DNA from: Herbiconiux sp. L3-i23
Lineage (GTDB): Bacteria; Actinomycetota; Actinomycetes; Actinomycetales; Microbacteriaceae
NCBI RefSeq assembly: GCF_023734115.1
Contig: NZ_AP025737.1
Span: 806,001 to 870,000 of the forward strand
Reading direction: 5' to 3'
DNA: 64,000 nucleotides
The notes beneath the pieces are model-generated. The model saw nothing but the letters and a program-made list of their open reading frames with translations. It did not search any database and was not told where the DNA came from. Of this stretch, positions 1 through 64,000 are shown piece by piece. The position numbers and the translations under genes are program-made. How positions within the stretch are numbered: position 1 is the first letter of the stretch; every line of letters begins with the position of its first letter.

Positions 1-227
1 GTGGAGACGAACGTTCCGACCCGCGGACGGATCTCGACGAGTCCCTCCGTCTGCAGCTGCTTGAGCGCTTCGCGCACCGGAGTGCGGCTGACCCCGTACT
101 CCGCGGCCAGGGCGATCTCGGAGAGCCCGACTCCGGTCTCGAGGTCGCCGGCGATGATCTTGGCGCGCAGACGGTCGGCGACCATGAGCTGCATGCTCTG
201 CGTCTCGGACGCCGTCTCGTCTTGCAT
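1..227 (-). CDS. GntR-family transcriptional regulator, N-terminal part (cut by window edge)
   Basis: Read on the minus strand from an ATG at 227-225, the frame is open to the window edge and gives about 75 residues. It begins MQDETASETQSMQLMVADRL and continues with a winged helix-turn-helix: AKIIAGDLETG, then the recognition helix region EYGVSRTPVREALKQL and the wing segment EIRPRVGTFV. The pattern 'G-V-S-R-T-P-V-R-E-A-L' is the hallmark of GntR proteins, often of the FadR/FCD branch. The effector domain lies outside the window, so the subfamily cannot be set. The gene is divergent from the transport/catabolic operon that starts at 389, so it probably controls that operon. An imperfect inverted repeat (221-232 and 274-285, one mismatch) lies between them and could be an operator. 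Confidence 0.85.
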   Translation of the reverse strand, partial: MQDETASETQSMQLMVADRLRAKIIAGDLETGVGLSEIALAAEYGVSRTPVREALKQLQTEGLVEIRPRVGTFVS

Positions 228-348
228 GCCAGTGACGATAGAGCGGTGCGCGCAATGGTGTCAACGTGCGGCGCTGCCATGCAAGTAACGATCTGTGGTG
301 CTGAATATTTCGCGTTTGTTTCAGTCTTTGTCGGCGGTGGCGCGGCGG

Positions 349-377
349 TTGACATGCCGGTGGCGAGGTGTGAATAC
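349..377 (+). promoter_or_regulatory. Putative sigma70-type promoter of the alpha/beta hydrolase operon
   Basis: A perfect -35 hexamer TTGACA at 349-354 is followed after 17 bp by GAATAC at 372-377. Transcription would start near 384, only about five bases before the ATG at 389. The mRNA would therefore be nearly leaderless, which is common in actinobacteria. No Shine-Dalgarno sequence precedes the ATG, which fits this reading. Inference from sequence only. Confidence 0.5.
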
Positions 378-388
378 TCGTCGCTACC

Positions 389-1225
389 ATGCAACAGGCC
401 CCCCGGTTCGTCGCAGAACGAACGCTCACCGATTCCGCCCCTCGGATCGCCTTCTTCGAGTTCGGCGACCCCGCCGGGCCTTCCGTCGTGCTGCTGCACG
501 GCGTCGGCAGCTCGGCGTCGACCTGGGCCGAACTCGCGCCGCTGCTCGACCCGGCGCGTCACTACCTGCTGCCCGACTATCGCGGCCACGGAGCGTCCGA
601 CGCGCCCGACGGCCCCTACGTCGTCGACGATTTCGTCGCCGACCTCGACCGCCTGCTCGATGAACGGGGCATCGCCGACGCCGACCTCGTCGGCTTCTCG
701 ATCGGCGCGGTCATCGCCCTCGCCTTCGCTCTCGCTGAACCAGAGCGGGTGCGGAGCCTCGTGCTGCTCAGCTCGATCGCCGGTCGCACCGACGCCGAAC
801 GCGAACGGGCACTGTCACGACTCGACCTGATCCGCAGCACCCCGCCGGCGGAGCTGGCGCCTTCGAGCGGCGAACGCTGGTTCAGCGAGGAGTTCCGGGC
901 CGCCCGCCCCGACCTCGTCGAGGCCGAACTCGCGATCGTCGGCTCCGTCCGACACGCCCCCTACGCCGCCGCGTACGAGGTGCTCGTCGAAACCGATCAG
1001 CTCGACCGGGCTCCCGAGGTCGCCGTCCCTGCGCTCATCGTCACCGGCGAGAACGACGCGGGATCGACGCCCGCGATGTCCGAGAAGCTCGCCGCGCGCA
1101 TCGCCGACTCCCGGCTGCACATCCTTCCCCGACTCAAGCACTACATGCACATCGAAGACGCCCCCGCCGTCGCCGCCCTGGTGAACGGCTTCCTCGACGA
1201 GATCGCAGCGCCGCCTCGTCCGTGA
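389..1225 (+). CDS. Alpha/beta hydrolase
   Basis: A 278-residue cytoplasmic alpha/beta hydrolase. The oxyanion-hole motif HGVGSS lies near residue 36, and DYRGHGASD follows. The nucleophile elbow is GFSIG with Ser104. The probable acid is Asp223 (GENDAGS) and the catalytic His is His251, in a K-H-x-x-H-I-E context that matches the usual G-H-x-x-x-x-E. The full length and order of elements match esterase or lactonase members such as 3-oxoadipate enol-lactonase-like proteins, but the substrate cannot be read from the sequence. It lies 82 bp upstream of a BMP-type nucleoside importer and is read in the same direction, so it may open a lactone or ester in that pathway (inference). The ATG has no ribosome binding site, and the putative promoter suggests a nearly leaderless message. 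Confidence 0.88.
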   Translation: MQQAPRFVAERTLTDSAPRIAFFEFGDPAGPSVVLLHGVGSSASTWAELAPLLDPARHYLLPDYRGHGASDAPDGPYVVDDFVADLDRLLDERGIADADLVGFSIGAVIALAFALAEPERVRSLVLLSSIAGRTDAERERALSRLDLIRSTPPAELAPSSGERWFSEEFRAARPDLVEAELAIVGSVRHAPYAAAYEVLVETDQLDRAPEVAVPALIVTGENDAGSTPAMSEKLAARIADSRLHILPRLKHYMHIEDAPAVAALVNGFLDEIAAPPRP

Positions 1226-1307
1226 CCTCCTGATCTATTTCCGATCAGGACAGCTCCACCCGCACCATCACCCTCCACAGCACCACCTTCTAGAGAAGAG
1301 ACGCACA

Positions 1308-2351
1308 ATGAGAAAGTCCTCCTGGTTCGGCGGCACCGCCCTCGTGGTGACCGCATCGCTTCTGCTCGCCGGCTGCGCCGGGGGGAGCGACGACCCCGGC
1401 GCCGACGGCGGTTCCGGAGGCGACGAGGTCACCATCTCGGCGCCCCTCAGCGGTCAGCTCGGCGACCAGAGCTTCATGGACTCCGCCAACGAAGGCCTCG
1501 AGCGTGCCGCCGCCGACCTCGGCGTCACCGTCAGCGTCATCGAGGCGGGCGCCGACGACGCTCCGGCCTGGGAGCGCAACCTCACCGAGGCCTCGGCTTC
1601 GGGCGAGAACGACCTCATCGTCACCGGCGGAACGGTGATGGCCTCGACGCTCGAGCGCGTCGCAGCCCAGTTCCCCGACCAGCAGTACCTGATCTTCGAC
1701 TCCGAGTCGGTCGGCGACAACGTCACCGGCATCTCGTACGCGCAGAACGAGGGCGCCTTCCTCGTCGGCGCGCTCGCGGCGATCATCAGCACCAACCCGG
1801 ACTCGTTCCCCCGCTCCACGGGTGCGAACAAGATCGGCCTGGTCGGCGGCATGGACATCCCCGTCATCCGCGACTTCGCGGTCGGGTACGAGCAGGGCGC
1901 GAAGGCGATCTCGCCCGACATCACCGTCGACCTGCGCTTCGTCGGCGACTTCGAGAGCGCGCAGGGCGCCTACGACATCACGACCGCCATCTTCAACGAC
2001 GGTGCCGACGTGGTCTACCAGGTCGCGGGCGCCGCGGGCCTCGGTGTGCTGCAGGCCGGTGAGGACAGCGGCCGCTACGCGATCGGCACCGACTCCGACC
2101 AGAACGGCATCCACCCCGACTCGACCCCGGCGAGCGCCATCAAGTCGGTCGGCAACACCGTATACACGGGCATCCAGCAGTTCCTCGACGGCGAGCTCGA
2201 GCTCGGCACCACGACGGTCGGCAACATCAGCAACGACGGTGTCGGCATCGCCTTCAACGACGACCTCGTCCCGGCCGAGTTCCAGGACCAGATCGACGCG
2301 CTCCGCCAGCAGGTCATCGACGGCGACATCACCGTCGACTCGGCTCTGTGA
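1308..2351 (+). CDS. BMP-family ABC transporter substrate-binding lipoprotein
   Basis: A 347-residue lipoprotein. A basic N-terminus and hydrophobic stretch end in the lipobox LLLAGC, so Cys23 is the predicted lipidated residue, followed by a Gly/Asp-rich linker. The mature part has the features of the basic membrane protein (BMP/PnrA) family: a stretch like DQSFMDSANEG near the start, then IVTGG and the hinge segment KIGLVGGMDIPVIRDFAVGY. Family members bind purine nucleosides and deliver them to an ABC importer. The ATP-binding protein, two permeases and a nucleoside hydrolase follow directly, which strongly supports a nucleoside or related N-glycoside as substrate. The ATG is preceded by an A/G-rich stretch (AGAGAAGAGA) that can act as ribosome binding site. 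Confidence 0.93.
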   Translation: MRKSSWFGGTALVVTASLLLAGCAGGSDDPGADGGSGGDEVTISAPLSGQLGDQSFMDSANEGLERAAADLGVTVSVIEAGADDAPAWERNLTEASASGENDLIVTGGTVMASTLERVAAQFPDQQYLIFDSESVGDNVTGISYAQNEGAFLVGALAAIISTNPDSFPRSTGANKIGLVGGMDIPVIRDFAVGYEQGAKAISPDITVDLRFVGDFESAQGAYDITTAIFNDGADVVYQVAGAAGLGVLQAGEDSGRYAIGTDSDQNGIHPDSTPASAIKSVGNTVYTGIQQFLDGELELGTTTVGNISNDGVGIAFNDDLVPAEFQDQIDALRQQVIDGDITVDSAL

Positions 2352-2402
2352 TCGGATAGCACCCGCGTGACCCCCGCCTCGTTCGATCCGCCAGGAGGAC
2401 CC

Positions 2403-3908
2403 GTGCAACCGCTGCTCAGGATGCGCGACATCGTGAAGCGCTTCGGTGCGATGACCGCGGTCGACCATGTCGACCTCGAGATCCGCGCCGGAGAGGTTCA
2501 CGCCCTCCTCGGAGAGAACGGGGCGGGCAAGTCCACCCTCATGAACTGTCTGTTCGGGCTCGTCCGGCCCGATGAGGGCAGCATCGAGATCGACGGCGAG
2601 GCCGTCGAGATCACCAATCCGCGGCGCGCTCTCGCGCTCGGGGTGGGAATGGTGCACCAGCACTTCAAGCTGGTGCCGTCGCTGACCGTCGCCGAGAACG
2701 TGTTCCTCGGCACCGAGGCGCACGCCGGGCCGTTCGTGCTCGAGAAGGAGCAGATCCGCACCGTCGAGCGGCTGAGCGCGGAATACGGCCTCGAGGTCAA
2801 GCCCCGCGACAAGGTCCGCTCCCTGTCGGTCGGGGCGCAGCAGCGCGTCGAGATCCTGCGGGCCCTTGCGAAGGATGTGCGCATCCTCGTGCTCGACGAG
2901 CCGACCGCCGTGCTCACCCCGGCCGAGACCGAGCGCTTCTTCGAAGTGGTCCGCGGCTTCGCGAAGAGCGGCCTCGCGGTCGTGCTGATCAGCCACCACC
3001 TCAGCGAGGTGCGCCGCATCGCCGACCGCGTCACCGTGCTGCGCCGCGGCGTGCGCGTGGCCACCGAGGAGATCGGCGCCGTCACCAACGCCGACCTCGC
3101 GGCACTCATCACCGGCGACGCGGGCTTCGCTCCGAGCGACGTCGAGATGGGCACCCCCGGCGAGGTGCGTCTCGAAGTCGAGGAGCTACGGCTGAAGAGC
3201 GCGCGAGGCCTCGACGTCGTCGACGGCGTCAGCCTCACGGTGCGCGCGGGCGAGATCGTCGGCGTGCTCGGCATCGCCGGCAACGGTCAGACCGAACTCG
3301 TCGAAGGCATCACGGGGCTCCGAGCACTCGTGAGCGGCCGCGTCGTCGTCGGCGGGACCGACGTCTCGGGCCGGACCCCCGGTGCGGTCCGCAGCGCCGG
3401 ACTCGTGCACATCCCCGAAGACCGCATCGGCCGCGGCATGGCCGGCTACTGGTCGGTCGGCGACAACATCGCCGTCGGCCGCCTCGACGGCAGCACGCTC
3501 GGCGGCCCGTTCCTCTCCCGCAAGCGCATCGGCGCGTTCGCCTCCGACCTCATGGCCCGTTTCGACGTGCGCGCCTCGTCCTCCCGTCAGCTCGCGAAGC
3601 GACTTTCGGGCGGCAACGCCCAGAAGATGGTGCTCGCCCGCGAGCTGTCGAAGGACGCGGACGTCGTCGTCTGCGCCGAACCGACCCGCGGACTCGACAT
3701 CGCCGCCACCGCCTTCGTGCGCGCCGAACTCGTCAAACGCCGCGACGCGGGCGGCGCCATCCTGCTCGTCTCGAGCGAGATCGAGGAAGTCACCCAGATC
3801 GCCGACCGCGTGCTCGTGATGTCGGCGGGACGCATCGTCGCCGAGTACTCGGGACGACGCCCGACCGAGGCCGAAGTCGGCCGCGCCATGTTGGAAGGCA
3901 AATCGTGA
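2403..3908 (+). CDS. BMP-type (nucleoside) ABC transporter, double ATP-binding protein
   Basis: Two fused ABC domains in about 501 residues, as in the RbsA/NupA/YufO family. Domain 1 has Walker A GENGAGKST (residues 37-45), an atypical signature LSVGAQQ and Walker B ILVLDEPTAVLT. Domain 2 has a degenerate Walker A (GIAGNGQTE, no Lys), a good signature LSGGNAQK and a modified Walker B (VVVCAEPTRGLD). One intact and one degenerate site is usual in this family. I place the start at GTG 2403 because AGGAGG lies at 2393-2398, four bases upstream. An in-frame GTG at 2367 would add 12 residues but has no ribosome binding site. The stop overlaps the next gene by four bases (GTGA), so translation is probably coupled. 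Confidence 0.93.
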   Translation: MQPLLRMRDIVKRFGAMTAVDHVDLEIRAGEVHALLGENGAGKSTLMNCLFGLVRPDEGSIEIDGEAVEITNPRRALALGVGMVHQHFKLVPSLTVAENVFLGTEAHAGPFVLEKEQIRTVERLSAEYGLEVKPRDKVRSLSVGAQQRVEILRALAKDVRILVLDEPTAVLTPAETERFFEVVRGFAKSGLAVVLISHHLSEVRRIADRVTVLRRGVRVATEEIGAVTNADLAALITGDAGFAPSDVEMGTPGEVRLEVEELRLKSARGLDVVDGVSLTVRAGEIVGVLGIAGNGQTELVEGITGLRALVSGRVVVGGTDVSGRTPGAVRSAGLVHIPEDRIGRGMAGYWSVGDNIAVGRLDGSTLGGPFLSRKRIGAFASDLMARFDVRASSSRQLAKRLSGGNAQKMVLARELSKDADVVVCAEPTRGLDIAATAFVRAELVKRRDAGGAILLVSSEIEEVTQIADRVLVMSAGRIVAEYSGRRPTEAEVGRAMLEGKS

Positions 3909-5011
3909 CAACGCCCCCACCTCCCACCGAGACCCACGACGACGCCCCGGTCACCGCCGAAGGCGTCGCTCCCCGGACCAACTGGTTCACCGCCGCCCGC
4001 AGGGTCGTTCCGCTCGGCCTCAGCCAGTCGGTCATCGCCGTCGTCCTCGGCATCGCCGTCTGCTTCGTGATCATGCTCGCGGTCGCCTCGAACCCGATCG
4101 AGGCCTTCGGCTCGTTCGTCTTCGGCACCTTCCGCAACCCGTACTCGATCGGCAGCATGATCGCGATCGCCACGGTGCTGGTGCTCACCGCGCTCGCCGC
4201 CGCGGTCGGTTTCCGGGCCGGCGCATTCAACATCGGCGCGGAAGGCCAGCTGGTCCTCGGCGGGCTCGCGGCCGCGGTCGTCGCGGGCAACGCGGGGGTC
4301 GACGGTTTCGCAGGGCAGGCCCTCGCCCTGATCGCCGCGACGGTGACCGGGGCCTTGTGGATCGCGGTGCCGGCCGTGCTGCGGGTGAAGTTCCGCACCA
4401 ACGAGATCCTGACGACCCTGATGTTCAACTACATCGCCGCCGACCTGGCGCTCTTCCTCGTCAACAGCTACTTCCGCGACCCCGACTCGGGCGCGGTCGA
4501 GACTCCGCCGCTCGACGACGGTCTCTGGCTCGCGCGCATCCTGCCGCCGCCGTCGCCCGCGAACGTCGGCGTCATCCTCGTCGTCGTCATCGCGGTGGCG
4601 ATGTGGATCTACTTCGATCGCACCCGATCGGGCATGCGCATGGAGGCAGCCGGGCTGCAGCCGGCATTCGCCGAGTACCTCGGCGTGCGGTCGGGGCGCT
4701 ACCTCTTCCTCTCGCTCGCCGTCAGCGGAGGACTCGCCGGCCTCGCCGGCGGTGTCGCCGTGCTCGGCATCACGCACGCCTACATCTCGGGCTTCTCTCC
4801 GCAGTATGGCTTCCTCGGCATCACCGTCGCCCTGATCGGACGACTCCGGCCGCTGGGCATCCTCATCGCCGCCGTGCTCTACGCCTCGCTGATGACCGGG
4901 GCGACCGCCATGCAGGCCACTTCGAACGTGCCCTTCTCGCTCGTCTTCGTACTCCAAGGAGTGCTCATCCTGCTCATCACCTCTCAGCGACTCGGACGGA
5001 GCAGCTCATGA
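3905..5011 (+). CDS. ABC transporter permease (BMP/nucleoside type, first subunit)
   Basis: A 368-residue polytopic membrane protein of the branched-chain amino acid/ribose permease superfamily (BPD_transp_2). After a Pro/Thr-rich cytoplasmic N-terminus there are about eight to ten hydrophobic segments. The motif FRAGAFNIGAEGQLVLGGL is characteristic of the YufP/NupP group, which forms a heteromeric channel with the next gene product. The segment RSGMRMEAAGLQPAFAEYLG corresponds to the cytoplasmic loop that contacts the ATPase. The start is GTG 3905, overlapping the upstream stop by four bases. The stop overlaps the downstream start (ATGA at 5008). Confidence 0.93.
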   Translation: MTTPPPPTETHDDAPVTAEGVAPRTNWFTAARRVVPLGLSQSVIAVVLGIAVCFVIMLAVASNPIEAFGSFVFGTFRNPYSIGSMIAIATVLVLTALAAAVGFRAGAFNIGAEGQLVLGGLAAAVVAGNAGVDGFAGQALALIAATVTGALWIAVPAVLRVKFRTNEILTTLMFNYIAADLALFLVNSYFRDPDSGAVETPPLDDGLWLARILPPPSPANVGVILVVVIAVAMWIYFDRTRSGMRMEAAGLQPAFAEYLGVRSGRYLFLSLAVSGGLAGLAGGVAVLGITHAYISGFSPQYGFLGITVALIGRLRPLGILIAAVLYASLMTGATAMQATSNVPFSLVFVLQGVLILLITSQRLGRSSS

Positions 5012-5952
5012 CCGTCTTCGGCGACTTCCTCGCCTTGACCCTGACGAGCCTCATCCCGATCCTCGCCCCCGCGATCGGCGGCATGTTCGCCGAGCGGGCA
5101 CGCGCGTCGAACATCGCCCTCGACGGATGCATGCTCGTCGCCGCACTCGCCGCCATCGCGATCGGGGCCGCGACGGGCAGCCCGTGGCTCGGCCTCCTCG
5201 CGGGCGTCGTCGCGGGCGCGGTCTACTCGTCGATCCTCGCCTTCGCCGCGTTCGTCCTCCGCAGCGACCTGCTGATCGCCGGCATCGCCGCCAACCTGCT
5301 CGCCACCGGCGTCACCCTGCTCGTCGTGCAGAACGTGCTCGGCTCCACCGGCACCTATGCGCCGACCGGAGTGCAGCTCATCCCGCGCATCCCGCTCGGG
5401 CCGCTCGCCGAGATCCCCATCCTCGGCGACATGCTCGACCGGCAGAGCGCGCTGCTGTACATCACCGTCCTGCTCTTCGCCGTCGGGGCCGTCGTCATGA
5501 ACCGCACCCGCTTCGGCGTGCACGTCAAGGCCGTCGGCGAGTCCGACGAGGCGGCGCTCGCCGTGGGCATCAAGCCCGTCGCGATCCGCACGGCGACCCT
5601 GCTGATCAGCGGTGCGCTCGCCGGAGTCGGCGGCGCATACCTGTCGATCAGCTCGGTCGCGTCGTTCAACTCGAACCTCACCGGCGGGCTCGGCTTCATC
5701 GCCTTCGCCGCGGTCATCTTCGGACGTGCGACGCCGCTCGGCACCGTGCTCGCCTCGCTGCTCTTCGCCGCCGCCACCGCGCTCGGCATCCAGATCCAGG
5801 GCACAGGCGCCGTGTCACCGCAGCTGCTACACATGCTTCCCTACGTCGCGACCGTCGTCGCGCTCGCGGTGCAGGCCATCGGGCGGCGCCGTCGGGAGCG
5901 GTTCGACGTGTCCGAGACCAACTACGTGCCCGCGATCATCCCGCGCGGCTGA
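5008..5952 (+). CDS. ABC transporter permease (BMP/nucleoside type, second subunit)
   Basis: A 314-residue integral membrane protein, the shorter partner permease (YufQ/NupQ type). It has a hydrophobic N-terminus, then RASNIALDGCMLVAAL, the counterpart of the N-I-G-x-E-G loop, followed by several membrane spans. The loop NRTRFGVHVKAVGESDEAAL is the predicted contact with the ATP-binding protein. The ATG at 5008 overlaps the stop of the first permease (ATGA). A much longer open frame runs upstream from about 4357, but its translation there is Arg-rich out-of-frame sequence, so it was not used. The nucleoside hydrolase gene follows after 23 bp. Confidence 0.93.
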   Translation: MTVFGDFLALTLTSLIPILAPAIGGMFAERARASNIALDGCMLVAALAAIAIGAATGSPWLGLLAGVVAGAVYSSILAFAAFVLRSDLLIAGIAANLLATGVTLLVVQNVLGSTGTYAPTGVQLIPRIPLGPLAEIPILGDMLDRQSALLYITVLLFAVGAVVMNRTRFGVHVKAVGESDEAALAVGIKPVAIRTATLLISGALAGVGGAYLSISSVASFNSNLTGGLGFIAFAAVIFGRATPLGTVLASLLFAAATALGIQIQGTGAVSPQLLHMLPYVATVVALAVQAIGRRRRERFDVSETNYVPAIIPRG

Positions 5953-5975
5953 CCCCTTTACAAAAGCGAGAAGAA

Positions 5976-6947
5976 GTGACGAACGAGCCCACCCCCGTCC
6001 TGGTCGACTGCGACACCGGAATCGACGACGCGATGGCGCTGCTCTACCTGCTGCGCCACGAGGGCGTCGAGGTGGTCGGCATCACGAGCGTGTTCGGCAA
6101 CAACACCGCCGCCCAGTGCGCGACCAACACCCTGCGCGTGCTGGAGCTGGTCGGACGCGCCGACATCCCCGTCGCCGTCGGCGCCGAGGACCCGATCGCG
6201 AGCGAACTCACCTATCTCGCGACCCACGTGCACGGCACCGACGGGCTCGGCGACGCCGGTCTCCCGGTCGATGTCGCCACCGCGCCCGACCCGCGCTCCG
6301 CGGTCGAGCTCATCGACGAGCTCGCGACCCGGTACGCCGGACGTCTGCGCATCCTCGCCGTCGGGCCGCTCACCAACCTCGCCGCCGCCCTGCGCGCCCA
6401 CCCCGACCTGACCGAGCGGGTCGCCGACGTCGTCATCATGGGGGGCGCCGCGGATGCCCCGGGCAACCAGTCGCCCGCCGCGGAGGCGAACATCATCCAC
6501 GACCCCGAGGCGGCGCAGGAGGTCATCTCCGCGTCGTGGCCGACGACGCTCGTGCCCCTCGACGTGACCATGCGCGAGATCCTCACCGAGGCGCACCGCG
6601 AGGCGCTGCTCGCCTCGTCCGAGCCCGCCGCGAACTTCGTCGGCGCCGCGACCGGCTTCTACTTCGAGCACTTCGGCATGGAGTCGTACGGGCGTCTCAG
6701 CTCGCCCTGCCACGACGCGCTCGCCGCGGGCGTGCTCACCGGCGACGTGGTTCCGCTCGTCGCCCCCCTCATCGACGTCGTCGTGGACTGCACCGACGGC
6801 CCCGGCCGCGGCGCGACCATCTGCGACACCCGGGCCAAGTGGCGCGGCTTCACCGGCATCACCGGTGGCAACTGCACGGTCGTGCTCGAGACCGACGGAA
6901 CCTTCCCCGAAACGCTCGTCGCCTCGCTCACCGCGAGTCGGGCGTGA
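5976..6947 (+). CDS. Nucleoside hydrolase (inosine/uridine-preferring type)
   Basis: A 323-residue member of the IUNH family, which hydrolyses the N-glycosidic bond of ribonucleosides to free base and ribose. The calcium-binding signature D-x-D-x-x-x-D-D is intact at the N-terminus (VDCDTGIDDAMAL, Asp11, Asp13, Asp17, Asp18). The C-terminal active-site pair His246-Asp247 is present in SPCHDALAAG. The segment IMGGAADAPGNQSPAAEAN matches the conserved M-G-G-x(n)-E-x-N region. The start is GTG 5976, preceded by GAGAAGAAG. Cytoplasmic placement directly after a nucleoside importer gives a coherent import-and-cleave unit. The stop overlaps the next start (GTGA at 6944). Base preference is not readable. 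Confidence 0.94.
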   Translation: MTNEPTPVLVDCDTGIDDAMALLYLLRHEGVEVVGITSVFGNNTAAQCATNTLRVLELVGRADIPVAVGAEDPIASELTYLATHVHGTDGLGDAGLPVDVATAPDPRSAVELIDELATRYAGRLRILAVGPLTNLAAALRAHPDLTERVADVVIMGGAADAPGNQSPAAEANIIHDPEAAQEVISASWPTTLVPLDVTMREILTEAHREALLASSEPAANFVGAATGFYFEHFGMESYGRLSSPCHDALAAGVLTGDVVPLVAPLIDVVVDCTDGPGRGATICDTRAKWRGFTGITGGNCTVVLETDGTFPETLVASLTASRA

Positions 6948-7726
6948 CGGGCGGGCTCACCGGGCGCACCATCGTCGTCACGGGGGCGGCGGCGGGGCTC
7001 GGGCGCGCGATCGCGCTGCGGCTCGCCGCCGACGGAGCGACCGTCGTCGCCGCCGACCTGCGCAGCAGCGACAGCACTGTCGAGGCGATCGTCGCCGCCG
7101 GCGGCGTGGCCCGCGCCGTGACCGTCGACGTCACCTCCGCCTCCGCCATCGAGTCGCTGATCGAGGAGGCCGCGGGTGTCACCGGGCGCCTCGACGCCGT
7201 CGTGAACAACGCGGGCCGCTTCGGGGGCTCGCGCATCCTCGACACCACGGACGAGGAGTGGGATCACTACCTCGACGTCAATCTGCGTTCCACCTTCCTG
7301 ATGACGCGCGCCGCGATCCGGCGCATGGTCGATCAGGAACAGCGCGACGGCGTCCGCGGTCGCATCGTCAACATGGCGTCGCAGCTCGGCATCACCGGTC
7401 CGCCGGCGGCGCTCGGCTACGCGGTCGCCAAAGCGGGCGTCATCCAGCTGACCCGGCAGGTGGCCGTCGACTACGGGCGCGAGGGCATCGTCGTCAACGC
7501 GATCGCGCCCGGACGCATCATCACGGGCGATCACCCCGGTGAGCGCGAGTACCTCGACGAGGGCACGATCGATGCGGCCACCGAGTTCTCGCTGTCGCGC
7601 ACCCCGTTCTCGCGCCTCGGCGTGCCCGAAGACATCGCCGGCGCGGCGGCGTTCCTCGTCTCCGACGACTGCCGGTTCGTCTCCGGCGCGGTGCTCGCCG
7701 TCGACGGCGGCTGGACCGCGTACTGA
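6944..7726 (+). CDS. SDR-family NAD(P)-dependent oxidoreductase (first of two)
   Basis: A 260-residue classical short-chain dehydrogenase/reductase. It has the cofactor motif TGAAAGLG near residue 13, NNAG in the middle, the catalytic Ser in VNMASQLG, the Tyr-x-x-x-Lys motif YAVAK and the PG motif APGRII. Asp in VAADLRSS at the end of beta-2 suggests NAD preference (inference). The start is GTG 6944, overlapping the nucleoside hydrolase stop, so the two are probably translationally coupled. The substrate is unknown. Position after a nucleoside hydrolase suggests a sugar or sugar-derived alcohol released from the nucleoside. Family members also include 3-oxoacyl-ACP reductases, but the context argues against that. 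Confidence 0.9.
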   Translation: MTGGLTGRTIVVTGAAAGLGRAIALRLAADGATVVAADLRSSDSTVEAIVAAGGVARAVTVDVTSASAIESLIEEAAGVTGRLDAVVNNAGRFGGSRILDTTDEEWDHYLDVNLRSTFLMTRAAIRRMVDQEQRDGVRGRIVNMASQLGITGPPAALGYAVAKAGVIQLTRQVAVDYGREGIVVNAIAPGRIITGDHPGEREYLDEGTIDAATEFSLSRTPFSRLGVPEDIAGAAAFLVSDDCRFVSGAVLAVDGGWTAY

Positions 7727-7764
7727 CCGCCGCTCGCGGCGCCCGCACTGAAGGAAGAGGAAGC

Positions 7765-8538
7765 ATGTTCACTCTCGACGGAACCGTCACGGTCATCACG
7801 GGAGCCGCCTCCGGCATCGGCGCCGCCGCCGCCCGCCGGTTCGCCGCGGCGGGCAGCGATCTCGTGCTCGCCGACCACGCCGCCGACGGCCATGACATGG
7901 ACGCGGTGGTCGCCGATGTCCGCGCCGCAGGGCGCACCGTCGACGTGCTCGAGGTCGATGTCCGCGATGCCGCGTCGGTCGACGCGCTGATCGCCACCGC
8001 CCTCGAACGGCACGGCCGGCTCGACGCGGTCATCGCGAACGCGGCCATCGCCCGTGTGCACCCGCTGTCCGAGATGTCCGAGGCCGACTGGTCCGAGACC
8101 ATCGACGTCGACCTCACCGGGGTGTGGCGCACGTTCCGCGCCGCGGTCGGCCCGATGCGCCTGGCAGGTCACGGGCGACTGCTCGCCACCACCTCGACCG
8201 TCGGGGTGCTCGAGTCGTGGGTGAACCACGCGCACTACTCGGCGGCGAAGGCCGGCATCGCGGGCATGGTGCGCACCCTCGCAACGGAGCTGGGGCCCGA
8301 CGGCATCACCGTCAACGCCATCGCGCCAGGCATCATCGAGACCCCGCAGACCCTCGACCCGGTCAACTCGCTCGGTGCCACCGGCATCGTCGAGGTCTCG
8401 GCCCGTCAGGCGGTGCGCCGCATCGGTCGCCCCGAGGACATCGCCGCGGGCTACCACTTCCTCGCGAGCGCCGACGCCTCCTTCGTCACGGGCCAGGTCC
8501 TGGTCATCGACGGCGGCCGCACCCAGCAGCACGGCTGA
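7765..8538 (+). CDS. SDR-family NAD(P)-dependent oxidoreductase (second of two)
   Basis: A 257-residue classical SDR with TGAASGIG at residues 12-19, Asp at the end of beta-2 (LADHAADG), an ANAAIAR segment in place of the usual NNAG, a catalytic Ser in ATTSTVG and the motif YSAAK. The C-terminus has the family ending VIDGG. It starts at ATG 7765 with GGAAGAGGAAG just upstream, 38 bp after the first SDR. It differs enough from the first SDR to suggest a different step rather than a recent duplication. It is the last gene of the operon; a perfect long inverted repeat follows at 8551-8632. Confidence 0.9.
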   Translation: MFTLDGTVTVITGAASGIGAAAARRFAAAGSDLVLADHAADGHDMDAVVADVRAAGRTVDVLEVDVRDAASVDALIATALERHGRLDAVIANAAIARVHPLSEMSEADWSETIDVDLTGVWRTFRAAVGPMRLAGHGRLLATTSTVGVLESWVNHAHYSAAKAGIAGMVRTLATELGPDGITVNAIAPGIIETPQTLDPVNSLGATGIVEVSARQAVRRIGRPEDIAAGYHFLASADASFVTGQVLVIDGGRTQQHG

Positions 8539-8550
8539 ATGCCCTCCAAT

Positions 8551-8632
8551 ACCCCCGCGAGCGCGGTGTGTTGCTCCGAGCGCGCCTGTATAAACACCCG
8601 CATTGGGAGCAACACACCGCGCTCGCGGGGGT
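8551..8632. repeat. Perfect 27-bp inverted repeat with 28-nt spacer
   Basis: Arms at 8551-8577 and 8606-8632 are exactly complementary over 27 bp, separated by 28 nt. The arms are GC-rich at the base (ACCCCCGCGAGCGCGG) and contain GGAGCAACACACC in the right arm. No T-run follows. It lies 12 bp after the second SDR and just before a possible -10 element of lysA (TAGAGT at 8637-8642). It could be a transcription terminator for the nucleoside operon, a dispersed palindromic repeat, or an operator overlapping the lysA promoter. Confidence 0.8.
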
Positions 8633-8715
8633 CCGGTAGAGTTTCGGGACTTCGTCCAGGCTTCAGGGGCCAATCCGGGTCCGCTCGCCACGCTCTTCCT
8701 CACTCGTAGGTTCTC

Positions 8716-10146
8716 GTGCCCGTGTCGCCCTCAGCCAGTCCGCTCGCGCCTACCTGGCTCCGTCTTCCCGACGACCCCAACCTCCTCGCGCCCTCGGTGT
8801 GGCCGTCCAGCGCCGCGCGAGACGCCGACGGCGGCCTCGTCGTCGGCGAGGTCAGCGCGCGCACGCTCGCCGACGAATACGGCACGCCGCTGTACGTGAT
8901 CGACGAGGCGGACGTCCGCGAACGGGCGACGGCGACCCGCGAGGCGTTCGAGAGCGCCTTCGCCGCGGTCGGGACGAGCGCGAAGGTCTACTACGCCGGC
9001 AAGGCGTTCCTCTCGGTCGGTGTCGCCCGGTGGATGGCGGAGCTCGGCCTCGGCATCGACGTCGCCAGCCTCGGCGAGTTCATGGTCGCCCTCGCCGCCG
9101 ACGTCGACCCCGCCCGCATCGGCTTCCACGGCAACAACAAGTCGCTCGGCGAGATCGCGAGCGGCGTCCGCATGGGGGTCGGGTCGATCGTCCTCGACTC
9201 CCGGCTCGAGATCGACCGGGTCGCCGATGAGGCGGCTCGGGCGGGTGTCCGGCAGAAGGTGCGTCTCCGCGTCAACAGCGGCGTCCACGCCTCCACCCAC
9301 GAGTTCCTCGCCACCTCGCACGAGGACCAGAAGTTCGGCGTGCCGCTCGGCGAGGTCGAGGAGCTCGTCGCCCTGATCCGCGGGCGCGACTCGCTCGACT
9401 TCCTCGGCCTGCACTGCCACATCGGCTCGCAGATCTTCGACACCGGCGGCTTCTCCGAGTCGGCCCGCCGCCTGCTCGCGGTGCACAAGCGGCTCCTCGA
9501 TGGCGGCCCGGTGCCCGAGCTCAACCTCGGCGGCGGCTTCGGCATCGCCTACACCGAGAACGACGACCCCACCCCGATCGGCGCGATCGCCCGCCAGATG
9601 GCCGCCGCGATCGCCGAGACCTGCGCCGAGCTCGGTATCGGCATCCCCGCCATCGCCGTCGAACCGGGCCGCTCGATCGTCGGGCCCGGCGGCATCACCG
9701 TCTACGAGGTCGGCATGGTGAAGGACGTGACCGTCGATGTCGACGGCCTCGACGCGACGAGGCGCTACGTCAGCGTCGACGGCGGGATGAGCGACAACCT
9801 CCGCACCGCCCTCTACGGCGCCGACTACACGGCGCGCATCGCGTCCCGCGTCTCGACCGCCGCCCCGCAGCTCGTCCGCGTCGTCGGCAAGCACTGCGAG
9901 AGCGGCGACATCGTCGTCGGCGCCGAGTACCTGCCCGCCGACATCGCCCCCGGCGACCTGCTCGCGGTCGCCGCGACCGGCGCGTACTGCTGGTCGCTGT
10001 CGAACAACTACAACTACCTCGGCCGACCCGCGGTCGTCGCCGTGCGCGACGGCGAGACGCACCTGCTGATCCGTCGCGAGACCGAGGCCGACCTGCTGCG
10101 CCGCGACGCCGACTTCGACCCCACCGCCGACGGGAGCGCCCGATGA
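8716..10146 (+). CDS. lysA: Diaminopimelate decarboxylase
   Basis: A 476-residue PLP enzyme for the last step of lysine synthesis (meso-diaminopimelate to lysine). The fold-III PLP lysine is Lys96 in YYAGKAF. Also present are HCHIGSQ, the phosphate-binding glycine segment LNLGGGFG, the EPGRS motif and the substrate-binding HCESGD with the catalytic Cys. The length fits the actinobacterial enzymes, which carry an N-terminal extension (here starting PVSPSASPLAPTW). The start is GTG 8716; a second GTG two codons later is equally possible. The stop overlaps hom (ATGA at 10143). In many actinobacteria argS precedes lysA, whereas here the nucleoside operon does. Confidence 0.97.
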   Translation: MPVSPSASPLAPTWLRLPDDPNLLAPSVWPSSAARDADGGLVVGEVSARTLADEYGTPLYVIDEADVRERATATREAFESAFAAVGTSAKVYYAGKAFLSVGVARWMAELGLGIDVASLGEFMVALAADVDPARIGFHGNNKSLGEIASGVRMGVGSIVLDSRLEIDRVADEAARAGVRQKVRLRVNSGVHASTHEFLATSHEDQKFGVPLGEVEELVALIRGRDSLDFLGLHCHIGSQIFDTGGFSESARRLLAVHKRLLDGGPVPELNLGGGFGIAYTENDDPTPIGAIARQMAAAIAETCAELGIGIPAIAVEPGRSIVGPGGITVYEVGMVKDVTVDVDGLDATRRYVSVDGGMSDNLRTALYGADYTARIASRVSTAAPQLVRVVGKHCESGDIVVGAEYLPADIAPGDLLAVAATGAYCWSLSNNYNYLGRPAVVAVRDGETHLLIRRETEADLLRRDADFDPTADGSAR

Positions 10147-11456
10147 TCGAGTACCGCACACTGCGAGTCGCCCTGCTCGGCGCCGGCTCGGTCGGCAGCC
10201 GCGTCGCGTCGCTGCTGCTCGAGCACGGCGACGAGCTGGCGGCGCGCGTCGGCGCCCGATTGCACCTGTCGGGCATCGCCGTGCGCGACACCGCCGCGGT
10301 GCGCGACGTCGCGCTGCCCCAGGAGCTGTTCACCACCGACGCGCGCGAGCTCATCGTCGGCGCCGACATCGTCGTCGAGCTGATCGGCGGCATCGAACCG
10401 GCCCGCGAGTACATCGCGCTCGCGCTCGCCTCCGGCGCCGACGTGATCACCGGCAACAAGGCGCTGCTCGCCACCCACGGCCCCGAACTCTTCGACCTCG
10501 CCGAGCAGGTCGGCGCGCAGCTCTACTACGAGGCCGCCGTCGGGGGAGCGATCCCGATCATCCGCCCCCTGCGCGACAGCCTCGCGGGGGACCGGGTCGA
10601 CCGCATCCTCGGCATCGTCAACGGCACGACGAACTTCATCCTCGACCGGATGGACGTCGCCGGCGAGGACTTCGACGACGCCCTCGCCACCGCGACGGCG
10701 CTCGGCTACGCCGAGGCCGACCCGACCGGTGACATCGAAGGCTTCGACGCGGCGCAGAAGGCCGGCATCCTCGCGAGCCTCGCCTTCCACACCACCGTGC
10801 CCGTCACGGCCGTGCACCGCGAGGGCATCACCGGGATCACCGCCGCCGACGTCGAGTCGGCTCGGAAAGCGGGATACGTCGTCAAACTGCTCGCCATCTG
10901 CGAGCGCATCGTCGACGCCGACACCGGCGTCGAGGGCGTCAGCGCGCGAGTGCACCCCGCCCTCGTCTCGCGTCAGCATCCGCTCGCCGCGGTGCACGGA
11001 GCCAACAACGCGGTCTTCATCGAAGCGCAGGCGGCGGGCAGTCTCATGTTCTACGGCGCCGGCGCCGGGGGAGTCGAGACCGCATCCGCCGTGCTCGGCG
11101 ACGTCGTCTCCGCGGCCCGCCGTCACGTCGTCGGCGGCCCGGGCGTCGCCGAGTCGACCTCCGCGAATCTGCCGGTGCTCGGCATGGACCGCATCACGAC
11201 GCGATACCGCGTGACCCTCCAGGTGCTCGACCGGCCGGGTGTGCTCGCCCAGATCGCCGGGGTGTTCAGCGGCCACGGGGTCAGCGTCGAGCAGGTCGAG
11301 CAGTCGGTTCCGGAAGACGGGTCCGACGGCACCGCTACCCTGGTCATCGGCACGCACCGGGCCAGTGAGGCCGACCTCTCGGCGACCGTCGCGACCCTGG
11401 CGGCGAGCGAACCCGTCCAATCCGTGCAATCCGTGCTCCGAATCGAAGGGGAGTAA
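10143..11456 (+). CDS. hom: Homoserine dehydrogenase
   Basis: A 437-residue NAD(P)-dependent enzyme converting aspartate semialdehyde to homoserine. The N-terminal Rossmann motif is LLGAGSVGSRVA. The catalytic core has the family sequence GGAIPIIRPLRDSLAGD followed by ILGIVNGTTNFIL. A C-terminal ACT domain starts near residue 350 (VTLQVLDRPGVLAQIAGVF), which in Corynebacterium mediates threonine feedback. It overlaps lysA by four bases and is followed without a gap by thrC, so lysA-hom-thrC-thrB reads as one operon. Confidence 0.97.
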   Translation: MIEYRTLRVALLGAGSVGSRVASLLLEHGDELAARVGARLHLSGIAVRDTAAVRDVALPQELFTTDARELIVGADIVVELIGGIEPAREYIALALASGADVITGNKALLATHGPELFDLAEQVGAQLYYEAAVGGAIPIIRPLRDSLAGDRVDRILGIVNGTTNFILDRMDVAGEDFDDALATATALGYAEADPTGDIEGFDAAQKAGILASLAFHTTVPVTAVHREGITGITAADVESARKAGYVVKLLAICERIVDADTGVEGVSARVHPALVSRQHPLAAVHGANNAVFIEAQAAGSLMFYGAGAGGVETASAVLGDVVSAARRHVVGGPGVAESTSANLPVLGMDRITTRYRVTLQVLDRPGVLAQIAGVFSGHGVSVEQVEQSVPEDGSDGTATLVIGTHRASEADLSATVATLAASEPVQSVQSVLRIEGE

Positions 11457-12536
11457 GTGGCTCATCAGTGGCAGGGGGTCCTCCGCGAGTACGCGGACCG
11501 GCTCGACGTGACCGAGGCGACGCCCGTCGTCACCCTCGGCGAAGGCGGGACCCCGCTCATCCCGGCACGCGCGCTCTCCGAGCGCACCGGGGCCCAGGTG
11601 TACGTGAAGTACGAGGGCATGAACCCGACGGGCTCCTTCAAGGACCGCGGCATGACGATGGCCATCTCGAAGGCGGTCGAGCACGGTGCGAAGGCCGTCA
11701 TCTGCGCCTCGACCGGCAACACGTCGGCCTCCGCCGCCGCCTACGCCACCCACGCGGGCATCACCGCCGCCGTGCTCGTGCCCGAGGGCAAGATCGCGAT
11801 GGGCAAGCTCAGCCAGGCCATCGCCCACAACGCCCAGCTCCTGCAGGTGCAGGGCAACTTCGACGACTGCCTCGACATCGCCCGCGACCTCGCGGCCAAC
11901 TACCCGGTGCACCTCGTCAACTCGGTCAATCCCGACCGCATCGAGGGGCAGAAGACCGCCGCCTTCGAGGTCGTCGAGGTTCTGGGCGACGCCCCCGACT
12001 TCCACTTCATCCCCGTCGGCAACGCCGGCAACTACACGGCCTACCACCGCGGCTACCGCGAGGAGCTCGCGCGCGGCGCATCGCAGACCCTGCCGCGCAT
12101 GTTCGGCTTCCAGGCCGCCGGCAGCGCGCCGATCGTCGTCGGCGAGCCGGTGCGCAACCCCGAGACCATCGCGAGCGCGATCCGCATCGGCAACCCCGCC
12201 TCGTGGGAGCTCGCGCTCACCGCGCGCGACGACAGCGACGGCTACTTCGGGGCGATCGATGACGCGAAGATCCTCGAGGCGCACCGCATCCTCTCGGCAG
12301 AGGTCGGCATCTTCGTCGAGCCGGCGTCGGCCATCTCCGTCGCCGGACTGCTCGAGCGCGCCGAGGCGGGCGTCATCCCCAAGGGTGCACGGGTGGTCCT
12401 GACCGTCACCGGCCACGGCCTGAAGGACCCGCAGTGGGCTTTGCGAGCCGCCGACGGATCCGACGTCACGCCGACGAGCGTGCCCGTCGACACCGCAGAG
12501 ATCGCCGGCGTGCTCGGCCTCTCGGGCGCGGCATGA
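11457..12536 (+). CDS. thrC: Threonine synthase
   Basis: A 359-residue fold-type-II PLP enzyme that makes threonine from O-phosphohomoserine. The PLP lysine is Lys62 in GSFKDRGM. The SNTSAS-like phosphate loop appears as [13 protein letters not shown] and the glycine-rich cofactor loop as [11 protein letters not shown]. The start is the GTG at 11457, immediately after the hom stop codon, with GGGGAG within the end of hom as ribosome binding site. The stop overlaps thrB by four bases. Confidence 0.97.
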
Positions 12537-13480
12537 GCACCGACCTCGCGGGCCGCAGCGTCACGGTGCGGGTTCCTGCGACCAGCGCCAACCTCGGTCC
12601 CGGATTCGACACTCTCGGCCTCGCGCTCTCGCTGTACGACGAGCTCACCGTCACGGCTCTCGCGGGATCCGGTGTCCGCGTCGAGGTCACCGGTGTCGGC
12701 GAGGGGGAGGTGCCGACCGACGAGAGCAACCTCGTCGCACGATCCATCGCGCACGTATTCGCCCACTACGGCGTCGAGCTGCCGCGACTCGAGCTCACCG
12801 CACGCAACTCCATCCCGCACGGTCGCGGGCTCGGATCCTCCGGTGCGGCGATCGTCTCCGGCGTGATGGCGGCCAAGGGCCTGCTCGACGGCGTCGTCGA
12901 GATGGACTCGTCCGCTCTCCTCGCCCGCGCCACCGAACTCGAGGGCCACCCCGACAACGTCGCCCCCGCCCTGTTCGGCGGACTCACGATCGCATGGGTC
13001 ACCCCGACGGGGCCGCAGCACAAGAAGCTCATCGTGCACCGCGGCGTCTCGCCGCTCATGCTGGTGCCCGAGCACACGATGTCGACGGCGCTCGCCCGAA
13101 GCCTCCAGCCGGCCTCGGTCCCGCACGAGGACGCCACCTTCAACGTCTCCCGCTCGGCGCTGCTCGTCGCGGCGCTCATCCAGAGCCCCGAGCTGCTGCT
13201 CGCCGCCACCGAGGACCGCCTGCACCAGAACTACCGTGCGGCGGCGATGCCCGAGACGCATCGCCTCGTGACCTTGCTGCGCGAGGAGGGCTACGCCGCC
13301 GTCGTCTCCGGCGCGGGGCCGTCGATCCTCGTGCTCGGCAGCGATCCCAGCCAGCGCATCCCCGCAGCGGGCCTCGTCGAGAGCCATTCGGACACGGCGT
13401 GGCAAGCCCTCATGCTGGCCGTGGACTTCAAAGGTGCTACAGTGGTGCCGCATCCGGTGCAGTCGCCGCTCTCTTCGTAG
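12533..13480 (+). CDS. thrB: Homoserine kinase
   Basis: A 315-residue GHMP kinase that phosphorylates homoserine. It begins with the family pattern [20 protein letters not shown]. The GHMP ATP-binding loop is [17 protein letters not shown] near residue 100, and the C-terminal motif is VSGAGPSIL. The ATG at 12533 overlaps the thrC stop (ATGA). The open frame reaches further upstream to 12434, but that part is Arg-rich shadow sequence of thrC. It is the last gene of the threonine operon; rho follows after a 121-nt leader. Confidence 0.96.
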
Positions 13481-13601
13481 CGGCACCGAACACGCGAGAT
13501 CCCGTCCCGGCGAACCGGGTCGGAACGCGTAGACGTCTGAGCATCCGGACTCACCTTCCAGATAAATCACCCCTGTTCTTGGGGGACAAGGAACCTTCTT
13601 C
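13481..13601 (+). other. Leader region between thrB and rho
   Basis: This 121-nt gap holds no gene. A small hairpin (CCCC at 13570-13573, loop of seven, GGGG at 13581-13584) lies just before the rho ribosome binding site (AAGGAA near 13589). Such a placement could hide or expose the rho start. Rho autoregulation in its leader is known in enteric bacteria, but here it is only a possibility. Confidence 0.35.
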
Positions 13602-15893
13602 GTGACTGATGTCGACATCAGCGCCGCTCGCGCGGACCCGAGCTTCGATCTGAACTCGCTGCGCGTTCCGGAGCTCCAAGCCCTTGCGGCGTCGCTCGGC
13701 ATCACGAACGTGGCCAGACTCCGAAAGGCAGAACTCGTGGCAGCTATTTCCGACAACGACCGCACCACCGACGACACCACCGCAGACCGCGTGACCGCCG
13801 AGACCGCGGCGGACCAGGTCGTCGCCGACGACGCGAAGGACGAGGCAGTCCCGTCCGTCGACGGCGACGCCGAGGTGACCGCCGAAGCCGAGACCATCGC
13901 CGAGGCGACTCCCGACGCCGCGCCCGCCGACGACGCGCCCGCCGCTGCGGAGGAGCCCGCCGCCGTGGAGGCCCCCGAGGCTCCGGCCGCGGATGAGGCG
14001 CCCGTCGAGGTTCCCGCCGCCGAGGGGGCGCCCGTCGAGGTTCCCGCCGACGCGGCTGCGCCCGTCGCGGAGGAGTCCGCCGACGCTCCGGCCGCAGCGG
14101 CCGCTGCCGCCGCTGAGGCTCCTGCCGCTGAGGCACCCGCCGAGCAGAAGCCCACCCGCGCCCGCCGTTCGCGTCGCGCGACCAGTGCGTCGGTCGAGGC
14201 GACCGAAGAGACCCCCGCGCCGAAGAGCGCCGCCGATCACGCCAACAATGGCCAGACCGGCATCACCGAGGACATCGAGCAGACCGCCGCCGAGGTCCCG
14301 CCCGTCGAGGCCCCCGAGGCCGGACAGCACGACGGGTCGCACCCCGAGGCCGCCGCCGAGGGCGAGCAGACCGAGGCGCCCGCCGAGGGCGAGCGTCAGG
14401 GTCGTCGCGGCCGTGGTCGTGGACGCGGCGGTCAGAACGCCCAGAACCAGCAGGGCGAGCAGAACCGCGGCCAGAACCAGCAGAACGACCAGGGCCGCCA
14501 GAACGAGCAGGGCCGTCAGAACGAGCAGGGCCGTCAGAACGAGCAGGGCCGTCAGAACGACCAGAACCGTCAGAACCGGCAGGACCGCCAGGACGACGCC
14601 GCGAAGAACGAGGGCGGCAAGGGCGAGCAGGGCGGTCAGCAGGAGGGCCAGGGGCAGGAGCGCAGCAGCCGCAGCCGCTACCGCGACCGCAAGCGCGGCC
14701 GCGGCGCCCAGAACGACGAGTTCGAGCCCGAGATCAGCGACGACGACGTGCTCATCCCCGTCGCGGGCATCCTCGACGTCCTCGACAACTACGCCTTCGT
14801 CCGCACCAGCGGCTACCTGCCCGGCGCCAGCGACGTCTACGTCTCGCTCGGCCAGGTCAAGAAGTACAACCTCCGCAAGGGTGACGCGGTCGTCGGCGCG
14901 ATCCGCCAGCCCCGCGAGGGCGAGGGCGGGCGCCAGAAGTACAACGCCATCGTCAAGATCGACAGCGTCAACGGCCAGACCGTCGACGAGGCCGCGAACC
15001 GCGTCGAGTTCGGCAAGCTGACCCCGCTCTACCCGCAGGAGCGTCTGCGCCTCGAGACCGAGCCCGGCATGCTGTCGACGCGCATCATCGACCTCGTCGC
15101 GCCGATCGGCAAGGGCCAGCGCGGCCTGATCGTCTCGCCCCCGAAGGCCGGCAAGACCCTCATCCTGCAGGCCATCGCCGGTGCGATCGCGAAGAACAAC
15201 CCTGAGGTCCACCTCATGGTCGTGCTCGTCGACGAGCGCCCCGAAGAGGTCACCGACATGCAGCGCACCGTGAAGGGCGAGGTCATCGCCTCGACCTTCG
15301 ACCGTCCCGCGGAAGACCACACTACGGTCGCCGAGCTCGCCATCGAGCGCGCCAAGCGTCTCGTGGAGCTCGGCCACGACGTCGTCGTGCTGCTCGACTC
15401 GATTACCCGTCTCGGACGCGCCTACAACCTGGCCGCTCCGGCATCGGGTCGCATCCTCTCGGGCGGCGTCGACGCGTCGGCGCTCTACCCGCCGAAGCGC
15501 TTCTTCGGCGCGGCCCGCAACGTCGAGAACGGCGGCTCGCTCACCATCCTCGCCACCGCTCTCGTCGAGACCGGGTCGAAGATGGACGAGGTGATCTTCG
15601 AGGAGTTCAAGGGCACCGGCAACATGGAGCTGCGCCTCTCGCGCGGCCTCGCCGACAAGCGGATCTTCCCCGCCGTCGACGTCAGCGCCTCCGGCACCCG
15701 CCGCGAGGAGATGCTGCTCGGCGCCGACGAGGTCAAGGTCACCTGGAAGCTGCGCCGCGCCCTCGCGGGTGTCGACCAGCAGCAGGCGCTCGAGATCGTT
15801 CTCGGCAAGCTGAAGGACACCTCCTCGAACGTCGAGTTCCTGATGCAGGTGCAGAAGTCGATGCCCGCGGTGTCGACCAGCGCCCAGTCCTGA
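13602..15893 (+). CDS. rho: Transcription termination factor Rho
   Basis: A 763-residue hexameric RNA helicase/ATPase, far longer than the 419 residues of E. coli Rho. The N-terminal Rho_N helix bundle is at about residues 18-50 ([18 protein letters not shown]). Next comes an insert of about 320 residues, first Ala/Glu/Pro-rich and acidic, then Arg/Gln/Asn/Gly-rich. The cold-shock-like RNA-binding domain starts near residue 385 ([20 protein letters not shown]). The ATPase core has Walker [20 protein letters not shown] and [11 protein letters not shown] (arginine finger region). Long N-terminal inserts of this kind are known in actinobacterial Rho. The start is GTG 13602 with AAGGAA upstream. 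A tandem 18-bp repeat lies in the insert. Confidence 0.97.
14481..14588 (+). repeat. 18-bp tandem repeat inside rho (Q-N-E-Q-G-R units)
   Basis: Six consecutive 18-bp units at 14481-14588 encode hexapeptides of the type QNEQGR. The three at 14499-14552 are identical at the nucleotide level (CAGAACGAGCAGGGCCGT) and the flanking ones differ by a few bases. Exact identity suggests recent slippage or recombination, so copy number may vary between strains. The encoded stretch is hydrophilic, basic and probably disordered. Confidence 0.9.
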
Positions 15894-15897
15894 GCCC

Positions 15898-16977
15898 GTG
15901 TTCGACTCGGTCGCCGGCCTCCTGGCCGAGCACGAGGATCTGCAGCAGCAGCTCGCCGACCCGGCGTTGCACGCCGACGCCGCGCGGGCGAAGCGCGTCA
16001 ACCGGCGGTACGCCGAGCTGAGTCAGATCGTCGCCGCGCACGCCGCGTGGACGCAGCTCGGCGACGACCTCGCCGCCGCGCGGGAGCTGGCGGCCGAGGA
16101 CTCGGCGTTCGCCGAAGAGATCCCCGGGCTCGAAGAGCAGCTCGCGGCAGCGGAGGAGAAGCTCCGTCGCCTGCTGATCCCGCGCGACCCCGACGACGGT
16201 CGCGACGTGATCATGGAGATCAAAGCCGGCGAGGGCGGCGAGGAATCGGCGCTGTTCGCTGCCGACCTCCTGCGCATGTACCTGCACTACGCCGAGAGCA
16301 AAGGCTGGAAGACCGAGCTGCTCGAACGCACCGAGAGCGATCTCGGCGGCTACAAGGACGTGCAGGTCGCCATCAAGAGCAACTCCTCCGACCCCGCGCA
16401 GGGCGTGTGGGCGAACCTCAAGTACGAGGGCGGCGTGCACCGTGTCCAGCGGGTCCCCGCGACCGAGTCGCAGGGCCGCATCCACACCTCGGCGGCCGGT
16501 GTCCTCGTCTTCCCCGAGGTCGACGCGCCCGAAGAGCTCGAGATCAACCAGAACGACCTGAAGATCGACGTGTTCCGCTCGTCGGGCCCCGGCGGCCAGT
16601 CGGTCAACACGACCGACTCGGCGGTGCGCATCACGCACGTGCCCACCGGCATCGTCGTGTCGATGCAGAACGAGAAGAGCCAGCTGCAGAACCGTGAGGC
16701 CGCCATGCGCGTGCTCCGGGCACGGCTGCTCGCCGCCCAGCAGGAGGCGCTCGACGCCGAGGCGTCCGCGGCGCGCAAGAGCCAGATCCGCACGGTCGAC
16801 CGCTCCGAGCGCATCCGCACCTACAACTTCCCCGAGAACCGCATCGCCGACCACCGCACCGGGTACAAGGCGTACAACCTCGACCAGGTGATGGACGGGG
16901 CGCTCGAGCCGATCGTGCAGTCCGCGATCCAGGCCGACGAAGAGGCGCGGCTCGCGGCGGTGGGCTCCGGTTCGTGA
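15898..16977 (+). CDS. prfA: Peptide chain release factor 1
   Basis: A 359-residue class I release factor reading UAA and UAG. The catalytic GGQ is in [14 protein letters not shown], and the methylatable Gln is the target of the next gene product, PrmC. The anticodon-like recognition region reads [17 protein letters not shown], close to the P-x-T element of RF1. It starts at GTG 15898, four bases after rho. The stop overlaps prmC by four bases (GTGA at 16974). Confidence 0.96.
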
Positions 16978-17873
16978 CCGGGGAGACCCTCCCGCCCTCC
17001 GACGACCCCGGCGCCGCCGGTTCGGTCGACCGGGTGCTCGCCCGATCGGCGGACATCCTGGCACGTGCGGGGGTTCCGACCCCTCAGGTCGACGCCGAAC
17101 TGCTCGTCGCGCACGTGCTCGGTGTGGGACGCGGACGCGTGCAGGCCCTCGCGATGACCGGTGCGGTGCTCGCCGCGTCCGATGCGGTCGAGGTCGCCGA
17201 GCTGATCGAGCGGCGGGCCGCCCGCGTGCCGTTGCAGCACATCACGGGGCGCGCAGCGTTCCGTCGATTGGAGCTCGCAGTCGGACCCGGTGTCTTCGTT
17301 CCTCGACCCGAAACGGAAGGGGTGGCGGGGCTCGCCATCGAGGCGCTGGCCGCCGACCCGTCGCCCGAACCGATCGGCGTCGACCTCGGTACGGGGAGCG
17401 GCGCCATCGCGCTGTCGCTCGCCGTCGAGGTGCCGCATTCCCGCGTCTTCGCCGTCGAGAACTCGCCCGAGGCCTACATCTGGGCGCGGCAGAACCAGCG
17501 CGAGACCGGGGCCGAGAACGCCCGCATCGTCTTCGTCGACCTCGCCGACGCGCTGCCCGAGCTCGACGGCACCGTCTCGGTCGTCGTCTCGAATCCGCCG
17601 TACATTCCGCTCGACGCGGTGCCCCGCGATCCAGAGGTGCGGCTGCACGATCCGGAGGCGGCGCTGTACGGGGGAGAGGACGGTCTCGACGTCATCCGGT
17701 CGGTGTCCACCACGGCGCTGCGGCTGCTGCGCCCGGGCGGCGCACTGTTCATCGAACACGGCGAACTGCAGGGCGAGGAGATCCGCGCGCTGCTCACCGC
17801 GGACGGCTGGCGGGCGGCGGCGACCCATCCCGATCTGACGGGCCGCCCCCGCGCCACCTCAGCTCTGCGCTGA
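16974..17873 (+). CDS. prmC: Peptide chain release factor N5-glutamine methyltransferase
   Basis: A 299-residue SAM-dependent methyltransferase that methylates the Gln of the GGQ motif in release factors. It has an N-terminal helical domain containing [14 protein letters not shown] motif [16 protein letters not shown] and the catalytic NPPY in [10 protein letters not shown]. The start is GTG 16974, overlapping prfA. Its last 15 bp overlap the 3' end of the convergent CNNM-type gene (stop at 17859). In related genomes tsaC often follows directly; here about 2.6 kb intervene. Confidence 0.95.
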
Positions 17874-19208
17874 TCCGTCGGCGGCGGTGCCTTCGCTCGT
17901 CGTCTCGTCAGCGGTCGGCGGCGTGAACAGGATCCGGTCGACGCGGTAGCCGTCCATCCGGATCACCGCGAGGGTCCCCGATTCCGATTCGACGGCGTCG
18001 CCCTCGGCGGGGATGCGTCCGAGCTTCGCCTGCACGAAGCCGGCGACCGTCTCGTAGTCCCCGTCGGGCAGTTCGACGCCCGAGAGCGCCGCGAAGTCTT
18101 CGAGAACGAGTCCTCCGTCGATCTCGGCGGGCCCCTCGAGACGTTCGTGGACCGGGGACTCGTCGTCGTCGTACTCGTCGCGGATCTGACCGATGACGTC
18201 CTCGACGAGGTCCTCGAGGGTGACGATGCCGGCGGTGCCGCCGTACTCGTCGATGACGACCGCGAGCTGGGCGCCGTCGCGACGCATCTCGGTCATCGTG
18301 CGAAGCAGCGGCTTGGTGTCGGGCAGCACGAGGACCTCGCGCATCACCGCGGTGACGGGGGACTGGCGGTCGATCGTCGCCGCGGGGCGGAGCAGGTCCC
18401 GCAGGTGGACGAAGCCGATGACGTCGTCCGAGGACGCCCCGATGACCGGGTAGCGGGTGTGGCCTTCGTCGAGGGCGTACCGTGCGGCGGCCTCGATGGT
18501 GAGGTCGCCGGACAGGAACGACACCTCGTGGCGCGGTCGCATCGATTCGCGCAGCGTGCGGGTCTCGGCGTTGAAGACGTCGGCGACGATGCGTCGCGCT
18601 TCGTCGTCGAGGGTCTCGTGCTCGCTGACGAGATCGCGCAGCTCCTCCTCGCTCATCGCGTCGCTGCGGGCGTGCGGGTCGCCGCCCAGCAGCCGGACGA
18701 GCGCGTTGGTGCTGATCGAGAGGAACCAGATGACCGGGCGCATGATCTTCGCGAACCCGTCGAGGATGGGCGCCGCGATCATCGACAGCCCCTCGGCGCG
18801 CTGCAGAGCCAGACGCTTGGGGACCAGCTCGCCGAGCACCAGGGACAGGTACGCGATGAGCAGGGTCATCGCGATCAGCGCGACCGTCGATGCCACGCCC
18901 TCCGACAGGCCGAGGCCTTCGAACAGCGGGGCGATGTCGGGCGCGATCGTCGAGGCGCCGTATGCGGCGGAGAAAAATCCGGCGACGGTGACGCCGATCT
19001 GCACGGCGGCGAGGAACCGGTTGGGGTCACGGGCGAGCGAGGCGACCTTCGCGCCGCGGGATCCGCGGCGCTCGAGCTGCCGGAGCTGGGACTCGCGCAG
19101 CGAGACGAGCGCGATCTCGGTGGCGGCGAAGACGCCGCCCACGAGCACGAACACGATGACGAGGGCAATGTTGAGCCAGGTGTCTTGATCGATCACCGCG
19201 CCCTCCAT
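17859..19208 (-). CDS. CNNM/CorC-type membrane protein (hemolysin family)
   Basis: A 449-residue protein. It has an N-terminal DUF21/CNNM transmembrane domain with about four spans (residues 10-160, containing FFSAAYGASTI and LVLGELVPKRLALQRAEG), a pair of CBS domains (about residues 215-340, containing EGHTRYPVIG and the G-G-T-A-G-I-V-T loop) and a C-terminal CorC_HlyC domain (about residues 360-435). Family members are linked to magnesium or cobalt export and resistance; the name hemolysin is historical. It is convergent with prmC, and the two coding regions overlap by 15 bp. The ATG at 19208 gives MEGAVIDQDTWL. Confidence 0.93.
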   Translation of the reverse strand: MEGAVIDQDTWLNIALVIVFVLVGGVFAATEIALVSLRESQLRQLERRGSRGAKVASLARDPNRFLAAVQIGVTVAGFFSAAYGASTIAPDIAPLFEGLGLSEGVASTVALIAMTLLIAYLSLVLGELVPKRLALQRAEGLSMIAAPILDGFAKIMRPVIWFLSISTNALVRLLGGDPHARSDAMSEEELRDLVSEHETLDDEARRIVADVFNAETRTLRESMRPRHEVSFLSGDLTIEAAARYALDEGHTRYPVIGASSDDVIGFVHLRDLLRPAATIDRQSPVTAVMREVLVLPDTKPLLRTMTEMRRDGAQLAVVIDEYGGTAGIVTLEDLVEDVIGQIRDEYDDDESPVHERLEGPAEIDGGLVLEDFAALSGVELPDGDYETVAGFVQAKLGRIPAEGDAVESESGTLAVIRMDGYRVDRILFTPPTADETTSEGTAADGSAQS

Positions 19209-19342
19209 TCGAATCCGGTGAGGGGGCGCGGCGAGGGTCTATGACAGTCGTCCATGTCCCAATGGTGCCAGAGCATCGCTGAGCAAACCCTCGCCCGACC
19301 TTGGACCTGCCTATGAACCGCCGAGCCCTCTCACCACCGGAA
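19209..19342. other. Upstream region of the CNNM-type gene
   Basis: This 134-nt stretch separates the CNNM-type gene start from the 204-bp tandem repeat. It probably holds the promoter of that gene (minus strand), but no convincing hexamer pair was found and there is no coding potential. Confidence 0.4.
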
Positions 19343-19738
19343 CTGACCAAATCAAGGGAAGATCAAGCCCGAGTCACACGTTCATGCCGATCCGAGCCCG
19401 TTGGAGCCGAGAACTCCTTGACTTGGTCAGCGCGCACTCGGGGTGACTGACCAAATGCAGGAAAAACTGACCGATCAGAGCCGTCTTGGGGCCGATTCCG
19501 CCGGATCAGCGCAATTTCTCCTGCATTTGGTCAGACGTCGTCCGAACTGACCGAATCAAGGAAAGATCAGGCCCGAGTCACACGTTCATGCCGATCCGAG
19601 CCCGTTGGAGCCGAGAACTCCTTGATTTGGTCAGCGCGCACTCGGGGTAACTGACCAAATGCAGGAGAAACTGACCGAGCAGCCGTCGAAGGGCCCCGAA
19701 TCGGGCCGTTCAGCGCAATATCTCCTGCATTTGGTCAG
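19343..19738. repeat. 204-bp tandem duplication, each unit containing two nested inverted repeats
   Basis: Two units start at 19343 and 19547 with a period of exactly 204 bp. Each has a first palindrome with arms like CTGACCAAATCAAGG (19343-19357/19416-19430; 19547-19561/19620-19634). A second palindrome has arms beginning CTGACCAAATGCAGGA (19447-19462/19519-19534; 19651-19668/19721-19738, the last pair perfect over 18 bp). The first half is nearly identical between units, while the inside of the second palindrome has diverged. All eight arms share CTGACC(A/G)AAT or its near-complement. There is no transposase. It looks like a non-autonomous palindromic (MITE- or REP-like) element in tandem. 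Confidence 0.9.
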
Positions 19739-19770
19739 AGAGCGGGCAGGTGGGGTGATCTCTGTGCCGC

Positions 19771-20400
19771 TCAAGCGGCGGAGGCGCGGGTGGCGGCGAA
19801 CGACTCGATGTCGGCGAGGAGCGCGGCCGTGTCGCCGGTGAAGTGGTGCGTGGTGATGCCGACCGAGGCGGCGGCCGCCACATTCTCGGGCAGGTCGTCG
19901 GCGAAGAAGGTGTCGGCGGCGTCGGCGCCGTACGACTCGAGCATCCGCTCGAAGACAATCGGGTCCGGCTTGCGGGCGCCGTAGAAGCTGGAGGCGCGCA
20001 GATGCTCGCCGAACACCGGCACCAGCTCGGGAGCCAGCGATCGCAGGTTCTCGTGCACCAGCGGGCCGTTGTTGGTGAGCAGGCTCACCCGACCGAGTTC
20101 CGCCGCGCGCGCCGCCGCCGCGATCGAACCGGGGAGGGGAGTCATCGCCCCGCCACGCGCGGCGAGCCAGTCCTCCCGCGACACGTCGGCGCCGACCGCC
20201 GCGCGGAACGCGGCGAGATAGCGCTCGCCGTCCTCGAAGCCGCCCGCCTCGGCGTGCATCTCACCTGCCGGGTCGAGCCACCACCGCGATCGGAGGTCGT
20301 CGAACGCCACGCCCGAGATCGCCGACAGGGCGCGCATCCTGGCGTGCCAGTCGTAGTCGTACAGGACGTTGTCCATGTCGAAGACGAACAGCGCACTCAT
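19771..20400 (-). CDS. HAD-family hydrolase
   Basis: A 209-residue haloacid dehalogenase-superfamily phosphatase. Motif I is FVFDMDNVLYD with Asp8 (nucleophile) and Asp10, motif II LLTNNG, motif III Lys in GARKPDP and motif IV FFADDLPEN. A helical cap of subtype I lies between motifs I and II. The ATG at 20400 gives MSALFVFDMD; the open frame extends 12 codons upstream, but that region has no family similarity. The substrate is not known; such proteins act on sugar phosphates or similar small molecules. It is divergent from tsaC, and its 3' end lies 33 bp from the tandem repeat. Confidence 0.9.
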   Translation of the reverse strand: MSALFVFDMDNVLYDYDWHARMRALSAISGVAFDDLRSRWWLDPAGEMHAEAGGFEDGERYLAAFRAAVGADVSREDWLAARGGAMTPLPGSIAAAARAAELGRVSLLTNNGPLVHENLRSLAPELVPVFGEHLRASSFYGARKPDPIVFERMLESYGADAADTFFADDLPENVAAAASVGITTHHFTGDTAALLADIESFAATRASAA

Positions 20401-20492
20401 CGGAAGCCAGTCTGTCAGCGCTCCCCGGGTCGGCACGAATCGGCCCGTCCCGACGGGAGCGGGGTGCGGAACGGCTCTACACTGGGCACGAC

Positions 20493-21158
20493 ATGGCGCG
20501 CATCTTCGACTGCTCTGCCGAGTCCGATCTGCTGAGCGGAATGCGGTTCGCCCGCGCCGCGATCGGGCGCGGCGACCTCGTCGTCATGCCCACCGACACC
20601 GTCTACGGCATCGCCGCGGATGCGTTCTCGCCCGCCGCCGTGCAGCGTCTGCTCGACGCCAAGGGTCGTGGCCGTCAATCGCCGCCGCCGGTCCTCGTCC
20701 CCGGCATCCCCACGCTCGATGCGCTCGCCGAGCAGGTGCCGGACGAGGTCCGCGCACTCGTCGCCCGCTTCTGGCCGGGCCCGCTCACGATCATCCTCCC
20801 GGCGCGCCCGTCGCTCGCGTGGGATCTCGGAGAGACCGGCGGCACCGTCGCCCTGCGGATGCCCGATCAGCGCATCGCGCTCGAACTGCTGAGCGAGACC
20901 GGGCCTCTCGCCGTCTCGTCGGCCAACAAGACCGGCGTCGCCGCGGCGACCACAGCGCAGAACGCGCACGAGCAGCTGGGTGACGCGGTCGAGGTCTACC
21001 TCGATGCCGGGTCAACGCCCGGAAACGTGCCCTCGACGATCATCGACGCGACGGCTCTCGCCGCAGGCGACGGGCCGCTCACCATCGTGCGGCACGGCGT
21101 ACTCAGCGCCGCCGACTTGCGCGAGATCGTCGGCGACGCGCTCGAGGCCGAGCGGTGA
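20493..21158 (+). CDS. tsaC: L-threonylcarbamoyladenylate synthase
   Basis: A 221-residue YrdC/Sua5-type protein. It makes threonylcarbamoyl-AMP from threonine, bicarbonate and ATP for the t6A37 modification of tRNAs that read ANN codons. It has the conserved PTDTVYGIAADAF and a K-G-R element (DAKGRGRQSP) in the nucleotide-binding region. Further on are FWPGPLTIIL, LRMPDQ and SSANKTG. The length matches the short YrdC form without the C-terminal Sua5 domain. A TACACT at 20478-20483, ten bases before the ATG, suggests a nearly leaderless message. It is divergent from the HAD hydrolase gene with 92 bp between them. Confidence 0.94.
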   Translation: MARIFDCSAESDLLSGMRFARAAIGRGDLVVMPTDTVYGIAADAFSPAAVQRLLDAKGRGRQSPPPVLVPGIPTLDALAEQVPDEVRALVARFWPGPLTIILPARPSLAWDLGETGGTVALRMPDQRIALELLSETGPLAVSSANKTGVAAATTAQNAHEQLGDAVEVYLDAGSTPGNVPSTIIDATALAAGDGPLTIVRHGVLSAADLREIVGDALEAER

Positions 21159-21214
21159 GCGTTCCCGGCGGCGTGATCGTCGGCCCGGCGCGCAGCAGCG
21201 AGGCCGACCGGTGA
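21155..21214 (+). other. 19-codon mini open frame linking tsaC and the WecA-like gene
   Basis: A GTG at 21155 overlaps the tsaC stop (GTGA), and the frame runs 19 codons to a TGA at 21212-21214. That TGA overlaps the GTG start of the next gene (21211) in the same GTGA arrangement. The peptide (MSVPGGVIVGP...) resembles no family I know. It may serve only to pass ribosomes from tsaC to the next gene. Confidence 0.3.
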
Positions 21215-22464
21215 CTCTCTACGCCCTCGTCGCGCTGATCGCGGCCGCCGTCACCTTCGGGCTGTCGCTCATCGTCTACCGGCTCGGCCGGCGCTACAAC
21301 CTGCACCCCGAGATCCGCGCCCGCGACGTGCACACGCGACCCACCCCGCGGCTCGGCGGCGTCGCCATGTTCGGGGGAGTACTCGTCGCTTTCGCGATCG
21401 CCTCGCAGATCCCGTTCTTCGACATCGTGTTCGCCCAGCCCGCGAAGATCTGGGCCATCGTCGGGGCCGCCGCCATCATCGTGGTCATCGGTGTCGCCGA
21501 CGACCTGCTCGACCTCGACTGGATGATCAAGCTCGCCGGTCAGATCCTCACCGCCGGCCTGCTCGCCTGGCAGGGCGTCGCGATCGTATCGCTGCCGATC
21601 GGCGGTCTGACGGTCGGATCCGCGTGGATGTCGCTCGTCCTCACCGTCTTCGCCGTCGTCTTCGTGATGAACGCCGTGAACTTCATCGACGGCCTCGACG
21701 GCCTGGTCGCCGGGGTCGCGATCATCGGCAACGGCGTGTTCTTCCTCTACAGCTACCTGATCGTCCAGCAGACGAGCCCCAACAACTACTTCAACCTCGC
21801 CTCGCTCATCTCCGCGATCACCATCGGCGCATGCCTCGGCCTGTTGCCCCTCAATGCGCGCTTCGGTGAGAAGCGGCCGGCGAAGCTCTTCATGGGCGAC
21901 GGCGGGGCGTACCTCGTCGGCCTGCTGATGGCGACGAGCGGCATCGCCGTCACCGGGCAGGTCGACCCCGTGCAGTTCGGCGCGACTTTCGGCCGCTCGT
22001 CGCTGATCCCCGCGTTCCTGCCGATCCTGCTGCCGCTCGCGATCCTCATCGTGCCGTTCCTCGACTTCGCCCTCGCGGTGACGCGGCGCCTGCTCGCCGG
22101 CAAGTCGCCGTTCAGCGCCGACCGCAAGCACCTGCACCACCGGCTGCTCGACATGGGGCACTCGCACATGCACGCGGTGCTCATCTTCTACGCATGGACC
22201 GCGGTCGTGTCGGTCGGCGCGCTGCTGATCTTCGTGCTGCGTCCGTGGACACTCGCGCTCGCCTTCATCGCCGTCGGTCTCGTCGTCTGCGCCGTGCTGA
22301 CGCTCGCCCCACTGTCACGACGCAAGGCCACGGAGGCGGCGGCCCAGTCGGCGCCCGCCGATGACGAGCACCGCTCGCAAGCCGCCCTCGATCCGCTCGA
22401 CGCCGCGTCCGAGAGCGCCGTCGCCGCCGCCCACCCCGAACCCGTAGAGAGAGAACCCAGATGA
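21211..22464 (+). CDS. MraY/WecA-family undecaprenyl-phosphate glycosyl-1-phosphate transferase
   Basis: A 417-residue polytopic membrane enzyme with about ten or eleven membrane spans. It transfers a sugar-1-phosphate (probably GlcNAc-1-P) from a UDP-sugar to undecaprenyl phosphate, the first step of a cell-wall glycopolymer. Signatures present are TRPTPRLGGVAMF, AVNFIDGLDGLVAG, the catalytic Asp loop LFMGDGGAYLVG and DRKHLHHRLLDMGHS. The last favours the WecA/TagO group over MraY. A hydrophilic tail of about 60 residues follows the last span. The start is GTG 21211; the longer open frame upstream is shadow sequence of tsaC. It overlaps atpI by four bases, so it may be co-transcribed with the ATP synthase genes. 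Confidence 0.93.
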   Translation: MTLYALVALIAAAVTFGLSLIVYRLGRRYNLHPEIRARDVHTRPTPRLGGVAMFGGVLVAFAIASQIPFFDIVFAQPAKIWAIVGAAAIIVVIGVADDLLDLDWMIKLAGQILTAGLLAWQGVAIVSLPIGGLTVGSAWMSLVLTVFAVVFVMNAVNFIDGLDGLVAGVAIIGNGVFFLYSYLIVQQTSPNNYFNLASLISAITIGACLGLLPLNARFGEKRPAKLFMGDGGAYLVGLLMATSGIAVTGQVDPVQFGATFGRSSLIPAFLPILLPLAILIVPFLDFALAVTRRLLAGKSPFSADRKHLHHRLLDMGHSHMHAVLIFYAWTAVVSVGALLIFVLRPWTLALAFIAVGLVVCAVLTLAPLSRRKATEAAAQSAPADDEHRSQAALDPLDAASESAVAAAHPEPVEREPR

Positions 22465-22928
22465 CCGACACCAGTCCGAACGCCGCGGGCGCAGCCCGGA
22501 CGCCGAGCTCGACGCCGGTCCTTCGCAGGGTGCTCCTCTTCGGCGCTGCCCTCACCGTCGTCGTCGCCGTCGTCGGGGCGATCCTCGGCGGAATCCTCGC
22601 CGGGGGAGAGGGCATCGTGAGCGCCCTCGTCGGCGCCATCCTGGTGCTGCTGCTCGTCAGCGTCACCTCGGGAAGCATCCTGATCGCCAACCGCTTCTTC
22701 GGGTCGCCGTCATTCGCGATGATCTTCTTCGGCATCGTGCTCGGCGCATGGCTGCTGAAGTTCGTGCTGTTCCTCGCCGCGGTCCTCCTGCTGCGCGACC
22801 AGCCCTGGCTCGATCCGATGACCCTGTTCCTCACCATCGTCGGCGGGCTCCTCGGATCCCTCGTCGTCGACGTCGTCGTCGTACTCCGCGCGCGCCTGCC
22901 CTACGTGTCCGACGCTGCCGAGCACTGA
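22461..22928 (+). CDS. atpI: AtpI-like membrane protein preceding the ATP synthase genes
   Basis: A 155-residue protein with a polar N-terminus and four predicted membrane spans (about residues 25-47, 53-75, 84-112 and 117-142). The position directly before atpB and the four-helix layout match the ATP synthase I protein, which helps c-ring assembly or ion supply. Sequence similarity within this family is weak, so the call rests largely on context. The ATG at 22461 overlaps the stop of the WecA-like gene. A 122-nt gap with a putative promoter follows. Confidence 0.75.
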   Translation: MTDTSPNAAGAARTPSSTPVLRRVLLFGAALTVVVAVVGAILGGILAGGEGIVSALVGAILVLLLVSVTSGSILIANRFFGSPSFAMIFFGIVLGAWLLKFVLFLAAVLLLRDQPWLDPMTLFLTIVGGLLGSLVVDVVVVLRARLPYVSDAAEH

Positions 22929-22963
22929 CGCCTCACCCGATTTCTACAAAGGTTAGAATTCGG

Positions 22964-22993
22964 TTAGTCCCCCGTGCGGATCCTTGCTAGAGT
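22964..22993 (+). promoter_or_regulatory. Putative promoter upstream of atpB
   Basis: TTAGTC at 22964-22969 and TAGAGT at 22988-22993 are separated by 18 bp in a locally AT-richer stretch. Transcription would begin near 23000, leaving a leader of about 50 nt with AGGAGA before atpB. A second AT-rich motif, TAGAAT at about 22954, could be an alternative -10. Sequence-based guess. Confidence 0.35.
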
Positions 22994-23050
22994 CATGGGG
23001 ATCCCACGCAAGTCGCCGCACGCCCGCGTGCCCTTACGCAGGAGAACGAG

Positions 23051-24711
<1,661 letters not shown>

Positions 24712-24712
<1 letters not shown>

Positions 24713-25497
24713 TGGGATCCGCGAGCAGGCAGGCCCTCGCCTCGTCGGTGTCCGCTCTCGCGGACGCCCGTCTCGACCTGACCGGCGGCGTGCAGCTCCT
24801 CGCTGCCGCCCGCACGGTCGGCGGCTCCGCGCAGCTGCGCGGCCTGCTCGCCGACCCGGGTATCGAGGCGGCGGCGAAGCGAGGCCTCGTCTCGAAGCTG
24901 TTCGTCGGTTTCGGCGCTCCGGTGCAAGGAGTCGTCGCGTCGGCATCGGCCGAGAGATGGTCGAGCGGTGACGAGTTCGCCGACGGTCTCGAGGAGCTCG
25001 GCTTCCGCGCCATCGCGGCCGGCGGGCCTTCCGGCTCGGCGCTCGGGCACGAGCTGTTCACCTTCGAGCAGGCCGTGCGCTCCAACGCCGAACTCGAGCT
25101 GGCGCTCAGCAGCAAGCTGGGCGGCGGCGAGGCGAAGGTCGCCCTCGTCGACCGCATCCTCGCCGGAGCGGGGGAGGCGACGCGCGCGATCGTGCGTCAT
25201 CTCGTCCAGTTCCCGCGCGAGCTGCGCTTCGTCGAGGCCCTGCGCCGTGCCGCGCGGATCGTCGCCGACGCCTCCGGCCTCGGCATTGCGACCGTCGCGA
25301 CGGCGTCGCCCCTGTCGGACGCTCAGCTGGCCCGGCTCGAGAAGGCGCTCGGCGACCGTTACGGTCGCGCGCTGAGCCTCAACCAGGTCATCGACCCCTC
25401 CCTCATCGGGGGAGTTCGCATCTCCGTCGGCGACGATGTCATCGACGGCAGTGTCGCGGCGCGGCTCAACGACCTCCGACTTCAACTCGCCGGCTGA
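24712..25497 (+). CDS. atpH: F1Fo ATP synthase subunit delta
   Basis: A 261-residue delta (OSCP) subunit that links the peripheral stalk to the top of F1. The N-terminal helical domain is unusually Ala/Ser/Leu-rich. The C-terminal part has the family pattern LARLEKALGDRYGR, then LNQVIDPSLIGGVRISVGDD and a final IDGSVAARLNDLR. It is about 80 residues longer than the E. coli subunit, as is common in actinobacteria. The start is GTG 24712, overlapping the atpF stop by one base. Confidence 0.94.
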
Positions 25498-25530
25498 CCC
25501 GGCGCAACCCACCAAGGAACGAAGCATCCC

Positions 25531-27168
25531 ATGGCAGATCTGACCATCAGTCCTGACGAGATCCGCGACGCGCTCAAGGACTTCGTCGGCTCCTACGAAC
25601 CGACCGGGGCCAAGGCCACCGAGGTCGGCCACGTCATCGACGCCGCCGACGGCATCGCCCACGTCGAGGGCCTGCCGAGCGTCATGGCCAACGAGCTCGT
25701 GCGTTTCGAAGACGGCACCCTGGGCCTCGCCCAGAACCTCGACGAGAACGAGATCGGTGTCATCGTCCTCGGTGAGTTCGCCGGCATCGAAGAAGGCCAG
25801 GAAGTCCACCGCACCGGCGAGGTCCTCTCCGTCGCCGTGGGCGACGGCTACCTCGGCCGCGTCGTCGACCCGCTCGGCAACCCGATCGACGGACTCGGCG
25901 ACATCGCCACCGTCGGACGCCGCGCCCTCGAACTGCAGGCGCCCGGCGTCATGCAGCGCAAGAGCGTGCACGAGCCCATGCAGACCGGCATCAAGGCGAT
26001 CGACGCCATGATCCCGATCGGCCGCGGCCAGCGTCAGCTGATCATCGGCGACCGCCAGACCGGCAAGACCGCGATCGCGATCGACACGATCATCAACCAG
26101 AAGGCCAACTGGGAGTCCGGCGACGTCAGCAAGCAGGTCCGCTGCATCTACGTCGCCATCGGCCAGAAGGGCTCGACCATCGCCTCGGTGAAGGGCGCGC
26201 TCGAGGACGCCGGAGCCATGGAGTACACGACGATCGTCGCCGCTCCGGCCTCCGACCCCGCCGGCTTCAAGTACCTCGCCCCCTACACCGGCTCGGCCAT
26301 CGGCCAGCACTGGATGTACGAGGGCAAGCACGTCCTGATCATCTTCGACGACCTGTCGAAGCAGGCCGAGGCCTACCGTGCCGTGTCGCTGCTGCTGCGC
26401 CGCCCGCCGGGACGCGAGGCGTACCCCGGTGACGTGTTCTACCTGCACTCCCGCCTGCTCGAGCGTTGCGCCAAGCTCTCCGACGAGCTCGGCGCCGGTT
26501 CGATGACCGGTCTGCCGATCATCGAGACCAAGGCGAACGACGTGTCGGCGTACATCCCGACCAACGTGATCTCGATCACCGACGGCCAGATCTTCCTGCA
26601 GTCCGACCTGTTCAACGCGAACCAGCGTCCCGCGGTCGATGTCGGTATCTCGGTCTCGCGAGTCGGCGGTGACGCGCAGGTGAAGAGCATCAAGAAGGTC
26701 TCCGGAACCTTGAAGCTCGAGCTCGCCCAGTACCGCTCGCTCGAGGCGTTCGCCATGTTCGCCTCCGACCTCGACGCGGCCAGCCGTCGTCAGCTCGCCC
26801 GAGGCGCGCGCCTCACCGAGCTGCTCAAGCAGCCGCAGTACTCGCCGTACCCCGTCGAGGAGCAGGTCGTGTCGATCTGGGCCGGTACCAACGGCAAGCT
26901 CGACGAGGTCCCGGTCGAGGACATCCTGCGCTTCGAGCGCGAGCTGCTCGATTACCTCGGTCGCAACACCGAGGTCCTGTCGATGCTGCGTGAGACCAAC
27001 GTCCTCTCCGACGACACGGTGGCCGCCCTCGACAAGGGCGTCGACCAGTTCAAGCTCGAGTTCCAGACCGGTGAGGGCAAGCCGCTCGCCTCGGTCGGAC
27101 GCGAAGAGTTCGAAGAGCTGGCCGAAGCCGACGTCAACCAGGAGAAGATCGTCAAGGGTCGGCGATAA
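25531..27168 (+). CDS. atpA: F1Fo ATP synthase subunit alpha
   Basis: The 545-residue non-catalytic alpha subunit of F1. Walker A is GDRQTGKTA, the arginine-finger region is [11 protein letters not shown], and the family signature [13 protein letters not shown] is present. The N-terminus has a short region binding delta ([15 protein letters not shown]). The C-terminal extension beyond the E. coli protein matches the longer actinobacterial alpha subunits. ATG 25531 is preceded by CAAGGAACGAAG. atpG follows after four bases. Confidence 0.97.
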
Positions 27169-29556
<2,388 letters not shown>

Positions 29557-29558
29557 TC

Positions 29559-29819
29559 ATGCCGCTTCAGGTCAACGTCGTCTCCGCCGACCAGCAGGTC
29601 TGGTCGGGCGAGGCCGACATGGTCGTCGCCCGCACCACCGAGGGTGAGATCGGTATCCTCACCGGCCACGAGCCGATGCTCGCCATCCTCGGCGGCGGTG
29701 AGGTGCGCGTGACCCAGCCCGGCGGTCGCAAGATCGTCGCGAACGCGGAGGACGGCTTCCTGTCCGTCGAGAACGACGTCGTCACCGTCGTGGCGCGCAA
29801 CGCGGAGCTCACCAGCTGA
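29559..29819 (+). CDS. atpC: F1Fo ATP synthase subunit epsilon (short form)
   Basis: Only 86 residues, representing just the N-terminal beta-sandwich (LQVNVVSADQQVWSGEADMV, EGEIGILTGHEP). The C-terminal helical hairpin that inhibits ATP hydrolysis in E. coli is absent. Short epsilon subunits are known in several actinobacteria. ATG 29559 lies two bases after the atpD stop. A strong hairpin follows 18 nt after the stop codon. Confidence 0.94.
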   Translation: MPLQVNVVSADQQVWSGEADMVVARTTEGEIGILTGHEPMLAILGGGEVRVTQPGGRKIVANAEDGFLSVENDVVTVVARNAELTS

Positions 29820-29836
29820 CGATCTGAGAGAACGAA

Positions 29837-29870
29837 CGAAGGGCCCGATCCGTTCGGATCGGGCCCTTCG
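29837..29870 (+). terminator. Rho-independent-type terminator of the ATP synthase operon
   Basis: Two perfectly complementary 16-bp arms (29837-29852, 29855-29870) form a GC-rich hairpin with an effective TTCG-type tip. It is followed by a weak T-containing stretch (TCGTCGTCC). It lies 18 nt after the atpC stop and is almost certainly a transcription end. Confidence 0.85.
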
Positions 29871-29944
29871 TCGTCCTGCAGTGGCTGCGAGATCTCGATA
29901 TCGCGCTGAAGGCGCGCTCCTCGATCTTCAGCCTCCGATCGAAC

Positions 29945-29973
29945 CTTTCGGCGGTCCACCGGACCGCCGAAAG
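29945..29973 (-). terminator. Hairpin at the 3' end of the YceI gene
   Basis: Arms at 29945-29957 and 29961-29973 pair perfectly over 13 bp with a loop of three bases. It lies eight bases beyond the stop codon of the minus-strand YceI gene. Together with the hairpin at 29837 it separates the convergent atp and yceI transcripts. There is no long T-run. Confidence 0.7.
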
Positions 29974-29980
29974 CTTCGAC

Positions 29981-30538
29981 CTACGGCTGAAGGGTGAACT
30001 GGAGCTCCATGTTGATGGTGACGTCCTCACCGAGGGTGAAGCCGCCGGCCTCGAGGGCTGCGTTCCAGTTGACGCCGAAGTCGTGGCGGTTGATCTTCAC
30101 CTTGGCGCTCGCGCCGGCCTTGGTCTGACCGTAGGCGTCGGTCACGACGCCGCCGAACTCGCCCTTCAAGACGATGCTCTTGGTCACGCCGCGGAGGGTG
30201 AAGTCGCCGGTCACCTCGAAGTCGTCGCCGTCGACCTCGAAGTCGGTCGAGACGAAGGTCGCGGTGGGGTGCTCGTCGACGAGGAAGAAGTCGCTGGTGC
30301 GCAGGTGCGCGTCGCGGTCCTTCTGGTTGGTGTTCACCGACGCGATGTCGATGGTCGCCTCGAGGGTCGTCTCGTTCGGGTCCTCGGCGGTGACGAGGGT
30401 GGCATCGAAGGTCTCGAACACGCCACGCACCTTGCTGATCGCCAGGTGACGCACCGTGAACGACAGCTCCGAGTGCGTGGGGTCGAGGCGCCAGGTGCCG
30501 ACGACGTAGGCGGGATGGATCGGTGTCGAGATAGTCAT
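29981..30538 (-). CDS. YceI-family lipocalin-like protein
   Basis: A 185-residue YceI-family protein. These beta-barrel proteins bind polyisoprenoid or other lipophilic molecules. Characteristic stretches are GTWRLDPTHSELSFTVRHLA at the start, the conserved KDRDAHLRTSDFF (H-L-x-S-x-D-F-F type) and TGDFTLRGVTKSIVL. Unlike the E. coli protein there is no signal peptide, so it is probably cytoplasmic, as usual for the Gram-positive members. Monocistronic, with hairpins on both sides (29945-29973 and 30576-30600). Confidence 0.93.
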   Translation of the reverse strand: MTISTPIHPAYVVGTWRLDPTHSELSFTVRHLAISKVRGVFETFDATLVTAEDPNETTLEATIDIASVNTNQKDRDAHLRTSDFFLVDEHPTATFVSTDFEVDGDDFEVTGDFTLRGVTKSIVLKGEFGGVVTDAYGQTKAGASAKVKINRHDFGVNWNAALEAGGFTLGEDVTINMELQFTLQP

Positions 30539-30575
30539 AGTTCAATGCAAGCACATGCACCGCCCTAATATTCCC

Positions 30576-30605
30576 GATTTGGTGGACGTGTCACCAAATC
30601 TTTTT
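30576..30605 (-). terminator. Palindrome between the LysE/ArgO and YceI genes
   Basis: GATTTGGTG (30576-30584) and CACCAAATC (30592-30600) are complementary, with a seven-base loop and five T residues directly after on the plus strand. It sits just beyond the stop of the minus-strand exporter gene (30605). It could end that transcript or, being AT-richer than its surroundings and upstream of yceI, serve as an operator. Confidence 0.5.
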
Positions 30606-31222
30606 CAGGCGCCGATCGCGAGCTTCACTCCGAGCGCGAGCAGGATCACCGCGACGATCGCGTCGAGGATGCGCCAGGTGCCGGGGCGGCGGAACAGTGG
30701 CCGGAGAAGTCGTGCGCCGAAGCCGAGCGAGGAGAACCAGACGAAGCTGGCGGCGACGGCTCCCACCGCGAACCACCATCGCCCGTCGCCGGGCTGTTGA
30801 TTCGCGACCCCGCCGACCAGCACCACGGTGTCGAGGTAGACGTGCGGGTTGAGCCAGGTGAACGCGAGCAGGGTGAGCAGCGGACGGCGGAGGGACCGGC
30901 CGTCGGCGTCGCCCATCGCCTCAGTGCGCACGAGCGCCCGCCGGGCTGCGAGCAGGCCGTAGACGATGAGGAACGCGGCTCCAGCGAACCGGATCACGAC
31001 GAGAAGGACGGGGGCGCTTTGCACCAGCGCGCCCATACCGGCGACGCCCGCGACGATGAGAACCGCATCCGAGACGGCGCAGAGGAGCACGCCGAGCGCG
31101 ACAGTGGGGAGTCGCCCCGAGACGCCCATTCGCAGCAGGTAGGCGTTCTGAGCGCCGATCGCGACGATGAGGCCGAGGCCTGTTCCGAATCCGGCGAGGG
31201 CGGCGAGCGCGGGAGATGACAT
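30605..31222 (-). CDS. LysE/ArgO-family amino acid exporter
   Basis: A 205-residue membrane protein with six predicted spans. The N-terminal motif GLGLIVAIGAQNAYLLRMG is diagnostic of LysE/ArgO, and the conserved TWLNPHVYLDT lies before span 4. Substrates in the family are the basic amino acids lysine and arginine. It is divergent from a LysR-type gene of the LysG/ArgP group, the classical arrangement in which the regulator senses the intracellular basic amino acid and turns on its exporter. Confidence 0.94.
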   Translation of the reverse strand: MSSPALAALAGFGTGLGLIVAIGAQNAYLLRMGVSGRLPTVALGVLLCAVSDAVLIVAGVAGMGALVQSAPVLLVVIRFAGAAFLIVYGLLAARRALVRTEAMGDADGRSLRRPLLTLLAFTWLNPHVYLDTVVLVGGVANQQPGDGRWWFAVGAVAASFVWFSSLGFGARLLRPLFRRPGTWRILDAIVAVILLALGVKLAIGA

Positions 31223-31291
31223 CGGGTCGACGGTAGCCGGGCGGCGCGCTGCAGGGAAACGACGATTTTCGAAGACGCGTAAGATTTGCTA

Positions 31292-32170
31292 ATGATCCGT
31301 CTGCAGCTCGATCAACTCGCGACGCTCGTCGCGCTCGTCGATGAGGGCACCTTCGACAAGGCTGCCCGGCGGCTGGGTGTGACGCCCTCGGCCGTGTCGC
31401 AGCGGGTGAAGGCGATGGAGTCGCAGCTCGGCCAGATCGTGCTCGACCGCACCACCCCGGTGTCGACCACTCCTGCCGGCGCGACTCTGCTCACCTACGC
31501 GCGCCGATTCGCGCTGCTCGCCGCGGACGCCGAGCGGGCCATCGGCGAGATCGGAGCGTCGCCGACGCTGGCGGTCGCCGTGAACGCCGACTCCCTCGCC
31601 ACCTGGTTCGTCGACGCCCTGGCCGAGGCGGAGCGCCGAGTGCCCGTCGCATTCGAGATCCATCGCGACGACCAGGACCACACGGCGGAGATGCTCCGCA
31701 GCGGTATCGTCGCCGCCGCCGTCACGTCGTCGAAGGCGGCCGTGCAGGGGTGCACCTCCACGAGGTTGGGTGTCGTCCGGTATCTCGCGGTGTGCTCGCC
31801 GCGGTTCGCCGAGCGCCACTTCACGGGCGCCCCGACCAGGTCATCGCTCGCGGGCGCACCCGTCGTGCTGTTCGACCGGAAGGACGAGCTGCAGGACCGG
31901 TTCCACGCCGAGACGCAGGGCGCCGGCCGTCGTCATTACATCCCCAGTTCCGTCGAGTTCGCGACCGCGATCCGGCTCGGGCTCGGGTGGGGCGTCCTGC
32001 CCGAGCAGCAGTGCTCCGAGCTTCTGAAGTCGGGAGAACTCGTCTCGGTGGCCGGGGGAGACCCCGTCGATGTCGAGCTGTACTGGCAGGCGTGGAACCT
32101 GAAATCGGCGACGCTCGACGCGGTCACGGAGGCGGTCGTGCGCACGGCTCGCGGGGCGCTGCGCCGGTAG
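31292..32170 (+). CDS. lysG: LysR-family regulator of the LysG/ArgP group
   Basis: A 292-residue LysR-type regulator with an N-terminal winged helix (LDQLATLVALVDEGTFDKAA, then TPSAVSQRVKAMESQLGQ) and a C-terminal effector domain. It is divergent from the LysE/ArgO exporter across 69 bp and so probably activates it in response to lysine or arginine. I start at ATG 31292, giving MIRLQLDQLA. A TTG two codons earlier is also in frame. TAAGAT at 31280-31285 may be a -10 element, which would make the transcript leaderless. Confidence 0.93.
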   Translation: MIRLQLDQLATLVALVDEGTFDKAARRLGVTPSAVSQRVKAMESQLGQIVLDRTTPVSTTPAGATLLTYARRFALLAADAERAIGEIGASPTLAVAVNADSLATWFVDALAEAERRVPVAFEIHRDDQDHTAEMLRSGIVAAAVTSSKAAVQGCTSTRLGVVRYLAVCSPRFAERHFTGAPTRSSLAGAPVVLFDRKDELQDRFHAETQGAGRRHYIPSSVEFATAIRLGLGWGVLPEQQCSELLKSGELVSVAGGDPVDVELYWQAWNLKSATLDAVTEAVVRTARGALRR

Positions 32171-32209
32171 CGGCGGACCCGACTCCGCCGGTCCGTCTAC
32201 GCTTGTCCG

Positions 32210-32953
32210 GTGCTGCTGCTCCTCCCGCCGTCCGAGACCAAACGCGACGGCGGAGACGGCGCCCCGCTCGACGTCGCGGGTCTCGCGCATCCCCGGCTCG
32301 CGAGCCGTCGCCGTGCGGTGGTGAGCGCGGTGAAGAAGCTCGCCCGCACACCCGATGAGATGGCCGCCGCGCTGAAGCTCGGCCCCACGCAGCGCGCGGA
32401 GATCGCGCGGAACGCGGCTGTCGCGTCGTCGCCGACCATGCCCGCCATCGACCGGTACACGGGGGTGCTCTACGACGGGCTCGACTCCTTGACCCTGTCC
32501 CATGCGGCGAGGATGCGCGCGGCCGACGTGGTGCGCATCCAGTCGGCTTTGCTCGGCCCGGTCGGCGGGCTCGACCCGATCCCGGCCTACCGTCTCTCGC
32601 ACGACTCCCGGTTGCCGGGCCTGCCGCTCAAGGCGCACTGGGCGACGGCGGTCGGCGCCGAGCTTGCGAAGCAGCCTGGGCTGATCCTCGATCTGCGATC
32701 GGAAGGGTATGCGGTGCTCGGACCCGCACCGCGCCGCGAGGGCTCGTACTACCTCAGGGTGCTCACCCGCGGCGATGACGGCGAGACTCGTGCGCTGAAT
32801 CATTTCAACAAGAAGGCGAAGGGGCAGTTCACGCGAGCGCTGCTCACCGCGCCGGAGGTGCCGGTCGACGCGGAGTCCCTCATCGAGATCGCCCGCGCCG
32901 CCGGCTTCGAGCTCCGCCACGGCGCCCCGGGCGAACTCGCCCTGATCGTCTGA
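32210..32953 (+). CDS. yaaA: YaaA-family peroxide stress protein
   Basis: A 247-residue DUF328/UPF0246 protein. Family marks are the start LLLLPPSETKRDGG, the central RYTGVLYDGLD, AYRLSHDSRLPG and the C-terminal DLRSEGYA ... LRVLTRG ... HFNKKAKGQF. In E. coli YaaA lowers free iron and protects DNA during peroxide stress. It starts at GTG 32210; TACGCT at 32198-32203 may be a -10 of a leaderless transcript. A large block of intergenic repeats follows. Confidence 0.92.
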   Translation: MLLLLPPSETKRDGGDGAPLDVAGLAHPRLASRRRAVVSAVKKLARTPDEMAAALKLGPTQRAEIARNAAVASSPTMPAIDRYTGVLYDGLDSLTLSHAARMRAADVVRIQSALLGPVGGLDPIPAYRLSHDSRLPGLPLKAHWATAVGAELAKQPGLILDLRSEGYAVLGPAPRREGSYYLRVLTRGDDGETRALNHFNKKAKGQFTRALLTAPEVPVDAESLIEIARAAGFELRHGAPGELALIV

Positions 32954-32971
32954 GGCGTGAGGCGAGCGCCT

Positions 32972-33011
32972 TGGTCGCTGAGCAGGCCCGCCAGGGCCGT
33001 CGCGATGCGAG
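32972..33011 (+). repeat. Truncated left half of the ~125-bp intergenic element
   Basis: This stretch matches the left arm shared by the four fuller copies downstream (TGGTCGCTGAG, then CCCGCCAGGGCCGTCGCGAT). It lacks the right half and runs directly into a different palindrome at 33015. Confidence 0.75.
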
Positions 33012-33014
33012 GGT

Positions 33015-33087
33015 CGCTCGTTGAGCCCAGCGATACGGAGGCGCGGGTGCCGACGAGTGCCCTTCGTATCGCTTCGCTCAACGAGCG
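33015..33087. repeat. Palindromic repeat with CGCTCGTTGAG / CTCAACGAGCG arms
   Basis: Left arm 33015-33041 and right arm 33061-33087 are largely complementary. Both carry a GCGATACG(G/A)AGG / CCTTCGTATCGC core, with a 19-nt centre between. A decayed second copy lies at 33498-33556. Confidence 0.8.
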
Positions 33088-33095
33088 GGGCATTC

Positions 33096-33222
33096 CTGGT
33101 CGCTGAGGAGGCCCGCCAGGGCCGTCGCGATGCGACGGAAGTTGCACTGGGGTCCAGGGCATCGGCCGATTGCCGAGTCGTGTCATTTCGCGACGGCCGC
33201 GGGCGGCCTCCTCAATGACCAG
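33096..33222. repeat. ~125-bp intergenic element, copy 1
   Basis: Imperfect inverted repeat. The left arm starts CTGGTCGCTGAGGAGGCC and continues to GGGCCGTCGCGATGCGAC. The right arm starts GTGTCATTTCGCGACGGCC and ends GGCCTCCTCAATGACCAG. A variable centre of about 40 bp lies between them. At 127 bp this is the fullest copy. Confidence 0.85.
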
Positions 33223-33231
33223 AGGGGGTTC

Positions 33232-33344
33232 CTGGTCGCCAGGGCCGTCGCGATGCGACGGGAGTTGCGCCTGGGTCGGGGCTTCGGCGGACTGCCGAGT
33301 CGTGTCATTTCGCGACGGCCGCGGGCGGCCTCCTCAATGAGCAG
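33232..33344. repeat. ~125-bp intergenic element, copy 2 (13-bp deletion in left arm)
   Basis: Same element as copy 1, but the left arm reads CTGGTCGCCAGGGCC. The 13 bases between two CGC triplets of the full form are missing, as expected from slippage or recombination at a short direct repeat. The right arm ends CAATGAGCAG, with one change from the other copies. Confidence 0.85.
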
Positions 33345-33361
33345 ATCAAGGCGAGGTGATC

Positions 33362-33486
33362 CTGGTCGCTGGGGAGGCCCGCCAGGGCCGTCGCGAAGCG
33401 AGGAGAGTTGCACTGGCTCGGGGCTTCGGCCGCTTGCTGAGTCGTGTCATTTCGCGACGGCCGTGGACGGCCTCCTCAATGACCAG
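33362..33486. repeat. ~125-bp intergenic element, copy 3
   Basis: Full-length form (125 bp) with left arm CTGGTCGCTGGGGAGGCCCG and right arm ending CCTCCTCAATGACCAG. Its central segment contains GTTGCACTGG, as in copy 1. Confidence 0.85.
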
Positions 33487-33497
33487 AGGGAGCCGAT

Positions 33498-33556
33498 CGT
33501 TGAGTCAAGCGATACGAAGGCTCGGGTGGTGAGGTTCGCCCCTCGTATCGCTGCGC
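33498..33556. repeat. Second, decayed copy of the GTATCG palindrome
   Basis: Left arm CGTTGAGTCAAGCGATACGA at 33498-33517 pairs with CTCGTATCGCTG near 33541-33552. The outer part of the right arm is replaced by a GC-rich run. Confidence 0.6.
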
Positions 33557-33577
33557 GGGGCGGGCGGGCCGGTTGAT

Positions 33578-33703
33578 CTGGTCGCTGAGGAGGCCCGCCA
33601 GGGCCGTCGCGATGCGACAGGAGTTGCATTGCGGCCGGAGCGTCGGCGCAGTGCCGAGTCGTGTCATTTCGCGACGGCCGTGAACGGCCTCCTCAATGAC
33701 CAG
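33578..33703. repeat. ~125-bp intergenic element, copy 4, reaching into the tag gene
   Basis: Full-length form (126 bp). Its right end, CCTCAATGACCAG at 33691-33703, overlaps the last codons and stop codon of the minus-strand tag gene. The complement of this end contains the CAT-TGA that closes that reading frame. Confidence 0.85.
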
Positions 33704-34325
33704 GGCTGGTGGCGCGCCAGCAGCCTGCGAGGTGGTCGTCGACGAGGCCGCCCGACTGCATCATCGCGTACACCGTCGTCGGGCCGACGAAGCGGAACCC
33801 CTGCTTCTTCAGCGCCTTGCTCAACGCTGTCGACTCGGCCGTCACCGCGGGGAGGTCGCCGAGCTCGCGCGGGCGCTCCGACTTCGGACGCGGAGGAGGA
33901 GCGAAGCCCCACACGAGGTCGTCGAGTGCACCCTCGCCCCGCTCCTCCTGAAGGGCGAGCAGGGCGGCGGCGTTCGAGATGGTCGCCTCGATCTTGGCGC
34001 GGTTGCGGATGATGCCGGTGTCGCCCATCAGCCGCTCGATGTCATCGGGACCGAAACGGGCGACGACGGCCGGATCGAAGTCGGCGAACGCCGCGCGGAA
34101 CCCCGGTCGGCGGCGGAGGATGGTGATCCACGACAGCCCGGCCTGGAAGCCTTCGAGGGCGAGCTTCTCGAACAGGGCGCGGTCGCCATGCAACGGCACA
34201 CCCCACTCCTCGTCGTGGTAGCGGAGGTATTCGGGGTCGCGGCCGACCCATCCGCAGCGGGCGCGGCCGTCGGGGCCGTCGATGGTGGTCACATGGGGCA
34301 GGGTACGCGAGGCGAGAGCGATCAT
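33693..34325 (-). CDS. tag: DNA-3-methyladenine glycosylase I
   Basis: A 210-residue base-excision enzyme that removes 3-methyladenine. The family start ARCGWVGRDPEYLRYHDEEW contains the zinc-binding Cys. GFQAGLSWITILRRRPGFR and the C-terminal Lys-Gln-Gly-Phe-Arg-Phe-Val-Gly-Pro motif are also present, with zinc-ligand His and Cys near the end (DHLAGCW). The ATG at 34325 gives MIALASRTLP; a GTG about 11 codons downstream is a possible alternative. The reading frame ends inside repeat copy 4 (stop TGA at 33695-33693), so the last two residues before the stop (Gly-His) and the stop codon come from the repeat. Confidence 0.93.
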   Translation of the reverse strand: MIALASRTLPHVTTIDGPDGRARCGWVGRDPEYLRYHDEEWGVPLHGDRALFEKLALEGFQAGLSWITILRRRPGFRAAFADFDPAVVARFGPDDIERLMGDTGIIRNRAKIEATISNAAALLALQEERGEGALDDLVWGFAPPPRPKSERPRELGDLPAVTAESTALSKALKKQGFRFVGPTTVYAMMQSGGLVDDHLAGCWRATSPGH

Positions 34326-34436
34326 GCGCCGAACCGTAACGACGCTCCCGCGGCCGCCGAGCCGACGCCGGCCGGGATGTGAGCCCGCCCCGCGGTGACG
34401 GCGCGGGGGAGGAACTGACGGAGTCCGTGGGGGACG

Positions 34437-34988
34437 CTACGTGTTGAGGATGGCGAGACCGAGGTTCAGAGTGCTGGCGAAGAGGATCCACGCCAGATAG
34501 GGCATGAGCAGAACGGCGGCGGGCCGGCTGACGTACCAGAACGCGACGATCGTCGCGGTGACGCAGATGTCGAGGAGCACGATGACCGCGAGGCCGATCC
34601 ACAGGGCCGCGGAGCCGATGATCTCGTATCCGCCGAAGAAGACGGGCGTCCAGACCGAGTTGAGGAACAGTTGCCCGATGTAGAGCGCGAGGGCAGGGCC
34701 GACGTAGAAGAAGTGGCGGCGGCGCCACACCAACCATGCCGAGACCGCCATGGCGGCGTAGAGCAGAGTCCAGACCGGGCCGAACAGCCAGTTCGGCGGC
34801 GACCACGGCACCTTGACGGCGTCGGCGTACCAGCCGTCGATCGTCGAGATCGTCGTCACGGTACCGAAGAAGGCCACGGCGGCGGAGATGAGCAGGAACA
34901 GCGCGAGCACCAGGATCGAGCCGAGATCGAGCCTGCGGGGCGGGGGCGAGAACAGTGTCGCCCCGGGGGCGGTGGTGCTGTAGCTCAT
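34437..34988 (-). CDS. tspO: TspO/MBR-family membrane protein
   Basis: A 183-residue protein with five predicted membrane spans, the family architecture. The signature PWSPPNWLFGPVWTLLYAAM holds the conserved Trp and Pro residues, and the segment FLNSVWTPVFF is also typical. TspO proteins bind porphyrins and are tied to tetrapyrrole or stress control. The ATG at 34988 gives MSYSTTAPGA. The open frame runs on upstream to 35393, but that is shadow of the oxidoreductase gene. Confidence 0.93.
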   Translation of the reverse strand: MSYSTTAPGATLFSPPPRRLDLGSILVLALFLLISAAVAFFGTVTTISTIDGWYADAVKVPWSPPNWLFGPVWTLLYAAMAVSAWLVWRRRHFFYVGPALALYIGQLFLNSVWTPVFFGGYEIIGSAALWIGLAVIVLLDICVTATIVAFWYVSRPAAVLLMPYLAWILFASTLNLGLAILNT

Positions 34989-35061
34989 CGCTGACTCCCT
35001 CACGGGAGTATGAGTCCCGCTCATGAGCCTACGCCCATCGGCGCCCCCGTGGGGGGACGTC

Positions 35062-36468
35062 TCAGTGTCCGGTGAGTGGCCGGACGGCGGCGGCGGCGAG
35101 CGAGGGACGGCCGGTGACCCGCTCCTCCGCGTCGGCCAACGCCATCGCGCTGACCCCGAGATTCGCCCCGAGGAACCGCAGCGGTTCCGGCTCCCAGCGG
35201 CCGGAGTCGTGGCCGACCCACGGCAGCCGGGTGAGTTCGCTGCGGCGGCCTGTGACGAGATCGGCCATGGTGCGCCCGGCGAGGTTGGTGGTGGAGAGTC
35301 CGTCGCCCACGTAGCCGCCCGCGAAGCCGACGCCGGTCGAGCGGTTGAAGGAGACGGTGGCGTGCCAGTCGCGGGGGACGCCGATCGGTCCACCCCAGGT
35401 ATGCGTCACCCGGGCGTCGCGCGTGGCGGGGAGGAGTTCGCGCAGTGCCTGCCGGAGATGCTCGAACACGCGGGGCACCCGGTCGTAGTCGTCGCGGACG
35501 GCGCTCGCGTAGTGGTAGCGGGCGCCGCGGCCGCCGAACGCGATCCGGTCGTCCGCGGTGCGCTGCCCGTAGATGAGGAGATGCCGGTAATCGCCGAAGG
35601 TCTGCCCGTGCTCGATGCCGATCTCATCCCACACCGCCGCGGGCAGCGGCTCCGTCGCGATCATCAGCGAGTACAGGGGGAGCAGGCGCCGGTGGGTCTT
35701 CGGCAGCGTCGCGCTGTACGCCTCGAGGGCGAGGACGACCGCGTCGGCGTGCACGGTGCCGTGCGCCGTGGTCACCCGGTTCGCGGCGAAGTCGATCGCC
35801 GCGGTGCCCTCGTAGATCGTGGCCCCTCGCGCCTCGACCGAGCGGGCGAGCCCGCGCACGAGCTTCGCCGGCTGCAGGCGCGCGCACGACGGATCGAACA
35901 CCGCCGATCGCGCGCCGTCGGCACCGAACCGTGCCGGGTCGATCGTTACGAGCGGATCGGTGCCGAAGCGCTGCGCCTCGTCGAGCTCCGCGCGGGCGAG
36001 CCGCTCCTGCGCCGCCGACCGGGCGAAGGCGACGGTGCCGCCCTTCACGAAGTCGCAGTCGATGCCGAGCTGTTCGGCCGCCCGGCCCACCTCGTCGACC
36101 GTGTCGATCATGGCGCGCCGCATCGCCACCGCGGCGTCGACGCCGTGTCGACGCTCGAGCGCCGCGGCGCTCGCCGGGAAGAGCGCGGAGCACCACCCGC
36201 CGTTGCGGCCCGACGCGCCGAACCCTGCGATCTCCTTCTCGAGGATCGCGATCCGGATGTCGGGGTGCGCCTCGAGCAGGTAGTGCGCGGTCCACAGCCC
36301 GGTGAGGCCGCCGCCGACGATGCACACGTCGACGACGAGATCGCCGGCGAGCGGCGGACGGGGCGCGAGGTCGTCGCCCTGCTCCGCCACCTGATCGAGC
36401 CAGAGGCTCACGTCGCGGTACGGGCGGCGCGGGGCCTGCGCCCCCGTCGCGGTCAGAGCTTCGTCCAC
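35062..36468 (-). CDS. FAD-dependent oxidoreductase, gamma-glutamylputrescine oxidase-like (PuuB type)
   Basis: A 468-residue DAO-family flavoenzyme. The FAD-binding Rossmann motif is VDVCIVGGGLTGLWTAHYL (about residues 47-65), followed by ILEKEIAGFGASGRNGGW, which is typical of PuuB/OrdL. The C-terminal FAD segment is FAGGYVGDGLSTTNLAG. In E. coli, PuuB oxidises gamma-glutamylputrescine, but here it is coupled to a putrescine-type aminotransferase and no PuuA is in the window. A direct amine substrate is therefore possible. The start ATG at 36468 lies inside the end of the upstream aminotransferase (16-bp overlap), which indicates an operon. Confidence 0.88.
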   Translation of the reverse strand: MDEALTATGAQAPRRPYRDVSLWLDQVAEQGDDLAPRPPLAGDLVVDVCIVGGGLTGLWTAHYLLEAHPDIRIAILEKEIAGFGASGRNGGWCSALFPASAAALERRHGVDAAVAMRRAMIDTVDEVGRAAEQLGIDCDFVKGGTVAFARSAAQERLARAELDEAQRFGTDPLVTIDPARFGADGARSAVFDPSCARLQPAKLVRGLARSVEARGATIYEGTAAIDFAANRVTTAHGTVHADAVVLALEAYSATLPKTHRRLLPLYSLMIATEPLPAAVWDEIGIEHGQTFGDYRHLLIYGQRTADDRIAFGGRGARYHYASAVRDDYDRVPRVFEHLRQALRELLPATRDARVTHTWGGPIGVPRDWHATVSFNRSTGVGFAGGYVGDGLSTTNLAGRTMADLVTGRRSELTRLPWVGHDSGRWEPEPLRFLGANLGVSAMALADAEERVTGRPSLAAAAVRPLTGH

Positions 36469-37859
36469 GCTTCCGAGAGCACCCCGCGCAGGATCTGCTC
36501 GATCTCGTCGAATTCGGGTTCGCCGATCGTCAGCGGCGGCGCGAGCTGGACGACGGGGTCGCCGCGGTCGTCCGCGCGGCAGTAGAGCCCCGCCTCGAAC
36601 AGCGCCTTCGAGAGGAATCCGCGCAGCAGCCGCTCGGACTCGGCCTCGTCGAAAGTCTCCTTCGTCGCCTTGTCCTTCACGAGCTCGATGCCGTAGAAGT
36701 AACCGTCGCCGCGCACATCGCCGACGATCGGCAGGTCGCGCAGCTTCTCGAGCGTCTTCTTGAAGATCGGACCCTTCTCGCGCACCCGCTCGTTGAGCCC
36801 CTCCTCCTCGAAGATGGTGAGGTTCTCGAGCGCGACGGCCGCCGAGACGGGGTGACCGCCGAACGTGTAGCCGTGATAGAACGCGATGTCGCCGTGCCGG
36901 AAGGGCTCGTAGATACGGTCGCTCACGATGGTCGCGCCGATGGGGGAGTAGCCACTCGTCATCGCCTTCGCGCAGGTGATCATGTCGGGCTCGTAGCCGT
37001 AGGTGTCGCAGGCGAACCAGTTGCCGATGCGACCGAACGCGCAGATCACCTCGTCGGAGACGAGGAGCACGTCGTACTGGTCGCAGATCTCGCGGACCCG
37101 CTGGAAGTAGCCCTTCGGCGGCGGGAAGCAGCCGCCCGAGTTCTGCACCGGCTCGAGGAAGACCGCGGCGACCGTCTCGGGGCCCTCCATCAGGATCATC
37201 TCCTCGATGCGGTTCGCCGCCCAGAGCCCGAACTCCTCCTCGGTCTGCCCTGCCGGTGCGCCCATCTCCTCGGCGCGGTAGAAGTTCGTGTTCGGCACGC
37301 GGAAGCCGCCCGGGGTGACGGGCTCGAACATCTGCTTCATCGCCGGGATACCCGTGATCGCGAGCGCACCCTGCGGGGTGCCGTGGTAGGCGATGTAGCG
37401 GGAGATCACCTTGTGCTTGGTGGGCCGACCCTGCAGCTTCCAGTAGTACTTGGCGAGCTTGAACGCCGTCTCGACCGCTTCGCCGCCGCCGGTGGAGAAG
37501 AACACGCGGTTGAGGTCGCCGGGCGCCATGTCGGCGAGGCGGTCGGCCAGCTCGATGGCCGCCGGGTGCGCGTACGACCAGATGGGGAAGAACGCGAGCT
37601 GCTCGGCCTGCTTCGCGGCGACCTCGGCGAGGCGGCGACGGCCGTGCCCTGCATTGACCACGAAGAGCCCGGAGAGGCCGTCGAAGTAGCTCTTGCCCTT
37701 CGAGTCCCAGATGGTGTGGCCTTCGCCCTTGACGATGACGGGAACGCCGGATTCCTCGAGCGTCGACTGGCGCGAGAAGTGCATCCAGAGGTGATCCTTG
37801 GCCTTCTGCTGCAGGTCGGTCTCGGACCCGGTCGTGACGTTCTGTTCTGTCGTGGTCAT
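36453..37859 (-). CDS. Class III aminotransferase, putrescine-pyruvate (SpuC) type
   Basis: A 468-residue fold-type-I PLP enzyme. The PLP lysine is Lys298 in CAKAMTSGYSPIGA, and the cofactor Asp lies in LLVSDEVICAFGR. The glycine-rich STGGGEAVETAFKLAK binds phosphate, and the N-terminal part contains DSKGKSYFDGLSGLFVVNAGHG. These stretches fit the omega-amine aminotransferases acting on putrescine, GABA or beta-alanine, with putrescine favoured by the neighbours. The ATG at 37859 overlaps the Lrp gene stop by four bases; the much longer open frame upstream is shadow of the aldehyde dehydrogenase gene. The product, 4-aminobutyraldehyde, would feed the divergent dehydrogenase. Confidence 0.9.
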   Translation of the reverse strand: MTTTEQNVTTGSETDLQQKAKDHLWMHFSRQSTLEESGVPVIVKGEGHTIWDSKGKSYFDGLSGLFVVNAGHGRRRLAEVAAKQAEQLAFFPIWSYAHPAAIELADRLADMAPGDLNRVFFSTGGGEAVETAFKLAKYYWKLQGRPTKHKVISRYIAYHGTPQGALAITGIPAMKQMFEPVTPGGFRVPNTNFYRAEEMGAPAGQTEEEFGLWAANRIEEMILMEGPETVAAVFLEPVQNSGGCFPPPKGYFQRVREICDQYDVLLVSDEVICAFGRIGNWFACDTYGYEPDMITCAKAMTSGYSPIGATIVSDRIYEPFRHGDIAFYHGYTFGGHPVSAAVALENLTIFEEEGLNERVREKGPIFKKTLEKLRDLPIVGDVRGDGYFYGIELVKDKATKETFDEAESERLLRGFLSKALFEAGLYCRADDRGDPVVQLAPPLTIGEPEFDEIEQILRGVLSEAWTKL

Positions 37860-38338
37860 CGTGTTCCCCAGTTGTAGAGCTGCTTGTGCAGCTTGAGATA
37901 GACGAAGGTCTCGGTCGAGGTGACGCCCTCGAGCGTGCGGATGCGGGAGTTCAGCAGGGTGATGAGGTCGTCGTCGTTCTCGCACACGACCTCGGCGAGG
38001 ATGTCGAAGTTGCCCGCGGTGAGGACGACGTAGTCGACCTCGGACAGGGCGGCGATCTGGTCGGCGATCACCCGGGTGTCTCCGCTGACCCTGATGCCGA
38101 CCATCGCCTGCCGGTAGAAGCCCAGCTGCATGGGGTCGGTGACGGCGACGATCTGCATGACGCCGGACTCGGTGAGCTTCTGCACCCGCTGGCGCACGGC
38201 GGCCTCGGAGAGCCCGACGGCCTTGCCGATCTCGGCGTACGAGCGGCGCCCGTCGCTCTGCAGCTGCTCGATGATGCTCTTCGAGACGGCGTCGAGGGTC
38301 ACCTGCCGCGGCGCCGCGCCGTTCCGTCCCTCTGCCAT
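37856..38338 (-). CDS. Lrp/AsnC-family transcriptional regulator
   Basis: A 160-residue regulator. The N-terminal helix-turn-helix (DGRRSYAEIGKAVGLSEAAV, then RQRVQKLTESGVM) is followed by an Lrp/AsnC ligand-binding RAM domain (VGIRVSGDTRVIADQIAALS ... TAGNFDILAEVVCEN). It is the first gene of a minus-strand operon with the aminotransferase and oxidoreductase, and it is divergent from the aldehyde dehydrogenase with 124 bp between. It therefore probably controls both transcripts in response to a polyamine, GABA or an amino acid. ATG 38338 is used; upstream sequence in the open frame is Arg-rich and not conserved-looking. Confidence 0.92.
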   Translation of the reverse strand: MAEGRNGAAPRQVTLDAVSKSIIEQLQSDGRRSYAEIGKAVGLSEAAVRQRVQKLTESGVMQIVAVTDPMQLGFYRQAMVGIRVSGDTRVIADQIAALSEVDYVVLTAGNFDILAEVVCENDDDLITLLNSRIRTLEGVTSTETFVYLKLHKQLYNWGTR

Positions 38339-38427
38339 TCCCCGATTCTGGCAGTCGCCGTCGCGCCCGGCAAGCGGATCCGCAGTTCCGACCCTCGATT
38401 GACACGGAATCCGAAGCGGATGCCCTC

Positions 38428-38455
38428 TTGTCCGTCGATCGCGGATGGGTAGGGT
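38428..38455 (+). promoter_or_regulatory. Putative promoter of the aldehyde dehydrogenase gene
   Basis: TTGTCC (38428-38433) and TAGGGT (38450-38455) are 16 bp apart. Transcription would start at or within a base or two of the ATG at 38463, giving a leaderless mRNA. No ribosome binding site is visible before that ATG. Confidence 0.4.
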
Positions 38456-38462
38456 GGTGCCC

Positions 38463-39899
38463 ATGAGCGGAACCGAACTGCGCAACTTCATCGGCGGCGA
38501 CTACGTCGACGCGACCAGCGATGAGCGACTCGATCTCATCGATCCCGCCACCGAGCAGGTGTACGCCACGAGCCCGATCTCGAACCGGCAGGACGTCCAC
38601 GCCGCGTACGAAGCCGCGGCCGCCGCGTTCGAGCAGTGGGGCGAGACGACCCCCGCCGAGCGGCAGCTCGCGCTCTTCCGCATCGCCGACGCGATCGAGA
38701 AGCGGGCCGACGAGTTCGCCGAGGTCGAGTCGCAGGACACCGGCAAGCCGCTGGCGTCGCTCGTCGACGACGAGATCCTCGTCTCGGTCGACCAGATCCG
38801 CTTCTTCGCCGGCGCCGCCCGCGTGCTCGAAGGGCGCGCCGCGGGCGAGTACATGGCCGACCACACCTCCTTCGTCCGCCGCGAGCCGATCGGCGTCATC
38901 GGCCAGGTCACGCCGTGGAACTATCCGCTCAACATGGCGACGTGGAAGTTCGCCCCGGCGCTCGCCGCCGGCAACGCGATCGTGCTGAAGCCGTCCGACA
39001 CGACCCCGTCGTCGACGCTGCTGCTCGCCGAGGTCGCCGCCGAGTTCCTGCCCCCGGGCGTGCTCAACGTGATCGCGGGCAACCGCGACACCGGCGCGGC
39101 GATGATCGACGACACGATCCCGCAGATGGTCGCCATCACCGGGTCGGTGCGCGCCGGCATGGAGGTCGCGAAGGCGGCCGCGAACGACCTGAAGCGCGTG
39201 CACCTCGAGCTCGGAGGCAAGGCGCCCGTGATCGTCTACGACGACGCCGACATCGAGCTCGCGGTCGCCGGCATCGCCGGTGCCGGCTACTTCAACGCCG
39301 GTCAGGACTGCACCGCCGCCACTCGGGTGCTGGTGCAGGCGGGCATCCACGACGAGTTCGTCGCGGCGCTCGCCGCGTACGCGAAGGACAACGCGAAGAC
39401 CGGCGCCCCGCGCGACGAGGACGTGTACTTCGGCCCGGTCAACAACGCCGACCAGCTGCAGCGGGTCACCGGGTTCATCGACCGTCTCCCCGACCACGCC
39501 GACATCGCGCTCGGCGGATCGCGCCAGGGTGACACCGGCTACTTCTACGAGGCCACCGTGGTCAGCGGACTGCGCCAGGACGACGAGGCGATCCAGCAGG
39601 AGATCTTCGGCCCCGTCATCACCGTGCAGAAGTTCACCGACGAGGCCGAGGCGCTGCGGTGGGCGAACGGCGTGCAGTACGGTCTCTCCTCATCGGTGTG
39701 GACCCGCGATCACGGCAAGGCGATGCGGGCGGCGAAGAAACTCGACTTCGGCTGCGTGTGGATCAACACCCACATCCCCCTCGTCGCCGAGATGCCGCAC
39801 GGCGGTTTCAAGCACTCCGGCTACGGCAAGGACCTCTCGATGTACGGCTTCGAGGATTACACTCGCATCAAGCATGTGATGAGCTACATCGGCGGCTGA
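38463..39899 (+). CDS. Aldehyde dehydrogenase, 4-aminobutyraldehyde dehydrogenase type
   Basis: A 478-residue NAD-dependent aldehyde dehydrogenase. The catalytic Cys283 is in AGQDCTAATR and Glu249 in HLELGGKAPV. PWNYPLNMATWK and the late QEIFGPVITVQKF are conserved. The GQDC context, rather than GQ-x-C variants of succinate-semialdehyde enzymes, and the neighbours favour 4-aminobutyraldehyde as substrate, giving GABA. It is divergent from the Lrp/aminotransferase/oxidoreductase operon and probably shares its regulator. GABA would be used by the aminotransferase gene at the right end of the window. Confidence 0.92.
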   Translation: MSGTELRNFIGGDYVDATSDERLDLIDPATEQVYATSPISNRQDVHAAYEAAAAAFEQWGETTPAERQLALFRIADAIEKRADEFAEVESQDTGKPLASLVDDEILVSVDQIRFFAGAARVLEGRAAGEYMADHTSFVRREPIGVIGQVTPWNYPLNMATWKFAPALAAGNAIVLKPSDTTPSSTLLLAEVAAEFLPPGVLNVIAGNRDTGAAMIDDTIPQMVAITGSVRAGMEVAKAAANDLKRVHLELGGKAPVIVYDDADIELAVAGIAGAGYFNAGQDCTAATRVLVQAGIHDEFVAALAAYAKDNAKTGAPRDEDVYFGPVNNADQLQRVTGFIDRLPDHADIALGGSRQGDTGYFYEATVVSGLRQDDEAIQQEIFGPVITVQKFTDEAEALRWANGVQYGLSSSVWTRDHGKAMRAAKKLDFGCVWINTHIPLVAEMPHGGFKHSGYGKDLSMYGFEDYTRIKHVMSYIGG

Positions 39900-40007
39900 T
39901 CGGCCGGTGGGGTTCACGCACACGAGAGACGGCGACCCCGTCCGACGCGCGCGGCCGCGACCGGGGCGCGGGATCGGGACGGGGCACCCGGGGGGAGACG
40001 AGCCGAC

Positions 40008-41351
40008 GTGACCCCTGGGCACGCCTTCTATTCGCCCCTCGCCGCTGAGGTCGGCGGCGCGCTCAACTGGACCTTCTTCGCCGCGGGAACGGTGTTCGCC
40101 GGCTTCGAGTCGGCCGTTCCCGTCGACCTGATCGCCGGGCTCTGGCGCCTCGCCTCCGATCCGGATGCGACCCTCGAGTCGGTCGTCGCCTCCATTCCGC
40201 TCCGGGGCCCCGACGCCGTCGAGTCCTTCGCCGTCGTGGTGCTCGGCGAGCGCCTCTCGGTGGTGCTGCGCGGCTCCGGGAGCGTCGACATCCTGACCGC
40301 AGCGGGGCAGCGGCGCATCGATTCGCGAGCCATGCAGCCCTGGTACCTGGCCGAGTTCGACGGGGTGAGCGCCCTCGCGCTCGGGTCGTCGGAGCGTCCG
40401 ATGGGGGTCGACAGCGCCCCCGCCTCACGCGACCTGCCGGTGATGAGCGGACTGGTGCGGGCTCCGTGGCTCGCCTGGACCGTCGCCGCGGGGGAGCGGG
40501 CCGTCGACCCGTCGGCCGCGATCCGCGCCCCGTCGACCGGGCCGACCCCGATGAGCTCGCGGATCCCGCAGCATCAGCCCTCCGCCCCGATCACCGGTTC
40601 GATCCCCGTGCAGAAGATGGCCGCCGCGCCGGGGCCGTACCGTGCACCGATCACGACGCCGATCCCGGTGATCCCCGCCGCGCTCGCGACCGCCGACCTC
40701 CCCCCGCTGCCCGGTGCCCCCGAGGTGCCGCGCAAGCAGGATCCGCTGATCGGACGCGGGGGCGGCGACATCGGAGCCGGGGACATCGAGGACACCGTCA
40801 CCGGTCTCGGGACAGGGCAGTGGTCGCTGCTGCAAGAGGAGGAGCGCGCCGCGCAGCTCGCCGCCGCGGCCGAGCAGGGCGATATCGGCGACACGCTCGT
40901 CACCGAGCGTTCCCGGCACCGCGCCGACGTGCCGACCCTGACGGCGTGGTCGCCCGCGCGACTCGAGCACGACCTGCGGTTCTCGTCCGCCGGACGAGGC
41001 GGCGCGGTCGGCCACTACAGCTTCCGGATCGGAACCGGCCAGATCTACCGGCTCGACACGCCCGTGTACATCGGACGCAAGCCGAGCAGTCCCCGCATCG
41101 TCACCGGCACCATTCCCCGCCTGCTGAAGGTCTCCTCCCCGTCGATGGAGGTGAGCGGCACGCACGTCGAACTGCGTCAGGAGGGCGGCAACGTCGTCGT
41201 CACCGACATGCGCTCGACGAACGGCACCTTCGTCTCGCAGCCGGGCGCCGCGCACGTAAAATTGCGGCAGGGGGAGTCGTTGGTGGTGACGCCGGGAACG
41301 CTGGTGGACATCGGCGACGGCAACGTGATAGAGATACTTCCCATCCGCTGA
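40008..41351 (+). CDS. FHA-domain protein, first gene of the kinase/Fn3 cluster
   Basis: A 447-residue cytoplasmic protein. Residues 1-150 form an unrecognised globular part (begins MTPGHAFYSPLAAEVGGALN), followed by a Pro/Ala/Gly-rich linker of about 170 residues. The C-terminal FHA domain (about residues 340-447) has the phosphothreonine-binding elements YIGRKPSSPR, SSPSMEVSGTHVEL and DMRSTNGTFV. FHA domains read phosphothreonine, and a kinase and phosphatase follow, so this is probably the reader of that kinase. It starts at GTG 40008. The PP2C gene follows after 56 bp in the same direction. Confidence 0.9.
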   Translation: MTPGHAFYSPLAAEVGGALNWTFFAAGTVFAGFESAVPVDLIAGLWRLASDPDATLESVVASIPLRGPDAVESFAVVVLGERLSVVLRGSGSVDILTAAGQRRIDSRAMQPWYLAEFDGVSALALGSSERPMGVDSAPASRDLPVMSGLVRAPWLAWTVAAGERAVDPSAAIRAPSTGPTPMSSRIPQHQPSAPITGSIPVQKMAAAPGPYRAPITTPIPVIPAALATADLPPLPGAPEVPRKQDPLIGRGGGDIGAGDIEDTVTGLGTGQWSLLQEEERAAQLAAAAEQGDIGDTLVTERSRHRADVPTLTAWSPARLEHDLRFSSAGRGGAVGHYSFRIGTGQIYRLDTPVYIGRKPSSPRIVTGTIPRLLKVSSPSMEVSGTHVELRQEGGNVVVTDMRSTNGTFVSQPGAAHVKLRQGESLVVTPGTLVDIGDGNVIEILPIR

Positions 41352-41407
41352 CCGCCCCGCCTTCCGTCGTTTCCGGCCCGCGGGCCACGCAGTAGTCAGG
41401 ATGGTCA

Positions 41408-42247
41408 GTGACACAGATCGGTCGTAGCAATCCGGGCTACACCGTCTCGGTTCCGCGTCGGCCCGACATCGAGATCACGCTGTCGTGGTCGGCGGTCACC
41501 GATGTCGGACGCAAGCGAGCGGTGAACGAGGACAGCTTCGTGGCGCAGAGCCCGCTGTTCGCCGTCGCCGACGGCATGGGCGGACACTCGGCGGGCGATC
41601 TCGCGAGCACCGCCGTCGTCACCCGCCTCGCCGAGGTCATCGAGGCCGACTTCATCGACCCCGACGTGGTCGAGCACGCGCTCAACACGGCCGCCCTCGA
41701 CATCGAACGCGTGTCGGGCCGATCGGCTCTCGGCACCGGGACCACCGTGACGGGCGCGGCGCTCACCCTCGTCGGCAGCGACCCGTACTGGGCGGTGTTC
41801 AACATCGGCGACTCGCGCGTGTACCAGCTGCGCGGCCGGCTCTTCGAGCAGGTCACGGTCGATCATTCCGTGGTGCAGGAGCTCGTCGACTCCGGTGCGA
41901 TCACCAAGGAGCAGGCCGAGCACCATCCCGACAGCAACGTCATCACGCGCGCGATCGGCTTCAACGAGCTGCCGGCGCCCGATCTGTGGATGATCCCGGT
42001 CACCGAGGGGCTGCGCCTCATGATCTGCTCCGACGGGCTCACCAAGGAGTTGAGCGACGAGGACATCCGTCAGCAGCTCGTCGCGGGCGCGCCGTCGCGC
42101 GAGACCGCGACGGCGCTCGTCGACGCGGCGCTCGGCCGCGGCGGCCGCGACAACGTCACCGTGCTCGTCGTCGACGTCGTCGCGACCACCGGCGACTTCG
42201 ACCTCGACCAGACGGTCCCGCGCAGGGGGACGGGGCGCCACTCCTGA
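41408..42247 (+). CDS. PP2C-family serine/threonine phosphatase
   Basis: A 279-residue PPM/PP2C phosphatase, soluble, without a membrane segment. All metal-binding motifs are intact: RAVNEDSF, VADGMGGHSAGD, INIGDSRVY with following DHS, SDGLT and GGRDNVTVLV. It probably reverses the action of the kinase encoded next. It corresponds to PrpC of the bifidobacterial cluster. The start is GTG 41408. A gap of 176 bp with a possible promoter separates it from the kinase gene. Confidence 0.94.
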   Translation: MTQIGRSNPGYTVSVPRRPDIEITLSWSAVTDVGRKRAVNEDSFVAQSPLFAVADGMGGHSAGDLASTAVVTRLAEVIEADFIDPDVVEHALNTAALDIERVSGRSALGTGTTVTGAALTLVGSDPYWAVFNIGDSRVYQLRGRLFEQVTVDHSVVQELVDSGAITKEQAEHHPDSNVITRAIGFNELPAPDLWMIPVTEGLRLMICSDGLTKELSDEDIRQQLVAGAPSRETATALVDAALGRGGRDNVTVLVVDVVATTGDFDLDQTVPRRGTGRHS

Positions 42248-42423
42248 TCAGCGGCCTCATCCGTACCGTGCCGTCTGCCCCTCATTTGGGGGCAGACCAA
42301 TAGTCCACAAGGTCCGCTCAATCGGCGGGACCGGTGTACCCCTCGCCTACAATCAGTAGACACTGCGCGTGGACCGCGTCCGCGGCGCGCGAAAAACGAA
42401 GTCCGCGGCATCGAGGGGAAGAC
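42248..42423 (+). promoter_or_regulatory. Region upstream of the kinase gene with a possible -10 element
   Basis: This 176-bp gap holds TACAAT at 42348-42353, close to the -10 consensus, but no clear -35. It suggests that the kinase and the long downstream run of overlapping genes have their own promoter, separate from the FHA/PP2C pair. Confidence 0.35.
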
Positions 42424-43833
42424 ATGGCGCGACGCCTTCCTTCGACCCCGCCCACGCTCCCGGGCTTCAGCTACGTGCGCGCGCTCGGCTCCGGCGGCTT
42501 CGCCGACGTGTTCCTTTACGAGCAGAACATGCCGCGGCGCCAGGTTGCCGTGAAGGTCATGCTCTCCGAGGTCGTCAACGAGCAGGTCCGGCAGATGTTC
42601 CAGGCCGAGGCCAACCTGATGGCGCAGCTCTCGACGCACCCGTCGATCCTCACCGTCTATCAGGCGAGCGTGTCCTCCGACGGCCGGCCGTACCTCGTGA
42701 TGGAACTGTGCTCCGCCGCGCTCAGCGAGCGGTACCGGCGCGAACCCATCCCCGTGCCGGAGGTCCTGCGGGTCGCGATCAAGATCGCGAGTGCCGTCGA
42801 GACCGCGCACCGCGCCGGGGTGCTGCACCGCGACATCAAGCCCTCGAACATCCTCACCACCGCGTACGGGCACCCTGTGCTCTCGGACTTCGGCATCGCC
42901 GCGACGCTCTCCGAGTCGGAGCGCACCGAGTCGATCGGGCTGTCGATCCCGTGGTCGGCGCCCGAGGTCCTGATGGACGAGACGGCGGGTACGGTCGCGA
43001 GCGAGGTCTGGTCGATGGCGGCCACCGTCTACAGCCTTCTCGCGGGGCGCTCGCCGTTCGAGATCCCGGGCGGCGAGAACAAGTCCGCCGACCTCATCTC
43101 GCGCATCAACCGGGCGAAGATGCAGCCGATCGGCCGGAACGACGTTCCCGCCCGTCTCGAGTCGATCCTGCAGCGCGCGATGTCGAAGAAGCCCGAGCAC
43201 CGACCGGCGAGCGTGCTCGAGCTCATCCGCGAACTCCAGTCGGTCGAAACCGAACTGGGTGTGCCGCAGACGCCGCTCGAGGTCGCGATGGACGATTGGG
43301 CGCTCGCGACGGTCGCCGACCTCGAAGACCGAACGCGCCTTCGCGGCATCCCCGCACCGGGGCAGCAGGAGCGCCGCCGCCGGCGGTCAAGGGCGTACGA
43401 GGGGACGGGCGACTCCCGCCCGGTCGGCACCATGCTGCGACCGCAGAGCGGGTCGCCGCAGACCGGTGCCGTCGCGGCACCCGCCGCGCGCATGACCTGG
43501 CTCGCCTGGGTGCTCGTCGCCGCATCCGTGCTCGTCATCGCGCTCGGTGCGACCGCCGCGATGGTGCTCTTCCGCGCCGCGTCGTCCGAGATCCCGACCG
43601 TCGGCGCGGTCCAGGCGAGCACCGACGACGGACGGGTCGTCTTCAGCTGGGACGACGCCGGGCAGGGCGACGACGCCTACCGCATCACGACAAGCGACGG
43701 CGCGACGAGTGTGCAGAAGGGCACCCGCTTCGCCGTCGATGCCGGCGACGGCGGCCAGGTCTGCATCACCGTCACCGTCGTGCGCGACGGCAGGCCGGGC
43801 GCCGCGAGCGCCGAGAAGTGCGCGGGAACGTAG
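42424..43833 (+). CDS. Membrane serine/threonine protein kinase with Fn3-like extracellular part
   Basis: A 469-residue Hanks-type kinase. The catalytic domain spans about residues 13-285: glycine loop GSGGFADVF, Lys44 in VAVKV, catalytic Asp137 in HRDIKPSN and Asp155 in DFGIA. A basic juxtamembrane linker precedes one membrane span (about residues 360-383). The extracellular tail of about 85 residues looks like a single fibronectin type III fold (VVFSWDDAGQGDDAYRITTS) and has two Cys residues. There are no PASTA repeats, so this is not a PknB. It starts at ATG 42424; the giant surface protein gene begins two bases after its stop. Confidence 0.94.
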   Translation: MARRLPSTPPTLPGFSYVRALGSGGFADVFLYEQNMPRRQVAVKVMLSEVVNEQVRQMFQAEANLMAQLSTHPSILTVYQASVSSDGRPYLVMELCSAALSERYRREPIPVPEVLRVAIKIASAVETAHRAGVLHRDIKPSNILTTAYGHPVLSDFGIAATLSESERTESIGLSIPWSAPEVLMDETAGTVASEVWSMAATVYSLLAGRSPFEIPGGENKSADLISRINRAKMQPIGRNDVPARLESILQRAMSKKPEHRPASVLELIRELQSVETELGVPQTPLEVAMDDWALATVADLEDRTRLRGIPAPGQQERRRRRSRAYEGTGDSRPVGTMLRPQSGSPQTGAVAAPAARMTWLAWVLVAASVLVIALGATAAMVLFRAASSEIPTVGAVQASTDDGRVVFSWDDAGQGDDAYRITTSDGATSVQKGTRFAVDAGDGGQVCITVTVVRDGRPGAASAEKCAGT

Positions 43834-43835
43834 TC

Positions 43836-46800
43836 GTGCAGGCTGCACCGTCCCCCCTCCGCAGGATCCTCGCCGCGATCTCGCGGCGGAAGTCGATGCT
43901 CATCGCCCTCGTCGGCGGCATCGCGATCGCGTCGGTCCTGATCGGCGTCGCCGTCGTCTCCGACGGCTACAAGGCGCAACGGCTCGACCTCGACGACGGG
44001 TCGGTGTGGGTCGTCAACGGGTCGAAGCAGGTCGTCGGCCGCGCGAACACGCAGATCCGGGCCCTCGACACCGTCGTGGCGAGCACCAGCGGCACCCTCG
44101 ACGTCCTGCAGCAGGGCACCGAGGTCGTCGTCCACGACCGCGGCAACAGCACCATCGAGTTGCTCGACCCGGCGACCTCGACCATCGAGGACACCATCCC
44201 GGTGCCGCCCGACGACACCCGGATCTTCACCACCGGACCGCGGGTCGCCGACGGGGTCGCGGTCGTGCTCTCGCAGGGCACCGGCGAGGCGTGGGTCGTG
44301 CCGCTCGCGCAGCTCGACGCCTTCGACGCGCAGTCCGAGGCCGACCTCGTCTTCGGGGCCGGCGCGGTGGGCGCGATGGATTCGGACGGCACCTTCTACG
44401 TCTACTCGCCCGAAGCCTCGCAGGTGTCGCGGGTCGAGGCGGCCGATGGGGCGGTGGTCAACCAGACCTACCCGGTCGACGGCCCCACCGCGGACGACGA
44501 CACCGCCCTCACCGTGGTCGGCGGACGTTTCGCGCTGCTCGACCTCACCACCCGCCTCCTCTACACGGCCGACGGCACCGCGGACCTCGAGAGGCTGATC
44601 GCCGGGTCCGACGACATCCGTCTGCAGACCCCGGTCACCGCCGACGAGGGCGGGCGCGGCGGAACCGACCAGGTCTACGTCGCGAGCACCAGCGGCCTCG
44701 TGTCGGTGCCGTTCGGCGGGCAGCCCGAGATCGTCGCCGACGCGAGCGCGGCCGGGGCGGGCAGCCTCGCCGCCCCGCTGGTCAGAGCCGGTTGCGCCTA
44801 CGCAGCCTGGCCGGGCGGCGCGTTCTGGAGCCGATGCCTCGACACCGTCGACGCCGACCCCCGAGGCGACACTGCGGTGCTGCCGGGCGTCTCCTCCGCG
44901 GCGCAGCTCGGCTTCGCGGTGAACGGCCGCAACGTCCTGCTGAACGACACCCGATCCGGAGCGAGCTGGGCGGTGCAGGACGGCAACGTCTTGATCGACA
45001 ACTGGGCGGACCTGCTCGACCAGGAGGAGGACACCCAGGTCGTCGAGGAGAACGACGAGGACACCCCGCCCGAGTTCGACAAGCTGCAGCAGCCGCCGGT
45101 CGCCGTCGACGACGAATTCGGCGCACGACCGGGGCGCACCAGCGTGCTCCCCATCCTGCTGAACGACTACGACGCGAACGGCGACGTGCTCGTCGTCACC
45201 GAGCTGAGCGGCTTCCCGCAGGACGCGGGCCGCCTCACCCTGACCGGCGACCGCCAGCAGATCCTCGTCGATCTCGACCCTGCGGCGTCGGGCACGCTGT
45301 CGTTCCGCTACACGATCACCGACGGACGCGGCGGCAGCGCCTCGGCGGCCGTGAGCCTCACCGTCCGCGGCGACGACGAGAACGCAGCGCCCGTCCAGGT
45401 GCGCACCACGAAGGCCACCGTCGCCGCGTCGTCGCGCGCCACGACGCAGGTGCTCGGCGACTGGTACGACCCCGACGGCGACGCGTTCTTCCTCTCCACC
45501 GCGTCGGTCGGCTCGCCCGACAGCGTCACCTACAAGCCCGCCGGCGACGTCGTCTTCATCGACGGCGGCGCCGGGCAGGGGGTCAAGGACGTCGCGCTCG
45601 CCGTCTCCGACGGACGCGCGGACGGTGCGGGCACCCTCGCGGTCACCGTCCGGCCCTTCGGCGAGGTGCCGATCATCGCTGAGCCCTTCGTGGTGCTCGC
45701 CTACGCCGACCAAGAGGTCGAAGTCGATCCGCTCGCGCACGTGCGCGGCGGCAACGGCGCCATCCGCCTCACCAACGTGCCCGACAAGGCCGACGTCCGC
45801 CTCATCCCCGACTACGAGGGCGGCACCTTCCGGCTCGTCAGCTCGAAGGCGGGCACCCACTACCTCGACTACACGGTGAGCGACGGCGTCGTCACCACCA
45901 CCGGAACGCTGCGCGTCGACGTGGAGGCGCAGCCCGACCCGGGCAGCGCCCCGATCCCGGTCCCGCACACGGCGTTCATCCGGCAGGGCGGCACCCAGAA
46001 CGTCGACGTGCTCGCCACCGACATCGACCCCGCGGGCGGCGTGCTGCTCGTCACCGGCGTCGAGAGCGTGCCCGCGACCTCCGGTGTGCGCGTCGAACTG
46101 CTCGAGCAGCGCCTGCTGCGCGTCACCCTCGTCGGACCGATCGAGGGCGGCAGCCTCTCCTTCCGGTACACCTTGAGCAACGGCCTCGCCGAAGCCGACG
46201 GCGCGGTCTCCGTGATCGAGATCCCGGAACCCGCCCGCCTGCAGCCGCCCATCGCGTCCCCGGACCGCGTGTCCGTGCGCGTCGGCGACGCCATCGACAT
46301 CCCGGTGCTCGCGAACGACGAGCAGCCCGACGGGGAGGCGCTCACCCTCGACCCCGCCCTCGTCGAGAACCTGCCGAGCGGGGCGGGCCTGCTGTTCACC
46401 GCCCAGAACCGGCTGCGCTACCTGGCCCCGCAGGAGACCGGCAACTACTCCGCCGTCTACCGCGTGAACGGCCCCGACGGGCAGTGGGCGACGGCCGAAG
46501 TGACCATCGCCGTGCGCGAAGCCGACCCGGCCTCCAACAACCCGCCGGTGCCGAAGACGACGACAGCGCGCGTGCTCGCCGGCGAGAGCGTCCGCATCCC
46601 CATCCCGCTCACCGGGATCGATCCCGACGGCGACTCGGTGCAGCTGCTCGGCCAGGAGTCGAACCCCGAGAAGGGCGCCGTCGTCGAGGTCGGCAGCGAC
46701 TGGATCGAGTTCGAGGCGGGCCAGTACTCGGCCGGCACCGACACCTTCACGTACCGTGTGGTCGACAGTCTCGGCGCCTCCGCGGTCGGCACCGTGCGCG

Positions 46801-49778
46801 TCGGCATCAGCCCGCGTCTCGACGGCGCGAGGAACCCGGTCGCCATCCCCGACGAGGTGACGGTGCGGCCGGGCACGACCATCGCCGTGCAGGTGCTCTC
46901 CAACGACTCCGACCCCGACGGCGGGGAGTTGTCGATCGTCTCCGTCGAACCGACGAGCGAAGGGGCGACCGCCGAGATCGACGGCACCGTCGTGCGCGTC
47001 GCGGCCCCCGACGAGCGCGGGCGCTACGGCTTCGTGTACACGATCGAGAACGAGCGGGGCGGCACCAGCTCGAACTTCCTCACCGTCGTCGTCGACCCCG
47101 ACGCACCGCTCGCCCGGCCCATCGCCGAGGACACCGTGCTCGGCCTGAGCGACATCCTCCGCCGCGACAGCATCGACGTGAACGTGCTGGCGGGCGTGTT
47201 CTTCGCCGAGGGATCGGCGCGCGACCTCGACCTCGCGGTGCTCGCCGACTACAGCGGCAGCGCGAGCGTCACCGCGAACAAGCGGATCCGGGTCGAGCTC
47301 GGCGACCGCAGCCAGATCATCCCGTTCTCCGTGGCGCACCCCGACGACCCGACGGTCATCTCGTACGCGTTCATCCGCGTCCCCGGCTTCGACGACGCGC
47401 TGCCGCAGCTGCGCAAGGGAGTGCCCCGGCTCACCGTGGTGAGCGGGGAGACGCTCACGATCGACCTCGACGACTACGTCGTCGCCGTCGGCGACCGCGG
47501 AGTGCGCCTCACCGACAGCGGGTCCGTCCGCGCGACCCACGGCGACGGGTCGCCGCTCGTCGCCGATTCGAACACCCTCGAGTACACGAGCGCCGAACGC
47601 TACTTCGGCCCCGCGTCGATCGCGTTCGAGGTCACCGACGGGTCGTCGGCGAACGACCCCAACGGCCGCAGGGCGACGCTCGTGCTGCCCATCACGGTGA
47701 CGCCGCGCGACAACCAGCCGCCCGTCTTCCAGGGCGCGGCGCTCGAACTCGAACCGGGCACCGAGCGCACCGTCGACCTGCGGCGCCTGACGACCTACCC
47801 GTATCCGGACGACATCGACGAGCTCACCTACTCGCTGCCCGGGTCGCAGCCGCCCGGCTTCTCGCTGTCGATCAACGGCACCGACCTCGTCGTGCGCGCC
47901 GACGAGGGCACCCCGAAGGGCACGACGACCTCGACGGTCATCGGCGTCCGCGATTCGGTGAACGACGGCGGGGCGGGGCGCCTCCAGCTGAGCGTCGTCG
48001 CCTCCACGAGACCGCTCGCCGCGCCCGCCACCGACGCGTCGGTCGTGCCCCGCGGCACCACCACCGTCGTCGACGTGCTGGCGAACGACCAGGCGACGAA
48101 CCCGTTCCCGGGCCGGCCGCTCACGGTGACAGCGGTGCGGGGCATCGACGCCGCCGCGCTCCCCGCAGGGGTGAGCATCGTGCCGAGCTCCGACCGGTCG
48201 CGCCTGTCGGTGACGGTCGCCGCCGGTGCGGAGCCGCGCGACGTCACCGTGCAGTACCAGGTGCTCGACGCGACCGGCGACCCCGACCGAGCCGTCTGGG
48301 GCACCGTCACCCTCTCGGTGCAGGACCGGCCCGACGTGGTCACCGGACTCCGGGCCACGGGCTTCGCCGATCGTCGGATCACCGTCGCATTCGACCCCGG
48401 GGCATTCAACAACTCGCCGATCACGGGGTACCGGGTGACCACCTACACCCGCGACGGAGCGAGCATCGCGACGACGCAGTGCGCCTCGACCACCTGCTCG
48501 GTCGGCACTCCGGGCAACGGCCCCGCGAACGCCATCCGGATCGGCGTCGTCGCCGTCAACGCGCTCGGCAACTCCGACGAGGTGGTGAGCCCCGAGCCGA
48601 TCTGGTCCGATATCGTCCCCGCCGCGCCGACGGGGCTGCGTGCCCGACCGCTCGACCACGGCCTCCGGGTGTTCTGGACCAAGCCGGCCGAGACCGGCGG
48701 CAGTGCGATCAGCTACTACACCGTCTCCGTCGCCGGGTACACCGCCACGAGGAACGTGAGCCGCTCCGACCCGGTGGGCACCCAGTACTCGATCGACGTC
48801 ACCAACTCGTCCATCGGCAACGGCGGCGCGGTCGAGTTCACCGTCAGCGCCCGCAACGACGCTTACGCCGGGCTCACCGTCTGGAACAGCGCCAGCGGCT
48901 CCGGCACCCCCGCCGGCCCGCCGACGGTGGTCGGCAGTCCCGGCGCGAACATCGTCGCCGAGGGCGGTTCGACCGGCACCGTGTCGGTCAGCTGGGGCGG
49001 CGTGTTCGACGGCAACGGCGCCGGCATCAGCCAGTACTACGTCGCGCGCTACCAGGGCACCCCGCCGTCGTGCTCCGCGACAGGGGTCGGCTCCGACGAT
49101 CCGCAGCCCCAGGTGCCCGCCGCGAGCGACGCGTTCCGACACGTCGGCACCGCGACGAGCTCCGACTTCCAGGTGAACGCGAACGAGCAGAACTCGTTCG
49201 TCGTCTTCGCCTACAACGGTCAGGGCTGCAGCTCGAGCGGGCAGATCGCGGTGACCACGAGGCAGACCCCCGGCACCCCGACGGCCGTCGGCGTCTCGGG
49301 ACCCCGCGAGGGTGCGACCGGACGCTTCGACTTCCGACTCGACTCCGTCGACTACGTCTCCGGTGGCGGCAATCCGGGCGTGCGGTACGAGTACCTGCTC
49401 GACGGCGTCGGCGCGGGGTCGATCGGCCTCGGATCGACGATCGCCGCCGGATACGGCGCAGAGCACACCGTGCAGGTGCGCGTGTGCGAGTCCTGGCCCG
49501 GCAAGGAGCTCTGCTCCGGCTGGTCGCCGAACTCGCCGGTGTTCACCCCGGTCGACACGCTGCCGCAGCAGCTCGCCTCCCGCGTCGAGGGCATCGAGCA
49601 GGTCTGGACCTGGACCGCGCTGCCCACGGGCTCCTACGACGCCGTCGAGTACAGCTGCGACGGAGCCACCTGGATCGCGAGTGCCGGCGCCGTTCCGGGA
49701 GAATGCCGAGGTCCGCTGCCCACGCCGTTCCGGGTGGCGGTCACCGAGAACGGGCAACGATACGAGTACCGATCATGA
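43836..49778 (+). CDS. Giant Ig-like/fibronectin type III surface protein
   Basis: A 1980-residue protein. One N-terminal membrane anchor (about residues 24-46) is followed by a region to about residue 400 with beta-propeller-like repeats (GSVWVVNG, STIELLDPATSTI). Next come about eleven cadherin/Ig-like domains of roughly 95 residues from residue 419 to 1490, several opening with the pattern P-x-A-x-x-D-x-x-x-V and containing VLANDxxPDG. About four Fn3 domains follow (starts near 1495, 1595, 1693 and 1811). Its predicted topology is a short cytoplasmic end and a very long extracellular rod. In the bifidobacterial cluster the Fn3 protein is proposed to bind host factors or matrix. The start is GTG 43836, two bases after the kinase stop. 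Confidence 0.9.
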   Translation: MQAAPSPLRRILAAISRRKSMLIALVGGIAIASVLIGVAVVSDGYKAQRLDLDDGSVWVVNGSKQVVGRANTQIRALDTVVASTSGTLDVLQQGTEVVVHDRGNSTIELLDPATSTIEDTIPVPPDDTRIFTTGPRVADGVAVVLSQGTGEAWVVPLAQLDAFDAQSEADLVFGAGAVGAMDSDGTFYVYSPEASQVSRVEAADGAVVNQTYPVDGPTADDDTALTVVGGRFALLDLTTRLLYTADGTADLERLIAGSDDIRLQTPVTADEGGRGGTDQVYVASTSGLVSVPFGGQPEIVADASAAGAGSLAAPLVRAGCAYAAWPGGAFWSRCLDTVDADPRGDTAVLPGVSSAAQLGFAVNGRNVLLNDTRSGASWAVQDGNVLIDNWADLLDQEEDTQVVEENDEDTPPEFDKLQQPPVAVDDEFGARPGRTSVLPILLNDYDANGDVLVVTELSGFPQDAGRLTLTGDRQQILVDLDPAASGTLSFRYTITDGRGGSASAAVSLTVRGDDENAAPVQVRTTKATVAASSRATTQVLGDWYDPDGDAFFLSTASVGSPDSVTYKPAGDVVFIDGGAGQGVKDVALAVSDGRADGAGTLAVTVRPFGEVPIIAEPFVVLAYADQEVEVDPLAHVRGGNGAIRLTNVPDKADVRLIPDYEGGTFRLVSSKAGTHYLDYTVSDGVVTTTGTLRVDVEAQPDPGSAPIPVPHTAFIRQGGTQNVDVLATDIDPAGGVLLVTGVESVPATSGVRVELLEQRLLRVTLVGPIEGGSLSFRYTLSNGLAEADGAVSVIEIPEPARLQPPIASPDRVSVRVGDAIDIPVLANDEQPDGEALTLDPALVENLPSGAGLLFTAQNRLRYLAPQETGNYSAVYRVNGPDGQWATAEVTIAVREADPASNNPPVPKTTTARVLAGESVRIPIPLTGIDPDGDSVQLLGQESNPEKGAVVEVGSDWIEFEAGQYSAGTDTFTYRVVDSLGASAVGTVRVGISPRLDGARNPVAIPDEVTVRPGTTIAVQVLSNDSDPDGGELSIVSVEPTSEGATAEIDGTVVRVAAPDERGRYGFVYTIENERGGTSSNFLTVVVDPDAPLARPIAEDTVLGLSDILRRDSIDVNVLAGVFFAEGSARDLDLAVLADYSGSASVTANKRIRVELGDRSQIIPFSVAHPDDPTVISYAFIRVPGFDDALPQLRKGVPRLTVVSGETLTIDLDDYVVAVGDRGVRLTDSGSVRATHGDGSPLVADSNTLEYTSAERYFGPASIAFEVTDGSSANDPNGRRATLVLPITVTPRDNQPPVFQGAALELEPGTERTVDLRRLTTYPYPDDIDELTYSLPGSQPPGFSLSINGTDLVVRADEGTPKGTTTSTVIGVRDSVNDGGAGRLQLSVVASTRPLAAPATDASVVPRGTTTVVDVLANDQATNPFPGRPLTVTAVRGIDAAALPAGVSIVPSSDRSRLSVTVAAGAEPRDVTVQYQVLDATGDPDRAVWGTVTLSVQDRPDVVTGLRATGFADRRITVAFDPGAFNNSPITGYRVTTYTRDGASIATTQCASTTCSVGTPGNGPANAIRIGVVAVNALGNSDEVVSPEPIWSDIVPAAPTGLRARPLDHGLRVFWTKPAETGGSAISYYTVSVAGYTATRNVSRSDPVGTQYSIDVTNSSIGNGGAVEFTVSARNDAYAGLTVWNSASGSGTPAGPPTVVGSPGANIVAEGGSTGTVSVSWGGVFDGNGAGISQYYVARYQGTPPSCSATGVGSDDPQPQVPAASDAFRHVGTATSSDFQVNANEQNSFVVFAYNGQGCSSSGQIAVTTRQTPGTPTAVGVSGPREGATGRFDFRLDSVDYVSGGGNPGVRYEYLLDGVGAGSIGLGSTIAAGYGAEHTVQVRVCESWPGKELCSGWSPNSPVFTPVDTLPQQLASRVEGIEQVWTWTALPTGSYDAVEYSCDGATWIASAGAVPGECRGPLPTPFRVAVTENGQRYEYRS

Positions 49779-50839
49779 CCGACACGACGCCGTCGGCGGT
49801 GCCCGTCCCACAGCCGTCGACCCCACAGCCGCCGACCCCCAACTCGAACCGAGGAGCAGGAACCCACATGACGATGACCCCCGAGCAGGCCGCGTGGTTC
49901 ACCGACATCTTCGGACGGGTCGCCGCGAACATCGAGCAGGTCCTCCTCGGCAAGAGCCACGTCATCCGTCTCGCCCTCACCGCGATGCTGAGCGAAGGCC
50001 ACCTGCTGCTCGAGGACAACCCGGGCACCGGCAAGACCTCGCTCGCCCGCGCGATGGCGCAGAGCGTGCAGGGCAGCTCCAACCGAGTGCAGTTCACGCC
50101 CGACCTGCTGCCCGGCGATATCACCGGGGTGAGCATCTACGACCAGCGCAGCGGCGAGTTCACCTTCCACGCCGGCCCCATCTTCGCGAACATCGTGCTC
50201 GCCGATGAGATCAACCGGGCGAGCCCCAAGACCCAGAGCGCACTGCTCGAGGTGATGGAGGAGGGCTCCGTCACGGTCGACGGCGTCCGGCACGCCGTCG
50301 GCGCGCCGTTCATGGTGATCGCGACCCAGAACCCCGTCGAGCAGGCGGGCACCTACCGTCTTCCCGAGGCGCAGCTCGACCGCTTCCTCATGAAGACCTC
50401 GATCGGCTACCCCGACCACGCGGCGACGGTCCGCATCCTCGAGGCGTCCACCGTGCGCTCGCACGAGACGACGGTGCCCGCGATCGTGCCCGCCGAGATC
50501 GTCGTCGACATGGCGCACCTGTCGAGGACCGTGCACGTCGACCCGTCGATCACCGACTACGTCTCCCGACTCGTCGAGGCCTCGCGCTCGGCCGTCGAGG
50601 TGCGCCTCGGGGCGAGCGTCCGCGCCGCCATCTCGCTGCTGCGCACCGCGAAGACCCTCGCCGCCTCCAACGGGCGGCACTACGTCATCCCCGACGACGT
50701 CAAGGCTCTCGCCGAGCCCGTGCTCGCCCACCGACTGCTGCTCGACCCCGAGGCGGAGTTCGACGGCGTCACCCCGTCGAACGTCGTCGCCCAGCTGCTC
50801 ATCGAGGTGCCGCCGCCCTCCGAACGGCAGGCCGTGTGA
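49775..50839 (+). CDS. MoxR-family AAA+ ATPase
   Basis: About 354 residues. Walker A is EDNPGTGKTS, Walker B is IVLADEINRASPKTQSALLE, sensor 1 is VIATQNPVEQAGTYRLPEAQ, and a C-terminal lid is present. MoxR ATPases act as chaperones or activators and are typically encoded next to DUF58 proteins, as here. I give the start as ATG 49775, which overlaps the upstream stop (ATGA) and adds a Pro/Thr-rich tail. An in-frame ATG at 49868 has a better ribosome binding site (GAGGAG) and would give a 323-residue protein close to the usual length. Either may be right. The stop overlaps the next start by four bases. Confidence 0.92.
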   Translation: MTDTTPSAVPVPQPSTPQPPTPNSNRGAGTHMTMTPEQAAWFTDIFGRVAANIEQVLLGKSHVIRLALTAMLSEGHLLLEDNPGTGKTSLARAMAQSVQGSSNRVQFTPDLLPGDITGVSIYDQRSGEFTFHAGPIFANIVLADEINRASPKTQSALLEVMEEGSVTVDGVRHAVGAPFMVIATQNPVEQAGTYRLPEAQLDRFLMKTSIGYPDHAATVRILEASTVRSHETTVPAIVPAEIVVDMAHLSRTVHVDPSITDYVSRLVEASRSAVEVRLGASVRAAISLLRTAKTLAASNGRHYVIPDDVKALAEPVLAHRLLLDPEAEFDGVTPSNVVAQLLIEVPPPSERQAV

Positions 50840-52287
50840 GCACCACGTCCCGTCACCGCAGCGGCAGGCCGGGCGCCGACCCGCAGCGCAGCCGCGGTGC
50901 CACGGCGACCGGCACCGGCACGCGGACGGGCACCCGCACGCGCGTCAGGACGCAGAGCGGGGGGGCTCTCGCCGGCTTGCGCAACGAGCGCACCAAGATC
51001 GTCGGCGACCGCACCGGAATGCTCGCCGACCTCCAGGTGGTGCTCGTGCGCGCAGGCCGGTCGGCGGGCAACGCGATCGGAATCGCCACGAGGCACGTCA
51101 CCGCGGTCGTCACGCCGCTCGGCTGGAGCATGCTCGCCGTCGTCGCCGTGTCGTTCATCGTCGGCTACGCGGCGTCGTGGATGGAGCTCGTCGCCGTCGC
51201 ATGGGCGGGCACCGTCATCATCGCCGTCGCGTCGCTGTTCCTCATCGGCGCCGGGGGTCACGACATCGGCCTGCGCATGCCGCACGACCGCGTCGTCGTG
51301 GGCGACCGCGCCGTCGGGGCGCTCACCGTGACGAACCCGAAACGGCGACGACTGCTGGGCGCGACCATCGAGATCCCCGTCGGCGACGGCCTGCTCGAGC
51401 TGCCGCTGCCGTCGATCGGCGCGGGTGGGAGCCACGACGACGTCTTCACCGTGCCGACCACGAAGCGCGGCATCATCGAGATCGGGCCGGTGCGCACCGT
51501 GCGCGCCGACCCCATCGGCCTCGTCCGCCGCGAGCAGGTGTGGGCCGCGCGCGTCGAGCTGTACGTGCACCCGAAGACGGTGTCGATCCCGTCCGCGAGC
51601 ACCGGGTTCGTGCGCGACCTCGAAGGTCACCAGACCCGCGACCTGACCTCGAGCGATGTCGCCTTCCACGCCCTCCGCGACTATCAGCCGGGCGATGACC
51701 GGCGCTACATCCACTGGAAGTCGACGGCGCGGCAGGGCGAGCTCATGGTGCGCCAGTTCGAGGAGACCCGGCGAAGCCATCTGATGGTGGCTCTGAGCCT
51801 CGCCGAGGCCGACTACGAGGACGACGAGCAGTTCGAGCTCGCCGTGAGCGTCGCCGGATCGCTCGGGGTCAGGGCCATCCGCGACGCGCGCACCGTCTCG
51901 GTCGTCGCGAGCGAACGCACCCCGGAGTTCGCCAAGCGCAAGGTCTTCGCCACCCGCAACCTCCGGACCGTGACACCGGTGCGTCTGCTCGACGACCTCG
52001 CCGGCGTCACCAAGGTGTCGTCGGCGCTCGGCATCACCGACCTCGCCCGGGTGGCGGCCGAGCAGGTGTCGGGCATCTCCGTCGCCTTCCTCGTGCTCGG
52101 CTCCACGCCGACCGTCGCCGCGCTGCGCACGGCCGCCGCGTCGTTCCCGGCCGGCGTCGAAGTCGTCGCCGTCGTCTGCGACGCGGGCTTCGCCCCGGGA
52201 CTCACCCGCGTCGGGGAACTGACGGTGCTCACCGTCGGCTTCCTCGACGACCTGCAGAAATCACTCGCCCGGTCGGGGGCGCTGTGA
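50836..52287 (+). CDS. DUF58 domain membrane protein
   Basis: A 483-residue protein with a long basic, Arg/Thr-rich N-terminus and two adjacent membrane spans (about residues 95-135). A beta-rich segment follows, then the DUF58 signature GDDRRYIHWKSTARQGELMV near residue 290, with a von Willebrand A-like end. DUF58 proteins regularly pair with MoxR ATPases and transglutaminase-like proteins, but their biochemical role is not settled. Start GTG 50836 overlaps the MoxR stop, and the stop overlaps the next start at 52284 (GTGA). Confidence 0.9.
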   Translation: MSTTSRHRSGRPGADPQRSRGATATGTGTRTGTRTRVRTQSGGALAGLRNERTKIVGDRTGMLADLQVVLVRAGRSAGNAIGIATRHVTAVVTPLGWSMLAVVAVSFIVGYAASWMELVAVAWAGTVIIAVASLFLIGAGGHDIGLRMPHDRVVVGDRAVGALTVTNPKRRRLLGATIEIPVGDGLLELPLPSIGAGGSHDDVFTVPTTKRGIIEIGPVRTVRADPIGLVRREQVWAARVELYVHPKTVSIPSASTGFVRDLEGHQTRDLTSSDVAFHALRDYQPGDDRRYIHWKSTARQGELMVRQFEETRRSHLMVALSLAEADYEDDEQFELAVSVAGSLGVRAIRDARTVSVVASERTPEFAKRKVFATRNLRTVTPVRLLDDLAGVTKVSSALGITDLARVAAEQVSGISVAFLVLGSTPTVAALRTAAASFPAGVEVVAVVCDAGFAPGLTRVGELTVLTVGFLDDLQKSLARSGAL

Positions 52288-54611
52288 TGGCCCGCCGCCC
52301 GCCCCTTCGACCGACGTCCGTCGCGATCGCCGTGATCCTGATCGACCTCGCGCTGCTCCTCGGCGCGTGGACGTTCTGGCCCATCCACCAGAGCGCCGCC
52401 CTCGCCGTCGCGGTCGGCGTGGCCTGCGCCGCGGCGACCCTGATCGCCGTGCTCGGCGCGGTGCTGCGCTGGGGCGCCGCCGTGGTCGGCGCCGTCACGA
52501 TCGGCGCCTACCTGGTGCTCGGCGTCGGCGCGGCGGTGCCAGACGAAGCGCTCCTCAGGTTCATCCCGACGGTCCCCGGCCTCGCGCGGCTCATCTCGGG
52601 ATCCGCCCTGTCGTGGAAGGAGCTCCTCACCATCTCGCTGCCCGTCGGCGACTACGAGGCGCTGCTCATCCCCGTCTTCCTCCTCACCCTGCTCCTCGGC
52701 GTCGTATCGCTGACCATCGCCCTGCGCGCTCGCCTGCCGGAACTCGCGATCCTCGGCCCGATCGGGCTGTTCCTCGCCGGCATCCTGTTCGGACCGACCA
52801 CGGTCGAGGGCGTCGTCCTGCCGACACTCGCGCTGCTCGTCGCCTGCCTCGCGTACCTGGTGTGGTGCCGCACGCGTCGGCGCTCCGAGGCCATCCGCCT
52901 GTTGAACGAGCAGTCCGGCACGGCGGTCGAGGCCCGCGTCGATCGGCGGCGCGCGGGCCTCCGGACCGCCGTCGGGGCCGGGGTGATCCTGCTGCTCTCG
53001 GTCGGGGGAGCGGTCGCGGCGACCGCCGTCGCGCCGCCGTCGCCGACACGGAGCGTGCTGCGCTCGGCGATCGAGAAGCCCTTCGACCCCCGCGACTATC
53101 CGAGCCCACTCTCGTCGTACCGCCGGTACTTCCAGCCCGACCGCGCCGACGAGGCGATGCTCACCGTCGAAGGGCTGAGGACCGGCGAGCTGGTGCGGCT
53201 CGCGACCCTCGACAGCTACGACGGCGTCGTCTACAGCGTGGGCAGCTCGGAGGTGACGAGCGCGTCGGGGACCTTCACGCGGGTTCCCTTCGCCCTCGAC
53301 ACCGAGGGGATCACCGGCCGGACGGCGAGCGTCGGGATCACCGTCGGCGAATACTCGGGGCTCTGGGTTCCCGACGCCGGGGCGCTCGTCCGCATGGACT
53401 TCACGGGGCAGCGCTCGAGCGAGCTGACCGGCGGCTTCTACTACAACGCGGTCAGCGGAACGGGAGCGGTGCTCGCCGGGCTCCAGCCCGGGGACTCCTA
53501 TCGGTTCGACGCCGTCGTGCCCGAGCGCGCATCCGACGACGAGATCGCCGCCCTCAGCCCGGGCACGGCACCCGTGCCGGCTCCCGCGGTGGTGCCCGAC
53601 GAGCTCGACACGGCGGTGCAGACCGCCACCGCCGACGCGACGAGCAGTGGCGACAAGCTGCTCGCCGCGGTGCAGGCGATCCGCGAGCGGGGCTACATCA
53701 GCCACGGGACGGGCGAGGACGAGCCGTTCAGCAGATCGGGGCACTCCGCCGACCGCATCACCGAGCTGCTCACCGACGATCCGATGCTGGGCGACGCCGA
53801 ACAGTACGCGGTGACCGCCGCCCTCATGGCGCACCAGCTCGGCTTCCCCTCGCGCGTGGTGCTCGGCTTCGCACTGCCGGAGGACGCCGGGGATGCCCCC
53901 GTCGATCTGGTCGGCGCCGACCTGACCGCCTGGATCGAGGTCGCCTCCGCCGACGGCCAGTGGGTGCAGATCGACCCCAATCCGCCGGTGCGGGACATCC
54001 CGGAGCAGCAGCCGGAGGACTCGACGAAGGTGGCGCGGCCGCAGTCGGTCGTGCAGCCGCCGCCGGACGAGCGAATCGATCAGGACGAGGTCATCCCGCC
54101 GGACGTCGCCGAAGACGACCAGCCCGAACCGCTTCCGGTGTGGCTCGGCGTCCTGCTCGTCGTCCTCAGTGTGCTCGGCTGGATCCTCCTCGCGATGGCG
54201 ATCCTGCTCGCGCCGTTCGCCGCCGTCGTCGCGGCGAAATGGCAGCGGCGCCGTCGCCGACGGAACACGGGCACCGCGCTCGAGCGGATCGGCGGCGGAT
54301 GGTCCGAGTTCGCCGACACGGCGGCCGACCTCGGCTACGAGGCGACGCCCCACGCCACCCGGTACGAGGTCGCGATGGCCGTCGGCGGACGCGAACCACT
54401 GGTCCTCGCGGCTGCGGTCGACCGCGCCACCTTCGCGCCGGGGACCCCCGACGACCCCGAAGTGGACCGCGTCTGGGACTCGGTGTCCGTGTTGCGCGAG
54501 TCGATGCAGGCGGGGCGCACGAGATGGGAGAGGATCAAGGCGCTCGTCTCGGTCAAGTCATTCGCTCGCAACCGGGAGATCCGGCGGCGAAACGAAGGGC
54601 TGAAGCGATGA
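52284..54611 (+). CDS. Transglutaminase-like membrane protein lacking catalytic Cys and His
   Basis: A 775-residue protein. Five or six N-terminal membrane spans are followed by an extracellular domain, a transglutaminase core (about residues 440-570), a Pro/Asp-rich stretch, one more span (about 616-650) and a basic cytoplasmic tail. The core shows the family layout, but Ala505 stands in GDAEQYAV where active members have Cys, and Thr548 stands in ADLTAWIEV where they have His. The Asp of the triad is kept (Asp564 in QIDPNPP). The fold is therefore probably used for binding rather than catalysis. The start is GTG 52284 (ATG 52287 is equally possible), overlapping the DUF58 gene. Confidence 0.9.
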   Translation: MMARRPPLRPTSVAIAVILIDLALLLGAWTFWPIHQSAALAVAVGVACAAATLIAVLGAVLRWGAAVVGAVTIGAYLVLGVGAAVPDEALLRFIPTVPGLARLISGSALSWKELLTISLPVGDYEALLIPVFLLTLLLGVVSLTIALRARLPELAILGPIGLFLAGILFGPTTVEGVVLPTLALLVACLAYLVWCRTRRRSEAIRLLNEQSGTAVEARVDRRRAGLRTAVGAGVILLLSVGGAVAATAVAPPSPTRSVLRSAIEKPFDPRDYPSPLSSYRRYFQPDRADEAMLTVEGLRTGELVRLATLDSYDGVVYSVGSSEVTSASGTFTRVPFALDTEGITGRTASVGITVGEYSGLWVPDAGALVRMDFTGQRSSELTGGFYYNAVSGTGAVLAGLQPGDSYRFDAVVPERASDDEIAALSPGTAPVPAPAVVPDELDTAVQTATADATSSGDKLLAAVQAIRERGYISHGTGEDEPFSRSGHSADRITELLTDDPMLGDAEQYAVTAALMAHQLGFPSRVVLGFALPEDAGDAPVDLVGADLTAWIEVASADGQWVQIDPNPPVRDIPEQQPEDSTKVARPQSVVQPPPDERIDQDEVIPPDVAEDDQPEPLPVWLGVLLVVLSVLGWILLAMAILLAPFAAVVAAKWQRRRRRRNTGTALERIGGGWSEFADTAADLGYEATPHATRYEVAMAVGGREPLVLAAAVDRATFAPGTPDDPEVDRVWDSVSVLRESMQAGRTRWERIKALVSVKSFARNREIRRRNEGLKR

Positions 54612-55312
54612 CCTGTGCACGGTGCGGCGCCGACCTGCCCGAACGCGCCCTGTTCTGCGGCGAATGCGGCAGCGCCGTCTACGCGGCGACTCCCGCGGCC
54701 GGCCCGGCGGACGTCGCCGCGACGCCCGCCACCACCGACTCCGTCGTGGCCCCCCCTGCGAGCGCTCCCGCTGCGGGGGCGGCGCCCGGCGCTGCGCCTG
54801 CGGGCGAGGGCGACGAGAACGCGACCCGCATCGTCGACCTGCTCGAACAGCAGGGCGCGTGGCGGCCGCCCACCGGCGACTCCGCACCGCCGGTCGTCGT
54901 CGAATCCGCATCGCCCGCGCTCGCAGAGCCGTCGGGGCCCCCGATCGACGAGGCGACGCGGATGCCCGAACGGGCGAAGCCCGAGCCGGTCGCCTTCACA
55001 CTGCATTTCAGCACGGGCGAATCGGTCACCGTCGAGGGCACCGGCCTCGTCGGGCGGCGTCCCGCACCGCAACCGGGTGAGTTCTTCGACGGCTACGTGA
55101 CGATCGACGATCCTGGCCGTTCGGTGTCGAAGACGCATCTCGAGTTCGGTCAGGAGGGCGGCGTGTTCTGGATCAGCGACCGCTTCTCGGCGAACGGCAC
55201 CGTCGTCCGCGAACCGGGCCGCGCACCGCGACTGTGCCCCGCCGGCATGCGCTCGCGTGTTCCCCGCGGTTCCCGCGTCGACATCGGCGAGCAGTTCTTC
55301 GTCGTCACCTGA
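54608..55312 (+). CDS. Zinc-ribbon FHA-domain protein
   Basis: A 234-residue protein. The N-terminal zinc ribbon has two C-x-x-C pairs (CARCGADLPERALFCGECG). It is followed by an Ala/Pro/Gly-rich linker of about 100 residues with a conserved-looking NATRIVDLLEQ, and a C-terminal FHA domain (about residues 140-234) with VGRRPAPQPG, SVSKTHLEF and RFSANGTVV. It is the second phosphothreonine reader of the cluster, and Thr residues in the linker could be targets of the kinase. ATG 54608 overlaps the upstream stop (ATGA). It ends the tightly coupled gene run; the EssC-like gene follows after 102 bp. Confidence 0.9.
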   Translation: MTCARCGADLPERALFCGECGSAVYAATPAAGPADVAATPATTDSVVAPPASAPAAGAAPGAAPAGEGDENATRIVDLLEQQGAWRPPTGDSAPPVVVESASPALAEPSGPPIDEATRMPERAKPEPVAFTLHFSTGESVTVEGTGLVGRRPAPQPGEFFDGYVTIDDPGRSVSKTHLEFGQEGGVFWISDRFSANGTVVREPGRAPRLCPAGMRSRVPRGSRVDIGEQFFVVT

Positions 55313-55414
55313 CGCACGGGGCGCACATCCTCCACAGCGGAGAGTCGCCGCGTGTTCCCCACCGGCGGCACGATGGGACGCGGATCCGGATCGCGGTCGT
55401 GATCGAGTGGTGTC

Positions 55415-58060
55415 ATGCGTCTGCAGCTGCCGCCCCCGCCCGCCGAGGCGCGACCGATGCCGTTCCCGTGGATTGGGGCTCTCGCCCCGGTCCTCGCGGC
55501 CGCGCTGCTCTTCGCGCTGACCCGCTCTCCGCTGTCCCTCGCTTTCGCCGCGCTGGGGCCGCTCATGGCGGTGGCCGCGCTCGTCGACGGACGGCGGGGC
55601 TCTCGTCGAACGCGTCGTGTCGAGACGCTGCGGCGCGCCGATGAGCTGTCCCGCCTGAGCGTCGACATCGCGGAGCGGCACGACGCGGTGCGTCGGCGCC
55701 TCGCCACCACCGCCCCGTCCGCGCGGGAGCTGATCGCCGCCGACGCCCCGAGCACCGCGGCGACACCCGGCGGGCCGCTCCTCGTGCGGCTCGGCCTCGG
55801 CACGGTGCCGTCGGGGCTCGACCTCGAGCCGCAGACGCTCTCCGACCGTCCGATCGCCGAAAGCGCAGCGCGTGTGACGCACGCCCCCGTGATCGTCGAT
55901 GCGCGCGGAGGCATCGGTGTGGTGGGCGAGAGGTTCCTCGCGAGCGTGTTCGCCCGTACCGTCGAGGTCCAGCTGGCCGCGCAGGGGCAGGCGATCGACG
56001 AGGCGTCGGTGAGCATCGCCTCCTCGCTCGCCGCGCTCCCCGCCCGGTGCGGCGTGGTCGTCGAGGTGTGCGGACCGCGCGAGGCCCGCATCATCCGAGG
56101 CCCGGGGCACGAGATCGGCGACTCGTTCGAACCCGAGATGCTCGGCGCGCCCGAGGCGGCTTCGCGGAGGCGGACGCTGCAGGGCACGGTACCGGCGCAT
56201 GCCGAACTCCGCGGGCTCCTCGACGCCCGCGCCGCGGGAGTCGGTGATCTGAGCGTCGCGTTCGCGGTCGCGGCGGACGGGCCGCTCACCATCGACCTCC
56301 TCGCGGACGGACCTCACGCGCTCGTCGGAGGAACGACGGGCAGCGGCAAGAGCGAGCTCCTGATCGCCTGGATGCTCGCGCTCGCCAGCGCCGCCCCGCC
56401 CGAACGGCTCGAACTGCTGCTGTTCGACTTCAAGGGCGGCGCGAGCTTCGACCGGGTCACCCGCCTGCCCCACGTGCGCGGACTCGTCACCGACCTTGAC
56501 GGTCACGGCGTCGATCGAGCCGCCGCCTCACTCGGTGCCGAGATGCGGCGACGCGAGGACACCCTCCGCGCCCGTCGGGCCCGATCGATCGACGAGTGCG
56601 ACGACCTCTCCCGGCTCGTGATCGTGGTCGACGAGTTCGCGGCGCTGCTCGGCGGGCGGAGCGACCTCCACGACGTGTTCGCCGACGTGGCCGCGAGGGG
56701 ACGCTCCCTCGGTATGCATCTCATCCTCTGCACGCAGCGGCCGACCGGGGTGATGCGCGACTCGCTGCTCGCCAACTGCGGCTTGCGCATCTCGCTGCGC
56801 GTCGTCTCCGCCGCCGACAGCTCGGCGGTCATCGGCATCGACGCCGCCGCCCGGATCCCGCGATCGGCACCCGGCCGCTGCTTCGTCACCCTGCACGGCG
56901 ACCCGCCGGTCGAGGCCCAGGTCGCCTCGGGCGACGAGCTCATCCTCGCCACGATCGTCGACGACCTGGTCGCCTCGGGACGGCGCGGGTCGGCGCGCAC
57001 GCCGGGCTTCCTCCCGCCCCTGCCCGCTCGTATTCCTCTGAGGGACGCCGTGCGCGCCGCCGGCGATGGCGCCACGGGCGTCGTGCTCGGTCGGCTCGAT
57101 CTGCCGGCGGAAGGTCGCCAGCCCGTCGCCCTGTGGGATCCCGCCCGCGACGGAGCCCTCGTCATCGCCGGGGCGCCCGGGTCCGGGCGCAGCGAGGCGG
57201 CGCGGACCATCGCGCGGGGTCTCGGCGCCGCCGTCCTGCGAGGCGGCGACGCCACCGCGGTCGAACGGTTCTGGGACGGCCTCCACGACGGCGAGCAGCC
57301 CCTCGTCGTCGACGACCTCGAGGCGATCCTCGACGCCCTCTCGGACGATCACATGGCCGCGCTCGCGGACATGATCCCCTCCGCCCTGCGGGCCCGAGGC
57401 CGACGGGTCGCCGTGACCGTGGCGTCGCCCGTGGCGGGCGCGGTGCGCCCGATGCTCGCCGCGTTCGGATCCCGGCTCGAACTCCGGGCGGCGAGCCGGG
57501 ACGACCACGTGCTCGCCGGTGGGGGAGCACGCGACTTCGACCCCGACGCCCCCGCGGGATCCGGGCGTTGGCACGGTGCGAGCATCCAGGTCGCGATCGA
57601 CGACACGCACGACCTCCGCGTCGACGGGAGAGGAGGACCCGGCGACGAAGGAGAACCCGACGAGGTCGGATTCCGCGCAGGCACACTCACCTGCGTGGTG
57701 AGCGTGCTGCCGGGCCGCCGCGTCGCCCAGCTCGCGACCCGCCAGAACCTGCGCGTCTTCGACGTGCGCGGGGCCGGCGCTCAGAGCCTCGCAGACCTCG
57801 ACGCCGACACCGCCCACGTCGTCGTCGGCGACCCCGATGGATGGCAGAACGCGGTGCACCTCTGGACGGCGCTCGCCGACGCCGACGTCGTCTACGACGG
57901 CTGCACCGTCTCCCAGTACCGGCTCGTCTCCCGTCGCAGGACCGTGCCGCCTCCGCTCGCCGACCTCGAGGGCCGGGTCTGGCTCAGCCGTCCCGAGCAG
58001 CCCGCCCGCCGTGCGATGGTCGACTGGACGCAGGACACGATCGCCGGGGTGACGACCTGA
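55415..58060 (+). CDS. FtsK/SpoIIIE-type ATPase, EssC/EccC-like
   Basis: An 881-residue protein. Two membrane spans lie near the N-terminus (about residues 20-58), as in EssC. The first FtsK/SpoIIIE ATPase domain has an intact Walker A (GGTTGSGKSE, Lys312) and Walker B LVIVVDEFAALL, with DFKGGASFDRV, GMHLILCTQRP and LRISLRVVS. A second ATPase-like domain has GAPGSGRS, with Arg592 in place of the Walker Lys, so it is probably inactive. EssC/EccC proteins energise type VII secretion. This one lacks the N-terminal FHA domains of EssC, and an FHA protein is encoded just before it. No WXG100 substrate gene is in the window, so a role in secretion is open. Confidence 0.88.
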   Translation: MRLQLPPPPAEARPMPFPWIGALAPVLAAALLFALTRSPLSLAFAALGPLMAVAALVDGRRGSRRTRRVETLRRADELSRLSVDIAERHDAVRRRLATTAPSARELIAADAPSTAATPGGPLLVRLGLGTVPSGLDLEPQTLSDRPIAESAARVTHAPVIVDARGGIGVVGERFLASVFARTVEVQLAAQGQAIDEASVSIASSLAALPARCGVVVEVCGPREARIIRGPGHEIGDSFEPEMLGAPEAASRRRTLQGTVPAHAELRGLLDARAAGVGDLSVAFAVAADGPLTIDLLADGPHALVGGTTGSGKSELLIAWMLALASAAPPERLELLLFDFKGGASFDRVTRLPHVRGLVTDLDGHGVDRAAASLGAEMRRREDTLRARRARSIDECDDLSRLVIVVDEFAALLGGRSDLHDVFADVAARGRSLGMHLILCTQRPTGVMRDSLLANCGLRISLRVVSAADSSAVIGIDAAARIPRSAPGRCFVTLHGDPPVEAQVASGDELILATIVDDLVASGRRGSARTPGFLPPLPARIPLRDAVRAAGDGATGVVLGRLDLPAEGRQPVALWDPARDGALVIAGAPGSGRSEAARTIARGLGAAVLRGGDATAVERFWDGLHDGEQPLVVDDLEAILDALSDDHMAALADMIPSALRARGRRVAVTVASPVAGAVRPMLAAFGSRLELRAASRDDHVLAGGGARDFDPDAPAGSGRWHGASIQVAIDDTHDLRVDGRGGPGDEGEPDEVGFRAGTLTCVVSVLPGRRVAQLATRQNLRVFDVRGAGAQSLADLDADTAHVVVGDPDGWQNAVHLWTALADADVVYDGCTVSQYRLVSRRRTVPPPLADLEGRVWLSRPEQPARRAMVDWTQDTIAGVTT

Positions 58061-58220
58061 GCGTGCGAGAAGGACGAGATCCTCCGCTCCGGCCGCCCGA
58101 GGGAACGGATTTCGTGACGATCATGTTTCGTGATGGCCGATCTGCGCGGTCGGCTCTACGGATCGGGCGAGCGCTGTGCCAGGATCGACACACTTTCCGA
58201 ACTGCCCCTCAGGAGGTCCG

Positions 58221-59432
58221 ATGAGTCCCCGCCGCGAATTGCCCGCCGATCCCGTCGTGCGTCAACTGATCCAGCAGGCGCGATCGTGGCAGCTCGGACG
58301 TCGCGGGTTCCTCACCGGGGCGGGCGCATCCGCCGCAGCGCTGGCGCTCGCCGCCTGCGCCCCGACGAGCACCGAACCGCCGGCTGCGGCCGAGGACGAA
58401 TCGGCCACGGACAAGACCCTGAACTGGGCGAACTGGCCCGCCTACATCGACGAGGACGACGCGGGCGACTATCCGACCCTCGTCGCGTTCGAGGAGCAGA
58501 CCGGCATCAAGGTCAACTACCTCGTCGACGTCGACGACAACAACACCTACTACGCGAAGGTCCGCGATCAGCTCGCGCTCGGTCAGGACATCGGCGCCGA
58601 CACCGTCTGCCTCACCGAGTGGATGGTGGCCCGTCTCGTCCGCTTCGGCTACGTGCAGGACCTCGACGAGTCGAAGATCCCCAACAAGAAGAACCTCACC
58701 CCGTCGCTCGCCGACCCCGACTTCGACCCGGGGCGCGCGAAGAGCCTGCCCTGGCAGGGCGGCTTCGGCGGCATCTGCTGGAACAAGGAGGTTTTCCCCG
58801 ACGGGCTCCGCAGCGTCAGCGACCTGTGGCAGCCCGAGCTCAAGGGCCGCGTCGGCGTGCTGAGCGAGATGCGCGACACCCTCGGTCTGATCATGCTCGA
58901 GAACGGGGTCGATATCACCGGCGATTGGGGCTCACCCGAGTTCCAGGAGGCGATGGACCTCTTCAGCGAGAAGGTCGACAGCGGCCAGATCGCCGCGGTG
59001 AAGGGCAATTCCTACCTCGAGGACCTCGCCTCCGGCAACACCCTCGCCGCGATCTGCTGGTCGGGCGACATCACGGTGCTGAACGCCGAGTCGGGCGACA
59101 AGTGGGAGTTCGCGATCCCCGAGGCCGGGGGCACCTTCTGGAACGACACGTTCGTCGTGCCGATCGGCTCGCCCCGCAAGGCGAACGCCGAGGAGCTCAT
59201 CAACTACTACTACGAGCCCGAGGTCGCGGCGCAGGTCGCCGCATGGGTCAACTACGTCACCCCGGTCGTCGGCGCGAAGGAGGCCATGGAGGTCATCGAT
59301 CCGGAGCTCGCCGAGAACCAGCTGATCTTCCCCGACGACGACACCCTCGCGACGGTGCACCCGTTCCGCACGCTCACCGCTCAGGAGGAGACGGAATTCC
59401 AGGCGGAGTTCCAGAAGGTCCTGCTCGGCTGA
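58221..59432 (+). CDS. potD: Polyamine ABC transporter substrate-binding protein
   Basis: A 403-residue PotD/PotF-type binding protein. The N-terminus carries a twin-arginine motif (GRRGFLTGAG) followed by a hydrophobic stretch and a lipobox (LALAAC), so it is probably exported by Tat and lipidated. The mature part begins LNWANWPAYIDED, the typical W-x-x-Y-I start of polyamine-binding proteins, and has an Asp-rich ligand region. The ATG at 58221 has AGGAGG at 58211-58216 and is chosen over an upstream in-frame GTG at 58176. Transport genes potA, potB and potC follow closely. Putrescine or spermidine is the likely ligand. Confidence 0.93.
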   Translation: MSPRRELPADPVVRQLIQQARSWQLGRRGFLTGAGASAAALALAACAPTSTEPPAAAEDESATDKTLNWANWPAYIDEDDAGDYPTLVAFEEQTGIKVNYLVDVDDNNTYYAKVRDQLALGQDIGADTVCLTEWMVARLVRFGYVQDLDESKIPNKKNLTPSLADPDFDPGRAKSLPWQGGFGGICWNKEVFPDGLRSVSDLWQPELKGRVGVLSEMRDTLGLIMLENGVDITGDWGSPEFQEAMDLFSEKVDSGQIAAVKGNSYLEDLASGNTLAAICWSGDITVLNAESGDKWEFAIPEAGGTFWNDTFVVPIGSPRKANAEELINYYYEPEVAAQVAAWVNYVTPVVGAKEAMEVIDPELAENQLIFPDDDTLATVHPFRTLTAQEETEFQAEFQKVLLG

Positions 59433-59434
59433 CG

Positions 59435-60640
59435 ATGGCGAAGACAGCGTTCGCCGATTCCGGCGCCGACCTGCAGCTCGTCGGGGTCCGCAAGGAGTTC
59501 CCGGGTTTCACCGCGATCGACGACCTCGATCTCACCATTCCCGCCGGCTCGTTCTTCGCCCTCCTCGGTCCGTCGGGATGCGGCAAGACGACGACGTTGC
59601 GCCTCGTCGCCGGGCTCGAGACCGCGACCCGCGGTCAGATCCTCATCGGCGGCAAGGACGTCACCAAGGCGAAGGCGCATCAGCGCCCCGTCAACACGGT
59701 CTTCCAGAGCTACGCCCTGTTCCCGCACATGAGCGTGCTCGACAACGTGGCCTTCGGCCTGCGCCGCCGCGGCATCGGCGACCCCGTCGGCAAAGCGCAT
59801 GAGGCGCTGCGCCTCGTCGAGCTCGACCATGTGGCTTCCCGGCGGCCGTCGCAGCTGTCAGGCGGTCAGCAGCAGCGCGTCGCCCTCGCCCGCGCAGTGG
59901 TCAACCGCCCGGCACTGCTCCTGCTCGACGAGCCGCTCGGCGCGCTCGACCTCAAGCTGCGCCGGCAGATGCAGCTCGAGCTGAAGACGATCCAGGGCGA
60001 GGTCGGGCTCACCTTCCTGCACGTCACCCACGACCAGGAGGAGGCCATGACCATGGCCGACACGGTCGCGGTCATGAACAAGGGCCGCATCGAACAGCTC
60101 GGGGCGCCCGAAGAGCTCTACGAACTGCCGCGCACCGCGTTCGTCGCCACGTTCCTCGGGCAGTCGAACCTGTTCACCGGCGACGTCGTGAGCGCCGACG
60201 ACGACGTGGTCGTGGTCGTAGCCGGGAGCCGCCGCATCGGCATCCCCCGTTCCCGCGCACAGCACTCGAGCGGCACGGTCGTCGCCGGCGTCCGGCCCGA
60301 GAAGCTGCTGCTGCACACGAGCGCCCCGGCCGACGAGGCGGGCGTGAATCTGATCGGTCCCGGCCGGGTGCTCGACGTCTCGTTCAGTGGGGTCAGCACC
60401 TCGTACCTCGTCGCCGTGCCGGGATTCGGCACGGTGACCGTGTTCGCCCAGAACATGGTGTTCGGGCCGGTCGTCTCCCCGGGAGCCGAGGTCTGGCTCA
60501 CCTGGCGCGTCGAGCACGGCTTCGTGCTCGAGGACGACCCGTCCGACGTGCCGGCTCTCGCCGCCGCGGCGGAGCCGGCCGGAAGCCTCGACGAGCAGCG
60601 CCACCGCGCCGTGCTCGCCGCAGCGGACGCCGAGGGCTGA
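59435..60640 (+). CDS. potA: Polyamine ABC transporter ATP-binding protein
   Basis: A 401-residue ATPase. Walker A is GPSGCGKTT (residues 45-53), the signature LSGGQQQRVALARA, Walker B LLLLDEPLGALD, and the switch His lies in FLHVTHDQEEAMTM. A C-terminal TOBE-type domain (about residues 290-360) is typical of PotA. It starts at ATG 59435, two bases after the potD stop, and potB starts two bases after its own stop. Confidence 0.95.
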   Translation: MAKTAFADSGADLQLVGVRKEFPGFTAIDDLDLTIPAGSFFALLGPSGCGKTTTLRLVAGLETATRGQILIGGKDVTKAKAHQRPVNTVFQSYALFPHMSVLDNVAFGLRRRGIGDPVGKAHEALRLVELDHVASRRPSQLSGGQQQRVALARAVVNRPALLLLDEPLGALDLKLRRQMQLELKTIQGEVGLTFLHVTHDQEEAMTMADTVAVMNKGRIEQLGAPEELYELPRTAFVATFLGQSNLFTGDVVSADDDVVVVVAGSRRIGIPRSRAQHSSGTVVAGVRPEKLLLHTSAPADEAGVNLIGPGRVLDVSFSGVSTSYLVAVPGFGTVTVFAQNMVFGPVVSPGAEVWLTWRVEHGFVLEDDPSDVPALAAAAEPAGSLDEQRHRAVLAAADAEG

Positions 60641-60642
60641 GC

Positions 60643-61563
60643 GTGGCGATCACCGCGTTCGCCCCCACGATCGGCGCCGGCGCGCCGAGCGGCGACACCC
60701 GGCGCGGCGGTCGGACAGCGTTGCTGCTGCTGCTCCCCGGCATCGCCTACCTGGCCCTGTTCTTCCTCGCCCCGCTGGTCTCGCTGATCCTCACCTCGCT
60801 GCAGACCCCACGGCTCTACGGCGACATCGGGCAGTACGACTACGCCTTCCGGATCGAGAACTACGCCGACGTGGTGGGCGAGTACCTGCCGCAGATCCTG
60901 CGCTCGTTCGGCTACGCCCTCGTGGCCACCGCGATCGCGCTCGTCATCAGCTACCCGCTCGCCTACTTCATCGGGGTGGCGCTCCGCCGATACCCGCTCG
61001 CGCAGAGCCTGCTGCTCGTGCTCGTCATCGCGCCCTTCTTCATCAGCTTCCTGCTGCGCACCCTCGCCTGGAAGCAGCTGCTCTCCAACGATTCGCTGGT
61101 GGTCCAGGGGTTGCAGGCGCTGTCGTTGCTCGGGCCGGGGGAGTACTTCATCGGCTCTCCGGCCGCGGTGATCTTCGGCCTCGTCTACAACTTCGTGCCC
61201 TTCATGGTGCTGCCCCTCTACGCGTCGCTCGAGCGGCTCGACATCCGCTACCTCGAAGCCGGCAGCGACCTCTATGCGGGAGCGTTCACGACCTTCCGCA
61301 CGGTGACGCTGCCGCTGTCGATGCCGGGCATCGTCTCGGGCACGCTGCTCACCTTCATCCCCGCGGCGGGCGACTACGTGAACGCGAGCCGCGACTTCCT
61401 CGGCTCGCCCGACACCTCGATGCTCGGCAACGCGGTCGAGGCGAACTTCCTGGTGCTGCAGAACTTCCCCGCCGCGGCGGCGCTGTCGATCATCCTGATG
61501 GCCGCGATCCTCGTCCTCGTCGCCGTGTACGTGCGCCGCAGCGGAACGGATGAGCTGCTGTGA
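60643..61563 (+). CDS. potB: Polyamine ABC transporter permease (PotB type)
   Basis: A 306-residue membrane protein with six predicted spans. The cytoplasmic coupling loop reads YLEAGSDLYAGAFTTFRTVT, the EAA-type motif of binding-protein-dependent permeases, followed by LPLSMPGIVSG. It starts at GTG 60643. Its stop overlaps potC by four bases (GTGA). Confidence 0.94.
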   Translation: MAITAFAPTIGAGAPSGDTRRGGRTALLLLLPGIAYLALFFLAPLVSLILTSLQTPRLYGDIGQYDYAFRIENYADVVGEYLPQILRSFGYALVATAIALVISYPLAYFIGVALRRYPLAQSLLLVLVIAPFFISFLLRTLAWKQLLSNDSLVVQGLQALSLLGPGEYFIGSPAAVIFGLVYNFVPFMVLPLYASLERLDIRYLEAGSDLYAGAFTTFRTVTLPLSMPGIVSGTLLTFIPAAGDYVNASRDFLGSPDTSMLGNAVEANFLVLQNFPAAAALSIILMAAILVLVAVYVRRSGTDELL

Positions 61564-62432
61564 GCGGCGTGCTGCAGGAGGGCGCTGCGGTCGTCGAAGC
61601 GGTCAGCGCTCCCGTGTCGAGCCCGCGACGCCGGGCTGTTCCGCCCCTCGGATCGTGGCTGCTCGGCATTTTCAGCGCCATCGTGCTGGTGTACCTGCTG
61701 ATCCCGATCGTCTACACGATCGTGTTCTCGTTCAACGACTACCGGCGAACGAACATCGTCTGGCGCGGCTTCACATTCGACAACTGGCTGGGCGTCTGCA
61801 ACGCGCAGGGCGTCTGCCAGGCGTTCGGCAACAGCATCCTCATCGCCGTCGTCTCGACGGTCGTCGCGACCGCCATCGGCACCGCCGCGGCCATCGCGCT
61901 CGCTCGCTACCGGTTCAGGTTCAAGTCGGCGACGACCCTGCTGATCTTCCTGCCGATGGCCACCCCCGAGGTGGTGCTCGGTGCGGGCCTCGCCGCCCAG
62001 TTCCTGACCGCCGGGATCCAGAAGGGCATCCTGACGGTGATCCTCGCGCACGTGATGTTCTGCGTGAGCTTCGTGATCGTGACGGTGCGGGCGCGGGTGG
62101 CGAGTGTCGACCCCTCGATCGAGGAGGCGGGCCGCGACCTCTACGGCTCACCCGCGCAGGTGTTCTTCCGCATCACGCTGCCGCTGCTCGCGCCGGGAAT
62201 CGCAGGCGGGGCGCTGCTGTCGTTCGCGTTGAGCTTCGACGACTTCATCATCACGAACTTCAATTCGGGTCCTGCCACCACGTTCCCGAAGTTCATCTAT
62301 ACGGCGGCCGCGCGCGGCATCCCGGCGGAGGCGAACGTGATCGCGTCGGCGATCTTCATCCTCGCCATCGCGGCGGTGCTCATCTCCCAGATCGCCGCCG
62401 CGGCCCGCCGCAAGCGCCTCGCCTCCCGCTGA
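61560..62432 (+). CDS. potC: Polyamine ABC transporter permease (PotC type)
   Basis: A 290-residue second permease, with a short polar N-terminus and six spans. The coupling loop is DPSIEEAGRDLYGSPAQVFF with RITLPLLAPGIAGG after it. The end of the protein has the FDDFIITNFNSG segment typical of PotC/PotI. The start is GTG 61560, overlapping potB. It is convergent with the asparaginase gene; 130 bp lie between them with no clear terminator. Confidence 0.94.
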   Translation: MSGVLQEGAAVVEAVSAPVSSPRRRAVPPLGSWLLGIFSAIVLVYLLIPIVYTIVFSFNDYRRTNIVWRGFTFDNWLGVCNAQGVCQAFGNSILIAVVSTVVATAIGTAAAIALARYRFRFKSATTLLIFLPMATPEVVLGAGLAAQFLTAGIQKGILTVILAHVMFCVSFVIVTVRARVASVDPSIEEAGRDLYGSPAQVFFRITLPLLAPGIAGGALLSFALSFDDFIITNFNSGPATTFPKFIYTAAARGIPAEANVIASAIFILAIAAVLISQIAAAARRKRLASR

Positions 62433-62562
62433 GATCCGGTATTGCGGGCACAGACGCACTGGGCCCACCGGACACGCTTGTTCGGGGGAGCCGGCGGGCG
62501 CGCGTGCCCGGAACGTGCGGTCTCGCGTAGGCGGAGACGAGCGGGTGGCCCCCGATCGACGC

Positions 62563-63573
62563 TTAGACGGCGGTGACCCGGATCTCGCCGACGGGCTGGC
62601 CGCCGCCAAGCACGGCGAGGTCGAGCCGCGCGCGCACCCGGGCGAGCGCCGGACCGTCGATCGCCCCGACCGAGGCGAGCAGCTCGACCACCACGGCCGC
62701 TGCCGGGCGAAGGCTGCCGTCGAGCACCTTCACCGCCGCGGTCGTGCCGTCGGGTAGAGCCGCGACGAGGAGCCCTTCGGCTCCCACCTTGGCGAGCGCG
62801 CCGAGCTCCTCGATCAGCACCGCGTCGGGCTGGCCGACGCCGGAGATGAGGTGAGGGTGCGCGAGCACAGCGTCGGTCAGCGTCGCGGCGTCACGGTAGA
62901 GCGGCCACGGCGAATCATGCGTCGTGGTGCGGATGCGCGCATAGCCGGCGGCGAGGCCCTGCAGCGACACGGCGTAGACGGGCAGACCGCAACCGTCGAC
63001 CGAGGCGGCGCTGATGTGTTCGCCGGTCATCCGCTGGATCACCTCGCGCACACGCTCCTGCAGCGGATGCTCGGCGTCGAGGTAGGTCGCGCGATCCCAG
63101 CCGCTCACCGCGGTGGCGAGCAGCATCGCCGCGTGCTTGCCGGAGCACTCCATGAAGATCGGCAGGGGACCGTGGCCCCCGAGCACCAGCTCGTCGCGCG
63201 CCTCGCGGTCGTCGGGCCATGCGGGCGGACACTTCAGAGCCGAGATGCGCAGTCTGCCCTTGGCGAGGATGCCGCGGACGATGCGCGCCTGCTCGACAGT
63301 GCCCTGATGGCTGGCCGTGGCGAGCACGGTCTCCTCCGGCGTCAGTTGCGCACCGCTCGCGATCGCGGCGAGCGCCTGGAACGGCTTCAGCGTCGACCTG
63401 GGGAAGACCGGCGATCGTGGATCGCCGAGCTCGCGGATGACGTCGCCGTCAGCGGAGATGACCACCGCCGAACCGATGTGGCGCGATTCGACGAATCCGC
63501 CCCGCTCGACGACGGCGAGCTCGACGGCGTCCGCCGCCGCGAAGGTTCCACGCTGAGGGGTCGCGGCACTCAT
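62563..63573 (-). CDS. Asparaginase (PF06089-type, thermolabile)
   Basis: A 336-residue protein of the asparaginase family first described in Rhizobium, unrelated to the E. coli type I/II enzymes. Conserved stretches are SRHIGSAVVI near the start, FPRSTLKPFQALAAI, SHQGTVEQ, MECSGKHAAMLL and GCGLPVYAVSL. It would convert asparagine to aspartate and ammonia in the cytoplasm. I start at ATG 63573; a GTG three codons upstream (63582) is also possible. It is probably in one transcript with the GABA aminotransferase upstream of it. Confidence 0.9.
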   Translation of the reverse strand: MSAATPQRGTFAAADAVELAVVERGGFVESRHIGSAVVISADGDVIRELGDPRSPVFPRSTLKPFQALAAIASGAQLTPEETVLATASHQGTVEQARIVRGILAKGRLRISALKCPPAWPDDREARDELVLGGHGPLPIFMECSGKHAAMLLATAVSGWDRATYLDAEHPLQERVREVIQRMTGEHISAASVDGCGLPVYAVSLQGLAAGYARIRTTTHDSPWPLYRDAATLTDAVLAHPHLISGVGQPDAVLIEELGALAKVGAEGLLVAALPDGTTAAVKVLDGSLRPAAAVVVELLASVGAIDGPALARVRARLDLAVLGGGQPVGEIRVTAV

Positions 63574-63626
63574 CGGGGCCACGTATCCACGGTGACGCGG
63601 ACGTCGCGCAGCGGTCGCACCCGCGT

Positions 63627-64000
63627 TCAGAGCGCCGCGAAGCCGTCGGCGAGCACGCCGAGGGCATCGTCGATCTGCTCGTCCGTGATGGCGAGGCTGG
63701 GCAGGAAGCGGAGCACGTTGCCGTAGGTGCCGGCGGTGAGGATGAGCACCCCGTTCTCGGCGGCATAGGCGGCGAGGGCGCCGACCGCGGCGGCATTGGG
63801 TGCCTTCGTCGTCGATGCGGTGCCGGGCTGGACGAGCTCGATCGCGACCATCGCTCCGATGCCGCGGATGTCGCCGATGATGTCGAAGCGCTCGGCGATC
63901 GCCGAGAGACCCGCTTTGAGGCGCTTCTCGATGCGAGCGGCGTTCGCGAGCAGGCCGTCGCGCTCGATCAGGTCGAAGACCGCCACCGATGCGGCCGCGG
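63627..64000 (-). CDS. gabT: 4-aminobutyrate aminotransferase, C-terminal part (cut by window edge)
   Basis: About 124 C-terminal residues of a class III aminotransferase. Features are DLIERDGLLANAARIEKRLK, the conserved DIRGIGAMVAIELVQPG and NVLRFLPSLAITDEQIDDAL, all matching the C-terminal domain of bacterial GabT. The frame is open to the window edge, and the catalytic lysine is outside. GABA made from putrescine by the enzymes at 36453-39899 would be its substrate, giving succinate semialdehyde. Another class III aminotransferase cannot be fully excluded. Confidence 0.85.
   Translation of the reverse strand, partial: AAASVAVFDLIERDGLLANAARIEKRLKAGLSAIAERFDIIGDIRGIGAMVAIELVQPGTASTTKAPNAAAVGALAAYAAENGVLILTAGTYGNVLRFLPSLAITDEQIDDALGVLADGFAAL

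What the first reader, a model, noticed from the sequence alone, without database searches (positions are those of the whole stretch)
40008..58060. PFNA-like surface signalling cluster with an added EssC/FtsK-type ATPase
Nine same-strand genes encode an FHA reader, PP2C phosphatase, membrane kinase, giant Ig/Fn3 protein, MoxR ATPase, DUF58 protein, transglutaminase-like protein, a second FHA reader and an EssC-like ATPase. From the kinase to the second FHA gene they overlap by four bases or lie two bases apart. The first eight match the PFNA cluster described in Bifidobacterium (kinase Pkb2, Fn3, AAA-ATPase, DUF58, transglutaminase, PrpC). The EssC-like gene and the cadherin-like enlargement of the Fn3 protein suggest a phospho-controlled system that builds or exports a surface rod. 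No function is established outside bifidobacteria, as far as I know.
Basis: partly seen in the sequence, partly recalled or inferred. Interest (0 to 1): 0.78.

Follow-up and report, generated by a model that had tools for sequence, protein, structure and literature searches.

The report
Phospho-controlled secretion cluster with surface rod
Nine neighbouring genes in an actinobacterium seem to encode a kinase-switched, pared-down type VII secretion machine together with a giant surface protein, which would tie a gene cluster known from bifidobacteria to protein secretion.

Summary
The nine-gene cluster is real, and its order recurs across the family (Microbacteriaceae, by named relatives). The PFNA reading holds for gene content and core order. 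Three things change the picture.

(1) The last gene is a shortened type VII ATPase (here ESS): intact first motor domain, fold closest to EccC, no FHA domains, no third P-loop.

(2) Its likely WXG100 partner is encoded in trans, 1.8 Mb away beside groEL. Over 120 family genomes both/ESS only/WXG100 only/neither is 78/1/8/33 (p=8e-21). They are lost on the same four branches of a 41-genome tree. The groEL site lacks a detectable WXG100 in 14 of 14 ESS-less genomes tested and holds one in 4 of 4 controls.

(3) PFNA-type cores also lie upstream of full-length EssC in 38 of 72 genomes with both genes listed, in 9 other families, 38/38 same strand, and in a second locus of this genome.

The 'transglutaminase' is a pseudo-enzyme (catalytic Cys in 0 of 68 homologues). 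Core and ESS are separable. PFNA is best read as an envelope module partnering type VII-like secretion. Export has not been shown.

The parts
40008..41351 (+). FHA1: unknown N-terminal domain (weak pseudo-PP2C-like fold match), linker with conserved D-D-T-V, C-terminal FHA
   Evidence: Pfam FHA at aa 354-436; pThr-binding residues kept in 44-46 of 46 aligned homologues, the rest gaps; model poor, weak PstP/SpoIIE fold hits
41408..42247 (+). PP2C-type Ser/Thr phosphatase
   Evidence: Pfam PP2C_2; NCBIfam Stp1-like below cut-off; metal-ligand Asp residues intact in 60 of 60 homologues
42334..43833 (+). membrane Ser/Thr kinase with short extracellular domain (start may be 42424)
   Evidence: Pfam Pkinase E 5e-42; catalytic Lys, HRD-Asp and DFG intact in 58 of 58; later start by codon usage; membrane helix by eye
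43830..49778 (+). giant surface protein, 1982 aa: N-terminal membrane anchor, unassigned region about aa 45-400, Big_9/cadherin repeats, Fn3
   Evidence: Pfam Big_9 (7 stretches), Cadherin_4 (5), Cadherin_5 (2), fn3 (whole-protein E 6.5e-8, no single stretch passing); anchor by eye from the translation
49775..50839 (+). MoxR-family AAA+ ATPase
   Evidence: Pfam AAA_3 E 2e-61; Walker A Lys and Walker B Asp-Glu intact in 70 of 70
50836..52287 (+). DUF58 protein
   Evidence: Pfam DUF58 E 6e-13
52284..54611 (+). pseudo-transglutaminase (membrane part plus transglutaminase-like core without catalytic Cys/His)
   Evidence: Pfam Transglut_core; Cys absent in 68 of 68 homologues; alignment to PDB 6g49, E 0.17
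54608..55312 (+). FHA2: zinc ribbon, linker with conserved D-x-E-x-T-R, FHA
   Evidence: Pfam Zn_Ribbon_1 and FHA 20.5 bits; pThr-binding residues 48 of 48
55415..58060 (+). ESS: shortened EccC/EssC-type ATPase, 881 aa, two N-terminal membrane helices, D1 intact, D2 reduced, D3 remnant without P-loop, no FHA domains
   Evidence: Pfam FtsK_SpoIIIE E 2e-28; PDB sequence hits EccC; AlphaFold model pLDDT 87.7 and Foldseek top hit 4nh0; D1 motifs 39 of 39

Best explanation
The cluster encodes a kinase-switched, pared-down type VII-like secretion machine and its envelope module. ESS is the motor: a membrane-anchored EccC/EssC-type ATPase that lacks built-in FHA domains. FHA2, made by the gene just upstream, supplies that function as a separate subunit. 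The cargo or obligate partner is a WXG100 protein encoded elsewhere, between a two-component system and groEL. The membrane kinase phosphorylates threonines in the FHA1 and FHA2 linkers; the FHA domains read these marks and gate ESS; PP2C resets them. The giant Ig/cadherin/Fn3 protein is anchored in the membrane and spans the wall. MoxR, DUF58 and the pseudo-transglutaminase assemble or remodel it, so that secretion is coupled to the envelope. SHOWN by computation: gene set and order, predicted fold of ESS, intact kinase, phosphatase, FHA and D1 motifs, dead transglutaminase site, co-occurrence and co-loss of ESS with the WXG100, and physical linkage of PFNA-type cores to full-length EssC in other families. 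INFERRED: export of the WXG100, phospho-gating, FHA2-ESS contact, and the role of the giant and its MoxR module.
For: Co-occurrence of ESS and the unlinked WXG100 in 120 family genomes 78/1/8/33, p=8e-21. Identical labels in 41 of 41 genomes of a PFNA-protein tree, with the same 4 loss clades. No detectable WXG100 at the groEL site in 14 of 14 ESS-less genomes tested, present in 4 of 4 controls. The WXG100 passes NCBIfam TIGR03930 and keeps W-x-G and a C-terminal Y-x-x-x-E in 30 aligned copies. ESS fold nearest EccC, D1 motifs 39 of 39. PFNA-type core upstream of full-length EssC in 38 of 72 genomes with both listed, 9 other families, all same strand, about 1 expected; clusters with a WXG100 match after EssC in L127, L132, L133 and in the own genome (L068+L008). 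Of 100 family genomes with a DUF58 match 99 have an EssC-type match; of 20 without, 14 (p=7e-5). Signalling residues intact.
Against: No secretion, phosphorylation or interaction was measured. The WXG100 is not in the cluster and lies beside housekeeping genes. WXG100 family membership alone does not discriminate: 24 of 25 ESS-bearing genomes have a PF06013 match but so have 40 of 43 chosen as contrast; only the orthologue search does. Eight genomes have the orthologue without a counted ESS: G010, G027 and G092 have weak ATPase matches; G013, G095, G039 and G066 keep it at the groEL site without an ATPase match at 1e-20; G081 was not fetched. One has ESS without it (G061, 75% complete). ESS lacks the FHA domains and D3 P-loop of typical T7SS ATPases. 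14 of 41 tree genomes have a core and no short ESS; 10 genomes with short ESS have no DUF58 match at 1e-20. In other families 34 of 72 genomes with both genes listed do not have them close, among them 14 of 14 in f14, 5 of 5 in f20 and 2 of 2 in f4. No YukD-like match in 8 genomes.
Confidence: 0.55

Rival explanations
1. PFNA is a self-contained surface-sensing system. ESS with the WXG100 is a separate secretion system that shares only the phosphatase and FHA readers and is often placed beside it.
For: Core and ESS split in G002, G033, G108, G086 and G077. 42 of 80 named loci have PP2C-(FHA2)-ESS without the core next to it. 14 of 41 tree genomes have a core and no short ESS. In 34 of 72 genomes of other families EssC and DUF58 are not close.
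Against: Tight, same-strand, ordered adjacency in many genera. Adjacency of a PFNA-type core to full-length EssC in 9 other families. Family genomes with a DUF58 match nearly always have some EssC-type ATPase (99 of 100).
Confidence: 0.25
2. ESS is an assembly motor for the giant surface protein; the WXG100 is an allosteric activator that is not exported.
For: Operon-like placement. WXG100 proteins regulate EccC/EssC conformation and activity (PMC11217815, Discussion read). The part of EccC crystallised with a signal peptide (ATPases 2 and 3, title of 4n1a) is reduced in ESS; that the site is in D3 is recalled.
Against: The giant carries its own N-terminal anchor (by eye) and needs no special exporter. 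10 genomes counted with short ESS have no DUF58 match at 1e-20, for example G016 and G097.
Confidence: 0.13
3. ESS is a DNA translocase of the FtsK/HerA type with a DNA role, and the association is accidental.
For: Shared FtsK motor fold.
Against: Best sequence and structure hits are EccC/EssC. The own genome has a separate, stronger FtsK match at C1:1049656. ESS is lost together with a WXG100 protein.
Confidence: 0.02

Closest known systems
PFNA operon of Bifidobacterium (pkb2, fn3, aaa-atp, duf58, tgm, with prpC, a hypothetical gene and fha in some species)
   Same: Five core genes in the same order, plus phosphatase and FHA; membrane kinase; MoxR (a Pkb2 substrate in B. longum, PMC8430577 passages)
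   Different: Here phosphatase and one FHA gene lie upstream of the kinase; the giant is 1982 aa with cadherin/Ig repeats; an EssC-type ATPase closes the cluster; 'tgm' lacks its Cys here and in the six homologues of family f4, whose gene order matches the bifidobacterial one
T7SSd of Actinomycetota (TsdA, C, D, H, I; Garrett, Higginson and Palmer 2024, PMC11217815)
   Same: EssC-type ATPase, membrane kinase, large Ig-like envelope protein (TsdI, 1654 aa), WXG100, no YukD-like protein, proposed phospho-control (sections read)
   Different: ATPase without FHA domains and with reduced D2/D3; WXG100 in trans; added PP2C, two FHA proteins, MoxR, DUF58 and pseudo-transglutaminase; giant anchored at its N terminus. 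MoxR, transglutaminase and fibronectin have 0 occurrences in that paper's main text
EccC/EssC ATPases of T7SSa and T7SSb
   Same: Two N-terminal membrane helices, intact D1, EccC-like fold
   Different: 881 aa against open frames of about 1450-1700 aa for most long EssC of the family; no D3 P-loop; no FHA
Mycobacterial moxR1 operon
   Same: moxR next to a DUF58 gene; a review already likens it to PFNA (PMC12067865, passages)
   Different: Kinase, giant, FHA or EssC are not mentioned for it in the passages read

Membership tests
PFNA cluster | Kinase, Fn3 protein, MoxR, DUF58, transglutaminase-like gene, same strand, that order | tested here: met
PFNA cluster | Homology to the cluster of a named Bifidobacterium | tested here: inconclusive
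   Unnamed family f4 has KIN-FN3-MOXR-DUF58-TG-PP2C-gap-FHA in the published order (L116); its identity as Bifidobacterium is inferred. The one named Bifidobacteriaceae locus (L212) shows only a long-EssC match
PFNA cluster | Active transglutaminase | tested here: not met
   Cys absent in 68 of 68 homologues, six from f4 included; alignment to 6g49
Type VII secretion (general) | EccC/EssC-type membrane ATPase | tested here: met
   NCBIfam T7SS models match below their cut-offs
Type VII secretion (general) | WXG100 protein encoded in the cluster | tested here: not met
   The own-genome family search found two PF06013 matches, both outside the window; a co-occurring WXG100 lies in trans
Type VII secretion (general) | Secretion of a WXG100 substrate | not testable with these tools
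   Needs secretome work
T7SSa | EccB, EccD, EccE, MycP | tested here: inconclusive
   EccB PF05108 0 of 8 genomes, but the control rang nowhere; the others were not tested
T7SSb | EssC with N-terminal FHA domains; YukD/EsaB | tested here: not met
   ESS has membrane helices from aa 19 and no FHA match; YukD 0 of 8 genomes, control rang in B. subtilis. EsaA, EssA and EssB were not tested
T7SSd | TsdC with FHA domains and TsdA in the cluster | tested here: not met
T7SSd | Membrane kinase (TsdD) and giant Ig-like envelope protein (TsdI) | tested here: inconclusive
   Present by domain type; homology to TsdD/TsdI was not tested. TsdI has a C-terminal membrane helix, the giant here an N-terminal one (by eye)
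T7SSd | TsdH | not tested
   No profile at hand

The most novel reading that the evidence does not exclude
The PFNA cluster, so far read as a host-sensing system of bifidobacteria, is an ancient envelope module of actinobacterial type VII secretion. In this family it drives a new T7SS subtype: a minimal ATPase with its FHA part split off, phospho-gated, a pseudo-transglutaminase scaffold, and a WXG100 partner encoded in trans beside groEL.
Probability: 0.45. Interest if true: 0.82.

Novelty: new variant of a known kind. Interest (0 to 1): 0.68.

Why it matters
If true, PFNA and type VII secretion, two literatures that no paper of the searched library names together (0 papers with both terms), describe parts of one envelope machine. 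That would recast proposals that bifidobacterial FN3 and 'transglutaminase' act as host-signal sensors or enzymes. It would give a T7SS in which kinase, phosphatase and phospho-readers sit in one cluster, so that phospho-control of secretion can be tested directly. It also gives a concrete substrate candidate for a motor that had none. The co-loss of two unlinked genes at defined sites makes the link checkable in many genomes.

Tried and rejected
Considered and dropped: (a) horizontal transfer of the cluster: GC of 70-74% is close to the rest of the window (66-73%) and the order is conserved in the family. (b) ESS as the chromosomal FtsK: the own genome has a separate, stronger FtsK match. (c) 'Short ESS only in this family': among the rows printed, matches that reach past query residue 730 are all in f1, but two proteins from f4 (frames of 591 and 688 aa, L123, L124) fall in the short clade, so the claim is not made. 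(d) FHA1 as a TsxJ (DUF6382-FHA) protein: no Pfam match for its N-terminal part up to E 10; its model is poor (pLDDT 47), and PP2C-fold hits from E 4e-3 are only a lead. (e) TsdI-giant homology: no match of the giant in the f4 EssC stretch L122. (f) Promoter/terminator scan and viral fold search gave nothing useful.

Limits: outputs were cut; counts by place use printed rows only. 10 of the 34 genomes counted as without the WXG100 orthologue were named by elimination, and 4 of the 34 have weak matches (E 6e-7 or worse). The short/long split used open-frame length below 1300 aa, with G102 and G009 assigned to short by hand and two matches (G090 C79, G078 C16) excluded by hand; one search did not make those two exclusions. 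One search uses rows typed by hand. The tree is built from four core proteins, not housekeeping genes, has some weakly supported nodes (0.10-0.39), and covers the 41 genomes whose core I had fetched. One search tested 14 of the 33 'neither' genomes, with tblastn at E 1e-3, so a strongly diverged WXG100 could be missed. The loci are the 30 best of 90 matched genomes. In one search the expected-by-chance figure is a rough uniform estimate. Literature absence claims rest in an open-access library only.
Full report
OBSERVATION. The window lies at C1:806001-870000 of a 3.18 Mb genome. Nine + strand genes occupy 40008-58060. FHA2 is 54608-55312, a zinc ribbon plus FHA; a competing ORF is a wrong frame. 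With the listed starts, kinase to FHA2 are chained by 4-base overlaps; later starts favoured by codon usage would open some of these. A gap of 102 bases precedes the EssC-like gene, here called ESS. Upstream lie genes for an FAD oxidoreductase, a class-III aminotransferase, an AsnC-type regulator and an aldehyde dehydrogenase; downstream lies a polyamine-type ABC transporter.

WHAT EACH PART IS. In the homologues found in the fetched loci, kinase catalytic residues are intact in 58 of 58, PP2C metal-ligand Asp residues in 60 of 60, MoxR Walker Lys and Asp-Glu in 70 of 70. FHA2 phosphothreonine-binding residues are kept in 48 of 48 and those of FHA1 in 44-46 of 46 (the rest gaps); the ESS D1 motifs are kept in 39 of 39. 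Conserved threonines sit in the FHA2 linker (28 of 32 sequences without a gap there) and the FHA1 linker (26 of 28). The 'transglutaminase' has no catalytic Cys in any of 68 homologues (A24, D14, Q13, S7, G6, E4); His is kept in 9 and Asp in 53. The alignment to TgpA (6g49, E 0.17) shows the same replacement. It is therefore read as a pseudo-enzyme.

ESS. It is 881 aa, with FtsK_SpoIIIE at aa 287-484, and matches T7SS ATPase models below their cut-offs. The best PDB sequence matches are T7SS ATPases. An AlphaFold model from 36 sequences has pLDDT 87.7 and pTM 0.70. Its top Foldseek match is the EccC cytoplasmic domain 4nh0 (E 2.5e-32, TM 0.49/0.50), followed by EccC and EssC ATPase 2-3 structures. 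By my reading of the model, membrane helices are followed by D1 (about 280-520), D2 (about 540-735, P-loop partly degenerate) and a D3 remnant without P-loop (about 758-870). On a D1 tree 42 short proteins form one clade (support 0.92) apart from 31 long EssC; a 43rd row typed as short, L234, falls outside and is a long EssC cut by the fetched stretch.

CO-LOCATION IN THE FAMILY. In 120 genomes of the same family 113 have an EssC-type match and 100 a DUF58 match at E 1e-20. Of 82 short-type matches by the rule, 46 have a printed DUF58 match within 25 kb, all on the same strand, 45 of these within 8 kb; 7 have one farther off on the same contig and 29 none on the contig. In the fetched loci the full order FHA1-PP2C-kinase-FN3-MoxR-DUF58-TG-FHA2-ESS recurs. 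Some genomes split it into a core locus and a PP2C-ESS locus (G002, G033, G108, G086); G077 has a core locus without ESS plus a second FHA1-PP2C-FHA2-ESS locus. Two genomes of one genus (G016, G097) keep FHA1-PP2C-ESS and have no DUF58 match. Of 80 named loci 31 have core genes beside ESS (two of them only TG before the contig end), 42 have PP2C-(FHA2)-ESS, 2 are cut, and 5 (L198, L209, L211, L212, L214) had no ESS hit of their own in my annotation but a long-EssC hit. Contig lengths identify G097 with Amnibacterium kyonggiense (L009, L191) and G050 with Plantibacter flavus (L027, L162); these and Naasia (L206, the closest named relative at 44-46% identity) are Microbacteriaceae. That the other genera belong there is recalled.

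THE TRANS PARTNER. Neither WXG100 match of the own genome is in the window. One, below the family cut-off, sits by a full-length EssC in a second locus; the other is an orphan at C1:2642674 that passes TIGR03930. Presence of any WXG100 match does not discriminate (24 of 25 ESS-bearing genomes, 40 of 43 contrast genomes). A search with the orphan itself in the same 120 genomes is bimodal: 86 at E 2e-13 or better, the others 6e-7 or worse. Against short ESS the table is 78 both, 1 ESS only, 8 WXG100 only, 33 neither, p = 8e-21. On a tree of 41 genomes built from four core proteins the labels agree in 41 of 41 and define the same four loss clades (choosing the same 4 of 79 branches at random has odds of about 7e-7). 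In the 30 best loci the flanking sensor-kinase frame is conserved in 28 and the groEL frame in 27. In 14 ESS-less genomes groEL is present and no WXG100 is detected beside it in all 14; the sensor kinase is visible within the 1.5 kb flank in 11 (one at the very edge). In 4 of 4 ESS-bearing controls the WXG100 is there. For three ESS-less labels that rested on unlisted weak matches (G003, G031, G105), stretches around their WXG100 genes hold genes read as long-type EssC; that these are the unlisted matches is inferred. Against: the orphan persists at the groEL site in G013, G095, G066 and G039, where no ATPase match at 1e-20 was found.

BEYOND THE FAMILY. In 248 genomes of the order the printed matches outside the family are mostly canonical EssC. 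Among the printed rows 72 genomes outside the family have both an EssC and a DUF58 match; in 38, from 9 families, they lie within 25 kb, always on one strand with EssC downstream, at spacings of about 5, 9-11 or 11.5-14 kb; about 1 is expected by chance. In 34 they do not, including 14 of 14 in f14, 5 of 5 in f20 and 2 of 2 in f4. Fetched examples show FN3-MoxR-DUF58-TG, with PP2C, FHA and kinase between in several, followed by EssC (L125-L133), with a WXG100 match after it in L127, L132 and L133; L134 and L135 show a core without EssC in the stretch. The own genome has such a second cluster: PP2C, FHA1 and kinase in L068, then FN3-MoxR-DUF58-TG-EssC-WXG100 in L008. Family f4 shows the published PFNA order (L116), with EssC apart from it.

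MECHANISM. The simplest account is in Best explanation. The linkages are shown; the directions of signalling and transport are inferred from family knowledge. PMC11217815 (abstract, sections 5, 7, 9, 16 and passages) reports kinases, phosphatases and FHA proteins in T7SS variants and raises phospho-control. PMC8430577 (passages) reports that Pkb2 phosphorylates the MoxR ATPase of the B. longum operon and calls the linked genes unique to bifidobacteria.

KNOWN OR NEW. It works like a type VII system but fails tests for described subtypes (no FHA on the ATPase, no WXG100 in the cluster, no YukD in 8 genomes). Within the searched library no paper names both PFNA and type VII secretion (related searches). 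I rate it a new variant of a known kind.

Noticed in passing
window 35062-39899 and 58257-62432: The cluster sits between amine-catabolism-type genes (FAD oxidoreductase, class-III aminotransferase, AsnC-type regulator, aldehyde dehydrogenase) and a polyamine-type ABC transporter, as if it splits one metabolic neighbourhood.
   Followed up: partly
window 25531-29556; L022, L025: ATP synthase alpha and beta genes lie about 26 kb upstream of ESS; in L022 and L025, where no full PFNA core is seen, genes of matching sizes lie only a few kb from ESS, suggesting a common chromosomal position. Gene identity in those loci was not tested.
   Followed up: no
L123, L124 (family f4): Short FtsK/ESS-like proteins (frames of 591 and 688 aa) lie directly downstream of two LytR-CpsA-Psr genes, a possible wall-polymer link.
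   Followed up: partly
L008 (own genome C1:619500-639400) with L068: A second, full-length EssC/WXG100 locus with its own giant Ig/Fn3 protein, MoxR, DUF58 and pseudo-transglutaminase; a 420-aa repetitive protein and a protein with a sub-threshold LpqN match follow the WXG100 and are candidate substrates.
   Followed up: partly
L070:7019-11827 (own genome): The orphan WXG100 sits between a response regulator/sensor kinase pair and convergent groEL; the flanking frames are conserved in 27-28 of the 30 best loci.
   Followed up: yes
window 40068-40400: The N-terminal domain of FHA1 gives weak fold hits to PP2C phosphatases (PstP, SpoIIE), so it may be a pseudo-phosphatase; the model is poor.
   Followed up: partly
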